From the NCBI RefSeq assembly GCF_003086295.3, contig NC_092045.1, positions 24,742,890 through 24,806,889 on the forward strand: DNA of 64,000 nt. Reading direction: 5' to 3'. Below the pieces are notes generated by a model, which saw only the letters and a program-made list of their open reading frames with translations, did no database searches and was not told the origin of the DNA. The stretch's first letter is position 1, and every line of letters begins with the position of its first letter. Made by a program: the position numbers and the translations under genes. Positions 1 through 64,000 of this stretch are shown here, piece by piece. Origin of the DNA: Arachis hypogaea. Taxonomy: Eukaryota; Streptophyta; Magnoliopsida; Fabales; Fabaceae.

Positions 1-196
1 TCCTAGGTGTTGCCATGTCACCTGCACGTAAATCAACTGGATCAGTAGAGATGGAGCTTGTTTCTTTCTTAGATGATGTTTCAGGTTCATCCTCAAAAAG
101 GACTAGCCGATGCCGAGCTTGCCTTATACGTGAAATAGTCCTTTCAATCTCAGGGTTAAATACTGGGAAGTTTGGATCAGGCAGTGAACGCGTCAT
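1..196 (-). CDS. gag: Gag N-terminus of element F (partial)
   Basis: A minus-strand frame opens with ATG at 196-194 and stays open to the window edge (65 codons seen). The product starts MTRSLPDPNFP and has an EIERTISRIR segment, a basic start that resembles Gag N-termini of Athila-type plant elements by general look only. It lies about 100 bases downstream of the primer binding site, the normal place for gag. Gag would form the cytoplasmic virus-like particle that packages the element RNA. The core and any zinc knuckle lie outside the window, so it is not known whether the gene is intact. The opposite-strand frame at 15-200 is a shadow. Confidence 0.6.
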   Translation of the reverse strand, partial: MTRSLPDPNFPVFNPEIERTISRIRQARHRLVLFEDEPETSSKKETSSISTDPVDLRAGDMATPR

Positions 197-293
197 TTAA
201 TGAAAGAAACGTGCAGCTCATAGTAACAAAAATAAAAAAAAGAAAAATGCAATTAAATAAATTCCAATCAATAAATTAGCACACTATTGCAAC

Positions 294-311
294 TCCCCGA
301 CAACTGCGCCA
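294..311 (-). promoter_or_regulatory. Primer binding site of element F
   Basis: On the minus strand this reads TGGCGCAGTTGTCGGGGA, five bases after the LTR end. It differs at two positions from the tRNA-Asp complement TGGCGCCGTTGCCGGGGA used by elements D and E. It may be a decayed tRNA-Asp site or a site for another tRNA. Confidence 0.75.
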
Positions 312-316
312 AAAAT

Positions 317-1592
317 TGACGTGAGAAGAAATTGGCAAATTAAGAATTAATTAGAAAAATGGTGTTGCGAGTACAGTTCTTAACCGGCAGAAATCCACTC
401 ATCAATTTAGAAAAGGGTTGTCACAAATTTTAGAAATAAAATACTGGGAGTATGAGTCCCAGGTCGTCTCCCAACAAGTTGTAGGAAGATATGCTATTTT
501 ATCAATCAGAGGTTTTCAAAAGGGGTTTTGAATTTGTTGAACAGAAAATTAAATTAGAGAATTTATATGATTTAAATAAAATCTTGACCGGGAGAAGATT
601 AATTGGAAGTTCTATCCTTGTTAGAATTTTATCAAGAGCAATCAATAATTAGTCATTGTTTTAATTTAGTTAACCCTCAACGAATGAAGGAAAGTCAAAT
701 TAAAAGTCAACTTCTATTCACAAGTCCTAATCCTAGAGATTAATTAAAAATAAAAATAGTCTTGTATTAATGAACTATGAAAAATAATCCAATGTCAACT
801 CTGGAGGAATTAAGAATATGGAAGAATAAATAAAAAGTAAATAACAAATTATAGTGACTAGTACCGGAGGTAGACTCTTTTCAAAAGGTAAAGCCAAAAT
901 CTTCAAAATCCTAATTTATGAATGTTCAAGAAGAAAACCTAGGGGAGGAGTAAATTCAGATCTAAAAACTTGAAAACTATACGGAATGAATTGTTGTTCT
1001 GTCTCTGCATGTTCCCTGGCTCTAATATGTGTTTTTGGGCCGAGAACTAGGTTGAAATGCGGCCCAGAAACTCTGCCAGCGACTTTCATAATTCTGCAAA
1101 TCGCGCACGTCACGCGGTCGCGTCGTCCACGCGATTGCATCACTCAGCGTTTCTCGTACCACACGTGCGCGTCGTCCATGCACTCGCGTCGTTCGTGCAG
1201 CTTCTAATCCGCGCGGTCGCGTCAGGCACGTGAGCGCGTCACTGTGATTTCTTCCATTTCGCACGGTCGCGTGAGCCATGCGACCGCGTGACTTTTCGCT
1301 GGTCATCTTCTTAATTCCTTGTATTCCTTCCACTTTTGTATGCTTCCTCTTCATTCCTTACGCCATTCATGTCCTATGAAGCCTGGAACACTTAACACAC
1401 AGATCACGTCATCGAATGGTACAAAGGAAGATAAAATATACAACTAAAAGGTCTTTAGGAAGCAAGTTATCAATCATAGAATATTTTTAGGAAGGAATTG
1501 TAAATACATGCAAATCATATGAATAAGTGGGTGAAGACTTGATAAAACCACGCAATTAAATACAATATGAATCACAAAATAGTGGTTTATCA
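317..1592 (-). repeat. 5' LTR of element F (1276 bp)
   Basis: The LTR is bounded by TG (plus-strand left end) and CA (right end) and is followed on the left by a primer binding site. The minus-strand start TGATAAACCACTATTTTGTG resembles the start of the G LTR (TGATAAACCCC), so F and G may be distant relatives. The body is A/T-rich except for a CpG-dense block at about 1020-1290. The frames seen in this block are shadows. Confidence 0.85.
1020..1290. repeat. CpG-dense palindromic block inside the F LTR
   Basis: This block holds several variants of CGCGGTCGCGT and its reverse complement, alternating in orientation, inside an otherwise A/T-rich LTR. One pair is a perfect 7-bp inverted repeat: CGGTCGC at 1264-1270 and GCGACCG at 1280-1286. 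Its function is unknown; equivalent GC-rich inverted repeats occur in the U3 of the other LTR families in this window. Confidence 0.7.
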
Positions 1593-1597
1593 CTTTT

Positions 1598-2330
1598 CCA
1601 TACATGAGCTGGTATGGAGAGGTCCCTATAGGAATCTTAAATGCTGTTCTGTATGCCCACAGAGCATCATCCAAGCTTCTTACCCAATCCCTTCTACGGT
1701 TAATCACAGTCCGTTCCAGGATTCTTTTAAGTTCTCTATTAGAGACTTCAGCTTGCCCATTTGTCTGTGGATGATATGGAGTTGCCACCCTGTGGCTAAT
1801 TCCATATCGAATCATAGCAGAGTAAAGCTGTTTATTGCAGAAATGAGCGCCCCCATCACTGATTAGTACTTTAAGGACACCAAATCTGCTGAAGATGTGT
1901 TTTTGGAGGAATTTCAGCACTGTCTTAGTATCATTAGTGGGTTTTTCAATAGCCTCTACCCATTTGGATACATAATCCACTGCCACCAGAATATAAGTGT
2001 TTGAGTATGATGGTGGGAAAGGTCCCATGAAGTCAATACCCCATACATCAAATAACTCAATCTCCAAGATCCCTTGTTGAGGCATGGCATAACCGTGAGG
2101 CAGATTGCCAGATCTTTGGCAACTATCACAATTACGTACAAACTCTCTGGAGTCTTTATAGAGAGTAGGCCAGTAGAAGCCACATTGGAGGACTCTTGTG
2201 GCTGTTCGCTCACTTCCAAAATATCCTCCATACTGTGATCCATGGCAATGCCAGATGATCTTCTATGATTCTTCTTTAGGCACACATCTACGGATCACTC
2301 CGTCTGCACATCTCTTGAAGAGATATGGTT
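1598..2330 (-). pseudogene. pol: Element A integrase (truncated by F)
   Basis: The frame is open from a TAG near 2264 to the F insertion. The end of the HHCC zinc-binding region is visible (CDSCQR), followed by the catalytic core: WGIDFMGPF (first Asp, near 2030), VLISDGG (second Asp, near 1845) and [10 protein letters not shown] (Glu, near 1750). All three catalytic residues are present, so the core is better preserved than the rest of A. The frame ends abruptly in MYGK, where element F is inserted; the residues after it are read-through into the F LTR and not part of the protein. The integrase would insert cDNA into the chromosome. Confidence 0.85.
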
Positions 2331-2440
2331 CATCCCAAAGATAGTACTTTGTATCCGAAATCAATTTCTTTGATTGCTGCCTACTATACTCTTTGGGTAT
2401 GAATCTCACAGCCTTGTAGTTTGCAATGTCTGCAAACCAT

Positions 2441-3060
2441 GGTACTTCCTAGATAGCAAAGAGTTGCTCATCCGAAAAGTTTTCAGAGATCTCAGTAAGA
2501 GGGAGAGACGCCCCTTCTACTGGTTCTATTCGGGACAGGTGATCTGCTACTTGGTTCTCTGTCCCTTTTCTGTCTCTTATTTCTATATCAAACTCTTACA
2601 GAAGTAACACCCATCTTATGAGTCTGGGTTTTGAATCATGCTTTGTGAGTAGATATTTAAGAGCAGCTTGGTCAGTGTACACAATCACTTGTGATCCTAC
2701 TAAATAAGATCTGAACTTGTTGATAGCGTAAACCACTGTAAGTAACTCTTTTTCTGTGGTTGTGTAGTTCTTCTGTGCGTCATTTAAAATACGACTGACA
2801 TAATAAATGACGTGCAGAAGCTTGTCATGCCTTTGTCCCAACACTGCACCAATGGCATGGTCATTAGCATCACACATTACTTCAAATGGTAATTTCCAGT
2901 CTGGTGCAGAGATGACTGGTGCTGTGACCATCTTAGCTTTCAGAGTCTCAAATGCCTATAGACACTCCTTATCAAAGATAAATGGTGTGTTAGCAGCTAG
3001 CAGATTACTCAGAGGTTTGGCAATTTTTGAAAAATCTTTTATAAACCTCCTATAGAATCC
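2441..3060 (-). pseudogene. pol: Element A RNase H region and connection
   Basis: The frame at 2596-2931 contains a gypsy-type RNase H with [26 protein letters not shown] and [12 protein letters not shown], which carry the acidic residues of the active site. Element D has TDHAAL at the last site. A stop near 2595 cuts the frame, and residues continue in other frames toward integrase. It would degrade RNA in RNA:DNA hybrids during cDNA synthesis. It is not functional here because upstream frames are broken. Confidence 0.8.
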
Positions 3061-3077
3061 TGCATGCCCCAAAAAGC

Positions 3078-3800
3078 TTATGATTGCCTTAACATTGGCA
3101 GGTGTGGTAATTTTTTAATTACCACTACCTTAGCTTGATCTACCTCTATTCCCTTGTTCGAAATTTTATGCCCAAGGACAATTCCTTCAGTCACCATAAA
3201 GTGATATTTCTCCCAGTTTAAAACCAGGTTAGTCTCTTGGCACCTTTTTAGAACAAGTGCTAGATGGTCAAGACAGGAGCTGAATGAGTCTCCAAATACT
3301 GAAAAGTCATCCATGAAGACTTCCAGAAAATTTTCCACCATATCAGAGAAAATAGAAAGCATGCACCTTTGAAAGGTTGCAGGTGCATTGCACAGACCAA
3401 ATGACATCCTTCTGTATGCAAATACTCCAGATGGACATGTGAATGCTGTTTTCTCTTAATCCTGGGGATCTACTGCAATTTGATTATATCCTAAATATCC
3501 ATCTAAAAAGTAGTAGTAATCATGACCTGCTAGTCTTTCTAGCATCTGGTCTATGAATGGTAAAGAAAAATGATCCTTTCTGGTAGCTGTATTGAGCCTT
3601 CTGTAATCAATACACATACGCCACCCTATAACTGTTCTTATAGAAACAAGTTCATTTTTTTCATTATGAACCACTGTCATGCCACCCTTCTTAGGGACGA
3701 CTTAGACAGGGCTCACTCAGGGGCTATCAGAAATAGGATAAATAATCCCAGCCTCTAGTAATTTAGTGACCTCCTTTTGCATAATCTCCTTCATGGCTGG
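3078..3800 (-). pseudogene. pol: Element A reverse transcriptase
   Basis: Two frames, 3456-3680 and 3078-3407, hold RT motifs: WRMCIDYRRLN, a DYYYFLDGYLGYNQI segment, [11 protein letters not shown] and the catalytic box [14 protein letters not shown] separates them where element D reads glutamine (PQDQEKTAF), and further frame disruption follows near 3100. The FMDD box is the usual Athila form. It would copy the element RNA into DNA from a tRNA primer. Confidence 0.85.
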
Positions 3801-3812
3801 ATTCAGCCGCCT

Positions 3813-4682
3813 CTATGGTTGAACCACTAGCTTAGCGTCATCCTCCAATAAGATCTTGTGCATGCATTTGGCTGGGCTAATGCCCTTAAGATCACTGATG
3901 GACCACCCAAGAGCTGTCTTGTGTGTCTTTAGCACTTGAATTAGTGCTTCCTCTTCCTGTGGCTCTAAGGTAGAGCTTATGATGACAGGAAAAGTGTCAC
4001 CTTCTCCCAGAAATGCATATTTCAGGGATGGTGGTAATGGTTTGAGCTCGGGTTTAGGAGGTTTCTCCTCTTCCTGAGGGATTTTCAGAGGTTCTATTAT
4101 TCTCTTTGGTTCTTCCAGATCAGGCTGATCATCTTTAAAGATATCCTCTAGCTCTAATTCGAGACTCTCAGTCATATTGACCTCTTTCACCAGAGAGTCA
4201 ATAATATCAATGCTCATGCAGTCGTTTGGGGTGTCTGGATGCTGCATAGCTTTGACAACATTAAACTTAAACTCGTCTTCATTGACTCTCAGGGTTAATT
4301 CCCCTTTTTGGACATCAATGAGGGTTCGTCCAGTTGCTAGGAAAGGTCTTCTTAGAATGAGAGTTGCACTCTTGTGCTCCTCCATTTCCAACACCACAAA
4401 GTCAGTGGGAAAGGCAAATGGCCCAACCTTGATAATCATGTCTTCAATCACGCCTGATGGGTATTTAATGGAGCCATCAGCAAGTTGGAGACATATTCGG
4501 GTTGGTTTGACTTCTTCAGTCAAACCAAGCTTTCTGATAGTAGATGCAGGTATTAGGTTGATACTTGCCTCAAGATCACATAGAGCTTGCTTGGTACAAG
4601 TACCCTCTAATGTGCATGGTATCATAAAGCTTCTGGGATCTTTAAGCTCTCTGGTAAGCTTTTCAGAATGACTGCACTGCAT
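3813..4682 (-). pseudogene. pro: Element A protease and protease-RT linker
   Basis: This is a 289-codon open frame. The aspartic protease motif reads ALCDLEASINLIPAS; elements D, E and I have glycine where A has glutamate (CDLGAS or CDLGSS), so the active-site loop is damaged. The TLILRRPFLATGRTLIDV segment corresponds to the conserved ILGRPFLAT of the others, with glycine changed to arginine. An acidic, proline-rich linker then leads into RT. The protease would mature the Gag-Pol precursor. Opposite-strand frames are shadows. Confidence 0.82.
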
Positions 4683-6210
4683 TCTTCAGTGAGGTAAACT
4701 TTTTCAGTTTCTCTCCAATCCTTCTTATGACTTAAGATATCCTTCATGAACTTAGCATAAGAGGGTATTTGCTCAAGTGCCTCTGCAAAACGAAATCTTT
4801 ATTTCAAGAGTCCTGAGATAGTCTGCAAAGCGGGCAAATAACTTATCCTGTTCCGCTTGGCGGAGTTTCTGAGGATAAGACATTTTGGCTTTGTATTCCT
4901 CAACCTTAGTTGCTGCAGGTTTATTTCCTACAGATGTGGTTGGAGAAGCTTTTTTAGAGGGGTTGCTACCAGGACTTGTATGTGTCTGATCCCCCACTGG
5001 CGTTTGAATGCCAAGGTTGGAAGCTGGATTGGCGTTGGACGCCAACTCCTTACCTGTTTTTGGCATTTGAATGCCAGAACTAAGCTTCTTTTGGGCATTT
5101 AACGCCACTTCCTTGCCCGTTTGTGGCATTTGAATGCCAGAATTGAACATGGGTTAGGCGTTTAACGCCAGCCCTTCACCCTTTTCTGGCGTTTGAATGC
5201 TAGAATTGTTCCTCTCTGGGCTCTTACTGTCCTCAAAGGGATTTTGGGTAGTAGTTTGTTCATTTCTTGGCTTCCTGCTACCTTGAAGTGAGATATTTAA
5301 TGTCTTCCCACTTCTTAATTGAACTGCTTGGCATTCTTCTGTTATTTGTTTTGATAACTGCTGTTCTGTTTGCTTCAACTATACTTCCATGTTCATATTA
5401 GCCATTCTTGTGTCTTGTAATATCTCCTTGAATTCGGCTAGCTGTTTTGTTAGAAAATCTAATTGCTGATTGAATTCAGTAACTTGTTCTGCAGGACTGA
5501 GTTCAGCAGTTACTGTTTTAGCCTCTTCTTTCATGGAAGGTTCACTACTTAGGTACAGATGCTGATTTTTGGCAACTGTATCAATGAGCTCTTGAGCTTC
5601 TTCAATTGTCTTTCTCATTTGTATAGATCCACCAGCTGAGTGGTCCAAAGACATCTGAGCTTTCTCTGTAAGCCCATAATAGAAGTTGTATAACTGCACC
5701 CACTCTGAAAACATTTCAGAGGAGCATTTTCTTAGCGTCTCTGTGTATCTCTCCCAGGCATCATAAAGGGATTCATTATCTCCTTGTTTAAAGCCTTGGA
5801 TGTTCAGCCTTAGCTGTCATCCGTTTTGGAGGGAAATATTGATTCAAGAATTTTTCTGACAGCTGTTTCCATGTCCTTATGCTAGCCTTAGGTTGGTTAT
5901 TTAACCACCTCTTAGCTTGGTCTTTTACAGCAAATGGAAATAGTAATAATCTGTAGACATCCTGATCTACTTTCTTATCATGTACTGTATCAGCAATTTG
6001 TAAAAACTATGCCAGAAACTCTGTAGGTTCTTCCTGTGGAAGACCGGACTACTGGCAACTTTGCTGCACCATGATAATGAGCTGAGGATTCAACTCAAAA
6101 CTACTGACTCCGATGGAGGGTATACAGATACTACTCCCATATGAAGCAGTAGTGGGGTTAGCATATGATCCCAGAGTCCTTCTGGACTGTTCATTTCCAC
6201 TTAGGTCCAT
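4683..6210 (-). pseudogene. gag: Element A gag
   Basis: The likely start is ATG at 6210-6208, homologous to the D gag start. Fragments lie at 5379-5714, 5154-5378 and 4773-5150, with stops and frameshifts between them; one shift near 5815 scrambles the region after the KRMT segment. The C-terminal linker contains alternating peptide motifs GIQMP/GIQTP and ALNA, the translated form of the palindromic module at about 4995-5215. No CCHC zinc knuckle is seen. Gag would build the particle, but this copy cannot. Confidence 0.8.
4990..5215. repeat. Palindromic GGCGTTTGAATGCC-type module in A gag
   Basis: At least seven variants of GGCGTTTGAATGCC or GGCGTTTAACGCC lie in about 220 bp of gag coding sequence, spaced about 30 bp, some in opposite orientation. 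The same module is found in the D gag at the same protein position and in the LTRs and untranslated regions of Athila-type elements here. Confidence 0.8.
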
Positions 6211-7289
6211 GATGGAGAAAGGGAGATGATGTGGATTTATTTTATTTATTTTATTATAAGAAAAATTTTTGAAATAATAAAATAAAATAAAATAAAAAAT
6301 AAAATAAAAATAAAAAATTTTAAAAATATTTTATGAAGATTTTCGAAAAAGTGAGGAGAGAGACAGTGGTTAGGATATTTTTGAAAAATATATGATTTTT
6401 TTTAAAAAATCTTAAAAGGATAAGATTTGAAAAATTTTGAAATTGAATTCTGAATTTAAAAAAAAATCGAAATAATTGCTTAAAAATAGTTAGAAAATAT
6501 ATTTTTTATTTTTGAATTTTATTATGAAAGAGAAAAACACACAAAAGACACAAGACTTAAAATTTTTTAAATCTAATACTCCTTGTTTTCGAAAATTTTG
6601 GAGGAAAAACACCAAGGCACACCAAACTTAAAAATTTTAAGATCAAAATACAAAGAAGACTCAAGAACACCTTGAAAACTCACAAGAACACCAAGAACAA
6701 AAGAAAGAACACCAAACTTAAAATTTTTAGAAAACCAAAATAAAATTTTCAAAAATTAAAGGAAACTTAACAAGAGAACACCAAACTTAAAGTTTGGCAC
6801 AAGATTTAATCAAAGAAATTTTTTTTTTGAAAAAGTTTTAAAAGGAAGATGTCCAATTACCAAGAACACAAACACAATGCTCTAGCCAATTGAGCTATAA
6901 ATGTAACGTGTTTTAAAGAGGTATTTTTAATAAAAATAAAAAAATAAATTTTTTTTGAAAACTGATATTTTGAAAAAGCACAAGAAAAAAAAAGAAAAGA
7001 CACAAAACAAGACAAACTAAAGATCAAACAAGGAAAATAGACAAGAACAACTTGAAGGTCAAAGATGAACAAAGAACATGCAATTCGAAAATTGAAAGAC
7101 AAAGAAAAGCATGCAATTGACACCAAACTTAAAACATGACACTAAACTCACATAAAAACTAAAAATTAATAGAGAAAAATAACATTTTTGAAAAATTTTT
7201 TAAAAGAAAATAAAAGACTCTGACCCAAAAGACAAAATTTTCCTAATCTAAGCAACAAGATTCACCGTCAGTTGTTCAAACTCAAACAA
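6211..7289 (-). other. Element A leader (non-coding, A/T-rich)
   Basis: The region between primer binding site and gag has no convincing gene; the minus-strand 89-codon frame at 6857-7126 is low-complexity Phe/Leu/Ser sequence. It has at least four copies of ACCAAACTTA (minus strand TAAGTTTGGT), near 6621, 6711, 6780 and 7123, and long A/T homopolymer stretches. A tRNA-like segment lies at 6860-6905. Confidence 0.7.
6860..6905 (-). other. tRNA 5'-half-like segment (A-box match) in the A leader
   Basis: On the minus strand TAGCTCAATTGG (6897-6886), followed by CTAGAGCA, matches the tRNA D-arm and the RNA polymerase III A box. I see no B box or T-arm downstream, so it is not a tRNA gene. It could be a captured tRNA fragment or chance. 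Confidence 0.4.
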
Positions 7290-7307
7290 TCCCTGGCAAC
7301 GGCGCCA
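7290..7307 (-). promoter_or_regulatory. Primer binding site of element A
   Basis: The minus strand reads TGGCGCCGTTGCCAGGGA, one base different from the perfect tRNA-Asp complement. It lies six bases after the 5' LTR end. Confidence 0.88.
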
Positions 7308-7313
7308 AAAACT

Positions 7314-8849
7314 TGGTGCATGAAAATTATACTCACACTATGTAATTCCGCATAACTAACCAGCAAGTGCACTGGGTCGTCCAAGTAATACCTTACATGA
7401 GTAAGGGTCGATCCCACGGAGATTGCCGGCTTGACGCAAGCTATGGTTATCTTATTATTCTTAGTCAGGATACCAATAGGGTTCTTTAGTTTCAATTATA
7501 AAAAGTGAAAGAGCATGAAATGAGTGTTTGTTACGCAGTAATGGAGAATATGTTGGAGTTTTAGAGATGCTTTGTCTTCTAAATTTCTGATTGCCCCCGT
7601 CTTCTTCTTCATGCACGCAAGGTTCCTTCTATGGCAAGCTGTGTGTTGGTGGATCACCGTTGTCAATGGCTACCATCCGTCCTCTCAGTGAAAATGGTCC
7701 AGGTGCGCTGTCACCGCACGGCTAATCATCTGTTGGTTCTCACTCATGTTAGAATAGGATCCATCGATCCTTTTGCGTCTGTCACTACACTCAACCCTTG
7801 TGAGTTTGAAGCTCGTCACAGTCATTCAATCCCTGAATCCTACTCGGAATACCACAGACAAGGTTTAGACTTTCTGGATTCTCAAGAATGCTGCCACTGG
7901 ATTCTAGCTTATAGCATGAAGACTCTGATTAAGGAATCCAAGAGATACTCATTCAATCGAAGGTAGAACAGAGGTGGTTGTCAGGCATGCGTTCATAGGT
8001 TGAGAATGGTGATGAGTGTCACGGATCATCACATTCATCATATTGAAGTGCGAATGAACATCTTAGAGAGAAACAAGCGTGTTTGAATAGAAAACAGAAA
8101 TGATTGCATTAATTCATCGAGACGCTGCAGAGCTCTTCACCCCCAACAATAGAGTTTAGAGACTCATGCCGTCAGAAAGTACAAAGTTCAGATCTAAAAT
8201 GTCATGGGATACAAAATAAATCTCTAAAAGTTGTTTAAATACTAAACTAGTAACCTAGGTTTACAGAAAATGAGTAAATTAAGATAGATAGTGCAGAATT
8301 CCACTTCTGGAGCCTACTTAGTGTGTGCTGGGGCTGAGACTTGAGCTTTTCACGTGCCTGGGCTGTTTCTGGAGTTAAACAACAGCTTGTAACCTATTTT
8401 GGGCGTTTAACTCCAACTGGTAACCTATTTCTGGCGTTTAACGCCAGAATGGAACATGGAACTGGCGTTAAACGCCAGTTTACATCGTTTATCTTCGAGC
8501 AAAGTATGAACTATTATATATTGCTGGAAAGCCCTGGATGTCTACTTTTCAACCCAATTAAGAGCGCGCCAATTGGACTCTTATAGCTCCAAAATTCATT
8601 CCGAGTGCAGGGAGGTCAGAATCTAATAGCATCAGCAGTCCTTTTTCAGCCTAAATCAGATTTTTGCTCAGATCCCTCAATTTCAGCCAGAAAATACCTG
8701 AAATCACAGAAAAACACACAAACTCATAGTAAAGTCTAAAAATATGAATTTTGCCTAAAAACTAATAAAAATATACTAAAAACTAACTAAAACATACTAA
8801 AAACTACATGAAATTACCCCCAAAATGCGTATAAAATATCCACTCATAA
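7314..8849 (-). repeat. 5' LTR of element A (1536 bp)
   Basis: It aligns along its whole length with the D LTRs (shared landmarks include CCAGCAAGTGCACTGGGTCGT near 7360 and CAGGGAGGTCAGAATC near 8610). The inner end is TGGTGCA (minus ...TGCACCA). The outer end on the minus strand reads TTATGAGTGG where D has TGATGAGCGG, so the terminal TG is lost. The U3 carries palindromic modules at about 8370-8480. A TATA-like TATTTAAACA lies on the minus strand near 8240. Confidence 0.9.
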
Positions 8850-10090
8850 GTACCGGCGATGACAACTCAAAGATCTTGCAAGAACTTCGACACATAGTGT
8901 AAAACTTGGAGAAAGAGCTAGCAGCGAAGGACCGCTACCATCCCGAGCATAGCAGAGACTTTAGTCCAAGTCTATCTCACACCCGATCTCCTAATAGGAG
9001 GTTAGAAGACCGCAGAAGAAGTCTCAGGAGAGACCACGAATGGGAGCAAACTAATGCTTGGTCTCACGACTAAGCCCACGATAGGTCGGAAGGTCGTGGA
9101 GAGACCAAGAGAGATAGAGGAAAGAAGCGTCGGGACCCCATAATCATGGGTGCAACCCCTTTCCACCCTTTGATCCTCAAGGTCTGGTTACCGAAAAACT
9201 TCGACAAGCCCACGGTCATGAGGTATGATGGGACGAAAGATCCCTAGGAACATCTGACTGCCTTTGAGGCCAGAATGAACTTAGAGGGCGTTGGTGATGC
9301 TGTGTAGTGATGAGCTTTTCCTGTAACGCTGGCAGGTCCAGCTATATGTTAGTTTAACGCACTCCCACAAGAGTCCATTATGACTTTTGCGGACATCTCA
9401 TGGAAGTTTTTAGCGTAGTTCACCATGCAGATAGTCAAAGCCAAGCACTTGATTAACCTGCTGGGGGTCACGCAGCATGCTGGCAAATCGACAAGGATGT
9501 TTCTTGATCAGTTCAATGATTAATGTTTAGAGATCAATGGCTTGACGAACTTGGTTGTGAGCCTATGCTTGACAAATGACGTGTTGAATAGCGACTTTAG
9601 GAAACACTTGACCACGAGGCCTGTTTAGACCATGGAAGAAATCCAAAATGTGACAAGGGAGTATATCAATGATGAAGAAGTCAGTCATGTGGTAGCAACC
9701 AATACACGGCAGCCACCCAATCCTTCAGCTCACGAACCCGGGTATGCAGAAAAGCTGAGGGATGCACCAAGGGAAGGAACGTCAAGTAAGCCGTTCAAGT
9801 CGTTACCCCCGGTGGGCAAGTTTACTAACTATACCCCTCTCAGAGCACAAATCGTGAAAGTTTACCAGCAAATTACAGACAAAAGTATCATGTCAAAACC
9901 TCGGCAACTGAAAGATAGAATAGGAAAAACAAGAGCCTGTAATGTGACTATCACAAGGGTTTTGGCCATAAAACTCAAGACTGCTTTGATTTGAAAGATG
10001 CTCTCGAACAAGCCATTCTAGAAGGAAAGTTGATGGAGTTCTCGTAGATCATATGAGAACCAAGAAGAATAGATCATGAGCGCTCTGAAG
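8850..10090 (+). pseudogene. gag: Element B gag
   Basis: From GDDNSKI at 8855 the frame can be followed through ATPFHP, MRYDGTKDP, LTAFEARMNLEG, FNALPQ, FLDQFND and FRKHLTT to the open segment 9632-9994. It carries at least nine in-frame stops. The Tat-type zinc knuckle near 9935 has decayed: B2 reads CNYHKGFGHKIQDY at the homologous site. Gag would assemble particles and bind RNA. The N-terminus was removed when element A inserted at 8849. Confidence 0.82.
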
Positions 10091-10109
10091 AAGATCGGAG
10101 CCGAGCTAT

Positions 10110-10854
10110 AAGGCCAAGACAAGGACCTCCCGACAACGCAGAAAATGCTCCAACCGTAGTCATCAATGTTGTTGTCGGGAGAGACGCACCACCCATGTCA
10201 AAGTCAGCGGCAAGAAAGTACGCCAAGATCCTAGCTGTATCTTTGGGAAATCTCCAAACTCAATCCATAGAGCTTCCCGTAATATCTTTTGGTCCAGAAG
10301 ATTGGTGGTGTCATGATCTCCCCGAGAATCCACCCATGGTGATTACAGCAATGATTGGCACAGGCTTGGTCAAGCGAATCCTAGTGAATACTGGAGCCGA
10401 CTCAAACATTATGTTTCGGAATGCGTTTGATGTCTTAGGGCTTGGAGAAAACGACTTCAGAAATCACCAGCATGGAGTTGTAGGCTTAGACGACAACTAC
10501 ATAAGACCCGATGGGCTAATCACGCTTTCGGTCTGCATTGGGTCCGAAGAAAACAAGAGGTCGGTAATGGCGAAGTTCCTCGTGCTAAGGGACTCTATAG
10601 CCTACAACATTATCCTAGGCAGGAGAACTATCAACAAGTTCTCAGCCGTCATATGTACAAAGCTCTTAACAATGAAGTTTGTAATGGACATGAGAGCTGT
10701 GGGCTCTGTACGAGGAGACCTGGAAATGGTGGTTGCATGCAACAACGCTAGTCTAACTCTAAGGAAGAAGTCAAAAGAAGCCACTGGGGTATTCTTGGCA
10801 GACTTAGATGTAAGGGTTGACGCAAGCCAAGGCCGGAGCCTCAGGGGGATTTAG
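10110..10854 (+). pseudogene. pro: Element B protease domain
   Basis: This is a 219-codon open frame (10195-10854). The aspartic protease active site reads LVNTGADSNIMF, where B2 has LVDTGADTKIMF. The catalytic Asp is therefore Asn (codon AAT, 10387-10389), a single G-to-A change. The later YNIILGR segment is the conserved second half of the fold. The region before it (NAPTVVINVVVG) is the linker from Gag. The product would have processed Gag-Pol; this copy is catalytically dead. Confidence 0.82.
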
Positions 10855-11850
10855 AGAAATTTTGAGTGGGAGACACGGGGGATAAGTTTACTTTCGTGAA
10901 CCAAAACCTCCCCCACGAGCTGAAAGAGCCTTTCATTGAGACAATCAGAGCAAACGGGGACCTATTCGCCTGGAACCCAGCCCACATGCTAGGAGTAGAC
11001 CCTGCTTTCATGTCACATCGGTTAGCCATAAAACCAGATACCAAGCCGGTAGCACAATGGCAAAGGAAGATGTCGCCAGATATGGCAAACGAGGTGGCCA
11101 AATAGACGGCTAGCCTCTTAAAAGCCAGCTTTATAAGGGAACTGGAATACTCAACGTGGATTTGTAATGTGGTCCTCGTCAAGAAAGCTAACAGGAAGTG
11201 GAGAATGTGTATAGATTACTCAGATCTCAACAAAGCATGCCCAAAGAACTCTTTCCCTCTCCTCAATATCGATGCCCTGGTAGACGCGGCCCCGGGGTAC
11301 CGATTTTTAAGCTTAATGGATGCATATTCGGTATATAACTATATCCCGATGCACCGCCCAGATGAGGAAAAAAATGGAATTCATCACACCGACGGGGACT
11401 TATTGCTATAGAGTGTTGCCCTTTGGACTGAAAAACGCAGGAGCAACCTATCAAAGGTTAATGAACAAGGTCTTCAAGGATCATATCAGCAATATAGTAG
11501 AAGTATACATGGATGACATATTGTTTAAAACTGCCGAGCTGAGTAGTTTGGTCTCTGACCTTGAGATTGTGTTCAGGTCTTTAAGGAAGCACAATATGAG
11601 GCTCAACCTATCAAGTGTGCCTTCGCCATGAAAGCCAAAAAATTTCTGGGCTTTATGATAACACAAAGGGGAGTAAAAGCCAACCTAGACAAGTGCAAAG
11701 CCATCCTCCGAATGTCAAATGCTAGATGCGTCAAAGACGTCCGAAGGCTAGCGAGGAGGCTTACGACTTTATCTTCATTCCTCGGTGCTTTGGCAGCAAA
11801 AGCCCTTCCCTTTTTTAACCTGATAAAGAAAAGGATTGCATTTGAATAGA
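10855..11850 (+). pseudogene. pol: Element B reverse transcriptase
   Basis: RT motifs appear in order: WRMCIDYSDLNKACPKNSFPL (near 11200), FLSLMDAYSVYN, a frameshift near 11365, CYRVLPFGLKNAGATYQRLM and the catalytic box YMDDI (11506-11517). The thumb follows, in another frame, from 11628 (KFLGFMITQRGVKANLDKC). Stops include TAG at 11103 and TAG at 11847. NKACPKN and YMDD are typical of the Tat lineage. Confidence 0.87.
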
Positions 11851-12700
11851 CCCCAGTCTGTGAAGAGGTCTTTAATCACTTCAAAAAGGTCATGTCGGAA
11901 CCACCGGTAATCGGGAAGCCAAAAGAAGGAGAAGCCATGTACCTTTACCTAGTTGTGACAGAGGAGGCCATGGCGGCCGTTCTAGCCCGGGAGGAAGACA
12001 AACTCTAGCAACTAGTGTGCTTCATTAGTAAGGTGCTCTAGGTGGCGAAGCTTAAGTACACCAAGTTGGAAAAGTTGGCCTATGCTTTATTAATCTCCTC
12101 CTGGAGATTAAGACAGTACTTCCAAGGTCACTTGATCAAGTTGAGAACCGACCAAGCCATTCGCCAGATCTTACAGAAACCCGATGTAGCGGGCCGTATG
12201 ATGGCTTAGGCGATAGAGTTATCCTAGTATGACATCCAATACGAACCTCAAAATGCAATCAAGGCTCAGCTAATGGCAGATTTCTTGGTAGAAGTAACTG
12301 GGGATTCTCTAGAAAACTTGGGCATACGATGGAAGCTTCATGTTGACAGAGCATCCAACCAGGCATCCGGGGGAGTTGGGATCATTCTGGAAAGCTCAGA
12401 AGGTTTGACTTATGAACAGTCAATTAAATTCGAGTTCTCGGTCTCTAATAATCAGGCAAAGTACGGGGCCTTAATAGGGTGCTTGATCTTAACCAAAGAA
12501 GTTAGAGCAGCAAAGGTGGAAGTCAATAGCGATTCCTAGGTCATGATGCCTCAGGTAAATGGGACCTACCAAGCTAGAGATCCTTTGTTGAAAAAATACT
12601 TGGAAAGGACAAAAAAGTTGTGCAAGGATTTCGAGGAAGTGGTGATCCAGCATGTACCCAGAGAGAGGAACACTATAGCCAAACCTCCCATCAAAGCTGG
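11851..12700 (+). pseudogene. pol: Element B RNase H domains (gypsy type plus second Tat-specific type)
   Basis: The first, gypsy-type RNase H (about 11930-12200) is recognisable only in fragments (AMAAVLARE, YALLISSWRLRQYF) and has several TAGs. The second (12273-12539) reads WKLHVDRASNQ, GGVGIILE, VSNNQAKYGALIG and VNSDS, with a TAG at the following Gln. A second, archaeal-like RNase H is a known mark of the Tat lineage. The start of this domain usually reads VDGAS; here Gly is Arg. Confidence 0.8.
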
Positions 12701-13927
12701 CAAGCACCAAACCTGGGATGGGAGACCGATCTTTAATCCAGGGCCTGGTGAAGGAGCCTTCAATTACTCTTTGCATGACCCAAGTTCCGAGCCAGCCTTC
12801 ATGGATAAACCCAATCCAATGCTTTCTCGAAGATGGAACACTTCCCGTAGAAGAAAGGGAAGCCAGAGCAATAACGAGAGAAGCGTCCATGTACGTGGTA
12901 AACCACATTTTAAGCGAAGTCCATGAAGGATGTTGTGGTCACCACATCGGAGGGAAGACACTGGCTAGGAGGCTCGTCAGAACGTGGTACTACTGGCCCT
13001 CCATGATGGCGGACGCCCAAGAATTCGTAAAGAAATGCCAAGAGAATGCAAACTTCTACAAGGCCTCAGCGGAGGAGTTAAGTTCCATGTTGGCTTCTCG
13101 ATCATTTTCTCAGTGGGAAGTAGATCTTTTGGGCCCATTCCTGATAGCCCCGGGGCAGGTTAAGTATCTTATAGTGGCCATCAATTACTACACTAAATGG
13201 ATGGAAGCAAAGCTGTTAGCCAGCATATCATCAGTAAATTTTCAGAAGCTCTTGTGGAGACAAGTAATCACCAGGTTCAGAATCCTAGAGATCGTGGTAT
13301 CGGATAATGGGACACAGTTCTCTGACATGAAATTCGGATAGTTCTTATCCAGGTTGGTGATGAAATAAAAGTTTTTGTTAGTAGAGCAACCCTAGAGTAA
13401 TGGTCAAGCAGAGGTGGCGAACAAGGTTATCCTCAATGGATTAAAAAAGCAACTTGATCAGCGAAAGTGCTCTTGGGCAGACGAGCTGACTTCAATCTTA
13501 TGGTCTTATAGGAAAACACCACAATCCTCCACTAGGAAAAACATCGTTCTGGCTAACTTATGGGGGGGATGCGCTCATTCCCGTGAAAATTGGAGAATCG
13601 AGCCCAAAGCTACTTCTTGGCGGTGGTGCCGAAGCAGTTGAAAAAGACTTGATTGATGAGACGAGGAAGATGGCCCACTTATCGGAAGCTTCTCTAAAAT
13701 AGAGGATAGCTCTACATTACAATAGCAAAGTATTGAATAGAATCTTCGAAGAAGGGGATTTGGTGCTATGGCGCAACGATATCGGTCTGCCGACCCTAGG
13801 AAAAGGTAAACTAGCGGCTAACTGGGAAGGCCCGTACAGAGTAAAAGAAGTCCTCGGGAAAGGCACATATAAGCTAGAACAGTTGGATGGGAACGATATC
13901 CTGAGAACATGGAATGTGGAAATTTGA
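12701..13927 (+). pseudogene. pol: Element B integrase and C-terminal domain
   Basis: Three frames cover the domain: 12718-13341, 13414-13641 and 13733-13927. The zinc-binding part shows GHHIGGKTLARRL and YYWPSM, but the Cys pair is damaged (KKCQENAN). The catalytic Asp residues are present in WEVDLLGPF and VVSDNGTQFSD. The Glu segment is next to a TAG (NGQAEVANKV at about 13410). The last part (DLVLWRND, GKLAANWEGPYRV, GTYKLEQLDG) is the usual C-terminal end of Tat integrases. TGG-to-TAG and CAG-to-TAG stops dominate. Confidence 0.85.
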
Positions 13928-14533
13928 AGAGGTTATACTTCTGATAGGCAACTTCCCGGACGGATGGTTTTTTCTCTATACTTTTTATTTCAATTGTCAT
14001 TCTTTTACTTTACCACTCCTGTATTGAATGCCTTTTCTTTTAAATGTTATGTTCATACTTATGCTTTCTTATTAAAAAATCTTTTAAATTTCAATGTGAG
14101 AGGCACTTTTCCCCTACCCTCCATACGAGGTTACGGTAAGGGGTTTTGACGAGGCCTACTATTAGTATCTAATTTACGTCATTTTCAAAGTTGGTTCGAA
14201 TTGATCACTATTTTAGCAGCAACTGGGGACTAATCACCCCGGGAGCAAAAGCAAGTACAACTAACAGATATCCAACGCATAGCGGCTTACGACCTAATAG
14301 CCAAGTAAGGAAGCGACAAGTAAAATAGTCAAAACATTCTGAATGAAAACGGTTTAAAGAGAAAAGGTACTACGTCGGCCCATTAATGATCTAAGGTCAA
14401 TAACACCATGAGTCACGATGACTTTTCAACCATGATAAAAGCAAAATAATTTCAAGGTTACAAGTCAGGGGTACCACATCGGTCAATTAAAGTCAAATAC
14501 AAAGTTACAAACCATTTTTAATAGAAAAACGCC
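13928..14533 (+). other. Element B spacer between pol and antisense ORF
   Basis: No gene is seen. The spacer holds two imperfect copies of a motif like GGTACTACGTCGGCCCATTAA (near 14366) and GGTACCACATCGGTCAATTAA (near 14470). It is the same position where element H has a 105-bp tandem repeat, whose units contain similar GTCGGCCC boxes. Confidence 0.55.
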
Positions 14534-15361
14534 TCACAGTTTCGAGATATTCACAATCTTCCTATCTTGCACCATCTTGAAGACCCCAATCGGTGAAATG
14601 TCAAGGTCAGGAGCAAGGACCAAGATCTGAGCTTTAATCCTCTCCTCGGTATCTTTGACAACCTTCCGAGCATCTTTCACAACTTTCATATTTTTCTTAT
14701 TTAGAGCGAGGGCTTCTTTCTTGGCAACCTCGGCTGACCTCGTGGCGTCGGCAACTTTCTCCTTCAGCTCCTTAACCTTCCCCTCTAGCTCTTTCACTTT
14801 TGCCTCCGCAGTCATGGCTTCACCTCGACTATTTGCTCTGCTTCGGCAAGGCGGGTCTTGAGCAATCCTCCTGAGCCTTTAACTAGGCAATATCTCTTTG
14901 GTTAGTCCTAAGTTTACCCTCAGCAAGTTGGTTTTGGGCCAGCACAGGTTCCACTTTTCTCGTGATAGTGGCTGCTCGGAGGAGGATGCAATAGGTCCAC
15001 CTCGCCTAACCGGCGAGGTCCTCATCCCGGAAGAACTCGTCCGTACCGGGGAGAGGCTGGGTGTCGATGAAATGACCAGCGTCAAAATTTCTTCCGGTGA
15101 TGGTCAGGGTCTTGCTAGAGCCAAAGTTTGTTTTTCTTTTCATCGGACTGGAGGTGATGATCAACTCATGATCATCTCTCTCATTCTCAATCCCCACTTG
15201 ACCCTGGTCAGGCTCACCTATAGCGAGATTCTCTAGCGGGTTCTCGGGTGGTGCGTCGGTAGAAGGATTCTGTTCATGGTCTTCGCTGACGACCTTAGCA
15301 CTCCCTTCAGTGGTCTCAGGCCCATGCTCTACCAAAGGAGTTGTCGAAATGTCATCGTCAC
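14534..15361 (-). pseudogene. Antisense ORF of element B, exon 2 (main part)
   Basis: The frame runs antisense to gag-pol. The acidic, Ser/Pro-rich part spans 15361-15006 and a charged heptad-rich part (KVKELEGKVKELKEKVAD) spans 14815-14534, which should form a coiled coil. Stops and frameshifts lie between. Its first codons lie at 36919-36859, beyond element E: E inserted inside this exon, and its 5-bp duplication keeps the frame continuous when E is ignored. Additional antisense ORFs between pol and the 3' LTR are known in plant Tat elements; their function is not established. The equivalent in element H carries a putative gypsy-type transposon domain upstream. Confidence 0.75.
15357..15361 (+). 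repeat. Target-site duplication of E, left (GTCAC)
   Basis: GTCAC precedes the E 5' LTR and is repeated exactly at 36854-36858 after its 3' LTR. Confidence 0.93.
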
Positions 15362-15704
15362 TCATGAGCGGATAATTTATACGCTTTTTGGCATTTGTTT
15401 GTATGTTTTAGTTAGTTTTTAGTTAAAATTCACTTTTCTGGACTTTACTATGAGTTTGTGTGTTTTTCTATGATTTTAGGTATTTTCTGGCTGAAATTGA
15501 GGGACCTGAGCAAAAATCTGATTCAGAGGCTGAAAAGGACTGCAGATGCTGTTGGATTCTGACCTCCATGCACTCGAAGTAGATTTTCTAGAGCTACAGA
15601 AGCCCAATTGCCGCGCTCTCAACGGCGTTGGAAAGTAGACATCCTGGGCTTTCCAGAAATATATAATAGTCCATACTTTGCTCGAGATTTGATGGCCCAA
15701 ACTG

Positions 15705-15810
15705 GCGTTCCAAATTAGCTCAAAACTGCCCGGCGTTAAACGCCGGAACTGGCATAAGAATGGGAGTTAAACGCCCAAACTGGCACAAAAGCTGGCGTTT
15801 AACTCCAAGA
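15705..15810. repeat. U3 palindromes of element E
   Basis: CCGGCGTTAAACGCCGG (near 15730) is a perfect hairpin. GGAGTTAAACGCC (15763-15775) and GGCGTTTAACTCC (15794-15806) form a perfect 13-bp inverted repeat with an 18-bp spacer. The pattern is repeated in the 3' LTR (about 35560-35640). The block lies about 110 bp upstream of the probable TATA region near 15925. Confidence 0.88.
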
Positions 15811-15954
15811 GAAGTCTCTACACGAAAATGCTTCAGTGCTCAGCCCAAGCACACACCAAGTGGGCCCGGAAGTGGATTTTTATGTCATTTACTCATTTCT
15901 GTAAACCCTAGGCTACTAGTTCTCTACAAATAGGACCTTTTGCTACTGTATTTT

Positions 15955-16057
15955 GATCTTTTGATCATTTTCGATCTTAGGATCATCTTTTGATCACTTT
16001 AGATCTTAGATCAGATTGGGGTAGCTATCTTTGATCAGTTTTATGCTATCTTAGATC
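15955..16057. repeat. GATC cluster in the E LTR
   Basis: Nine GATC tetramers occur in 103 bp (starts near 15955, 15963, 15973, 15981, 15992, 16002, 16009, 16033 and 16054), and again in the 3' LTR near 35788-35890. It lies downstream of the likely TATA, probably in the transcribed leader. It is absent from the D LTR. Confidence 0.7.
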
Positions 16058-16985
16058 ATGGGGCTGGCCATTCGGCCATGCATAGACCTTGTTCTTATGT
16101 ATTTTCAACGGTGGAGTTTCTACACATCATAGATTAAGGTGTGGAGCTCTACTGTACCTCGATTATTAATGCAATTACTATTGTTCTTCTATTCAATTCA
16201 GCTTATTCTTGTTCTATGATATTCATTTGCACCCAAGAACATGATGAATGTGATGATTATGTGACACTCATCATCATTCTCACTTATGAACGAGTGCCTG
16301 ACAACCACTTCTGTTCTACAAGCAAATAAGCCTTGAATGTTTATCTCTTGGATCCCTTGATCAGAATCTTCGTGGTATAAGCTAGAATTGATGGCGGCAT
16401 TCACGAGAATCCGGAAGGTCTAAACCTTGTCTGTGGTATTTTGAGTAGGATTCAATGATTGAATGACTGTGACGAGCTTCAAACTCCTGAAGGCTGGGCG
16501 TTAGTGACAGACGCAAAAGAATCACTGGATTCTATTCCAACCTGATTGAGAACCGACAGATGATTAGCCGTGCCGTGACAGGGTGCGTAGAACATTTTCA
16601 CTGAGAGGATGGGAGGTAGCCACTGACAACGGTGAAACCCTACATACAGCTTGCCATGGAAAGGAGTAAGAAAGATTGGATGAAGACAGTAGGAAAGCAG
16701 AGAGACGGAAGGGACAAAGCATCTCCATTCGCTTATCTGAAATTCTCACCAATGAATTACATAAGTATCTCTATCTTTATGCTTTATTCATATATCATCC
16801 ATAACCATTTGAATCTGCCTGACTAAGATTTACAAGGTGACCATAGCTTGCTTCATACCAACAATCTCCGTGGGATCGACCCTTACTCGCGTAAGGTTTA
16901 TTACTTGGACGACCCAGTGCACTTGCTGGTTAGTTGTGCGAAGTTGTGATAAAAAGTTGAGATTGCAATTGAGCGTACCATGTTG

Positions 16986-16990
16986 ATGGC
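16986..16990 (+). repeat. Target-site duplication of D, left (ATGGC)
   Basis: ATGGC occurs here and again at 28598-28602. The flanks joined across D match the uninterrupted E 3' LTR at about 36822-36830. Confidence 0.95.
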
Positions 16991-18521
16991 TGGTGCACGA
17001 AATTGCAATCACACTTTTGCAACTCCGCACAACTAACCAGCAAGTGTACTGGGTCGTCCAAGTAATACCTTGCGTGAGCAAGGGTCGATCCCACAGAGAT
17101 TGTCGGCTTGAAGCAAGCTATGGTTATCTTGTAAATCTTAGTCAGGATATCAGAAATTATCAGGATTGATTGTGAAAAGCAAAAGAACATGAAATGATTA
17201 CTTGTTTTGCAGTAATGGAGAATAGGTTGAGGTTTGGAGATGCTCCATCTTCTGAATCTCTGCTTTCCCACTGTCTTCTTCTTCAAACACGCAAGTCTCC
17301 TTCCATGGCAAGCTGTATGTAGGGTTTCACCGTTGTCAATGGCTACCTCCCATCCTCTCAGTGAAAGCGATTGCATATGCTCTGTCACAGCATAGCGGAA
17401 TTCATCTGTCGGTTCTCAATCAGGCCGGAATAGAATCCAGTGATTCTTTTGCGTCTGTCACTAACGCCCCGCCTTCAGGAGTTTGAAGCACGTCACAGTC
17501 ATTCAATCATTGAATCCTACTCAGAATACCACAGACAAGGTTTAGACCTTCCGGATTCTCTTGAATGCCGCCATCAATTCTAGCTTATACCACGAAGATT
17601 CCGGTTAAAGAACCCAAGAGATAACTACTTAATCTAAGGTAGAACGGAGGTGGTTGTCAGGCACACGTTCATAGTTGAGAATGATGATGATTGTCACGGA
17701 TCATCACATTCATCCGGATTAAGAACAAGTATTATCTTAGAATGGAAGCAAGCATGATTGAATGAGAAACAGTAGTAATTGCATTAATCCATCAAGACAC
17801 AGCAGAGCTCCTCACCCCCAACCATGGGGTTTAGAGACTCATGCCATGGAAAGTACACAAAGAAAGGTGTAAAGTGTCATGAGGTCATAAGGTCATGATA
17901 CAATGTCAAAAGATCCTATTAATAGTAAACTAGTAGCCTAGGGTGTACAGAAATGAGTAAATGACGTAAAAATCCACTTCTGGGTCCACTTGGTGTGTGC
18001 TTGGGCTGAGCAATGAAGCAATTTCGTGTAGAGACCTTTTCTGGAGTTAAACGCCAGCTTTTATGCCAGTTTGGGCGTTTAACTCCAAATTTTATGCCAG
18101 TTCCGGCGTTTAACGCTGGAATTTCTGAGGCTGTTTTGCCACGCCAGTTTGGGCCATCAAATCTTGGGCAAAGTATGGACTATCATATATTGCTGGAAAG
18201 CCCAGGATGTCTAATTTCAAATGCCGTTGAGAGCGCGCCAATTGGGCTTCTGTAGCTCCAGAAAATCCGCTTCGAGTGCAGGGAGGTCAGAATCCAACAG
18301 CATCTGCAGTCCTTTTTGGTCTCGGAATCAGATTTTTGCTCAGAACCCTCAATTTCAGCCAGAAAATACCTGAAATCACAGAAAAACACACAAACTCATA
18401 GTAAAGTCCAGAAAAGTGAATTTTAGCTAAAAACTAATAAAAATATACTAAAAACTAACTAGATCATACTAAAAACATACTAAAAACAATGCCAAAAAGC
18501 ATACAAATTATCCGCTCATCA
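16991..18521 (-). repeat. 3' LTR of element D (1531 bp)
   Basis: Minus-strand TGATGAGCGG (18521) to TGCACCA (16991). It is near-identical to 27067-28597; differences seen include 17475, 17846, the pair of changes near 18147-18160, three near 18212-18230 and one near 18341. U3 palindromes lie at about 18040-18120. A TATA-like TATTAATAGG is on the minus strand near 17920. Confidence 0.96.
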
Positions 18522-18559
18522 CAACACCAAACTTAAATTGTTGCTTGTCCCCAAGCAAC
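18522..18559 (-). promoter_or_regulatory. Hairpin plus AAGTTTGGTGTTG box at the D 3' LTR boundary
   Basis: On the minus strand an 8-bp perfect stem GTTGCTTG/CAAGCAAC (18559-18552 and 18547-18540) closes a GGGA loop. It is followed by AATTTAAGTTTGGTGTTG directly abutting the LTR start. This is where the polypurine tract that primes plus-strand DNA should be, yet the box is not purine-rich. The same arrangement occurs in E and G and is repeated upstream of ORF2. Confidence 0.85.
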
Positions 18560-19491
18560 TGAAAATCAAAATAGGATAAAAAGAAGAGAATATACTATAG
18601 ACTCCAAAATATCAAGGAAACATAGCTCCAATTAGATGAGCGGGACTAGTAGCTTTTTGCCTCCGAACAGTTTTGGCATCTCACTCTATCCTTTGAGGTT
18701 CAGAATGATTGGCATCTATAAGAACTCAGAACTCAGATAGTGTTATTGATTCTCTTAGTTGAGCATAATGATTCTTGAACATAGCTAGTGTATGAGTCTT
18801 GGCTGTGGCCCAAAGCACTCTGTCTTCCAGTATTACCACCGGATACATTCATGCCACAGACACATAATTGGGTGAACCTTTTCAGATTGTGACTCAGCTT
18901 TGCTAAAGTCCCCAATTAGAGGTGTCCAGGGTTCTTAAGCACACTCTTGTTGCCTTGAATCACAACTTTATTTCTTTCTTTTTCTTTTTCTTTTCTTCTT
19001 CTCTTTTCTTTTTTTTTCGAATTTTTTTTTTGTATCCACTGCTTTTTCTTGCTTCAAGAATCAGTCTAATGATTTTTAGATCCTCAATAACAGTTCTCTT
19101 TTTCCTCCCTCTTTCAAGAGCCAACAATTTTTTTAACATTCTCAAAACAACAAATTCAAGAGACATATGCACTGTTCAAGCATTCATTCAGAAAGCAAAA
19201 AGTATTGTCACCACATCAAACTAATTCAACTAGTTTCAATGATAAATTTTGAAATCCTGTACTTCTTGTTCTTTTGTGATTAAAGCATTTTTCATTTAAG
19301 AGAGGTGATGGATTCATAGGACATTCATATCTTTAAGGCATAAAATTTCAATTTTATTAATTATGAATTAAAACAAGACTCAAAAAAATAGATATAAGAT
19401 GAAACTAAAAAAAACGAAAAATAAAAACAAAACAAAGGAAAAAAACGCAAACATAGGCTCCTAATGATAGAGGTTTTCACAGAGTTAGGAC
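18560..19491 (-). other. Element D 3' region with internal purine tract
   Basis: No gene is seen. The minus strand carries a long purine run (complement of 18968-19018). Matching text lies in E at 34265-35133, including the purine run at about 34660-34730. Frames in this stretch are low-complexity shadows. Confidence 0.7.
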
Positions 19492-20604
19492 TCAACAACC
19501 TTGATATTGAGAAGTGGATGCTCCCTCAGCTTGAGAGGAGAACTTTTGGCGTTTCAATTCTTGGAGTTCACTCCCCTGCTTCTCTTGTTCCTTTAGCAAT
19601 TTGCAGAGCATGCAGTTCTGATTCTACTGTTCTTCCTTCAGTTGCTCCATAGTCTCTTGCAACTTGGTAATAGATGCTTCCAGGCTGGTCCAGTAGTCAA
19701 TTCTTGGGAATTCAGGGAGGAATTCCTGCGCCCTCCTCTTGATAGAGTTGTCTTGCACTTGTCCTTCCATTGACTTCTTGGTGATTGGGTGTTCAATGGG
19801 TATGAACTCATCTACTCCCATCTTCACCCCAGCCTCTTTACAGAGCAAGGAGATCAAGCTTGGGTACGCCAATTTGGCTTCAGTGGAATTCTTATTTGCA
19901 ATTGTGTAGATCTCACAAGCAATCACATGATGAACCTCCACTTCTTTTCCAAGCATAATGCAATGAATCATCACTGCTCTCTTGATGGTGACCTCAGAAC
20001 GGTTGCTAGTGGGCAATATGGAACGCCCAATAAAGTCTAGCCACCCTCTTGCAATTGGCTTGAGGTCTCTCCTCTTGAGTTGGTTTGGGACACCCTTTGA
20101 ATTGGTTATCCACTTAGTCCCAGGGAGGCATATGTCCTCTAGAACTTGATCCAACCCTTTATCTACTCTCACCATCCTCCTATTGAAGGAGTCAGGATCA
20201 TCTTGCAGTTGAGGTAGTTTGAAGATTTCTCTTATTTTGTCCAGATGGAAGTACATAACTTTCCCTCTGACCATGGTTCTGTAGGTATGGTAAGCAGTTC
20301 CAGTCATTCTCTGCTTATCTGTTAGCCACAGATTAGAGTAGAATTCCTGAACCATGTTCCTTCCAACCTTTATTTCAGGATTGGTCAGAACTTCCCATCC
20401 TCTGTTTCGAATTTGCTCTTGGATCTCCGGATATTCATCTTCTTTCAGATCAAATTTAACTTCCGGGATCACTGACCTCAGACCCATTATTTTGTGATAA
20501 TGGTCCTCATGTTCTTTGGTTAAGAACTTCTCTTGATTCCAAAGATTCTTTGGAGTAGTCTCTTTCCTTCCTCTTGAGTTGGTTTGTTTTCCCTTAGGAG
20601 CCAT
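19492..20604 (-). pseudogene. Element D second ORF (putative plant transposon protein family), one nonsense codon
   Basis: I choose the ATG at 20604-20602 (MAPKGKQT) because the leader box ends just upstream and E starts its homologous ORF with MASKAG. The frame is open to a TAG at about 19624-19626 and then continues in frame to TGA at 19492-19494. Conserved blocks shared with E are IPEVKFDLKEDEYPEI, RGWEVLTNP, MVRGKVMYF and LKPIARGWLDFI followed by PTSNRSEVTI. The tail is charged and should form a coiled coil. By memory it fits the Pfam family annotated as putative plant transposon protein. It occupies the place where Athila elements may have an env-like ORF, but I see no signal peptide or membrane segment. 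Its function is unknown. Confidence 0.75.
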
Positions 20605-20642
20605 GATCTTGATGAATCTTGGCTTAGTGATCACGGAAAAGC

Positions 20643-20680
20643 ACACCAAACTTAGAGGTTTTGCTTGTCCTCAAGCAAAA
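20643..20680 (-). promoter_or_regulatory. Hairpin plus AAGTTTGGTGTG box upstream of D ORF2
   Basis: On the minus strand TTTTGCTTG (20680-20672), loop AGGA, CAAGCAAAA (20667-20659), a perfect 9-bp stem, then CCTCTAAGTTTGGTGTGC. It lies 39 bases before the ORF2 start and is the internal counterpart of 18522-18559. Confidence 0.85.
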
Positions 20681-21024
20681 AGAGAAGAAAGAGGAGAAGA
20701 GAGAGAGAAGAGGAAGAGGAAATTCGAATGGTGTGGTGGAAAGAGGAAGCCAAACACGAATTTATAAGGTGAGGGGGAGAGTTTTTTCGAAAAAAAAGAG
20801 AGATTTGAAAGGAGATTTGAGAAGATATGGAAAGAAATTGAGAAAAGGGTGAGTTTTTGAAGAAGATTTGGGATTAATTTGAAATAGATTTGAAGAATGG
20901 TTTTGATTTGTGAAGATTTGAAGGTGAATGATGAAAGGTTGAAGTGCATTTATGTAGAAGAGTATGGGTAAAAAGAGGAAAGTTTGAAAAAATTTGAGTT
21001 GAAAACAAAAATGTGGTTCCCCCA

Positions 21025-21335
21025 CCTTTCTGGCGTTAAACGCCCAGAATGGCACTCATTCTGGCGTTTAACCCCCATATGGCACCCCTTTTGGGCGTTT
21101 AACGCCCAGCCAGGTGCCCTGGCTGGCGTTAAACGCCAGAAAACCTTCATTACTGGGCGTTTTTCAAAACGCCCAGGATGCTGCACACCTGGCGTTAAAC
21201 GCCCAGAATGGTGCCCATTCTGGCGTTTAACGCCCAAAATGGTACCATTCCTGGCGTTAAACGCCCAGAATGGTACCCATTCTGGCGTTTAACGCCCAAG
21301 ATGCCCCTTACTGGCGTTTTTTCGCCAGTAAGCTC
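21025..21335. repeat. Array of about ten GGCGTTAAACGCC hairpins in D between pol and ORF2
   Basis: Near-palindromic 13-mers (GGCGTTAAACGCC or GGCGTTTAACGCC) recur every 25-35 bp. They are separated by variants of CAGAATGGTRCCCATTCTGG, itself partly self-complementary. One has a longer arm pair (ACTGGGCGTTTTTC then AAAACGCCCAGG, near 21153). The strands alternate, so long fold-back structures are possible. The overlapping frames on both strands are shadows. E has an array at the same relative place. Confidence 0.9.
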
Positions 21336-21493
21336 ATTTTCTCTGCTTTTTGAGCTGAATCCTTCTGTAACTCTGTGAATTCCTTCATTTTTGATACTTG
21401 CCTCTGTAAGAACAATTCTTATAACCTCCTAATGACTGGGTTGCCTCCCAGCAAGCGCTTCTTTACTGTCTTTAGCTGGACCTTCACTGAGAA

Positions 21494-22003
21494 TTACTCA
21501 AGTCTCAGTTTTGAGCATTCCTGCTCAAAATTTCCTTCAAGATAATGCTTGATTCTCTGTCCATTAACAATGAACTTTTTATCAGAATCAATATCCTGAA
21601 GCTCAACATATCCATATGGTGACACTCCTGTAATCACATACGGACCCCTCCAACGGGATTTGAGTTTTCCTGGAAACAGTCTGAGCCTAGAGTTGAACAG
21701 CAGAACTTTTTGTCCTGGCTCAAAGACTCTGGTTGACAACTTCTTGTCATGCCATTTCTTTGCCTTTTCCTTATAAATTTTTGCATTTTCAAAGGCATTG
21801 AGTCTGAACTCTTCTAGCTCATTTAGCTGGAGCAGTCTTTTTTCACCAGCTAACTGTGCATCCATGTTTAGGAATCTGGTTGCCCAGTAGGCTTTATGTT
21901 CCAGTTCCACAGGCAAATGACAGGCCTTCCCATACACCAGTTGGTATGGAGAGGTTCCTATAGGAGTCTTGAATGCTGTTCTGTATGCCCACAGAGCATC
22001 ATC
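21494..22003 (-). pseudogene. pol: Element D integrase C-terminal part
   Basis: It continues in the same frame after a TAG at 22004-22006 (SLDD expected from A, which reads TTG there). It covers [30 protein letters not shown] and the C-terminal domain with [26 protein letters not shown] text. This region binds DNA and completes the integrase. It is intact except for the stop that separates it from the core. Confidence 0.9.
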
Positions 22004-23818
22004 CTAGCTCTTTGCCCAATCCTTTCTTCGGGCCATCACAGTCCGTTCCAGGATTCTTTTTAGTTCTCTGTTAGAGACCTCAGCTTGCCCATTTGTCTGT
22101 GGATGATACGGAGTTGCCACTTTGTGGCTAATTCCATATCTAACCATAGCAAGGTGTAGCTGTTTATTGCAGAAATAAGTGCCCCCGTCACTGATTAGCA
22201 CTCTGGGAACGCCAAACCTGCTGAAAATGTTTTTCTGGAGGAATTTCAGTACGGTCTTGGTATCATTGGCGGGTGTAGCAATCGCTTCTACCCACTTAGA
22301 CACATAGTCCACTGCCACCAGAATGTAAGTGTTTGAGTATGATGGTGGGAATGGCCCCATGAAGTCAATTCCCCATACATCAAACAGTTCTATCTCTAAT
22401 ATCCCTTGTTGAGGCATGGCATATCCATGAGGCAGGTTACCAGCTCTTTGGTAACTGTCACAGTTACGCACAAACTCTCGGGAATCTTTATAGAGAGTAG
22501 GCCAGTAGAAGCCACATTGGAGGACTTTAGTGGCTGTTCGCTCACTTCCAAAATGTCCTCCATACTGTGATCCATGGCAATGCCATAGGATCCTTTGTGC
22601 TTCTTCTCTGGGTACACACCTGCGGATCACTCCGTCAGCACATCTCTTAAAGAGATATGGTTCATCCCAGAGGTAGTACTTGGCATCTGAAATTAATTTC
22701 TTTCTCTGCACGTGGCTGTACTCCTTGGGAATGAACCTCACAGCTTTAAAATTTGCAATATCTGCAAACCATGGAGCTTCCTGAATGGCAAATAGTTGCT
22801 CATCTGGGAAAGTCTCAGAAATCTCAGTAGAAGGGAGGGACGCCCCAACTACTGGTTCTATTCGGGACAGATGATCAGCTACTTGGTTCTCTGTCCCTTT
22901 TCTGTCTCTTATTTCTATATCAAACTCTTGCAGAAGCAACACCCATCTGATGAGCCTGGGTTTTGAATCCTGCTTTGTGAGTAGATATTTAAGAGCAGCA
23001 TGGTCAGTGTACACAACCACTTTGGATCCCACTAGATAGGATCTAAACTTGTCAATGGCATAGACCACTGCAAGTAACTCTTTTTCTGTGGTTGTGTAGT
23101 TCTTCTGTGCGTCATTTAGAACACGGCTGGCATAGTAAATGACGTGCAGAAGCTTGTTATGCCTCTGTCCCAACACTGCACCAATGGCATGGTCACTGGC
23201 ATCACACATTAATTCAAATGGCAATGTCCAATCTGGTGCAGAGATGACTGGTGCTGTGACCAGCTTAGCTTTCAGGGTCTCAAATGCCTGTAGACACTGT
23301 GTGTTAAACACAAATGGTGTGTCAGCAGCTAACAGGTTACTCAGAGGTTTTGCAATTTTTGAAAAATCCTTTATAAACCTTCTGTAGAATCCTGCATGCC
23401 CCAGAAAGCTTCTGATTGCCTTAACATTGGCAGGTGGTGGTAATTTTTCAATTACCTCCACCTTTGCCTTATCCACCTCTATTCCCTTGTTTGAAATTTT
23501 GTGCCCAAGGACAATTCCTTCAGTCACCATAAAGTGACATTTCTCCCAGTTTAAAACTAGGTTAGTCTCTTGGCATCTTTTCAAGACAAGTGCTAGGTGA
23601 TTAAGACAGGAGTTAAATGAGTCTCCATATACTGAAAAGTCATCCATGAAGACTTCCAGAAATTTCTCTACCATATCTGAGAAGATAGAGAGCATGCACC
23701 TCTGAAAGGTTGCAGGTGCATTGCACAGACCGAAAGGCATCCTCCTGTAGGCAAACACGCCAGAAGGACAAGTGAATGCTGTTTTCTCTTGGTCCTGAGG
23801 ATCTACTGCAATTTGGTT
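22004..23818 (-). pseudogene. pol: Element D RT (second half), RNase H and integrase core
   Basis: The frame is open from the TAA at 23819-23821 to the TAG at 22004-22006 and stays in frame with gag. RT motifs are [13 protein letters not shown] and the catalytic box [10 protein letters not shown] (near 23640). RNase H shows [27 protein letters not shown] and [12 protein letters not shown]. Integrase shows [26 protein letters not shown] (near 22360), [10 protein letters not shown] and [10 protein letters not shown], so all catalytic Asp/Asp/Glu residues are present. The last zinc ligand Cys (present in A as CDSCQR) is Tyr here, codon complement of 22451-22453, one G-to-A change. RT and RNase H residues look intact. 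Confidence 0.93.
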
Positions 23819-26509
23819 TTAGCCTGAATAGCCATCCAAAAAGCAGTAATAATCATGGCCAGCTAGTCTTTCTAGCATTTGGTCTATGAATGGTAAAGGA
23901 AAATGATCCTTTCTGGTGGCTGTATTGAGCCTTCTGTAGTCAATACACATGCGCCACCCTGTGACTGTCCTTGTAGGAACTAGTTCATTTTTTTCATTAT
24001 GAACCACTGTCATGCCTCCCTTTTTGGGAACAACTTGGACAGGGCTCACCCAGGGGCTATCAGAAATAGGATAAATAATCCCAGCCTCTAGTAATTTAGT
24101 GACCTCTTTCTGCACCACCTCCTTCATGGCAGGATTTAGCCTCCTCTGTGGTTGAACCACTGGTTTGGCATTATCCTCCAATAGGATCTTGTGCATGCAT
24201 CTAGCTGGGCTAATGCCCTTAAGATCACTTATGGACCACCCAAGAGCTGTCTTGTGTGTCCTTAGCACTTGAATCAGTGCTTCTTCTTCCTGTGAATTTA
24301 AAGCAGAGCTTATAATCACTGGAAAAGTGTCACTCTCTCCCAGAAATGCATATTTCAGGGATGGTGGTAGTGGTTTGAGTTCAGGCTTGGGAGGCTTATC
24401 CTCCTCCTGAGGAATTTTCGAAAATTCCTTTGCCTCCTCTAGTTCTTCTTGATCAGGCTGAGCATCTTTGAAGATGTCCTCAAGCTCTGATTCTAGGCTT
24501 TCAGCCATATTGATCTCTTCTACCAGAGAGTCAATAATGTCAGCGCCCATGCAGTCATTTGGTGTGTCTGGATGCTGCATGGCTTTTACAGCATTCAACT
24601 TGAACTCATCCTCATTGACTCTTAAGGTTACTTCCCCTTTTTGTACATCAATGAGAGTTCGTCCAGTTGCTAGGAAAGGTCTTCCTAGAATGAGAGTTGC
24701 ACTCTTGTGCTCTTCCATTTCCAGCACCACAAAGTCAGTTGGAAAGGCAAATGGCCCAACCTTGACAATCATGTCCTCAATTATGCCTGATGGGTATTTA
24801 ATGGAGCCATCAGCAAGTTGGAGGCATATCCGGGTTGGTTTGACTTCTCCAGTCAACCCAAGCTTTCTGATAGTGGATGTAGGTATTAGATTGATGCTTG
24901 CTCCAAGATCACATAGAGCTGTCTTGGTGCAAGAACCTTCTAATGTGCATGGTATCATAAAGCTCCCTGGATCTTGAAGCTTTTCTGGTAAGCTCTTTAA
25001 TATGACTGCACTGCATTCTTCAGTTAGAAACACTTTTTCAGTTTCTCTCCAATCCTTCTTATGACTTAAGATTTCTTTCATAAACTTAGCATAAGAAGGT
25101 ATTTGCTCAAGTGCCTCTGCAAACGGAATCTTTATTTCAAGAGTCCTTAGATAATCTGCAAAGCGGGCAAATTGCTTATCCTGCTCCGCTTGGCGGAGTT
25201 TTTGAGGATAAGGCATCTTGGCTTTATATTCTTCAACCTTAGATGCTGCAGGTTTATTCCTTACAGAAGTGGTTGAAGAAGCCTTGTTAGGGGGGTTACT
25301 GTCAGCACTCTCAAGTGTCTGATTCTCCCTAGGCGTTTGAACGCCAGGATTGGGAGGAAATTGGGCGTTTAACGCCAACTTTTCCCCCTTTTCTGGCGTT
25401 TGAACGCCAGAACTGGGCAAGGAATGGGCGTTTAACGCTAGATTTCCTTCCCTTTCTGGCGTTTGAACGCCAATAATATTCCTCTCTGGGCTCTTACTGT
25501 CCTCAGAGGGATTTTGAACAGTGGTTTGGTTGTCCTCTGTCAATTGTTCCTTGTTTGGCTTTTTACTCTTTTGAGCAGTGTTATTCAGGGTCTTCCCACT
25601 CTTCAATTGAACTGCTTGACATTCCTCTGTTATCTGTTTAGATAATTGCTGTTTTGCTTGATTCAACTGCAGTTCTATGCTCTTGTTAGCAACTTTAGTT
25701 TCATAGAGCATCTCTTTAAAGTCTGCTAACTGTTCTGTCATCAGGAGCAATTGTTGATTAAGCTCAATTATCTGTTCTTGAAGACTAGGGTCAGTGACTA
25801 CTGCCATGACTTCCTCTTTTGGAGAGAACTCATTGCTAGAGTACAAATATTGGTTTCTAGCAACAGTGTCTATAAGCTCTTGAGCTTCTTCAATTGTCTT
25901 CCTCATGTGTATAGATCCACCAGCTGAGTGGTCTAAAGACATCCGAGCTTTTTCTGTGAGCCCATAGTAGAAAATGTCTAACTGTACCCACTCTGAAAAC
26001 ATTTCAGAGGGACATTTTCTTAGCATACCTCTATACCTCTCCCAGGCATTATAAAGAGATTCATTATCCTCTTGCTTAAAGCCTTGGATGTCCAGCCTTA
26101 GCTGTGTCATCCTCTTAGGAGGGTAAAAATGATTCAGGAATTTGTCTGACAACTGTTTCCATGTCTTTATGCTTGCTGTAGGTTGGTTATTCAACCACCT
26201 TTTTGCTTGATCTTTTACAGCAAATGGAAACAGTAATAGTCTGTAGACATCCTGATCTACCTCTTTATCATGTACTGTGTCAGCAATTTGCAAAAACTGT
26301 GCCAGAAACTCAGTAGGTTCTTCCTGTGGAAGACCGGAATACTGGCAATTTTGCTGCACTATGATAATGAGTTGAGGATTTAGTTCAAAGCTGCTTGCTT
26401 TGATGGGAGGTGTACAGATGCTACTCCCATATGCAGCTGTAATGGGGTTAGCATATGACCCCAGAGTCCTTTTGGACTGATTGATCCCACTTAAGTCCAT
26501 AATGGACAA
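23819..26509 (-). CDS. gag-pro-pol: Element D Gag, protease and start of RT (896 codons)
   Basis: A start at 26509 gives MSIMDLSG; the ATG three codons later (MDLSG) matches A and may be the real start. The Gag core spans about residues 40-210 (ELNPQLIIIVQQN, TEFLAQFLQIADT, LLFPFAVKDQAKRWL, YNAWERYRGML). A Gln-rich linker follows. Residues about 350-410 hold alternating GVQTP and LALNA motifs made by the palindromic module. The protease active site CDLGASINLIP is near residue 530 and ILGRPFLATGR is about 65 residues later. RT starts near residue 790 and WRMCIDYRRLN is near 850. The frame ends in a TAA after FLDGYSG, where A reads Tyr. No zinc knuckle is seen, as expected for Athila. Confidence 0.93.
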   Translation of the reverse strand: MSIMDLSGINQSKRTLGSYANPITAAYGSSICTPPIKASSFELNPQLIIIVQQNCQYSGLPQEEPTEFLAQFLQIADTVHDKEVDQDVYRLLLFPFAVKDQAKRWLNNQPTASIKTWKQLSDKFLNHFYPPKRMTQLRLDIQGFKQEDNESLYNAWERYRGMLRKCPSEMFSEWVQLDIFYYGLTEKARMSLDHSAGGSIHMRKTIEEAQELIDTVARNQYLYSSNEFSPKEEVMAVVTDPSLQEQIIELNQQLLLMTEQLADFKEMLYETKVANKSIELQLNQAKQQLSKQITEECQAVQLKSGKTLNNTAQKSKKPNKEQLTEDNQTTVQNPSEDSKSPERNIIGVQTPEREGNLALNAHSLPSSGVQTPEKGEKLALNAQFPPNPGVQTPRENQTLESADSNPPNKASSTTSVRNKPAASKVEEYKAKMPYPQKLRQAEQDKQFARFADYLRTLEIKIPFAEALEQIPSYAKFMKEILSHKKDWRETEKVFLTEECSAVILKSLPEKLQDPGSFMIPCTLEGSCTKTALCDLGASINLIPTSTIRKLGLTGEVKPTRICLQLADGSIKYPSGIIEDMIVKVGPFAFPTDFVVLEMEEHKSATLILGRPFLATGRTLIDVQKGEVTLRVNEDEFKLNAVKAMQHPDTPNDCMGADIIDSLVEEINMAESLESELEDIFKDAQPDQEELEEAKEFSKIPQEEDKPPKPELKPLPPSLKYAFLGESDTFPVIISSALNSQEEEALIQVLRTHKTALGWSISDLKGISPARCMHKILLEDNAKPVVQPQRRLNPAMKEVVQKEVTKLLEAGIIYPISDSPWVSPVQVVPKKGGMTVVHNEKNELVPTRTVTGWRMCIDYRRLNTATRKDHFPLPFIDQMLERLAGHDYYCFLDGYSG
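25325..25475. repeat. Palindromic module inside the D gag coding sequence
   Basis: Five near-palindromes alternate GGCGTTTGAACGCC and GGGCGTTTAACGCC (last one decayed to GGGCGTTTAACGCT) about 28-35 bp apart. On the coding strand they give GVQTP in one frame phase and LALNA in the other. Confidence 0.9.
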
Positions 26510-27042
26510 AAGGGAAATGATAATGATTGCAAAGAGATAAATTTTGTTTTCTTTTTTTTTTTTGAATTAAACGAAAAAAAATAAAATAAAACAAAAGAAA
26601 ATTAAAGTAAAAATTCGAAAATAAAAAAAAATAAGATCAAAGCAAATTGAAAACTGAATCAATTAGTTAATTAGAAAGATTTTGAAAACAGCAATTAAAA
26701 AGATATGATTGAAAAATTTTTATGAAAAAGATTTGATTTTGAAAAGAGGAAAGAGAAAAACACAAAAAGACACCAAACTTAAAATTTTTAGAAAATCAAA
26801 CACAAAATTTTCGAAAATTTTTAAGGGAAAAACACAAAGAGGACACCAAACTTAGAATTTTTATGAATCAAAAAGGGACTAAGAACATGCAAAATCGAAA
26901 ATTAAAAGAAAAACAAAAGCATGCAATGGACACCAAACTTAGAATATGAAACTAGACTTAACTAAAAGACTCTAAACCGACAAAAATAAAACAGTCCTAA
27001 TCTAAGCAACAAGATAAGCCGTCAGTTGTCCAAACTCAACAA
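26510..27042 (-). other. Element D leader
   Basis: An A-rich non-coding leader between primer binding site and gag. It has three copies of ACCAAACTTA (near 26771, 26846 and 26932; TAAGTTTGGT on the transcribed strand). No ORF. Confidence 0.75.
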
Positions 27043-27060
27043 TCCCCGGCAACGGCGCCA
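27043..27060 (-). promoter_or_regulatory. Primer binding site of element D (tRNA-Asp)
   Basis: The minus strand reads TGGCGCCGTTGCCGGGGA, complementary to the 3' end of plant tRNA-Asp(GTC), six bases after the LTR. Confidence 0.95.
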
Positions 27061-27066
27061 AAAACT

Positions 27067-28597
27067 TGGTGCACGAAATTGCAATCACACTTTTGCAACT
27101 CCGCACAACTAACCAGCAAGTGTACTGGGTCGTCCAAGTAATACCTTGCGTGAGCAAGGGTCGATCCCACAGAGATTGTCGGCTTGAAGCAAGCTATGGT
27201 TATCTTGTAAATCTTAGTCAGGATATCAGAAATTATCAGGATTGATTGTGAAAAGCAAAAGAACATGAAATGATTACTTGTTTTGCAGTAATGGAGAATA
27301 GGTTGAGGTTTGGAGATGCTCCATCTTCTGAATCTCTGCTTTCCCACTGTCTTCTTCTTCAAACACGCAAGTCTCCTTCCATGGCAAGCTGTATGTAGGG
27401 TTTCACCGTTGTCAATGGCTACCTCCCATCCTCTCAGTGAAAGCGATTGCATATGCTCTGTCACAGCATAGCGGAATTCATCTGTCGGTTCTCAATCAGG
27501 CCGGAATAGAATCCAGTGATTCTTTTGCGTCTGTCACTAACGCCCCGCCTTCAAGAGTTTGAAGCACGTCACAGTCATTCAATCATTGAATCCTACTCAG
27601 AATACCACAGACAAGGTTTAGACCTTCCGGATTCTCTTGAATGCCGCCATCAATTCTAGCTTATACCACGAAGATTCCGGTTAAAGAACCCAAGAGATAA
27701 CTACTTAATCTAAGGTAGAACGGAGGTGGTTGTCAGGCACACGTTCATAGTTGAGAATGATGATGATTGTCACGGATCATCACATTCATCCGGATTAAGA
27801 ACAAGTATTATCTTAGAATGGAAGCAAGCATGATTGAATGAGAAACAGTAGTAATTGCATTAATCCATCAAGACACAGCAGAGCTCCTCACCCCCAACCA
27901 TGGGGTTTAGAGACTCATGCCGTGGAAAGTACACAAAGAAAGGTGTAAAGTGTCATGAGGTCATAAGGTCATGATACAATGTCAAAAGATCCTATTAATA
28001 GTAAACTAGTAGCCTAGGGTGTACAGAAATGAGTAAATGACGTAAAAATCCACTTCTGGGTCCACTTGGTGTGTGCTTGGGCTGAGCAATGAAGCAATTT
28101 CGTGTAGAGACCTTTTCTGGAGTTAAACGCCAGCTTTTATGCCAGTTTGGGCGTTTAACTCCAAATTTTATGCCAGTTCCGGCGTTTAACGCTGGAATTT
28201 CTGAGGCTGTTTTGCCACGCCAATTTGGGCCATCAAATATTGGGCAAAGTATGGACTATCATATATTGCTGGAAAGCCCAGGATGTCTACTTTCCAATGC
28301 CGTTGAAAGCGCGCCAATTGGGCTTCTGTAGCTCCAGAAAATCCGCTTCGAGTGCAGGGAGGTCAGAATCCAACAGCATCTGCAGTCCTTTTTGGTCTCG
28401 GAATCAGATTTTTGCTCAGGACCCTCAATTTCAGCCAGAAAATACCTGAAATCACAGAAAAACACACAAACTCATAGTAAAGTCCAGAAAAGTGAATTTT
28501 AGCTAAAAACTAATAAAAATATACTAAAAACTAACTAGATCATACTAAAAACATACTAAAAACAATGCCAAAAAGCATACAAATTATCCGCTCATCA
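27067..28597 (-). repeat. 5' LTR of element D (1531 bp)
   Basis: It matches 16991-18521 in length and almost in sequence. The outer end is intact TGATGAG on the minus strand and is followed by the duplication ATGGC (28598-28602). Confidence 0.96.
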
Positions 28598-28632
28598 ATG
28601 GCGCCATTGATGATCACAATTTACGTGAACCA
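28598..28632 (+). repeat. Right D duplication and last 30 bp of the E 5' LTR
   Basis: ATGGC (28598-28602) is followed by the displaced E LTR end GCCATTGATGATCACAATTT... ending ACCA at 28632. The 3' LTR of E has the same text at about 36824-36853. Confidence 0.93.
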
Positions 28633-28638
28633 AGTTTT

Positions 28639-28656
28639 TGGCGCCGTTGCCGGGGA
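28639..28656 (+). promoter_or_regulatory. Primer binding site of element E (tRNA-Asp)
   Basis: TGGCGCCGTTGCCGGGGA is a perfect tRNA-Asp complement, six bases after the LTR end, identical to that of D. Confidence 0.95.
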
Positions 28657-30199
28657 TTGTTCGAGTTTGGACAACTGACGGTTCATCTTGTTGCTTAGAT
28701 TAGGTATTTTTCTTCAGAGTTCTTAAGAATGAATTCTAGTGTTTCAAGGTGATGTTCTTATCATCACCAAAGCTGATTGATTTTCATCAATTTAGCTCTT
28801 GAATGCAATGTCCTGCCGAAGCTTGGCTAGCCATGTCTAATTCCTTTAGACTGAAGCTTTAGACTAACATTGCATGATTCCTGGAATTCTCATTAAGAAT
28901 TTTGATATCTTTATTTTCTTTTCCACTTAATTTTCGAAAAATCCAAAAAAAAATTACAAAATCATAAAAATAAAAAATATTTTATGTTTCTTATTGAGAC
29001 ACTAGTCTCATTTTAAGTTTGGTGTCAATTGCATGTTTCCGTTCTTCTTGCATTTTTCATGTGTCTTCAGTGATCTTCAAGTTGTTCTTGATGATTTACT
29101 TGCTCTGGTCTTTAAATTCTCTTGTCTTGTGTGTTTTGTTGTTTCTCATATGCATTCTCAACTTGTTAGTGTCAATAGTATACAAACTTTTAAGTTTGGT
29201 GTTTTGCATGCATTATTTATTTGATTTCAGTTGCATTTTGATTATTCCTCATTTTTAAAAAATTCAAAAAAATTTTTAATTTGTGTCTTTTCAAGTCAAT
29301 AATACAGAGAATTGAAGATTCAGAACATACTGCAGAGGAATTACACAGAAAAAGCTGGGCGTTCAAAACGCCCAGTGAAGAAGGAAAACTGGCGTTTAAA
29401 CGCCAGCCAGGGTGCCTGGCTGGGCGTTTAACGCCCAAAAGGATAGTGTTTTGGGTGTTAAACGCTAGAATGTGCACCATTCTGGGTGTTTAACGCCAGG
29501 ATGGCACAAGAGGGAAGATTCTGTTTTTAATTCAAATTTTTTTTCAAGTTTTCAAAATTTTTCAAAATCAAATCTTTTTCAAATCAAATCTTTTCAATCA
29601 AATATTTTTCAAAATCAATTTCTTTCCATTTTCAAAAAATACTTGCTAACAATTAATGATTTGATTCAACATTTCAAGTATGTTGCCTTTTCTGTTGAGA
29701 AAGGTTTAATGTTTGAATCATATCTTTTCTTGTTAGCCAAGTCATTAATTTTCAAAATCAAATCTTTTTAAATTGTTTTTCAAATCATATCTTCTCAATC
29801 ATGTCTTTTTAAAACTATATCTTTTTCAATCATATCTTCTTTAATCACATCTTTTTCAAAATAGTTTTCAATCATATCTAGTTGATTTCTAATTTCAAAA
29901 TCTTTTTCAAAAATCACTTGATTTCTTTTCCACTCTTAGTTTTCGAAAATCAATTAGTGTTTTTCAAAATGTTTTTTTTAAATCTCTTACTTAATTTTCG
30001 AAAATTTCTTCCCCTCTTCTCACATCCTTCTATTTATGGACCAACACTCCTCCTTAATGCACAATTCGAACTCCATCTTTCTTGATAATTTCGAATTCTT
30101 CTACTTCTTCCTTCTATTTTTCTTTTCCTCTGACACCTCAAGGAATCTCTATACTGTGACATAGAGGATTCCATATTTTCTTGTTCTCTTCTCTTTCAT
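28657..30199 (+). other. Element E leader with palindrome array
   Basis: A T-rich leader of 1.5 kb without a convincing gene. TAAGTTTGGTGT boxes lie near 29012 and 29190. A palindrome array spans 29358-29500 (GGGCGTTCAAAACGCCC, GGCGTTTAAACGCC, GGGCGTTTAACGCCC and two decayed copies). After the array come many ATCTTTTTCAA-type A/T stretches (29540-30000). The leader is much longer than that of D, mainly by the array and the A/T stretch. Confidence 0.75.
29358..29500. repeat. Palindrome array in the E leader
   Basis: Five near-palindromes of the GGCGTTTAAACGCC type lie in about 140 bp. The D leader has no such array. Confidence 0.88.
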
Positions 30200-32429
30200 A
30201 TGAGCAGGAGCAAAGACAAAAGCATTATTGTTGAGGCTGACCCTGAACCTGAAAGGACCTGCAAGGAAGGTGCTGGGTGACTTTACTGCACCTACTCCCG
30301 ACTTCTATTGGAGAAGCATCTCTATCCCTGCCATTGGAGCAAACAACTTTGAGCTTAAGCCTCAATTAGTTTCTCTAATGCAACAGAATTGCAAGTTCCA
30401 TGGACTTCCATTGGAAGATCCTCATCAGTTTCTAGCTGAGTTCTTGCAAATCTGTGACACTGTCAAAACCAATGGGGTTGACCCTGAGGTCTACAGACTT
30501 ATGCTATTTCCTTTTGCTGTAAGAGACAGAGCTAGGATATGGTTGGACTCACAACCTAAAGAAAGCCTGAACTCTTGGGAAAAGCTAGTCAATGCCTTCT
30601 TGGCAAAGTTCTTTCCACCTCAAAAATTGAGTAAGCTTAGAGTGGAAGTCCAAACCTTCAGACAAAAGGAAGGTGAATCCGTCTATGAAGCTTGGGAAAG
30701 ATACAAACAATTGATCAGAAAGTGTCCTTCTGACATGCTTTCTGAATGGAGCATCATAGGTATCTTCTATGATGGTCTGTCTGAACTGTCCAAGATGTCA
30801 TTGGATAGTTCTGCTGGAGGCTCTCTTCATCTGAAGAAGACGCCTGCAGAAGCTCAAGAACTGATTGAAATGGTTGCAAATAACCAATTCATGTACACTT
30901 CTGAAAGGAATCCTGTTAACAATGGGACAAATCAGAAGAAAGGAGTTCTTGAGCTTGATACTCTGAATGCCATATTGGCTCAGAACAAAATATTGACTCA
31001 GTAAGTCAATATGATTTCTCAAAGTCTGTCTGGAATGCAAGCTGCACCAGGCAGTACTAAGGACGCTTCATCTGAAGAAAAAGCTTATAATCCTGAGAAC
31101 CCTTCAATGGAAGAGGTGAATTACATGGGAGAACCCTATGGAAACACCTATAATCCTTCATGGAGAAATCACCCAAATCTTTCATGGAAGGATCAACAGA
31201 GACCTCAACAAGGTTTCAACAACAATAATGGTGGAAGAAACAGGTTTAGCAATGGCAAGCCTTTCCCATCATCTTCTCAGCAACAGACAGAGAATTCTAA
31301 GCAGAGCCACTCTGACTTAGCAACCATGGTCTCTGATCTAATCAAAACCACTCAAAGTTTCATGACTGAAACAATGTCCTCCATTAGAAACTTGGAGGCA
31401 CAAGTGGGACAGCTGAGCAAGAAAATTACTGAACTCCCTCCTAGTACTCTTCCAAGCAATACAGAAGAAAATCCAAAAGGAGAGTGCAAGGCCATAAACA
31501 TGGCCGAATTTGGAGAGGAGGAAGAGGCAGTGAACACCACTGAGGAAGACCTCAATGGACGCCCATTGGCCTCCAATTTGTTCCCTAATGAGGAACCATG
31601 GGAATCTGAGGCTCACACTGAGACCATAGAGATTCCATTGAATTCACTTCTACCATTCATGAGCTCTGATGAGTACTCTTCCTCTGAAGAGGATGAAGAT
31701 GTCACTGAAGAGCAAGTTGCCAAGTACCTTGGAGCAATCATGAAGCTAAATGACAAGTTATTTGGTAATGAGACTTGGGAGGATGAACCCCTTTTGCTCA
31801 CCAAAGAGCTGGATAACTTGACTAGGCAGAGATTACCTCAAAAGAGACAGGACCCTGGGAAGTTCTCAATACCTTGTACAGTAGGCACCATGACCTTCAA
31901 GAAGGCTCTGTGTGACCTAGGGTCAAGCATAAACCTCATGCCTCTCTCTGTAATGGAGAAGCTATGGATCTTTGAGGTACAAGCTGCAAAAATCTCACTA
32001 GAGAAGGCAGACAATTCAAGAAAACAAGCTTATAGACTTGTAGAGGATGTTCTGGTAAAAGTTGAAGACCATTACATCCCTGCTGATTTCATAGTCCTAG
32101 AGACTGGAAAGTGCATGGATGAATCCATCATCCTTGGCAGACCCTTCCTAGCCACAGCAAAGGCTGTGATTAATGTTGACAGAGGAGAATTGATCATTCA
32201 AGTGAATGAAGAATCCCTTGTGTTTAAGGCTCAAGGATATCCCTCTATAACCATGGAGAGGAAGCATGAAGAGCTTCTCTCAGAATATAGTCAAACAGAG
32301 CCCCCACAGTCAAACTCTGACTTTGGTGTTGGGAGGCCACAACCAAATTCTAAGTTTGGTGTTGAACCCCCACATTCAAACTCTAAGTTTGGTGTTGGGA
32401 GGTTCCAACATTGCTCTGAGCATATGTGA
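30200..32429 (+). pseudogene. gag-pro: Element E gag-protease
   Basis: The ATG at 30200 starts MSRSKDKS. A frameshift near 30265 moves the frame to that of 30228-31004, and a TAA at 31002-31004 is followed in frame by 31011-32429. The Gag core shows GANNFELKPQLVSLMQQN, FLAEFLQICDTV, MLFPFAVRDRARIWL and YEAWERYKQLIRKCP. Then come NPSWRNHPNLSW and LEAQVGQLSKKI, typical of Athila Gag. The protease site is CDLGSSINLMPLS with ILGRPFLATAK. The C-terminus has three KFGV/DFGV repeats encoded by AAGTTTGGTGTTG-like boxes. The frame then stops; no RT follows. Three small lesions apart, the protein is well conserved. Confidence 0.9.
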
Positions 32430-33065
32430 GGCTCCATGAGAGCCCACTGTCAAGCTACTGACATTAAAGAAGCGCTTGTTGGGAGGTAACCCAATGTTAT
32501 ATTTATCTATTTTTCCTTTGTTATTTTATGTTTTCTGTAGGTTGATGATCATGGGAAGTCACAAAATCAATTGAAAAAGCAAAAACAGAAAGAAAAATAG
32601 CACACCCTGGAGGAAGACCTTGCTGGTGTTTAAACGCTAGTAAGGGCAGCAAATGGGCGTTTAACGCCCAGTCTGGCACCATTCTGGGCGTTTAACGCCA
32701 GAAAGAGGCACCAGACTGGCGTTAAACGCCAGGAAAGGGCAAGAAGCTGGCGTTAAACGCCAGAAATGGGCACCAGCCCGGCGTTTAACGCCAGAATTGG
32801 CATATAGAGCATTTTTGCTCGCCACTTGGTGCAGGGATGACTTTTCCTTGACACCTCAGGATCTGTGGACCCCACAGGATTCCCACCTACCCCACCACTC
32901 TCTCTCTTCTTCACCCATTCACCAATCACCTCAAAACCTCTTCCCCAAAAACCCCTCACCTATCAAATCCCACTATAACCTAAACAATACTTCTTCCCCT
33001 TAGCCGCACCACAAAGCCTCTTCCATCTCCTTCATTTCTTCTTCTTCTACTCTCTTCTTTCTTCT
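32430..33065 (+). other. Element E spacer with palindrome array
   Basis: A non-coding stretch between gag-protease and ORF2. A palindrome array at 32620-32800 has six copies of GGCGTTTAACGCC or GGCGTTAAACGCC in both orientations, the positional equivalent of the D array at 21025-21335. The rest is C/T-rich (32880-33060). Confidence 0.85.
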
Positions 33066-33103
33066 TTTGCTCGAGGACGAGCAAACCTTTTAAGTTTGGT
33101 GTG
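33066..33103 (+). promoter_or_regulatory. Hairpin plus TTTTAAGTTTGGTGTGG box upstream of E ORF2
   Basis: TTTGCTCG (33066-33073), loop AGGA, CGAGCAAA (33078-33085), a perfect 8-bp stem, then CCTTTTAAGTTTGGTGTGG. Compared with D, a T:A pair of the stem is replaced by C:G on both sides. Confidence 0.87.
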
Positions 33104-33139
33104 GTAAAAGCATTGCTTTTTGTTTTTCCATAACCATTT

Positions 33140-34264
33140 ATGGCATCCAAGGCCGGAGAAACCTCTAGAAAGAGGAAAGGGAAGGCAAAAGCTTCCACCT
33201 CCGAGTCATGGGAGATGGAGAGATTCATCTCAAGGGTGCATCAAGACCACTTCTATGAAGTTGTGGCCATGAAGAAGGTGATCCCCGAGGTCCCTTTCAA
33301 ACTCAACAAGAGTGAATATCCGGAGATCCGACATGAGATCCGAAGAAGAGGTTGGGAAGTTCTTACCAACCCCATTCAACAAGTTGGAATCTTAATGGTT
33401 CAATAGTTCTATGCCAATGCATGGATCACCAAGAACCATGATCAAAGTGTGAACCCGGACCCAAAGAATTGGCCTACAATGGTTCGGGGGAAATACTTGG
33501 ATTTTAGTTCGGAAAATGTAAGGTTGGCATTCAACTTGCCCATGATGCAAGGAGATGAACACCCTTACACTAGAAGGGTCAACTTTGATCAAAGGTTGGA
33601 CCAAGTCCTCATAGACATTTGTGAAGAGGGCGCTCAATGGAACAGAGATTCAAGAGGAAAGCCGGTTCAACTGAGAAGGCATGACCTCAAGCCCATGGCT
33701 AGAGGATGGTTGGAGTTTATCCAATGCTCAATCATTCCGACTAGCAACCGGTCCGAAGTTACTATAGACCGGGCTATCATGATTCATAGCATCATGATTG
33801 GAGAGGAAGTAGAAGTTCATGAGGTTATATCCCAAGAACTTTATAAGGTGGCGGACAAGTCCTCTACCTTGGCAAGGTTAGCCTTTCCTCATCTCATTTG
33901 TCACCTCTGTTATTCAGTTGGAGTTGACATAGAGGGAGACATCCTCATTGATGAGGACAAGCCCATCACTAAGAAAAGGATGGAGCAAACAAGAGACCCC
34001 TCTCATCATGAAATCCCTGAGATACCTCAAGGGATGCACTTTCCTCCTCAAAACTATTGGGAGCAAATCAATACCTCCCTAGGATAATTGAGTTCCAACA
34101 TGGGACAACTAAGGGTGGAGCACCAAGAACATTCCATCCTCCTCCATGAAATTAGAGAAGATCAAAGAATCATGAGAAAGGAGCAACAAAGGCAAGGAAG
34201 AGACATTGAGGAGCTCAAGCACTCCATAAGATCTTCAAGAGGAAGAACAAGCCGCCATCACTAA
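33140..34264 (+). pseudogene. Element E second ORF (homolog of D ORF2)
   Basis: It starts MASKAGETSRKRKGK, a basic, Ser/Lys-rich start. A TAG at 33404-33406 and a TAA at 34085-34087 interrupt one continuous frame. Shared blocks with D ORF2 are VIPEV, EYPEIRHEIRRRGWEVLTNP, MVRGKYLDF, LKPMARGWLEFI and IIPTSNRSEVTI. After the TAA a charged, Gln/Glu-rich tail with heptads ends at TAA 34262-34264. It belongs to the same putative plant transposon protein family (from memory). Its retention in a pol-less element suggests a role in the shared life cycle, perhaps in cis; this is inference. Confidence 0.78.
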
Positions 34265-35133
34265 GGTGGACCCGTTCTTTAATCTCTTTGTTCTTTATTT
34301 TTCTGTTTTTCGTAAAATCATGCTTATGTTTATCTGTGTTTGTGTCTTATGATCATTACTGTCTTAGTGTCTATGCCTTAAAGTTATGAATGTCCTATGA
34401 ATCCATCACCTTTCCTAAATGAAAAATGTTCTTAATTGAAAAAGAGAAGAATTGCATGAATTTTAAATTTTATAACAGATTAGTTATTTTGATGTGGTGG
34501 CAATATTTTGGTTTCTGAATGTATGCTTGAACAGTGCATAAATCTTTTGAATTTGTTGTTCATGAATTTTGGCTCTTGAAAGAATGATGAAAAAGGAGAC
34601 ATGTTACTGAGGATCTGAAAAATCATAAAAATGATTCTTGAAGCAAGAAAAAGCAATGAATACAAAAAAAAGAGAAAAAAAAGAGAAAAACGAAAAAAAA
34701 AACGAGAGAGAAAAGAAAAAAAATAAAGTTGTGATCCAAGGCAAAAAGAGTGTGCTTAAGAACCCTGAACACCTCTAATTGGGGACTCTAGCAAAGCTGA
34801 GTCACAATCTGAAAAGGTTCACCCAGTTATGTGTCTGTGGCATGTATGTATCCGGTGGTAATACTAGAAGACAGAGTGCTTTGGGCCACGGCCAAGACTC
34901 ATAAAGTAGCTGTGTTCAAGAATCATCATACTTAACTAGGAGAATCAATAACAGTATCTGGATTCTGAGTTCCTATAGAAGCCAATCATTCTGAATTTCA
35001 AAGGATAGAGTGAGATGCCAAAACTATTCAGAAGCAAAAAGCTAAAGCCCCGCTCATCTAATTAATACTGATCTTCATAGATGTTTTTGGAGTTCATTGC
35101 ATATTCTCTTCTTTTTATCTTATCTGATTTTCA
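34265..35133 (+). other. Element E 3' region with purine tract
   Basis: No gene. A purine run lies at about 34660-34730, followed by a stretch conserved with D (GTGTGCTTAAGAACCCT near 34750). The purine run is about 440-510 bp before the 3' LTR, as in D. Confidence 0.7.
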
Positions 35134-35171
35134 GTTGCTTGGGGACAAGCAACAATTTAAGTTTGGTGTTG
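35134..35171 (+). promoter_or_regulatory. Hairpin plus AAGTTTGGTGTTG box at the E 3' LTR boundary
   Basis: GTTGCTTG (35134-35141), loop GGGA, CAAGCAAC (35146-35153), an 8-bp perfect stem, then AATTTAAGTTTGGTGTTG directly against the LTR. Confidence 0.87.
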
Positions 35172-36853
35172 TGATTAGCGGATAATTTATACGCTTTTTG
35201 GCATTGTTTTTAGTATGTTTTAGTTAGTTTTTAGTATATTTTTATTAGTTTTTAGTTAAAATTCACTTTTATGGACTTTACTATGAGTTTGTGTGTTTTT
35301 CTATGATTTCAGGTATTTTCTGGCTGAAATTGAGGGACCTGAGCAAAAATCTGATTCAGAGGCTGAAAAGGACTGCAGATGTTGTTGGATTCTGACCTCC
35401 CTGCACTCGAAGTATATTTTCTGGAGCTACAGAAGCCCAATTGGCGCGCTCTCAACGGCGTTGGAAAGTAGACATCCTGGGCTTTCCAGCAATATATAAT
35501 AGTTCATACTTTGCCCGAGATTTGATGGCCCAAACTGGCGTTCCAAATCAGCTCAAAACTGCCCGGCGTTAAACGCCGGAACTGGCACAAGAATGGGAGT
35601 TAAACGCCCAAACTGGCACAAAAGCTGGCGTTTAACTCCAAGAGAAGTCTCTACACGAAAATGCTTTAATGCTCAGCCCAAGCACACACCAAGTGGGCCC
35701 GGAAGTGGATTTTTATGTCATTTACTCATTTCTGTAAACCCTAGGCTACTAGTTCTCTACAAATAGGACCTTTTGCTACTGTATTTTGATCTTTTGATCA
35801 TTTTCGATCTTAGGATCATCTTTTGATCACTTTAGATCTTAGATCAAATCGGGGTAGCTATCTTTGATCAGTTTTATGCTATCTTAGATCATGGGGCTGG
35901 CCATTCGGCCATGCCTAGACCTTGTTCTTATGTATTTTCAACGGTGGAGTTTCTACACACCATAGATTAAGGTGTGGAGCTCTGCTGTACCTCGAGTATT
36001 AATGCAATTACTATTGTTCTTCTATTCAATTCAGCTTATTCTTGTTCTAAGATATTTATTTGAACTCAAGAGCATGATGAATGTGATGATTATGTGACAC
36101 TCATCATCATTCTCACTTATGAACGAGTGCCTGACAACCACTTCTGTTCTACAAGCAAACAAGCCTTGAATGTTTATCTCTTGGATCCCTTGATCGGAAT
36201 CTTCGTGGTATAAGCTAGAATTGATGGCGGCATTCAAGAGAATCTGGAAAGTCTAAACGTTGTATGTGGTATTCTGAGTAGGATTCAATGATTGAATGAC
36301 TGTGACGAGCTTCAAACTCCTGAAGGTTGGGCGTTAGTGACAAACGCAAAAGAATCACTAGATTCTATTCCAACCTGATTGAGAACCGACAGATGATTAG
36401 CCGTGCCGTGACAGGGTTTGTAGAACATTTTCACTGAGAGGATGGGAGGTAGCCACTGACAACGGTGAAACCCTACATATAGCTTGCCATGGAAAGGAGT
36501 AAGAAGGATTGGATGAAGACAGTAGGAAAGCAGAGAGACGGAAGGGACAAAGCATCTCCATTCGCTTATCTGAAATTCTCACCAATGAATTACATAAGTA
36601 TCTCTATCTTTATGCTTTATTCATATATCATCCATAACCATTTGAATCTTCCTGACTAAGATTTACAAGGTGACCATAGCTTGCTTCATACCAACAATCT
36701 CCGTGGGATCGACCCTTACTCGCGTAAGGTTTATTACTTGGAAAACCCAGTGCACTTGTTGGTTAGTTGTGCGAAGTTGTGATAAAATGTTGAGATTGCA
36801 ATTGAGCGTACCATGTTGATGGCGCCATTGATGATCACAATTTACGTGCACCA
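35172..36853 (+). repeat. 3' LTR of element E (1682 bp)
   Basis: It starts TGATTAGCGG and ends TGCACCA, followed by the duplication GTCAC (36854-36858). It carries the same palindromes (about 35560-35640) and GATC cluster (about 35788-35890) as the 5' LTR. Confidence 0.95.
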
Positions 36854-37230
36854 GTCACTATCTTCTACAGAGAAGAAGTGAGTCATCAACTCCGCCATCT
36901 TGGTTTTTCCAGCAGCCATGCCAACTACAAAAGTCAAATAAAACAAAAAGTTATCAAGTCGGAAAATCAAAAGTCTTAAAGCAAGCAACACAAACAAATT
37001 AATTGCGGGGGTTGAAAGACAAACACGCACGACCGGATTCCCGATAGCCCATCAATAGGTGGGGGTTAAGGTTTTTGGTGCCAAAGATTGCCAATAGGAC
37101 GTCCGCAATCTGACGGTTCCCCAGACTCAATCCTTCATAGGACACTTTTAATAAATAGTCAAAGCCAGCACCAAAGCTCTAATAGGTTGGTATTTGTCCT
37201 TCCCCCTTTAGGGTAAGCCAGAAAGGGTGG
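36854..37230 (-). pseudogene. Antisense ORF of element B: exon 1 end, intron and start of exon 2
   Basis: On the minus strand, exon 1 runs from the LTR border (37230) to 37031 and encodes recognisable text (SFGAGFDYLLKVSYEG, then IADVLLAIFGTKN) with a TAG at a probable Trp. A GT donor at 37030-37029 and an AG acceptor at 36926-36925, preceded by TTTATTTGACTTTTGT, define a 106-bp phase-1 intron. Exon 2 then includes an in-frame ATG at 36919 (MAAGKTK) and continues to 36859, where E is inserted, resuming at 15361. The N-terminal part present in element H is missing: the exon runs straight into the LTR, so a deletion is likely. Confidence 0.7.
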
Positions 37231-37652
37231 TGTTCCGGCCCAGCCCAATCACGACCCGGGTCCGGTCGCAAGTCACTGACCCACGGGTCCACCGACCCAG
37301 ATCAAGAGGCGACCCGCACGTCACCTCCCATTCCACGAAAAACCTGGACAGCTAGCAGAAGCTTCCAGGCAGGTGGGCCTCATCACAAGGGGCCCAGCCG
37401 AGTACAAGGTATAGATGGGGAGGGACCTACCCTTCCCAGAGGTACATCACCCTTCTAACCCTAATTGGCCGCCTATTTGTACGGACTTTGACTTTAGCAT
37501 CGGAATGTCCTTGTAGGTGGATCCACCCGCCAATACACCGACAAATAGGCCGAACGCGCCATTCCAGCAGCTCATGCCCAGGTCCAGATCCTCCTATTCT
37601 CTTGCTCCGTTATCCACCGTACCGATCCACCAAACACCCGAATAGCCGAACA
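37231..37652 (+). repeat. LTR shared by Tat elements B (3' LTR) and B2 (5' LTR), 422 bp
   Basis: It begins TGTTCCGGCCCAGCC, like the H LTR (TGTTCATACCCTGGG), after a purine stretch AGAAAGGGTGG that could be the B polypurine tract. Near the end, TTTAGCATCGGAATGTCC matches the H LTR (TTAAGCATCAGAGTCCC), and it ends GCCGAACA. A decayed primer site (TTGTGGCCATTTATGGGA, 37653-37670) and a new gag at 37827 follow. One LTR is therefore flanked by interiors on both sides. The 5' border is less certain because the antisense ORF is truncated exactly there. Confidence 0.72.
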
Positions 37653-39441
37653 TTGTGGCCATTTATGGGAACTTGTCATGAGGTTGGAGCTTTTTCCCCG
37701 TAGAGAAGAGGTACGAGAGGAAGGGGGACCTCGCTTGAGAAGTCGAATAGGCTCTGTAGCCTCTATCTAAGAACCCTCAAGACCACGGTCCCGTTCGAGT
37801 GACCCTCCTTCCAGATCTCCCGAAAGATGCCATTCAGCGATACGGGTGACGATAACTCAAAGATCATGCAGGAGCTCCGCCACCGAGTGCAAAACCTGGA
37901 GAGGGACCGTTACCATCCTGAGCATAGCAAACAAAAGCCTATACTGCAACTACCACAAAGGTTTTGGCCACAAAATTCAAGACTATTTTAATTTGAAAGA
38001 TGCTCTCGAACAAGCCATTCGAGAAGAGAAATTGACGAAGTTCTCATAGTTTATACGAGAACCTAGGAGAAGAGACCACGAGCACTTCAAAGAGGATCAA
38101 AATTGAGCAGTGAGACCAAGACAAGGGCCTCCCGACAACACGAAAAATGCTCCAACCGTAGTCATCAACGTCGTAGTCGAGAGAGATACGCCCCCCAAAT
38201 CAAAGTCAGCGGCAATAAAGGATGCTAAGATCCTAGCCGTTTATTCAGGAAATCTCCTAGCCCAATCTACAGTGCTTCTCGCAGTATCTTTCGGTCCAGA
38301 GGATCGATGGTGTCACAATCTCCCGAAGAACCCACCCATGGTGTTCACAGCAATGGTTAGGATGGGCCTAGTCAGGTGAGTCCTAGTGGATACCGGGGCT
38401 GACACAAAAATCATGTTCAGGAACGTGTTCAATGCCCTAGGGCTCAAAGAAACCGACCTCAGAACCCACTAACACGGGGTCGTTGGCCTGGGCAATAACT
38501 ATATAAGACCTGATGGGTCAATCACACTCCGTATCTGCATTGGAATCAGGGAGAGCAAACGGTCGGTAATGGCAGAGTTCATGGTTTTGAGGGCCTCCAC
38601 TTCTTATAATGCCATCTTGGGAAGGACAACCATTAACGAGTTCTCAACTGTCATATATACAAAGTTCCTAAGAATGAAGTTTGTGATGGATAGCAGAACC
38701 ATCGGTTCCATCTGAGGAGACCTAGAAACGGCAGTTGCCTGTGACAATGCCAGTCTATCATTGAGGAAGAAGTCAAAAGAAGCAGCAGGTGTGTTCCTGG
38801 CGGATTTAAACGCAAGAATTGACGATAAGCTGAGGCCAAAGCATCAAGGAGATCTAGAAAACTTCCGAGTGATAGACACGGAGGACAAGTTCACTTTCAT
38901 GAACCGAAACCTCCCCCATGAGTTAAAAGACCCTCTCATCGAGGCCGTCAGAGTAAACAGGGACTTGTTCACTGGACCAAGCCGACATGCCAGGGGTAGA
39001 CCCCAACTTCATGTCACACCGCCTGGCCGTGAAACCGGACTCCAAGCCCATAGTGCAATGATGAAGAAAAATGTTGCTGGAGAGAGCTAACAAAGGGGCC
39101 AAACAAACGGCCAGCCTATTAGAAGCCGGCTTCATAAGGGAACTGGAATACTCGACATGGCTCTCCAATGTGGTCCTTGTCAAGAAAGCTAACGGAAAGT
39201 GGAGAATGTGTGTGGATTACTCAGATCTTAACAAAGGATGCCCAAAAGATTCTTTCCATCTCCCAAACATTGATGCCCTAGTAGACGTAGCCGCAGGTTT
39301 CCATTTTCTAAGCTTTATGGACACATAATCAAGGTACAATTAGATCCCAATGCACCTCCAGACGAGGAAAAATGGCATTTATTACACCGAATGGGTTTTA
39401 TTGCTACAAGGTCATACCGTTCGGACTGAAGAATACGGGAG
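37653..39441 (+). pseudogene. gag-pol: Element B2: second Tat copy, gag (deleted), protease and RT, cut by element I
   Basis: A gag start at 37827 (MPFSDTGDDNSKI) is followed after about 35 codons by the zinc-knuckle region (CNYHKGFGHKIQDY), so about 1 kb of Gag core is deleted compared with B. The protease site LVDTGADTKIMF keeps the catalytic Asp, unlike B. RT begins at 39100 (FIRELEYSTWLSNVVLVKK, then WRMCVDYSDLNKGCP) and is cut at 39441 by the LTR of I. Many TAG and TAA stops are present. The sequence differs enough from B to be an older paralog, not a recent duplication. Confidence 0.82.
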
Positions 39442-40213
39442 TGATGCGTGAGCATCTTATACCCTTTTCATAGTATTTTCAAGTTATTTTTAGTTAGATT
39501 CTATTAAGTTTTTATGAATTTTAGTTAAAAAATCCTCTTTGAAGGCTACTTTGAGTATTTGTGTTATTTTTATGATTTTAGGTGAATTTCGGGTGAATTT
39601 GGCAGAATCTTGTGTAGAGACAAAAGAAAGGATAGCAAATGCTGTCAATCTTGACCTCCTTGCATTCAAATGAGCATAACCTGAGCTACTAAGGTCCAAT
39701 TGGCGCGGTCTCAATGGTGTTAGAAAGCTAACTTTCAGAATTTTCCATCAATATATAATAGTTTCTACTTTTCTTCTAGAATCACTGCGAAAACTAGCGT
39801 TGAACAACAAGCTTGGACGTTAAGCGCCCAAGAAGGAGTGGCCCATGGCATTGAACACCCAAAACTGGCATTCAACGCTAACCAGGGAGCAGGAACCAGC
39901 GAGCTCACCTCCCCTATGGGCGTTCAATGCCCAGAATTGAAGTTGAATGCCAGGAGTAAGCCCAAACACTCACCAAGTGGGCCCCAAAGTGGATTTTAGC
40001 GCTCCTTAACTTATTTTATCTTCACTTTCTTGTTTTATGCGCCTAGAACAACAACAACTCTCTTTATTTTCGCCTGACTAAGTCCAGCAAGATAACTATT
40101 TCTTGCTCAATCTAACAGTTCTTGTGGGATCAACCCTCACTCACCTGAGGTATTACTTGGACAACCCGGTGCACTTGCCGGTGAAGTTATGCGAGTTCTA
40201 ATTTCGAGCACCA
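39442..40213 (+). repeat. 5' LTR of element I (772 bp)
   Basis: TGATGCGTGA to GAGCACCA, followed by a primer site. It holds decayed palindromic modules (39795-39960: variants of GGCGTTGAACGCC such as GGCATTGAACACCC). Near the end it shares TATTACTTGGACAACCCGGT with the D/E/A LTRs, so these families are related. Confidence 0.85.
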
Positions 40214-40219
40214 AGTTTT

Positions 40220-40237
40220 TGGCGCCGTTGTCAGGGA
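40220..40237 (+). promoter_or_regulatory. Primer binding site of element I
   Basis: TGGCGCCGTTGTCAGGGA, two bases off the tRNA-Asp complement, six bases after the LTR. Confidence 0.88.
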
Positions 40238-41107
40238 TTGTTCGTGTTTGACAACTACCAATTGTCTTGTTGCTTAGATTAGGTATTTTTATCAGTTTTT
40301 GATCATTTATTTCCTTTTGAGTTTTGAATTTTTAGTTTTACTTATTTTACTATATTTTTGAAATTTCCCTTACTAGTTTTTCCTTAATTTTTTATTTTAA
40401 GTTTGGTGTCGTTTAGTCTTTTCTGTTTCTTTCTTGGATTTTCGAATTGTATTTAATTTTTGATTTTATGTTTTCTATCTCTCCCTTATTTTCAAATTTT
40501 TTTGTTTTAGTTATCTTATTTTTAATTAATTTCAAATTCTAAGTTTGGTGTCTTGTAGTTTTTCCTTCTTCTTTCCTTGAATTTCGAATTCTATTTTATT
40601 TGTTTTCTTAATTTTTGAATTCTTATATTATTCATCTTTCTTTTTAATTTCAAAAGTTTTTGTTTTAAGTTATCTTATCTTGATTTTAAATTTTAAGTTT
40701 GGTATCCCTTTAGTGATTTTCTTTTTGGTTTAATTAATTTATTTTTTTCTTGAATTCTATCTTGTTTATCTTTTTTAATTTTCAAAATCTTATCTTTATT
40801 ATCTTTTCTTTATTTTCGAGACTTTGTTCCAAGGTATCTTATCTTTATTTAATTTCAAATTTTAAGGTTTAGTGTTTACTTTTTCTTTCTTTTTGAATTT
40901 CAAAAAAAAAATTTAAAACCTTTTCTTTTGAATTTTTGAAAATTTTAAGATTAATTCTTACATCTTTATCTTAGCTTGATTTACTTTCAAATTTAAGTTT
41001 GGTGTCCCATTAGTGATCTTTTTGTTTAATTTAATTTTCTGTTTAATTTTCGAACCATATCTTGTTTATCTTTCTTTATCATTTTCTTGATTTTCAAATT
41101 TGGTTAT
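40238..41107 (+). repeat. Element I leader with repeated TTTAAGTTTGGTGTC boxes (first part)
   Basis: A T-rich non-coding leader. AAGTTTGGTGTC-like boxes occur near 40400, 40545, 40697, 40865 and 40993, roughly every 130-170 bp. Each is followed by TTAGTNNTTTTTC-like text and preceded by a TTAATTTTCGAA-like stretch. These are diverged tandem units. A further unit lies after H at about 59755. Confidence 0.7.
41103..41107 (+). repeat. Target-site duplication of H, left (GTTAT)
   Basis: GTTAT is repeated at 59716-59720; the flanks join into one T-rich leader. Confidence 0.92.
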
Positions 41108-41652
41108 CGTTCATACCCTGGGTCAAGCTGTCTGACCCGGGATATTTTACCAATAAATCGACCGACCTCTTCAGGTCAGGACAATCCGACCTCTTTTCAA
41201 AGAGCTCTGCCAAATCACAGGAGAGCCCAAAAAAGGGGCCCAAATGGGAGACCATGCCCTAAATCCCAAGGCAACCCAAGCCTACAGAGAGAAGGGCGGT
41301 TCACTTGAAGATAAGATGACCTCACTTGAAGATAAGATAAAGATAAGATAAGATAACTAACTTATCTTATCTAATAAGGTCATTCTACGCTATTATAAAT
41401 ACACTGGAGCACCCAGGTATAACTCATACTCTGATTCTACTAAAAACCTGCTTAATACCCTTGCTAACTTAAGCATCAGAGTCCCTTGCAGGTACCACCC
41501 CCCTCCGGTGATAAAGGATCAGCAGCATAGCTAGTCAAACAAGTCAGACATAACAGCTCCGGCCACCACCCACCAGCCGGACACGTCTACTCCGACCAGT
41601 ACAAAAGATCTCGTTCGAGATCGACCTACAGTTTCAGGTAACCCTCTGAACA
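41108..41652 (+). repeat. 5' LTR of element H (545 bp)
   Basis: It starts CGTTCATACCC where the 3' LTR has TGTTCATACCC, and ends CTGAACA. It contains a perfect 12-bp inverted repeat AGATAAGATAAG / CTTATCTTATCT (41341-41352 and 41361-41372) and a TATA box TATTATAAAT (41391-41400) about 20 bp later. Short GGTCGG/CCGACC repeats are present. Confidence 0.93.
41341..41400 (+). promoter_or_regulatory. Probable H promoter: GATAAG inverted repeat and TATA box
   Basis: A perfect 12-bp inverted repeat made of GATAAG units, 8-bp spacer, then TATTATAAAT. The arrangement is unchanged in the 3' LTR (59404-59415, 59424-59435 and TATA 59454-59463), despite changes elsewhere. GATAAG is the I-box core of light-responsive plant promoters. 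Transcription would start about 30 bp after the TATA. Confidence 0.7.
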
Positions 41653-41653
41653 T

Positions 41654-41671
41654 TGGCGCCATTGCCGGGGA
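41654..41671 (+). promoter_or_regulatory. Primer binding site of element H
   Basis: TGGCGCCATTGCCGGGGA, one base off the tRNA-Asp complement, one base after the LTR end. Confidence 0.9.
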
Positions 41672-41822
41672 CCCTGAAAGTCATCCCATCAACATTACGG
41701 ACGACCATGACAACGACCACCATTCAGATCTAGAGGATTGAACGCCGCACAAAAACACGGACACTACACCAAAGGATACTCTTTAACTTAACAACAAAAA
41801 GAATTCTCCGAATGCGGGAGCC

Positions 41823-42599
41823 ATGGAGGTGCTTCAAGACCGTTTTAAACAACTTGAAGAAGAAGCCCTACGTCAACGAGAGGCTGAGAAAGATCTACAG
41901 AAGGAAATAAGGCGATGCCGAGAATTGCAGGACAAACTCCTAAAACTCGAAGCCGATCTCAAGACCAAAGCTAACCAATCCCCTCATGAGGATAGCTCCC
42001 GCAAGGAATAATATCCATTCACCAAGGAGATCATGAAGACCAAAATCCCAAAAGACTTTAAACTCCCGGATATGACTTTGTACGATGGCACTACAGATCC
42101 TGGCCATCATCTCAGCAATTTCAAAAGTAGAATGTACCTCACCGACGCCTCAGATGCAGTTCGTTGCAAAGCCTTTCCGACTACTTTAACAAAGACGGAA
42201 ATTAGATGGTTCGACAATCTACGTCCTAGGTCCATCTCGAATTTCGATGACTTAGCTAAGAAGTTTTTGGCCAGATTCTCCATCCAAAAAGATAAGGCCA
42301 AGCACGCCCCAAGTCTGTTAGAAATCAAGCAAGGAGAACAGAAAAGTCTTCGCAACTACATGGAAAGATTCAACAAAATGTGCCTCGACATACAAAGCCT
42401 ACCAACAGAGGCTGCCATTATGGGCCTCGTCAATGGCTTGCGAGAGGGACCTTTTAGCCAATCTATATCAAAAAAACACCCCACATCTTTAAACAAAGTG
42501 CAAGAACGAGCAAAGTACATCAACATGGAGGAAAACTCTCGACTAGGAGGGACCTCAAAGTCCAGATTCACCTATCCCTCCCAAGATAAGGACAAATAG
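41823..42599 (+). pseudogene. gag: Element H gag
   Basis: The start at 41823 gives MEVLQDRFKQLEEEALRQRE, a charged coiled-coil N-terminus. A TAA at 42009-42011 is followed in frame by the core: MTLYDGTTDPGHHLSNFKS, FDNLRPRSISNFDDLAKKFLARF, LRNYMERFNKMCLDI and IMGLVNGLREG. This is the Tat-lineage Gag layout. The frame ends at a TAG (42597-42599), after which the zinc-knuckle region continues in another frame. It builds the particle. Confidence 0.88.
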
Positions 42600-42621
42600 G
42601 CCAAAAAGAAGGAAGATTGAC

Positions 42622-43620
42622 ATGGGAAAAAATAAAAAATGCCATAATTACACCCCTCTTCGGGTGTCCCTTGTGGATGTCTACAGAGAGGTTTGCCACA
42701 CTAAAAAAATACCTCCAGCTCGACCACTCAAAGGCAAAAAAGGAGGAGGAAATCGGACCGAATATTGTGAATATCATCGAATCTGCCGGCATTCCACCAA
42801 CGAATGTTTTGACTTAAAGAATGTCATAGAAAAGCTAGTAAGAAAGGGGAAATTAGATCGGTATCTGGCCACCCGGGACGATGAGCAAAGAAAAAGAAGA
42901 ATGGAAGAAGATGTCGGACGAACCGAGCGATCACCTTGTACACCAGAAAGACACGTCTACATGATACACGGCGGATTTACGGGAGGAGGAGTCTCCAAAT
43001 CATCTCGCAAAAGATATCTTAAAGAAGTATATCATGTCGAGGGGAAGGAGGAAGCACCCGACATCCCCGCAATTACTTTCACTAAAGAAGACACATCCGG
43101 TATCATCTCAGGACACGACAATCTCATGGTCATCACTGTTATACTGGCAAACACAAATCTCTACCGCACACTGATAGACCAAGGGAGCTCCGCCGACATC
43201 TTGTTCAAAATTGCCTTCAACAAGCTCGGCCTGGAAGAAAAAGAACTTAGAGCATATCCAAACAGCCTGTTCGGACTGGGAGACACCCCGGTTCAACTGC
43301 TTGGGTACATCTCACTACACACAACCTTCGAAAAAGGAAACCAGTCAATAACACTCAAGATAGATTACATCGTGGTCGATGTAAGTTCAGCCTGCAACAC
43401 CTTAATAGGACGGACAACCTTGAATCATCTCGGCACAATAGTCTCAACTCCACATCTATGCATGAAATTCCCAACTACAGAAGGGATAGCTACAATAAAA
43501 GCAGACCAGAAGACGGCGCACCGCTGTTACCATGAAAGCCTAAACCTCAGAGGCAGAGGAGAAGAATTCCACACAATCAAACTCGGTGGAGTACAGAGGC
43601 GGGAAGAACTCTGCCCATAA
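42622..43620 (+). CDS. pro: Element H Gag zinc-knuckle region and protease (332 codons)
   Basis: An open frame with a variant zinc knuckle CEYHRICRHSTNEC (C-x2-H-x4-H-x4-C, the Tat form), a basic linker, and an aspartic protease whose active site reads LIDQGSSADILF (Asp kept, Gln in place of Thr/Ser, common in Tat elements by memory). It ends in a TAA at a probable Gln codon, directly before RT. It is in a different frame from the Gag core; the shift near 42600-42622 may be decay or a programmed change, and decay is more likely since a TAG is also present. Confidence 0.85.
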   Translation: MGKNKKCHNYTPLRVSLVDVYREVCHTKKIPPARPLKGKKGGGNRTEYCEYHRICRHSTNECFDLKNVIEKLVRKGKLDRYLATRDDEQRKRRMEEDVGRTERSPCTPERHVYMIHGGFTGGGVSKSSRKRYLKEVYHVEGKEEAPDIPAITFTKEDTSGIISGHDNLMVITVILANTNLYRTLIDQGSSADILFKIAFNKLGLEEKELRAYPNSLFGLGDTPVQLLGYISLHTTFEKGNQSITLKIDYIVVDVSSACNTLIGRTTLNHLGTIVSTPHLCMKFPTTEGIATIKADQKTAHRCYHESLNLRGRGEEFHTIKLGGVQRREELCP

Positions 43621-43880
43621 CTCAAAGGTGAAGTAGAGAAAGTCCAGATTGGAGACACCCCAGACCAAACAACCAATATCGGTATAATCCTAAAAGGAGA
43701 CATAAAAGAATCACTCATACAGTTCTTGCGAGATAACGTCGACATCTTTGCATGGAAGGCCGCAGACATGTCAGGCATAGACCCCAAGTTAATGTGCCAC
43801 AAGCTATCAGTTTACCCAGGATCTCGGCTAGTACAGCAGAGGCGTAGAAAGCTCGGACCAGAACGATCCCAAGCTGTATA
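43621..43880 (+). pseudogene. pol: Element H start of RT region
   Basis: In frame after the TAA: IGDTPDQTTNIG, then LRDNVDIFAWKAADMSGIDPKLMCHKLSVYPGS-type text (43735-43815) and QQRRRKLGPERSQAV. This matches the B sequence just before RT (FAWNPAHMLGVDP, then QWQRKM). It ends where non-element DNA begins at about 43880. Confidence 0.85.
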
Positions 43881-43990
43881 AAAAAGAAAGAAAAAAAAGA
43901 TGTCTCACTGATGGCTCGGGCCCCCTGGAAGGTGGCCTTCTTCGCCCTCCACATAAGCTGCGCAGGAAAAGCCCAAAGCCAATCCCAGGG

Positions 43991-44048
43991 AACAATGACG
44001 GTATCCGGGGAATAAGCATCGGTTAACTCTGTGCCAGCAGCCGCGGTA
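43991..44048 (+). rRNA. rrn16: Fragment of plastid 16S rRNA gene (non-functional)
   Basis: AACAATGACGGTATCCGGGG and the following text through CAGCAGCCGCGGTA correspond to the region around positions 480-540 of plastid 16S rRNA. Only about 58 bp are present, with at least one substitution (GGTTAACTC where plastid has GGCTAACTC). A pseudogene fragment. Confidence 0.88.
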
Positions 44049-44057
44049 TACGTAAAT

Positions 44058-44467
44058 TTAGCATTCAAAGGATATTCTTTACTAATCTTATTTTTCAGTT
44101 ATTTAACCCCCTTGTCTTACCAAGTTCCATATTAGTCAGATTAGTAAACATCTATATATTTAGATGCAATAATAAATTGTTGTTTTTAACAAGTGGTTTT
44201 GGAGGTTGGTTAATTGGTCACATTTTTTTCATAAAATGGATTGAATTTGTCTGGATACAACAAAATAATGTTATTAAATCTAATGAACGCATTCGCTCTA
44301 AGAAGTCCATTTTATCAGAATTTTGAACTTCAATGGCTCAACTCTTTAGTGTTTTTTTATTTGTTACGTGTTTATACTATTTAGACCGAACACCCTTGCC
44401 CTTTTTTTTTAAAGAAGAAATGTTCAAAAAGTAAAGAAAGCTGTGAACAAAGACACAAAGTGAAGCG
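44058..44467 (+). pseudogene. ycf1: Fragment of plastid ycf1 (Tic214)
   Basis: A clean frame from 44063 encodes [52 protein letters not shown] and VWIQQNN, hydrophobic segments of the N-terminal membrane part of Tic214, a component of the inner-envelope protein import machinery. A TGA near 44323 and later stops end it; SMAQLFSVFLFVTCLYYLDR follows. It is a transferred fragment with no expression expected. ycf1 and rrn16 are several kb apart in plastid genomes, so the block was joined from separate pieces. Confidence 0.9.
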
Positions 44468-45720
44468 ATGCTATTGTCTGACCTGACCCAAGTATTCGAC
44501 ACTATAAGACGGCACAGCATGCGACTCAATCCTGAAAAATGCACCTTCGCAGTGGAAGCTGGAAAATTCTTGGGTTTTATGCTCACACAAAGAGGAATCG
44601 AGGCAAATCTGGATAAATGCCGGGCCATACTCGACATGAAGAGTCCGACTTGTGTCAAAGAGGTACAATGACTCCACAGGAGGTTGGCAGCCTTGTCCAG
44701 ATTTCTAGCCGGATCGGCAATAAGATCTCTTCCCTTCTATGCCACTCTAAGGAAGGGAAAGGAGTTTGAATGGACAACAGAGTGCGAGCAAGCCTTCCAA
44801 GATTTCAAAAGATTTCTGGGACAACCACATATCCTAACTTGACTGTGGGAAGGAGAACCACTCATATTATACCTCACGGTAGGAAGTCGGGTAGTAGCCT
44901 TAGCACTAGTTTGAGAAGAAGACAGTGGGCAACAACCTGTATACTTCACTAGTAAAGCATTACAAGGATCCGAGCTGAACTATCAAAAAATAGAAAAATT
45001 TGCCTACGCTCTTATACTAATATCTCTACGACTTCGTCCAAACTTCCAAGCTCACACCATTAGGGCTCGGACCAACCAGCCCATAAAAAGGATTTTACAA
45101 AAAACAGACCTGGCGGGCAGAATCTTGCAATGGGCAGTCGAGTTGTCTGAATTCGATCTTCAATACGAAGCTCGGACAGCCATCAAATCACAATACCTGG
45201 CCGACTTTATGGCAGAATTTACAGACACACCGAAAATTCCCACAGAATGGAATCTATACGTGGACGGTTCCTCAAATAAAACTGAAAACGGCGCGGATTT
45301 GATAATTGAAAGCGACCAAGGAACCCAAATCGAACTCTCCCTCAAATTTGGGTTCCCTGTCTCGAACAACCAAGCGGAATATGAGGCACTACTAGCTGGT
45401 TTGAAGCTGGCTAGGGAGGTTGGAGCTCAAAAGCTTATTATCTTCAGTGACTCACAAGTAGTCACTTCACAAATAGCAGGAAGCTACCAAGCCAAAGATC
45501 CTACCATGAAAAAGTACTTGGACAAAACCAGGGAACAGCTCGGACAACTCGGACAATATGAGGTCCGTCACATACCCCGAGAACAGAATGCCTGAGCTGA
45601 CGCACTCTCGAAACTAGCCAGCACTAAACCAGGGGCAACAATAGAAGCCTCATCCAAGAAATTCTGCAAAATTCATCAATCTTGGAAGAAGAAAAAGTCC
45701 TAACTATAACAGGTTAGGAT
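44468..45720 (+). pseudogene. pol: Element H RT end, RNase H and second RNase H
   Basis: LLSDLTQVFDTIRRHSMRLN and KFLGFMLTQRGIEANLDKC are the RT thumb. The gypsy RNase H follows in pieces (FEWTTECEQAF, YFTSKALQGSELNYQKIEKFAYAL) with TGA and TAG stops. The 156-codon frame 45125-45595 holds the Tat-specific second RNase H: NLYVDGSSNKTENGA, VSNNQAEYEALLAGLKLA and IIFSDSQVV, with its acidic residues intact. It would remove RNA from hybrids during cDNA synthesis. A TGA at the next Trp closes it. Confidence 0.87.
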
Positions 45721-46219
45721 CAAGGATGGATGACTCCCATAATTAATTACCTCAAAATAGAAGCACTCCCCACAGAGGAAAAGGAGGCAAAGAGGTTGAA
45801 ACGGGAGATACAATACTACACTATCATAAACAATACTCTATACAAAAGAGGGATTTCAATACCATTGTTAAAATGCGTGCCAACTTCCAACACAAAGGAA
45901 GTTCTAGAAGAAGTACACAGTAGCATTTGTGGCAATCACCTCGGAGCACAAGCACTTAACCAAAAAAGTACTCCGGGCAGGATTTTATTGGCCAACTCTA
46001 CAAAAAGAAGCCACAGAGTTCTTAAAGACATGTCCACCATGTCAAAAACATGCCAACTTTCACATTGCCCCGCTAGAAGAACTCATCAGTGTGACCTCAC
46101 CTTTGCCATTCGCAAAATGGGAACTCAACCTTCTTAGACCCTTCCCTCAAGGATCGGGACAAGTTAAATTCCTCATAGTATGGGTAGACTATTTCACAAA
46201 GTAGATTGAGGTAGAACCC
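45721..46219 (+). pseudogene. pol: Element H integrase, first part
   Basis: Two frames (45730-46137 and 45929-46204) because of a shift near 45950. The zinc region shows GNHLGAQAL and CPPCQKHAN, then FAKWELNLLRPFPQG. The first catalytic Asp should be in WELNLL (B has WEVDLL), so it is Asn here. The TSD AACCC (46215-46219) and G follow. Confidence 0.85.
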
Positions 46220-47770
46220 TTATAAACCCCATTTGTAGGGTTTATCTTGTGCTTAATTTAGGGGATTTTGTAACCTTTTACCCACATTTATTCAATGAAA
46301 TAGCATGGTTTTATAACTTCTCCCTTAATTGTGCTTAAGAGTGAAAACATGCTTTTTAGGACTTAAAATAGCTAAATCTAATTCACCTTGATTTCATTAG
46401 ATGCCTTGATATGTTTGTTAAGTGATTTAAGGTTTAGGAGGCAAAGATTGGATCAAGGGAATGAAGAAAGAAAGCATGAAAAGTTGGAGAACTCATGAAG
46501 AAATGAAAGAACTGGAAAGCTGTCAAGCCGACCTCTTCGCACTTCAACGACCATAACTTGAGATACAGAGGTTCAAATGATGCGGTTCCAGTTGGGTTGG
46601 AAAGCTAACATCTGGGGCTTCGAAACGATATAAGATTCCCTATAGTTGCTGCACGTATGGTGACGCGTACGCGCACTATACGCGTACGCGTCGTTGTGCC
46701 ACCTGGTTCACTTAATGCAATCCGTGGGCCAGCGAATTCTCAAGCCTTGTGGGCCCAATCCAACTCATTTCTGATGCTATTTAAGCCAAGGATTGAAGAG
46801 GGATGAGGCATCTAGTTACCATTAGTTTAGTTTAGCATAGTTTAGTTTTAGAAGTAGTTTCTAGAGAGAGAAGCTCTCATTTCTCTCTAGAATTAGGATT
46901 AGGATTAGGATTAGTTCTTAGATCTAGGTTTTAATCTTTGCTTTCTTCTACCTCTACCTTTCAATTCTTTGTTGTTACATTCATCTTCCTCTATTCTTTT
47001 GTTGTAACTTCCTTTATGTTGTTCTTATACTTTGATTGTAGATCCACTTTTGTTCCTTCCTTTCTCTTTCAATTCAATTCAAGGTAAATCATAATAATTG
47101 TGTTCCTTTTGATTTGTGTTGTTAATTCCTTTCAATAATTGTTGTTAGATTTTGTTCTTGTTGTTGATTTACTATGTTTTCCTTTTATGCCTTCCAAGTG
47201 TTTGATGAAATGCTTGGTTGGATTTTAGAGTAGGATTTTATACTCTTGGCTTGGAAAGGTAACTTAAGACCTCTTGAGTTACTAATGTCCAAGTGATTGA
47301 TGATTGGGAGCCATTGACTCTAGTTCTCACTAATTGAATTAGTGGAGAGTTAGGACTTATGGACTAGGATTGATATAGCTCATTTGACTTTCCTTTACTT
47401 CTAGTTAGAGGATGATTTAATGAGATTAATCCTTGCCAATTCTCATATTGTGGTTAGTGATTAGGATAGAGATCCTTGACCCCCAACCCTTGCCAAGACC
47501 TTTTTAGCCATTAGTTTACTTTCTTGCCATTTATCTTTCATATTTCTTATCAAAACCCCAAAAAAATAACTCATAACCAATAGCAAGATACTTTATTGTA
47601 ATTCCTAGGGAGAACGACCCGAGGTTTGAATACTTCGGTTTATAAAATTAGGGGTTTGTTACTTGTGACAAACAATCTTTTGTATGAAAGGATTTTTGAT
47701 TGGTTTAGAAACTATACTTGCAACGAGACTTCAATAGTGAAATTCTATACCGTCAAAAATCCAATCATCA
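46220..47770 (+). repeat. 5' LTR of element G (1551 bp)
   Basis: It starts TTATAAACCCC where the 3' LTR has TGATAAACCCC, and ends AATCATCA. It contains a perfect 12-bp inverted repeat GACGCGTACGCG / CGCGTACGCGTC (46662-46673 and 46681-46692, 7-bp spacer). A TATA-like CTATTTAAG lies near 46779, and four TTAGGA repeats lie near 46895. Confidence 0.95.
46662..46692. repeat. ACGCGTACGCG inverted repeat in G U3
   Basis: Perfect 12-bp arms around CACTATA in the 5' LTR. In the 3' LTR (52900-52930) two CpG sites have decayed to TpG/CpA (ACGTGC, GCATAC), breaking the symmetry, as expected from methylcytosine deamination. Confidence 0.88.
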
Positions 47771-47773
47771 AAA

Positions 47774-47791
47774 TGGCGCCGTTGCCGGGGA
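47774..47791 (+). promoter_or_regulatory. Primer binding site of element G (tRNA-Asp)
   Basis: TGGCGCCGTTGCCGGGGA, a perfect tRNA-Asp complement, three bases after the LTR end. Confidence 0.95.
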
Positions 47792-47939
47792 ATTGCAATG
47801 GTGTTGTGTTATTGGTTATTGTATATATGTGAATATTGTGAATAGCTTGCTTTTTAGATTGCTTGTTAGTTTTTGCTAGTCTTAGTATTTTGTTTCATTA
47901 TTTCTTATTAGTTTTTGTTTCTTATTTTCTCTTGCTACC

Positions 47940-49502
47940 ATGAATTCTCATTTTGGCTATAAGTGTGATTATAATTATGTTGTAGGTGATGAGAGCTACA
48001 ATGAGGATGTGTATCAAGGATGGGACAATCAAAGGTGGGAGGAGCCATATGCATATGATCAATCTTCATGGCAATAACCTCCACCAATGCACTATGAAGA
48101 AGAGCCATTCTATGATGCATACCAATCCAATGGCTATGGTGAATCTCCTTGTGATTTTCAAGAACCACCACCATATGCCTATGAATCATCTCCTCAACAT
48201 GATCATCAACTATACTCACAAGCCTATTTTCAACAAACACCTCCATATGACCATAATGCTTATCTACCATACCAACCACCTTTTGAACCATATGAGCCCT
48301 ACATGGAATCACCATTCCAAGATTACTACTTCCAAGAGCCACCTCAATACACACCACCACCTTACCAAGAAGAATCACCTTCCTATAATAAACCCTTTCT
48401 CCAAGGCAATGAACCCTCTTATCCACTCCAATCCTCAATGGATGAAATTCTTAGCCTTATACTTCAAGGACGAGGAGAAATGCAAAGGGAGACACTAGAA
48501 TTTATGGCTACCTTAACCAAGGTAGTAAGCATTTTAGCCTCCCAATGCTCGAGCACTCAAATCACTCCCATGGTCACATGTGGAGAATCTAAAGAGGAAC
48601 ATAGCATGAAGGAGAGATTGGAAACTCCGACGGAAAATGAGGAATGCCACTTTGTATTAGAACAATTGGAGAAGCCTATGATTATTGAAGAAAAGGAAGA
48701 AATGGTTGAAGACTTAGGAGATGCGGAACCTCCATGGGAACCTAGAGTTATAGAAAACTCCTCCAAGAAGATTGAAGTTGATGTTGAGGAGGAATGTGCA
48801 CAACCTCCAAGGCATATCCCATATGAAGACTTGGAAGGAGTGAAGCAAGAATTGAGTTTCCTTAGTGATGAAGATCATGCATCCAACCTTCTTGGTGAAG
48901 AATCCTTTGAATTTGAAGAACCTTCTCCTAGTGAATTTGAAAGTGATATGGAGGTGGAGGCAATCAAGGAAGAAAATAAGGGAGTGGAGCTTACTAGCAC
49001 ATTGGTAATACCTTTCCCCAAGCCACCACCATCCACTCTCTCATTCAAGTGGGTAAATTCCTTATACTCAAGCTTTATTATTCCCCTTGAATATGGTTTG
49101 CTTGAAACGGATGGTCAACTTAGATATATTTGTGGCTTTAAGAGTAAAAAGGAGATGGTTAGTGGTTGGAAGCATCATTCTAGGTTCATTATGGTCACAT
49201 GTCCAAAGCTTGATAGCAAAGGTTGGTGTATAACTAGAGTACATGGGTCTAGAAGGATGTTTGGTCACTTTGTTCAGAATTCACCTTGCTCACCACCCAC
49301 ATGGATTAATGATAATCAACTTGGAGATGGGTGTGAAGACAAAATATGGGATCCGGGAACACATGAGGATCAACATTGGGAGCCCATGGTTTGTGAAGAA
49401 CTCCATCAAAGCTTGGAGATATTAATCTTGAATGATGGAGCTTATTGGAAGTCCAAGCATTGGTGGAAGTTCCAAGATGAGTACAAGCACAAGCCACCTT
49501 GA
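47940..49502 (+). pseudogene. Element G Pro/Tyr/Gln-rich ORF (one nonsense codon)
   Basis: The ATG at 47940 gives MNSHFGYKCDYNY. A TAA at 48075-48077 lies 46 codons in, and the frame is then open to TGA at 49500-49502 (520 codons in all). The first 120 residues are rich in Pro, Tyr and Gln (EPPPYAYESS, QQTPPYDHNAYLPYQ). The middle is acidic (Glu-rich, IEEKEEMVEDLGDAEPPWEP). The last 170 residues have Trp/His/Cys-rich text (FKWVNSLYSS, SGWKHHSRFIMVTCPKLD). I do not recognise a Gag core, zinc knuckle or protease. By position it replaces gag-pol; it may be a Gag-like or captured protein. Its function is unknown. Confidence 0.7.
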
Positions 49503-50916
49503 GAGAAGCTCCCCATAAGTCCAACTTAAGGACAATAAACAAAAGTGCTAGGTGGGAGACACCCCACCATGGTAAAATCCTTTCATTTTCTCTTTTGTAC
49601 ATATTGGTAGAATTAGTTTAATTTCATGTTTTGTTTAGTTAGTTGAGTTTAATTGGTAGTTTAGTATGTTAAATAAGGTTTTATGGTGTTTTGGTAGCTG
49701 TTTGAAGGTTTGGAATGCTTGGATTGGTGCAAAAACATAGAAAAATTTTGAAAAACAGAGCACCATCCACGCGTTCGCGCACTGCGCGCGTACGCGTGCA
49801 TCAAGCGTTTTCGACCATCCACGCGAGCGCACCATGCGTGCGTACGCATGGATTGAGAAGTTCCACATTCCATCCATTTTCCAGAGAGTTATGCCTACGC
49901 CACGCCAACGTTGTGCCTTTGGCACAACCACCACTTGCGCGCACGCGCACATAACGCGTACGCGCCACTCTCGAAATACACCATCCGTGCGCGCGCGGCA
50001 TACGCGCGTACGCGTGGATTTCCTTCCTTCACCACATTTCTTTTCTTCTCCTCTTTCCATTTCTTTCCTTCTCCTTTCTTCTTCCCTTCTTCTACCCCTC
50101 ATCCAACACTTCCAAACACCATGGATAACCATTTATTTTAGTTAGTTAATTAATTAGTTAGTTAGTTTGTTAGATAGCTTTAGTTTAGTTTTCATTTTAT
50201 TTTCTCCATTTTCATTATAAGTGTTGGCTTATTGATCTTGTTTACTACACATTGTTGCCTCTTATTGCCTAAATGCTATTTTAGCATGAATGTTTTTAGA
50301 TAATCTTTGTTGGATTCTATGATTGAGGTTATCTTTTGCTACTTGGTTTTGAGTTCTTCATGCTTACCTTTTAAGAATACCAAGTGATGAGAATTGCCTT
50401 CGAGCTTGTAACTCTTCTTGAATTACATGATTTGGCCACCATGTGATTTGAGCCTTATTTTGTGATTAGGCGACCTCTTGATGATGGATGTTGAGCATTT
50501 ACCTTAATGCATTGTGTTCATGATTATATGCATCCATATGTGTTTGGCTTGAATGCTTTCATGCTTCTTTAATGCTTGTTTTACCTTACAAGTTTACTTA
50601 AAGTATCTCAAGCACACTAGAATAAGTGAAGTGCATGCTTCTTTTGTGACATAACTTTTAGGCTAATGTGTGTTCTAAACCGCGCAATTTAGAATTCACA
50701 CACTTATTCGTCATTCATGTCACACTAATTCACTCACTCATTTCTAGTGAATTTACCTCATTCCAACAATGTATGTTTCCTTGCTTTTATATCTTCTCAT
50801 CTTATGGTGTTATATTTTTGTTTTTCATGAACAATGCACCACAAGCACACATGGAAGCGGAAGAAAGAACACGCAGCAATCTGGAGATTCGCCGTACCCC
50901 CTTGCTCATCTTTGAG
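49503..50916 (+). other. Element G 3' region, first half, with CpG-rich module
   Basis: A CpG-dense module at about 49765-50020 has CGCGTACGCGTGG, CACGCGAGCGC and related palindromes, the same type as the G LTR inverted repeat. The frames on both strands there are shadows. TTAGTTAG repeats lie at 50140-50175. The rest is T-rich without a gene. Confidence 0.75.
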
Positions 50917-50955
50917 TGCACCGAGGACGGTGCAAACTTTTAAGTGTGGGGAGGT
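50917..50955 (+). promoter_or_regulatory. Internal hairpin plus TTTTAAGTGTGGGGAGGT box in G
   Basis: TGCACCG (50917-50923), loop AGGA, CGGTGCA (50928-50934), a perfect 7-bp stem, then AACTTTTAAGTGTGGGGAGGT. It is 1.5 kb before the 3' LTR and repeats the box found at its border. Confidence 0.87.
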
Positions 50956-52420
50956 CGTCCGACCGATCGGCGATTTTGGGTGACAAGTTTCTAATTCCAA
51001 CACTTTTGCATTTCATTCTAGGATTTTAGGATTTTTACTTGCATTTTCTTAATTTTGCATATATATACAAAATAAGCTTAGTCAAAATAATGAAATTTTT
51101 CAAGGATTTCTATCTATAGGGCACCAATTGATTTGAGTGAAAACTTTTCATTAAACTTGCTTGAATTATATATCTTGTGGATCATGTTTTTGAGCTAAGA
51201 ACACAAGCAAGTGAGTTTTGAGCCTAATGGTGTGGTTACATCTTATAACCACTTATTTTTTCTTCTTGTGTGCATTATTCTCTTTCTATGATTGTAATCT
51301 TTGATTTGTTTGATTCTTTATGTCCATTATTTTGTGTATTCATGCATTTATATGATTGAGGCCATCATTTCATTAGCTCACTTACCCAAAAAGCCTTACC
51401 TTTTATCTTCCTTTGTTAGCCAATTTTGAGCCTACGATTAACCCACTTGTTCTTAATTTTAGCACATTACAAGCCTAAAGCGGAAAACAATAAATGTCCT
51501 TAATTTGGATCTTTGATTAGCTTAGGCTAGTGTGTGTGAGTATCATTCAAGTGTGGGAATCTTGGGACATTGGGTGAATAAAAAGGTAGTTTTGTATTTT
51601 TATTGAAATTATTGGGAATTGGGTACATACTCCTGTATTGATCAAATGTAAAACCTTATGCATTGATGCTCTTGTATATAGAAAAAAAATGAGAAAAACA
51701 AAAGAAAAAAGAAAAAAAATAATATGGAAAAGAAAAAGAAAAAAATAGAAAAAGAAAGAAAAAAAGAAGAAAAAAAAGAAATAAAAAGGGGACAAAATGC
51801 CCCAAAGCAAAGTGTAGCTCAATAAAATCAATGCATAAGTGTTGTGAAATGAAAAGGGATACATAAGCATGTGAAAAAGTGAAAAATGGGTAGTTAGGTT
51901 AGAACTTAATTGTATTGGATGTCATAGGTTAGGTGGAAAGTTTAAGCTTATCAAAGATTCAAATTTCAAGCTCACTTAACCATATATGCATCATACCTTG
52001 ACCCTAGCCCCATTACAACCAAAGAAAAGACCTCATGATACTTGTATGCATGCATGAAATATATGTTGATTGTTAGAAGAAGAACAAATCTTGGAAAACA
52101 TGATCAGCGGAGAATTGAGAGAATCAACCCTAAACACTTGAGCGAATAGAGTGCAAATACATCCGGTGAGGGTTTGATGCTCAATTACATGTTTCCACCT
52201 ATGATCATCTCTTCTCACGCAAGTTTGTAAAAATATTTAATAACTCAATTCAACTTTGGAATAGACTTGCTAGTCCTTCGCCCTTGTGCATATATGCTTC
52301 TTGGGAATTGATTTATTTTGACTAAGCAAATTGCATTCATTTAGATAGTTGCATATAGGTTGATTGCATTTAGTTAGTTTCCATTGAATAAACACCATAC
52401 GCTTACTTCATTCTTGGTTT
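50956..52420 (+). other. Element G 3' region, second half, with purine tract
   Basis: No ORF; in D and E the matching place holds ORF2. A long purine run (about 51677-51790) lies roughly 0.7 kb before the 3' LTR, as a similar run does in D and E. Confidence 0.7.
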
Positions 52421-52457
52421 AAGCATGGGGACATGCTTGGTTTAAGTGTGGGGAGGT
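52421..52457 (+). promoter_or_regulatory. Hairpin plus polypurine tract at the G 3' LTR border
   Basis: AAGCATG (52421-52427), loop GGGA, CATGCTT (52432-52438), a perfect 7-bp stem, then GGTTTAAGTGTGGGGAGGT up to the LTR. GTGGGGAGG is a good polypurine primer for plus-strand synthesis. Confidence 0.9.
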
Positions 52458-54008
52458 TGATAAACCCCATTTGTAGGGTTTATCTTGTGCTTAATTTAGG
52501 GGATTTTGTAACCTTTTACCCACATTTATTCAATGAAATAGCATGGTTTTATAACTTCTCCCTTAATTGTGCTTAAGAGTGAAAACATGCTTTTTAGGAC
52601 TTAAAATAGCTAAATCTAATTCACCTTGATTTCATTAGATGCCTTGATATGTTTTTTAAGTGATTTAAGGTTTAGGAGGCAAAGATTGGATCAAGGGAAT
52701 GAAGAAAGAAAGCATGAAAAGTTGGAGAACTCATGAAGAAATGAAAGAACCGGAAAGCTGTCAAGCCAACCTCCTCGCACTTAAATGACCATAACTTGAG
52801 ATACAGAGGTCCAAATGATGTGGTTCTAGTTGGGTTGGAAAGCTAACATCTGGGGCTTCGAAACGATATAAGATTCCCTATAGTTTCTGCACGTATGGTG
52901 ACGCGTACGTGCACTATACGCATACGCGTCGTTGTGCCACCTGGTTCACTTAATGCAATCCGTGGGCTAGCGAATTCTCAAGCCTTGTGGGCCCAATCCA
53001 ACTCATTTCTGATGCTATTTAAGCCAAGGATTGAAGAGGGATGAGGCATCTAGTTACCATTAGTTTAGTTTAGCATAGTTTAGTTTTAGAAGTAGTTTCT
53101 AGAGAGAGAAGCTCTCACTTCTCTCTAGAATTAGGATTAGGATTAGGATTAGTTCTTAGATCTAGGTTTTAATCTTTGCTTTCTTCTACCTCTACCTTTC
53201 AATTCTTTGTTGTTACATTCATCTTCCTCTATTCTTTTGTTGTAACTTCCTTTATGTTGTTCTTATACTTTGATTGTAGATCCACTTTTGTTCCTTCCTT
53301 TCTCTTTCAATTCAATTAAAGGTAAATCATAATAATTGTGTTCCTTTTGATTTGTGTTGTTAATTCCTTTCAATAATTGTTGTTAGATTTTGTTCTTGTT
53401 GTTGATTTACTATGTTTTCCTTTTATGCCTTCCAAGTGTTTGATGAAATGCTTGGTTGGATTTTAGAGTAGGATTTTATACTCTTGGCTTGGAAAGGTAA
53501 CTTAGGACCTCTTGAGTTACTAATGTCCAAGTGATTGATGATTGGGAGCCATTGACTCTAGTTCTCACTAATTGAATTAGTGGAGAGTTAGGACTTATGG
53601 ACTAGGATTGATATAGCTCATTTGACTTTCCTTTACTACTAGTTAGAGGATGATTTAATGAGATTAATCCTTGCCAATTCTCATATTGTGGTTAGTGATT
53701 AGGATAGAGATCCTTGACCACCAACCCTTGCCAAGACCTTTTTAGCCATTAGTTTACTTTCTTGCCATTTATCTTTCATGTTTCTTATCAAAACCCCAAA
53801 AAAATAACTCATAACCAATAGCAAGACACTTTATTGTAATTCCTAGGGAGAACGACCCGAGGTTTGAATACTTCGGTTTATAAAATTAGGGGTTTGTTAC
53901 TTGTGACAAACAATCTTTTGTATGAAAGGATTTTTGATTGGTTTAGAAACTATACTTGCAACGAGACTTCAATAGTGAAATTCTATACCGTCAAAAATCC
54001 AATCATCA
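52458..54008 (+). repeat. 3' LTR of element G (1551 bp)
   Basis: TGATAAACCCC to AATCATCA, followed by the duplication AACCC (54009-54013). Same length as the 5' copy. Confidence 0.96.
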
Positions 54009-54013
54009 AACCC

Positions 54014-54757
54014 CTAGCTAATGCCACTGCTTAAAGAAGTCAAAAATTTCTATATAGGAATATTGTCACAAGGTTCGGGGTTTCATATTCCATTACCACA
54101 GATAATGGTACCCAATTCACAGATGCAGGCTTCAGAAAGTTGGTGGCCGACTTGAACATAAAACAACAATTCACTTCCATAGAACATTCCCAAGTCAATG
54201 GACAAGTCGAAGCTGCCAACAAAGTCATATTGGCTGGGCTGAAACGAAGATTACAGCACGCAAAGGGAGCCTGGGGTGAGGAGCTCCCACAAGTCCTATG
54301 GGCATATTGAACAACGCTACATTCCACCACAAAGGAATCACCCTTCCGATTAGCATATGAAATGGATGCAATGATCATAGTAAAGATTGAAGAAGGGTCG
54401 CCTAGAGTGATCCACTATAGTGAAGAAGCCAACTCCCAACTTCAAAGGGAAGAACTCGACCTACTTTCGGAAGTCCGAGAAAGAGCTCGGATTAGGGAAG
54501 AAGCACTAAAATGACGAATGGCTTCGAGATACAATCAAAAGGTAGTATAGCGAGTTCTTGCTGAGAACAACCTCATCCTAATCCGAAATGATATCGAAAT
54601 AACTCGACCTGGAGAAGGAAAGCTGGCAGCAAACTAGAAAGGACCCTACCAAGTCATAGAAGTACTTGGAAAGGGCTATTACAGACTGTCCAAACTCGAT
54701 GGGCGAGAGCTTCCTAGGTCATGGCACGCCTGCAACCTAAGAAGGTATTATAGTTAG
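54014..54757 (+). pseudogene. pol: Element H integrase, second part
   Basis: It resumes after G. It shows RNIVTRFGV, ITTDNGTQFTDAGF (second catalytic Asp), HSQVNGQVEAANKV (catalytic Glu), GEELPQVLWAY and the C-terminal domain (NLILIRNDIEI, GPYQVIEVLGKGYYRL, LPRSWHACNLRRYY) ending in TAG at 54755-54757. TGA and TAG stops interrupt it at 54308, 54512, 54548 and 54636 (approximate), several at Trp codons. Confidence 0.87.
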
Positions 54758-56110
54758 GGATGATAAAGGATCCTAGGATAAGGCGCACTCTTTTTCTTGA
54801 AAAGGTTTTTTAATGAGGCGCCAAGCCAAGACCTACAAATCACCCGACTTAGAGGATAAACCTCCCGCATGTATATATTTGCATTTTCTTTTGAATAAAA
54901 TCTGTTTAGATCTTCTACAAATGCTCAAGCCGCGTTAATCTGAAATATTCATCGTCCGATTATAAAGCTACAGATCGGCAGAAAGTGAAAATCAAATTCA
55001 CTACACGATCATGATAAAGACCAACAAAGATGAAAACTAAATTCATTAAAAGGTCGACCAAACGAGGGTTAAAACCAATTTCTAAAAAATCAGCAAAGAT
55101 GAAAACAGAATAATGCAAGAAGTTATCAAAAGTGATCCATAGAAAGGACCTGACGAGGTCCTAATAAAATGGATTGCTAAAAAATAACTTAAAGACTGGC
55201 CGACGTAAAGAAGTCGGACCAGTCGCAATAATCAAAGTTATAAGTAAATCCCTGGAAAGAGGTCTGGCCAGCCCTATAAAAGAGGATTACTATAACTTAG
55301 AAGGGCCCGACGTGATGAAGTCGGCCCAAAACATAAAAGTTATAGAAGTAATCCCTGAAAGAGACCTGAACAAGCTCCAAGAAAGAGTATTACAAAATAA
55401 CTTAGAAGGGCCCGACATGATGAAGTCGGCCCAAAACATAAAAGTTATAGAAGTAATCCCTGAAAGAGACCTGAACAAGGTCCAAGAAAGAGGATTACAA
55501 AATAACTTAGAAGGGCCCGACATGATGAAGTCGGCCCAAAACATAAAAGTTATAAAAGTAATCCCTGAAAGAGACTTGAACAAAGTCCAAAAAAGAGGAT
55601 TACAAAAATAACTTAGAAGGGACCGACATGATGAAGTCGGCCTCCCAAAAAACAAGTTATAAAAATAATCTCTGAAAGAGACCTGACAAAAGGTCCAAGA
55701 AAGAGGATTACTTGATATCTGAAGTAAGGAAGTCTATATACAAGTCAGACCCAAATACCCACAACCTCAAAAAAAAAAAAACAAGCCACAAGTATGAAAA
55801 TACAAGGGCAATCTAAAGAGGTCAGGCAGTAAGGTTCCGACACTCTAAAAGAGGTACCAGACAGATGCAGAACTCTAAAAAGGTACCAGACAGATGCAGA
55901 CAAACGTGTCACAAAAAACACAAAGTTATAATAATAACAAACTTAAGAGGCCACCAAAATCAGCCCCAAGAGCTTGAAAGCTACTTTGTTTTTCAAAATA
56001 AAGTTGCTAAACAAGCAACTAAAGTAGCAGAAAGTCAGAACTACCAGTCACAGAATATAAAAAGTTCAAAAGCCCACAAGCCGGGCTATCTACACAAACA
56101 TCCAGAATAA
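54758..56110 (+). other. Element H spacer between pol and antisense ORF
   Basis: A non-coding A-rich stretch. It holds the 105-bp tandem repeat (55185-55720) and a near-duplicate of about 28 bp (GGTACCAGACAGATGCAGA at 55852 and 55880). Frames here are repeat shadows. Confidence 0.75.
55185..55720 (+). repeat. 105-bp tandem repeat in the H 3' region (about 5 units)
   Basis: Units starting AGAAGGGCCCGAC begin near 55301, 55406 and 55511 (105 bp apart) and 55617 (106 bp), with a degenerate unit before and a partial one after. Each has a near-palindrome GGCCCGACATGATGAAGTCG followed by GCCC. The middle units are almost identical. Hypervariable tandem repeats in this position are known in Tat/Ogre elements and can seed satellites. 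Confidence 0.9.
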
Positions 56111-57240
56111 TCACTGAGGACCCGAAGACTTCCCAGCAGCATCAACACGAGGTGAAGAAGGACGAGTCTGAAGAGGCACCGCATCCACTGTCCCATAATC
56201 CCGATTCAAGATTTGACAATTGGGTTCTGACTCAGGATGACCAACCTCGGCTGAAGGAGGTAAAGAGGTCGGCGCAACAGAGGTTTTTGTGGTAGGCATT
56301 GAAGGAAGGACGACATCATCATCATCAAAGTCATCAGGAACGATTTTACGGCGCAACGGAGGTTTTTGTGACAGGCATTGAAGGCAGGACGACATCATCA
56401 TCATCAAAGTCATCAGGAACGATTTTACCGTCTTTCACGATGTTGTCCAAACTGAAGAGAGTAAGGTCGAGCTTGGGTGAAAGAATCCGAACTTCAGGTT
56501 CTCATAAGCAGCATTTACACTGCCTACAAGGTGACCCTGAAGCTTAGCATAATAAGCTCGAGTAGACTCTAAATCATCCCTAAGACGCATCATCTCCCTA
56601 TAGGTCGTGACATAGCTATTCTTGTGCTTCAATGCCGTATCCTCAGCCAATCTTATAGAAGCCGCCAAGGCAAGAGAGCTAGCCTTTTCGCCCTCCAACT
56701 CCTTCTCCAGCTTGGCCACTTTTACCTCAAGCTCCTCCTTCAAACCCTTTATCTGGTCGAACTCCGATTTAGCTTCCTCCATAAAAGCTTTTGTAGCATG
56801 AATGGGAAGATCTTGGGCAGTCCGATATAAAGCCGCACCCATATGTGCCATCTTGACACTGCTCTGAGTAATGAAGTCCAAATGACGAAGAAGAGAAACA
56901 TCGTTAGTGGGCATGGTACCATAAGGACCGATTTGCTGGTCCACAAACTCGACGGCGTCAAAATCAGGAGCATTAAGGTTAAAAGGCTCCGCAGTTTTTT
57001 GCTTTTTCGGAGGAGGAGCGCCGATAGAAGAAGAGGTAGCAGCAGAAGTCTGTGAAGGATTGGCCAAACGAACCTGAGGAATAGGGATCATCCTCCTCAG
57101 TCCAGGAGAGCTCGGAACAGATGGCTTTGACAAAACCTGGGAGGACCCCTCCCCGGCCACCTTGGCCGGGATGTTCTGAGCCGCAGTAGCCTTCTTCGTC
57201 TTCTTAAAGGCCTTCATCGAGTCATTATTTTTGGACATCT
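56111..57240 (-). pseudogene. Antisense ORF of element H, exon 2
   Basis: After the intron the frame reads through MSKNNDSMKAFKKTKK, a Ser/Pro-rich stretch with GAPPPKKQK (nuclear-signal-like), NAPDFDAVEFVDQQIGPYG and a long charged heptad region (KGLKEELEVKVAKLEKELEG) that should form a coiled coil. A frameshift near 56480 and a 79-bp tandem duplication (about 56281-56438) disturb the C-terminus, which is rich in Asp (PDDFDDDDVVLPSMP). The B equivalent has the same plan. Confidence 0.78.
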
Positions 57241-57320
57241 CTGAAAAATAAAAATACAGTAGTTTACATGCCAGAAAAGAAGGCAGAAAACAAAACAAAA
57301 AGGGACGCAGTTTATAATAC
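57241..57320 (-). other. Predicted 80-bp intron in the H antisense ORF
   Basis: On the minus strand GTATTATAAACTG (57320 leftwards) to TTTTTATTTTTCAG (57241), with a T-rich 3' end. Joining the flanks keeps one frame in phase 1 and removes stops. B has a 106-bp intron at the same place and phase. Confidence 0.75.
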
Positions 57321-58112
57321 CCAGCACGGTACGGAGTAGGGACGGATCCCCCAAAAATTTCTTGGTCTCAAGATGGGGAGGCTCCCCCCCCCAAATATCC
57401 TCTAAGACAGCCACAAAAGCCTACTCAACCTCGTCCAATATTTTCCAGGTATACCTAGATACCACTACATTCCTCTGCCATTCTAAAGGGAAACGAGGCT
57501 CGCCATTCTCATCCAAAAAGAAAGGACGAGCTCCTTCAACAGCTCAGATCTTAAAAAAGTAATTCTTAAAATCTCGGAAAGACTCATCATACATGGAAAA
57601 ACCTTATGTCCCTGGGCTGACCTAAAAGAAATCCAAGAAGCTTTCTTTTTGGTAGTTCCAGGCTTGGTCAACACAAACAGATACAGAAAAAGAGTTAAAG
57701 AGGGCGTAACACCAAATTCATGACAAACCAACTGAAAAATTTTAATGAAACCCCAAGAATTCGGATGAAGCTGAGATGGGGCTACATTACAAGACCATAA
57801 CAGGTCGGTCTCAAAAGAAGTAAAGGGAAGGGTAATGTTCATTTGGCTAAAAAAGAAATCATATGCATAAAAGAAGGGACGCTCCCCCTGGGTCGGAACA
57901 GGAAAGTAGACCCTTTCATCAGAATCAGGTGCTACCAATTCATAGTTGCTTTCTTAATTCTCACTACTACATATTTGATGATGTCTCCTAAGCTCCACAC
58001 AGAATTTTGAGTTAGCTAGAGATACACACAGCAACACAAAGGAGTCCAACCAGTCGGACATCCCCTCAGGAACCTTAGAAGACGCATCGACAATATTTTT
58101 GTGAGAAGACAT
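57321..58112 (-). pseudogene. Antisense ORF of element H, exon 1 (putative gypsy-type transposon domain)
   Basis: The ATG at 58112-58110 gives MSSHKNIVDASS. A TAA near 57956 is followed in frame by the 57483-57938 segment: VYFPVPTQGERPFFYAYDFF, LPFTSFETDLLWSCNVAPSQ and HPNSWGFIKIFQLVCHEFGV. I recognise this as the plant family called putative gypsy type transposon (Pfam PF04195, from memory). A one-base slip in a T-run near 57597 and stops near 57545 (TGA) and 57424 (TAG) follow before EDIWGGEPPHLETKKFLG and the intron. Such antisense ORFs are known extras in plant Tat elements; their role is unknown. Confidence 0.78.
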
Positions 58113-59171
58113 GGCCAACTAATCCTACAAACAAAGAAAAGGAAACGGATTACTAACCCAAAAACAAGCTTGGGCAATATGGAAACAACTCAGACAACAT
58201 GACTTCGAGGATATAAACAGTAAAAGGAAGACCCCAAGATGCACACCGGGGTCCACGGGCATCCTTTGGAGGTAGTGACAGAGTAAAGGCTCAGAAAAAA
58301 TCTACAAAGGCTAACATCCCAATAAAACTCTCAGCAAAGAAAATAACCCTCTTCCAACAAGCAATGTCCCGAGAAGAAAAAGACGAAAATCAAAGGAAAG
58401 TCATCAAAAAAATCACCGTCTCTATAAAAGAAAAACTATCAACAGGACAAAAGTCATCAAAGGAGCAACCTTTTTCAAAACAGTAGTTCAGAAAGCAGTG
58501 GCAACATGCGAAGCCCTAAAAGTGCCAAACTACCAGGAAATCCACCCAAAAGCATATATAAGGTCAAAAGAAAACCAGAAAATATGCATCATAGTGATAA
58601 ACCAAGCATGGTAATATGAAAAGGTTCAAGCTTTCCAACATACATTCAAGCAAAATCAAAATTTCACCAAAGAATCAAATGCAAAGCAGCAAAATAAACA
58701 AAAAGCAGAAAGAAGGACCAACCTGGAAAAAAGAGGAAGCTTCGAAGAAATTGAAGACGAAAACCGGAATCACCTTTCAGAAGCAAAGAAAGCACCAACG
58801 ATCACCAAGCAACGTCGCAAGGAGAAACGCAAAAATGCAGATGACAGGCGAAAACAGAAAGTGAGAAAGAAAAGGGGAAGTTACACAACACAGAAGAGAA
58901 ACCATTTTTGTGAAAAAAGATTCAAAAAGAACAAAGAAACGAAGCATTAAAAGGAATTAATGAGGTTATTAAACCTTCGCACATTCCCAAAGTAAGGTAC
59001 GCGCATTTTCAAAAAGTATAAATTTCAAAAGGAAACGTTCCGCATTCAAAGGAGAACTCTACAAAGAAGAAGTCGACAAAATGCTCGAGTTTGGCTTCAC
59101 CAGAGAAGGATCGAAGTCCTAAAACAGAAGATTCGACCTCAAAAAAGAAGACCGAGCTCGAGCAGGGGCAC
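58113..59171 (+). other. Element H 3' untranslated region
   Basis: A-rich, no gene seen. A short purine-rich stretch, GAGCAGGGGCA, directly before the LTR may serve as polypurine tract. Confidence 0.6.
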
Positions 59172-59715
59172 TGTTCATACCCTGGGTCAAGCTGTCCGAC
59201 CCGGGATGTTCTACCGATAAATTGACCGACCTCTTCAGGTCAGGACAATCCGATCTCTTTTCAAAGAGCTCCGCCAAATCATAGGAGAGCCCAAAAAAGG
59301 GCCCAAATGGGGGACCACTCCCCAAATCCCAAGGCAACCCAAGCCTACAGAGAGAAGGGCGGTTCCCTTAAAGATAAGATGACCTCACTTGAAGATAAGA
59401 TAAAGATAAGATAAGATAACTAACTTATCTTATCTAAGAAGGTCATTTTACGCTATTATAAATACACTGGAGTACCCAGGTATAACTCATACTCTGATTC
59501 TACTAAAAACCTGCTTAATACCCTTGCTAACTTAAGCATCGGAGTCCCTTGCAGGTACCAGCCCCCTCCGGTGATAAAGGATCAGCAGCATAGCTAGTCA
59601 AACAAGTCGGACATAACAGCTCCGGCCACCACCCACCAGCCGGACACGTCAACTCCGACCAGTACAAAAGTTCTCGTCCGAGATCGACCTACAGTTTCAG
59701 GTAACCCTCAGAACA
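59172..59715 (+). repeat. 3' LTR of element H (544 bp)
   Basis: TGTTCATACCC to CAGAACA, followed by GTTAT (59716-59720). It keeps the GATAAG inverted repeat and TATA box. Confidence 0.95.
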
Positions 59716-59720
59716 GTTAT

Positions 59721-60018
59721 CTTACCTTCTCTTATTTTTATTTAAATTCAAATTTTATGTTTGGTATTTCTTTTTTGAATTTCGAAAATTTTTAAACCCC
59801 TTTCTTTCTTATTTCTTTTAAAATTTTTTGAATTTTCTAGTTACCTTTTTTATTATTATTTTTGAATTTTTATTCTAAATTTTTTATTTTCGAATTCTTA
59901 TTAAAAATTATTTTAATTTTTATTTCTTTTGGATATCTTACTGGGAGCTCTCTAGACTTTGACATAGAGACTCACAGTTTTCTTTGTCTCTTGTTTGTCC
60001 AGGAACACTAAAATCACT
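59721..60018 (+). other. Element I leader, remainder after H
   Basis: A T-rich non-coding stretch with one more TATGTTTGGTATT box near 59757; it joins to 41107 across H. Confidence 0.8.
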
Positions 60019-61250
60019 ATGGATCCGAATGGAAGTGCACAACCCAGAAGAACCTTAGGGTCATATATAGCTCCCACTCCTAATTTCTATGGAAGGAGCA
60101 TTAGTGTGCCTCCTATTGGAGCAGACAATTTCGAGCTCAACCTGCAATTGATCACTTTCGTGCAGTAAAACTGTCAGTTTCATGGGCACCCTCAGGAAGA
60201 CCCTACTAAATTCATCTATGACTGCTTGCAAATTTGTGACACTATAAGAACCAATGGAGTAGATCCTGACATCTACAGGCTGATGCTTTTCCCATTTGCT
60301 ATGAGAAATCAAGCAAAGGACTGGTTAGATATCCAACCCAAGGAAAGCCTGGACACCTAGAGTAAGGTAGTCAACAAGTTTCTGAATAAGTATTTTCCCC
60401 AAGAAGGTTGACTAAACAACAAAAGGATATTTAGGCATTTAGGCAAGAAAAGAGTGAGTCTCTCTACGATGCTTGGGGAAGGTACAAGTCGATGCTCAAG
60501 AAATGCCCCATTGAAATGTTCAAACATTGGGTAAAGCTGGATATCTTCTATGACGGACTCTCTGACATAGACAAAATGGCCCTGGATCACTCTGTAGGTG
60601 GCTCCATTCACATGAAGAAGACATATGAAGAAGCTTATGAACTTATCAAGATGGGGGCTAACAATCAATATTTATACTCATCTGAAAGAACCTTAGCAAG
60701 AAGGAAAGCTAAGGAGGAATCTACCACAGATGTAATTCTAGCCCAAAATAAAGCAATGGCTCAATAGCTAGACCTTCTGACACAACAGTTACAAAGCATG
60801 TAGGAATTCACAAGGATCCAACAAAGCTTGGTGCAGGAAACACAAGTAAGCCAGACAAACCAGAGAATGTCCAAGCAGATTACTGAGGAATGCCAGGCGA
60901 TTAAATTGAGGAGTGGCAAGATCTTGGATACTCAACCTCAGAGCAATGAAGCACTAAATTAAAACGAGACACCAGAGAGCGAAATTATAGCAACCCAAGC
61001 CACCACCAAGAAAATAGAACACCCAGAAGTGGGCAGAGTTGAATTAGAACACCCAAGAGGGGGCAGAGTTGAAGTAGAGTGCCTAGGAAGGAGCAGAATG
61101 GACGTTGAACGCCTAGAGAGGGGGGCAATAGACATCAACTCAAAAGACATTCCCTCCAAACACCCTGGCAATCCCTTTCTAGTCACTCTGGACACTCATC
61201 TTGCATTACCCAAGGTCCCCAAGTACAGAGCCAAGCTATCATACAATTAG
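60019..61250 (+). pseudogene. gag: Element I gag
   Basis: The ATG at 60019 gives MDPNGSAQPRRTLGSYIAP. The core matches E and D: GADNFELNLQL, CLQICDTIRTNGVDPDIYRL, MLFPFAMRNQAKDWL, then after a frameshift near 60405 MLKKCPIEMFKHWVKLDIFYDGLS (60492-60767). A TAA at about 60166 and a TAG near 60358 replace Gln and Trp codons. A linker at 61010-61130 has 10-residue repeats (GRVELEHPRG, GRVEVECLGR, SRMDVERLER) that correspond to decayed GTTGAACGCC modules. No zinc knuckle is seen. Confidence 0.83.
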
Positions 61251-62382
61251 AAACTTCAGAGACCTCCTAACACTCTTCTCAGTGACACAGAGGTGAATCT
61301 AAGATTAGAGGTAAGGCCCTAATCATGACCAAGGAGGCTGAGCCTAAGGTGGTACACACTGTTGAGGAACTAATTAAAAAGAAGGCTCAAGAAGAGGTTG
61401 GAAGCACACTATTGCACGCCCCTCTTGTGGGAAAAGAGTCTGAAGTGTCACATCCTCAGGAAGAGCAAAAGGAGACCAAAGATGAGCAACAGTTCTTGGA
61501 AATCATTAAGAAGCTACACATCAATATTCCTTTTGTTGAGGTGCTAGAAAAGATGCCTCCCTATATGGCCTTCATGAAAAGCCTTTCTCCGAGAAGAAGG
61601 CCTTGAAGGGAGATGAAATTGTGGTCTTGACCAATGAGTGCAGTGCACTGGTCTAGAGAAATCTACTAAGGAAGATGTCTGATCCTAGAGGCTTTATGAT
61701 TCCCTGTACTATAGGGACTATCACTTTTGAAAAGACACTCTGTGACCTTGGTTCAAGTATCAATTTGATGCCTCTGTCAATAATGAGAAAGCTGGGGATC
61801 CAAGAAGCACATCCAACTAGGATCATCCTGCAATTGGCTGACAAGTCTTTGAGGCAAGCACACTGGCTAGTGGAGAATGTACTAGTAAAGGTTGGAGAGC
61901 TCTTCCTCCCTGCAGACTTTGTGATACTTGACATGGGAGAGGATGGGAATGACTCCCTTATTCTAAGAAGACCACTCCTAGCCACTGGAAGAGCCTTGAT
62001 ATATGTTGAGAGAGGTTAATTGATGCTGAGGTTACATGAGGACTACATGGTGTTCAAAGCTTATAAACCTCCACCACCCCCTAACAAAGGAGGTACTTGC
62101 ATACATAGCTCAATGTTTAAGCCTCCTCCCTTGGTTAGAACCAATTCAATTCCCCCTGACACTAAACCTAAGTTTGGTGTTGGGTGTGCACTCTCTACCA
62201 AGGAGGAAGGTTCCAAGAGGAGGATGCCTAGGGGATGGAGAAACAAAAAGATCTCTACTAAAGGCTTCTCACCAGTATTCTCTGCAAGCCCATTCCTGTC
62301 TCATACTATGAACAGGATCCTACCTCCTGAGCATATTAAGCTGATCCATGAAAGCATTGGTAGGCAAAATTGTGATTTCTGA
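61251..62382 (+). pseudogene. pro: Element I protease region
   Basis: Frames 61325-61606, 61675-62019 and 62020-62382 carry the linker (LEIIKKLHINIPFVEVLEKM), the protease site CDLGSSINLMPLSIM and LILRRPLLATGR (ILGRPFLAT in others; Gly to Arg), and a C-terminal tail with KPKFGVG encoded by AAGTTTGGTGTTGG. The C-terminus then meets J. No RT is found. The FGVG tail links I to E. Confidence 0.8.
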
Positions 62383-62405
62383 TAATGGCATTCATGTTCG
62401 TTCTC

Positions 62406-62423
62406 TCCCTGGTAATGGCACCA
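62406..62423 (-). promoter_or_regulatory. Primer binding site of element J (decayed)
   Basis: The minus strand reads TGGTGCCATTACCAGGGA, four changes from the tRNA-Asp complement, six bases after the LTR. Confidence 0.8.
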
Positions 62424-62429
62424 AAAACT

Positions 62430-64000
62430 TGGTGCATGATACCATGGTCCAAACATAACTTCACAACTTCGCACAACTAACCAGCAAGTGTACTGGGTCG
62501 TCCAAGTGATAAACCTTACGTGAGTAAGGGTCGATCCCACGGATATTGTTGGTATGAAGCAAGCTATGGTCATCTTATAAATCTCAGTTAGGCGGATAAT
62601 AAGTGGCTATGGAGTTTTCGAATAATAATAATAAATAAACAGAAAATAAAGATAGAAATACTTATGTAAATCATTGATGAGAATTTCAGATAGGCATATG
62701 AAGATGCTGTGCTCCTTTTGAATCTCTGCTTTCCTACTGCCTTCATCCAATCCTTTTTATTCCTTTCCATGGCAAGCTGTATTTAGGGCATCACCATTGT
62801 CAATGGCTACATCCCATCCTCTCAGTGAAAAAGGTCCAAATGCTCTGTCACGGCACGGCTAATCATCTGTCGGTTCTCGATCATGTCGGAATAGAATCCA
62901 TTGATTCTTTTGCGTTTCTCATCACGCCCAACAATCGCGAGTTTGAAGCTCGTCACAGTCATTCAATCCCTGAATCCTACTCGGAATACCACAGACAAGG
63001 TTTAGACTTTTCGGATTCTCATGAATGCCACCATCAATTCTAGCTTATACCACGAAGATTCTGATTAAGGAATCCAAGAGATATGTGCCAAGTCTGAGGT
63101 AGAACGGAGGTGGTTGTCAGTCACGCGTTCTTAGGTGAGAATGATGATGAGTGTCACGGATCATCACATTCGTCATGGTGAAGTGCAACGAATATCTTAG
63201 AACAGGAATAAACTGAATTGAATAGAAAATAGTAGTAATTGCATTAAAACTCGAGGTACAGTAGAGCTCCACACCCTTAATCTATAGTGTGTAGAAACTC
63301 CATCGTTGAAAATAAATAAGTCATAGTGGTCCAGGCATGGCCGAATGGCCAACCCCCCTGAATGATCAAAAGACCGAATGGTCAAAGACACTGAGTACAA
63401 TAGTAAAATGTTTTATTTATACTAGACTAGCTACTAAGGTTTACAGAAGTAAGTAATTGATGCAGAAATCCACTTTCGGGGCCCACTTGTTGTGTGCTTG
63501 GGCTGAGCTTGAGCTTTACACGTGCAGAGGCTTCTTTTGGAGTTGAACGCCAAGTTGTAACGTGTTTTTGGCGTTCAACTCTGGTTCATGACGTATTTTT
63601 TGGCGTTTGACTCCAGAATGCAGCGTAGAACTGGCGTTAAGTGCCAATTTACGTCGTCTAATCATGAATATAGTATAGACTATTATATATTACTAGAAAG
63701 CTCTGGATGTGTACTTTCCAACGCCATTGAGAGTGCACCATTTGGAGTTATGTAGCTCCAGAAAATATATTTCGAGTGCAGGGAGGTCAGAATCCAACAG
63801 CATCAGCAGTCCTTTTTCAGCCTTTTATCAGAGTTTTGCTCAGGTCCCTCAATTTCAGCAAGAAATTACCTGAAATCACAGAAAAACACACAAACTCATA
63901 GTAAAGTCCAGAAATGTGAATTCTGCATAAAAACTAATGAAAACATCCCTAAAAGTAACTAAATCCTACTAAAAACTACCTAAAAATAATGCCAAAAAGC
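62430..64000 (-). repeat. 5' LTR of element J (partial at the window edge)
   Basis: It aligns with the D and A LTRs throughout (TGGTGCATGATACC to ATGCCAAAAAGC, about 20 bp short of the expected end). The minus strand has a clear TATA box TATAAATA (63421-63414) and palindromic modules at about 63540-63650. Only about 25-45 bp of J interior appear to its left before element I sequence, so most of J is deleted or rearranged. Confidence 0.87.

Follow-up and report, generated by a model that had tools for sequence, protein, structure and literature searches.

A hairpin with a short box at its 3' side recurs twice in each of three peanut retrotransposons, and we consider it probable that hairpin and box together form the plus-strand primer module of Athila-type Ty3/gypsy elements. 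The module consists of a stem, mostly 7-9 bp long, that carries a purine loop (mostly RGGA) on a conserved closing G-C pair and shows compensatory changes; a U-rich box (TTTAAGT) comes next, and then a G-rich or G/T-rich tract. One module stands at the border of the 3' LTR and a second one 1.4-2.3 kb upstream, with a box variant that is mostly the same as that of its own border. The presence of the hairpin before both tracts suggests that it helps to choose the start of the second DNA strand; most likely, it would help reverse transcriptase/RNase H, or Gag, to choose and cut the primers.

Six copies in three elements

The window, i.e. the whole stretch analysed, comprises 64,000 nt of Arachis hypogaea (NC_092045.1:24,742,890-24,806,889, forward strand; assembly GCF_003086295.3). 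The six hairpins listed in an earlier note on this DNA are all where it placed them, with perfect Watson-Crick stems of 7-9 bp. We scanned the two strands for RGGA loops on stems of at least 6 bp, allowing no more than one mismatch in the box; exactly these copies were returned, while 0.05 per window would be expected by chance (mean of 40 first-order shuffles). On the minus strand, the border hairpin of element D (18540..18559; 8 bp, loop GGGA) is followed by an 18-nt terminal box (18522..18539) that adjoins the 3' LTR (16991..18521, first base 18521; 99.5% identical to the 5' LTR at 27067-28597, TSD GCCAT), and its internal hairpin (20659..20680; 9 bp, loop AGGA) by the box TCTAAGTTTGGTGT with two preceding bases (20643..20658). 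On the same strand D, which is nested beside the 5' LTR of E, carries gag, protease, RT, RNase H and integrase domains (22004..26509) in two ORFs (23819-26509 and 22004-23758), as well as an ORF2 of 326 aa from its ATG with PF20167 (19624..20604).

Elements E and G lie on the plus strand and have no pol. In E, the internal hairpin (33066..33085; 8 bp, loop AGGA) and box (33086..33104) precede an ORF2 region (33140..34087, with PF20167 at 33449-34087) that is not a single open frame and yields 88 aa from the first ATG; the border hairpin (35134..35153; 8 bp, loop GGGA) and the 18-nt terminal box (35154..35171) adjoin the 3' LTR (35172..36823; 5' LTR 15364-16990). In G, the internal hairpin (50917..50934; 7 bp, loop AGGA) and box (50935..50955) are followed by a middle box devoid of an RGGA hairpin (51547..51557), then by the border hairpin (52421..52438; 7 bp, loop GGGA) and a 19-nt terminal box (52439..52457) that adjoins the 3' LTR (52458..54010; 98.7% identical to the 5' LTR, which starts from about 46221; TSD AACCC).

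In all six copies the start of the box is 2-4 nt past the end of the stem. They represent five distinct hairpins rather than six, because the border copies of D and E are identical over all 20 nt. The double change from T:A to C:G between the internal copies of D and E, noted earlier, is real. The rule that internal loops read AGGA and border loops GGGA holds inside the window but has exceptions in further peanut stretches, namely border loops AGGA in L098, L105, L109 and L111 and AGAA in L115, and internal loops AGGG in L108 and L113. No Rfam family matched any of the six sites when the whole window was searched at the gathering score. The sole Rfam match in the window was snoR71 at 30633-30740.

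The PBS TGGCGCCGTTGCCGGGGA is found in D, E and G (6 nt after the LTR in D and 3 nt in G), and presumably matches the 3' end of tRNA-Asp. A tRNA-Asp-type PBS just after the LTR is known from Calypso and Diaspora (PMC1142308), but it does not discriminate between lineages, because the PBS of the Retand-type element F' is the same except for one base. The pol of D contains the RVT_1, RT_RNaseH, Integrase_H2C2 and rve domains and exhibits 62-75% identity to matches with a coverage of at least 94%, none of which, among the matches listed, bears a lineage name. An additional archaeal-type RNase H marks the Tat clade (PMC6317226); at the thresholds used, no extra RNase H family was found in D (to the end of the ORF) or in the gag-pol of L082, a plant element described below, and in this respect both agree with Athila.

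Pairing in an enlarged set of copies

Together with another 20 peanut stretches (200 kb) and two plant contaminant contigs, the window provided 26 copies, 19 of them distinct. Twelve borders were listed by LTR start and box instead of by hairpin, and all 12 have the hairpin (stem of 7-8 bp in 11 and of 5 bp in one), although the LTR-start patterns had partly been learned from earlier hairpin matches (L109, L111); only 1.1% of random window sites have a stem of at least 7 bp with a 4-nt loop. Out of 24 internal candidates found box-first, 13 entered the set; the other 11 (10 rows from the coding repeat and one from a leader) were dropped. Three contaminant contigs had been found by pol, and the hairpin stands beside TTTAAGTTGGGGGG in 3/3 of them (L082, L083, L084); L082 and L083 are one element (99.6%), and L083 was left out of the counts. 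A hairpin at L105 7531, whose box has two mismatches and whose surroundings look like coding sequence, was rejected as a chance match, and one at L106 5407 was dropped likewise. The internal copy of L105 (minus strand, 6829) has the loop AAGA and is not in the alignment.

In the 26-copy set 91.4% of the cells are paired, compared to 60.5% after shuffling, with both-side changes in 44 cells versus 17.4 and a score of 0.735 versus 0.215; none of 500 shuffles, which ignore relatedness, reached the observed value of any of these three measures, and controls slid along the sequence reached at most 43.4% pairing. Two of the five covariation measures were not above the shuffles for the 26 copies (pairs with both-side changes, reached in 220/500, and further pair types, in 153/500). 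The 8-copy set gave 92.2% paired cells versus 61.2%, and 18 both-side cells versus 6.7. About six different stem cores all pair, whereas the loop and the closing G-C pair are conserved. In G, six of the seven pairs differ between the internal and border stems, which have only the closing pair in common, and yet their boxes are identical over 17 nt, the likeness stopping where the border copy enters the LTR; gene conversion would not give such a pattern.

It could be argued that the stems are not selected at all and merely go back, as inverted repeats, to a small number of ancestral copies. The copies are indeed related and fall into few deep lineages (the D/E-type borders are one family, and the GCATG core is common to the borders of G, L105, L109, L111 and L115), and the shuffles carry no correction for kinship. 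Nonetheless, the diversity of paired cores, the unlike stems of G and the hairpins of plant elements found through pol alone make this view strongly disfavoured, and we regard it as highly improbable. The structure thus looks selected, as the earlier note had claimed; covariation in the enlarged set and the pol-derived copies both point this way.

The inner five pairs contain no G-U, and for this reason RNA and DNA hairpins cannot be told apart. Both strands could fold, and the signal might therefore be read at the DNA level by integrase or a host factor, be it as a minus-strand cDNA hairpin, as a cruciform or as a plus-strand terminator. However, we know of no factor that reads such a signal, and processing of the RNA/DNA hybrid explains the adjacency to the PPT equally well, which leaves this explanation rather improbable. 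RNA folding of ten copies gave weak z-scores for some of them (L082 -0.51, D internal -0.78, E internal -1.45), and for L082 (stem of 6 bp) and L084 (5 bp) the hairpin is missing from the predicted fold, in which pyrimidines further upstream pair with the G tract; this counts against the structure.

A model built from eight copies (R1) was run on the window and on 35 of 88 loci; its nine strong matches were the eight source copies and L083, and the next best (21.9 bits) was a leader box. A weak match of 21.3 bits was seen at G002 C46. No match was found on contig C158 of the L082 assembly, whose pol is more distant. Viral contigs searched by pol, by patterns and by the extra ORF of L084 yielded no plant element; 81/81 linear loop-plus-box matches in them have stems of 0-2 bp, as do four further pattern matches. 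The search of plasmids by pol returned six records with 27-32% identity. Peptides that the hairpin would encode left no sign at protein ends (first 200 residues of 72 proteins in one search, and 192 proteins in another).

Border tracts, internal tracts and boxes without the hairpin

In each of D, E and G the border box runs right up to the 3' LTR (the TSDs fix the LTR ends of D and G). This is the position of the PPT, and anatomy thus supports the assignment of the border copy to the site of plus-strand priming; the internal copies, by definition, do not occupy it. The foot of the stem is 18 nt from the LTR in 8/8 D/E-type borders, 19 nt in G and L105 and 20 nt in L111. The tract is G-rich in the G type, L082 and L084, and G/T-rich rather than polypurine in the D/E type (TTTGGTGTTG). 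In nine internal-border pairs, assigned to one element by nearness on the same strand, the spacing is 1447-2328 nt, and the two boxes match closely in 8/9. Since the internal copy mostly carries its own element's box variant, we favour its interpretation as a second PPT, which the earlier note had offered as one option among several; it would then provide a second plus-strand start.

The D/E-type box, a 14-nt motif (TYTAAGTTTGGTGT), is further found, without the hairpin, within 5' leaders and a coding repeat. After boxes beside GAGGAC or GAGGGC had been set aside, a stem of at least 5 bp with this loop type was found in 0/45 leader and coding-repeat copies. In the window these include three leader boxes of D, 117, 204 and 277 nt after the PBS (26770..26943, minus strand), and two of E without the RGGA hairpin, 373 and 550 nt after the PBS (29012..29202, plus strand). 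This absence of the hairpin from 45 other copies of the box is new here. The D/E tracts are G/T-rich and the box recurs in leaders, which a pure primer role leaves unexplained.

Retroviral nucleocapsid binds G-rich tetraloops, and an exposed GGA loop on a stem that matters only as structure might bind Gag as a packaging signal, its neighbourhood to the PPT being incidental. The conserved loop and closing pair on a stem of free sequence are what a hairpin read by its loop would exhibit, and the 5' leader contains boxes too. On the other hand, the leader boxes lack the hairpin, and every hairpin of the window and of the listed borders keeps an almost constant distance to a PPT-like tract, something that packaging would not call for; we give this alternative a small chance. 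A kissing-loop dimer was set aside, as the RGGA loop is not self-complementary.

The internal copy might also act in the expression of ORF2, as a splice acceptor or a site of re-initiation or internal entry. An ORF begins at an ATG 66-68 nt past the loop in 6/7 D/E-type internal copies, in D, E, L082 and L084 the sequence upstream of the internal copy has a tract rich in pyrimidines, and env splice acceptors have been predicted in Athila and BAGY2 (PMC2829016). However, six of the 13 internal copies (G, L097, L109, L115, L082 and L084) have no downstream ORF longer than 74 aa, as judged by ORF length instead of homology and with the L097, L082 and L084 stretches ending early; L108 has none longer than 40 aa, and the border copies stand before an LTR. 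A translation signal for ORF2 therefore finds no support as a general role, and we consider any such function unlikely, with very little weight left to it.

Relation to known elements and significance

The proposed second plus-strand start inside the element resembles the HIV-1 central PPT and the Ty1 PPT2, of whose descriptions a covarying hairpin is, to our knowledge, no part. Both differ from the peanut copies by residing within coding sequence (PMC2829016). The earlier note knew of no description, and for the hairpin we likewise found no report in the literature searched; motif letters searched in papers returned no retrotransposon title among the matches listed. The extra PPT, however, had already been published for Athila4 and Calypso (Wright and Voytas 2002, as cited in PMC2829016); like the putative one in peanut, it is a second PPT between pol and the 3' LTR in the Athila clade, and the account given there mentions no hairpin, although the original paper may say more. 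In the Ty1/copia Sireviruses there are also several PPT copies per element, and just a certain one of them has an exactly positioned structure, an inverted repeat for which a role in making the PPT accessible to RNase H has been proposed; this repeat spans the PPT, has its right arm inside the LTR and high sequence identity, and is absent at upstream PPTs (PMC2829016). The peanut hairpin is unlike it, as it covaries, lies wholly upstream of the LTR and occurs also at one internal copy; both arms were upstream of the LTR in 12/12 listed borders, and a repeat of the Sirevirus type, with the right arm inside the 3' LTR, was found in 0/12. Ty3 shares the PPT adjoining the 3' LTR, but no central PPT is identified in it (PMC5371799), and its PPT itself is in a region predicted, with lower probability, to be base-paired (PMC11381356).

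We propose that both tracts would serve as plus-strand primers and that the hairpin would mark the box copies to be used. Reverse transcriptase might pause at the hairpin just after copying the tract, with its RNase H site 18-20 nt behind, near the junction of tract and LTR; in Ty3 the two sites of the enzyme are about 13 bp apart (PMC5371799), versus 18-20 nt here. Alternatively, the loop may bind reverse transcriptase, integrase or Gag. PPT-like boxes occur in leader, coding-repeat, middle, internal and border positions, and it is possible, though we advance it only tentatively, that the hairpin is a primer-licensing structure that picks two among many near-identical boxes and sets two plus-strand starts in elements of distant plants.

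How RNase H spares and cuts the correct primer has long been asked, both of retroviruses and of LTR retrotransposons. With a covarying hairpin whose distance to the cut would be almost constant at 18-20 nt, two box copies that have it and 45 copies of the same 14-nt core that do not, these elements offer natural test and control templates, and the hairpin is a practical landmark for the 3' LTR edge and the internal PPT of Athila-type elements.

Hairpins and elements of the window

All six hairpins that the earlier note had described, at 18522-18559 and 20643-20680 in D, 33066-33103 and 35134-35171 in E, and 50917-50955 and 52421-52457 in G, were recovered by a scan of the window. An RGGA loop with at least six pairs and the box occurs at these six sites and no others, against 0.05 expected from 40 shuffles; when the exact box is required, five sites are observed versus none in 400 shuffled windows. 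The LTR elements D (16991-28597, minus strand, TSD GCCAT), E (15364-36823) and G (~46221-54010, TSD AACCC) have in common the primer-binding site (PBS) TGGCGCCGTTGCCGGGGA, and D lies nested next to the 5' LTR of E. D encodes gag, protease, RT, RNase H and integrase domains plus ORF2 with PF20167; the named best matches of this ORF2 are Arachis proteins, which marks the window as peanut DNA. The single ORF of G scanned against Pfam (471 aa) gave no match. On the minus strand at 30633-30740, inside the gag region of E, an Rfam match to snoR71 is borderline, at 40.2 bits against a cutoff of 40.

G is nested inside F' (41108-59715; LTRs ~545 bp), and F' has in turn inserted into the leader of a further Athila-like element. 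We assign F' to the Retand type because of its antisense Transposase_28 ORF, a domain present in 23% of Retand elements according to the portion of PMC6317226 available. This one element has no such hairpin, the longest stem with a 4-nt loop in the 55 nt upstream of its 3' LTR being 2 bp.

Border and internal copies in peanut

The peanut assembly (2.56 Gb; first 20 contigs 51.5-160 Mb) was sampled by 20 stretches of 10 kb, one per contig, at the fixed position 30 Mb. Borders listed by an LTR start after an AAGT box, the hairpin not being required, numbered nine in these stretches and three in the window; the hairpin is found at 12/12, a listing not fully blind because some LTR-start patterns came from hairpin matches (L109, L111), and its stem is 7-8 bp in 11 and 5 bp in L109. 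A thirteenth border, in L115, has a 7-bp stem and the loop AGAA, and escaped the LTR pattern. Damage is commoner in internal copies than in borders: those of L097 and L098 have one mismatch each, that of L115 a broken closing pair, and that of L105 (6829) a changed loop.

In A4, an alignment of 13 border and 13 internal copies (19 distinct rows, damaged copies retained), 91.4% of cells are paired versus 60.5% in shuffles, and both sides are changed in 44 cells versus 17.4. The shuffles do not preserve the relatedness of the copies, among which about six stem cores at best are independent. Sliding the structure leaves pairing at 43.4% or less. Neither the number of pairs changed on both sides nor that of further pair types is above shuffles in A4, and the inner five pairs of the stems include no G-U.

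The box with and without the hairpin

At the border the end of the box adjoins the first base of the LTR. Its sequence is TYTAAGTTTGGTGT in the D/E type, mostly TTTAAGTGTGGGGAGGT in the G type and TTTAAGTTGGGGGG in L082 and L084. These two and L083 are the loci obtained by searching prokaryote assemblies with the pol alignment, and their content identifies them as plant contamination. An AGGA hairpin followed by TTTAAGTTGGGGGG is present in all three; 3000 shuffles each gave 0 such sites for L082 and 0.0003 for L084. L082 and L083 are one plant element (99.6% over 9 kb) contaminating two bacterial genome assemblies. A further contig of the L082 assembly, C158, carries a more distant pol, and no additional strong match to the hairpin model is seen there. 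Between pol and the hairpin of L084, the ORF at 1787-2347 matches Viral_NABP (PF05515, 3.5e-8) and also Carla_C4 (PF01623), nucleic-acid-binding families of plant RNA viruses. The protein set contains 546 relatives; of the 120 listed, those bearing a name come from Populus, Acer, Xanthoceras and Rhamnella. Distant pol matches (27-30%) were also seen in records listed as plasmids of Bacillus licheniformis (NZ_CP065944, NZ_CP065945).

Exact TYTAAGTTTGGTGT occurs 57 times in 264 kb (mean 0 in 20 shuffles): 27 copies lie in leaders or have no assignment, 18 belong to a coding repeat of 33 nt, 6 are internal and 6 are at borders. Of the 45 copies that are in leaders, in the coding repeat or without assignment, not one is accompanied by a 5-bp hairpin of the same loop type, copies adjoining GAGGAC or GAGGGC having been counted beforehand as internal. 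Nine of ten D/E-type PBS, preceded by ACCAAGTTTT, are followed by one to three boxes 117-711 nt on; no such box follows the tenth (L101, 3861) or five PBS of other types. Extra boxes without this hairpin also lie between or near the two sites in G, L097, L109, L111 and L115, and directly after pol in L082. The 33-nt repeat, which includes this same 14-nt box, was observed at 32349-32395 of the window and in L096, L098, L101, L108, L113 and L114; in E it is in frame and encodes SKFGV towards the end of ORF 31011-32429, the frame having been set by hand.

Possible roles of the two sites

The proposal that the internal copy is an ORF2 signal fails as a general role: judged by ORF length only, within 2.4 kb downstream or to the stretch end, 6/13 internal copies (G, L097, L109, L115, L082, L084) have no downstream ORF longer than 74 aa, and that of L108 has none longer than 40 aa. 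Because the loop is conserved, contact with a protein can be argued for, and binding of Gag to the loop is therefore a serious rival to priming. In L082 and L084, among the 10 copies folded, the predicted minimum is a pairing other than the hairpin.

Plus-strand priming, which the earlier note had placed at the border and offered as one option for the internal copy, fits both sites by anatomy, and we infer it as their putative function. The distance from hairpin foot to LTR is 18-20 nt (23 in L109, where the stem is damaged), and this spacing suggests that RT would pause at the hairpin with RNase H placed at the tract/LTR junction. In HIV-1 the corresponding spacing is 17-18 bp, in agreement with the value found here, whereas the ~13 bp of Ty3, as given in the accessible part of PMC5371799, disagrees with it. 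An extra polypurine tract (PPT), comparable to the internal site described here, has been published for Athila4 and Calypso (PMC2829016, in the portion available). A hairpin at the Athila PPT was not recognised in the literature searched, mostly at title level and with few subscription papers covered. The box variant is closely alike in 8/9 internal-border pairs, L109 differing at several positions, and in G the likeness ends at the LTR start. Such likeness is what would be expected if the same enzyme read both sites.
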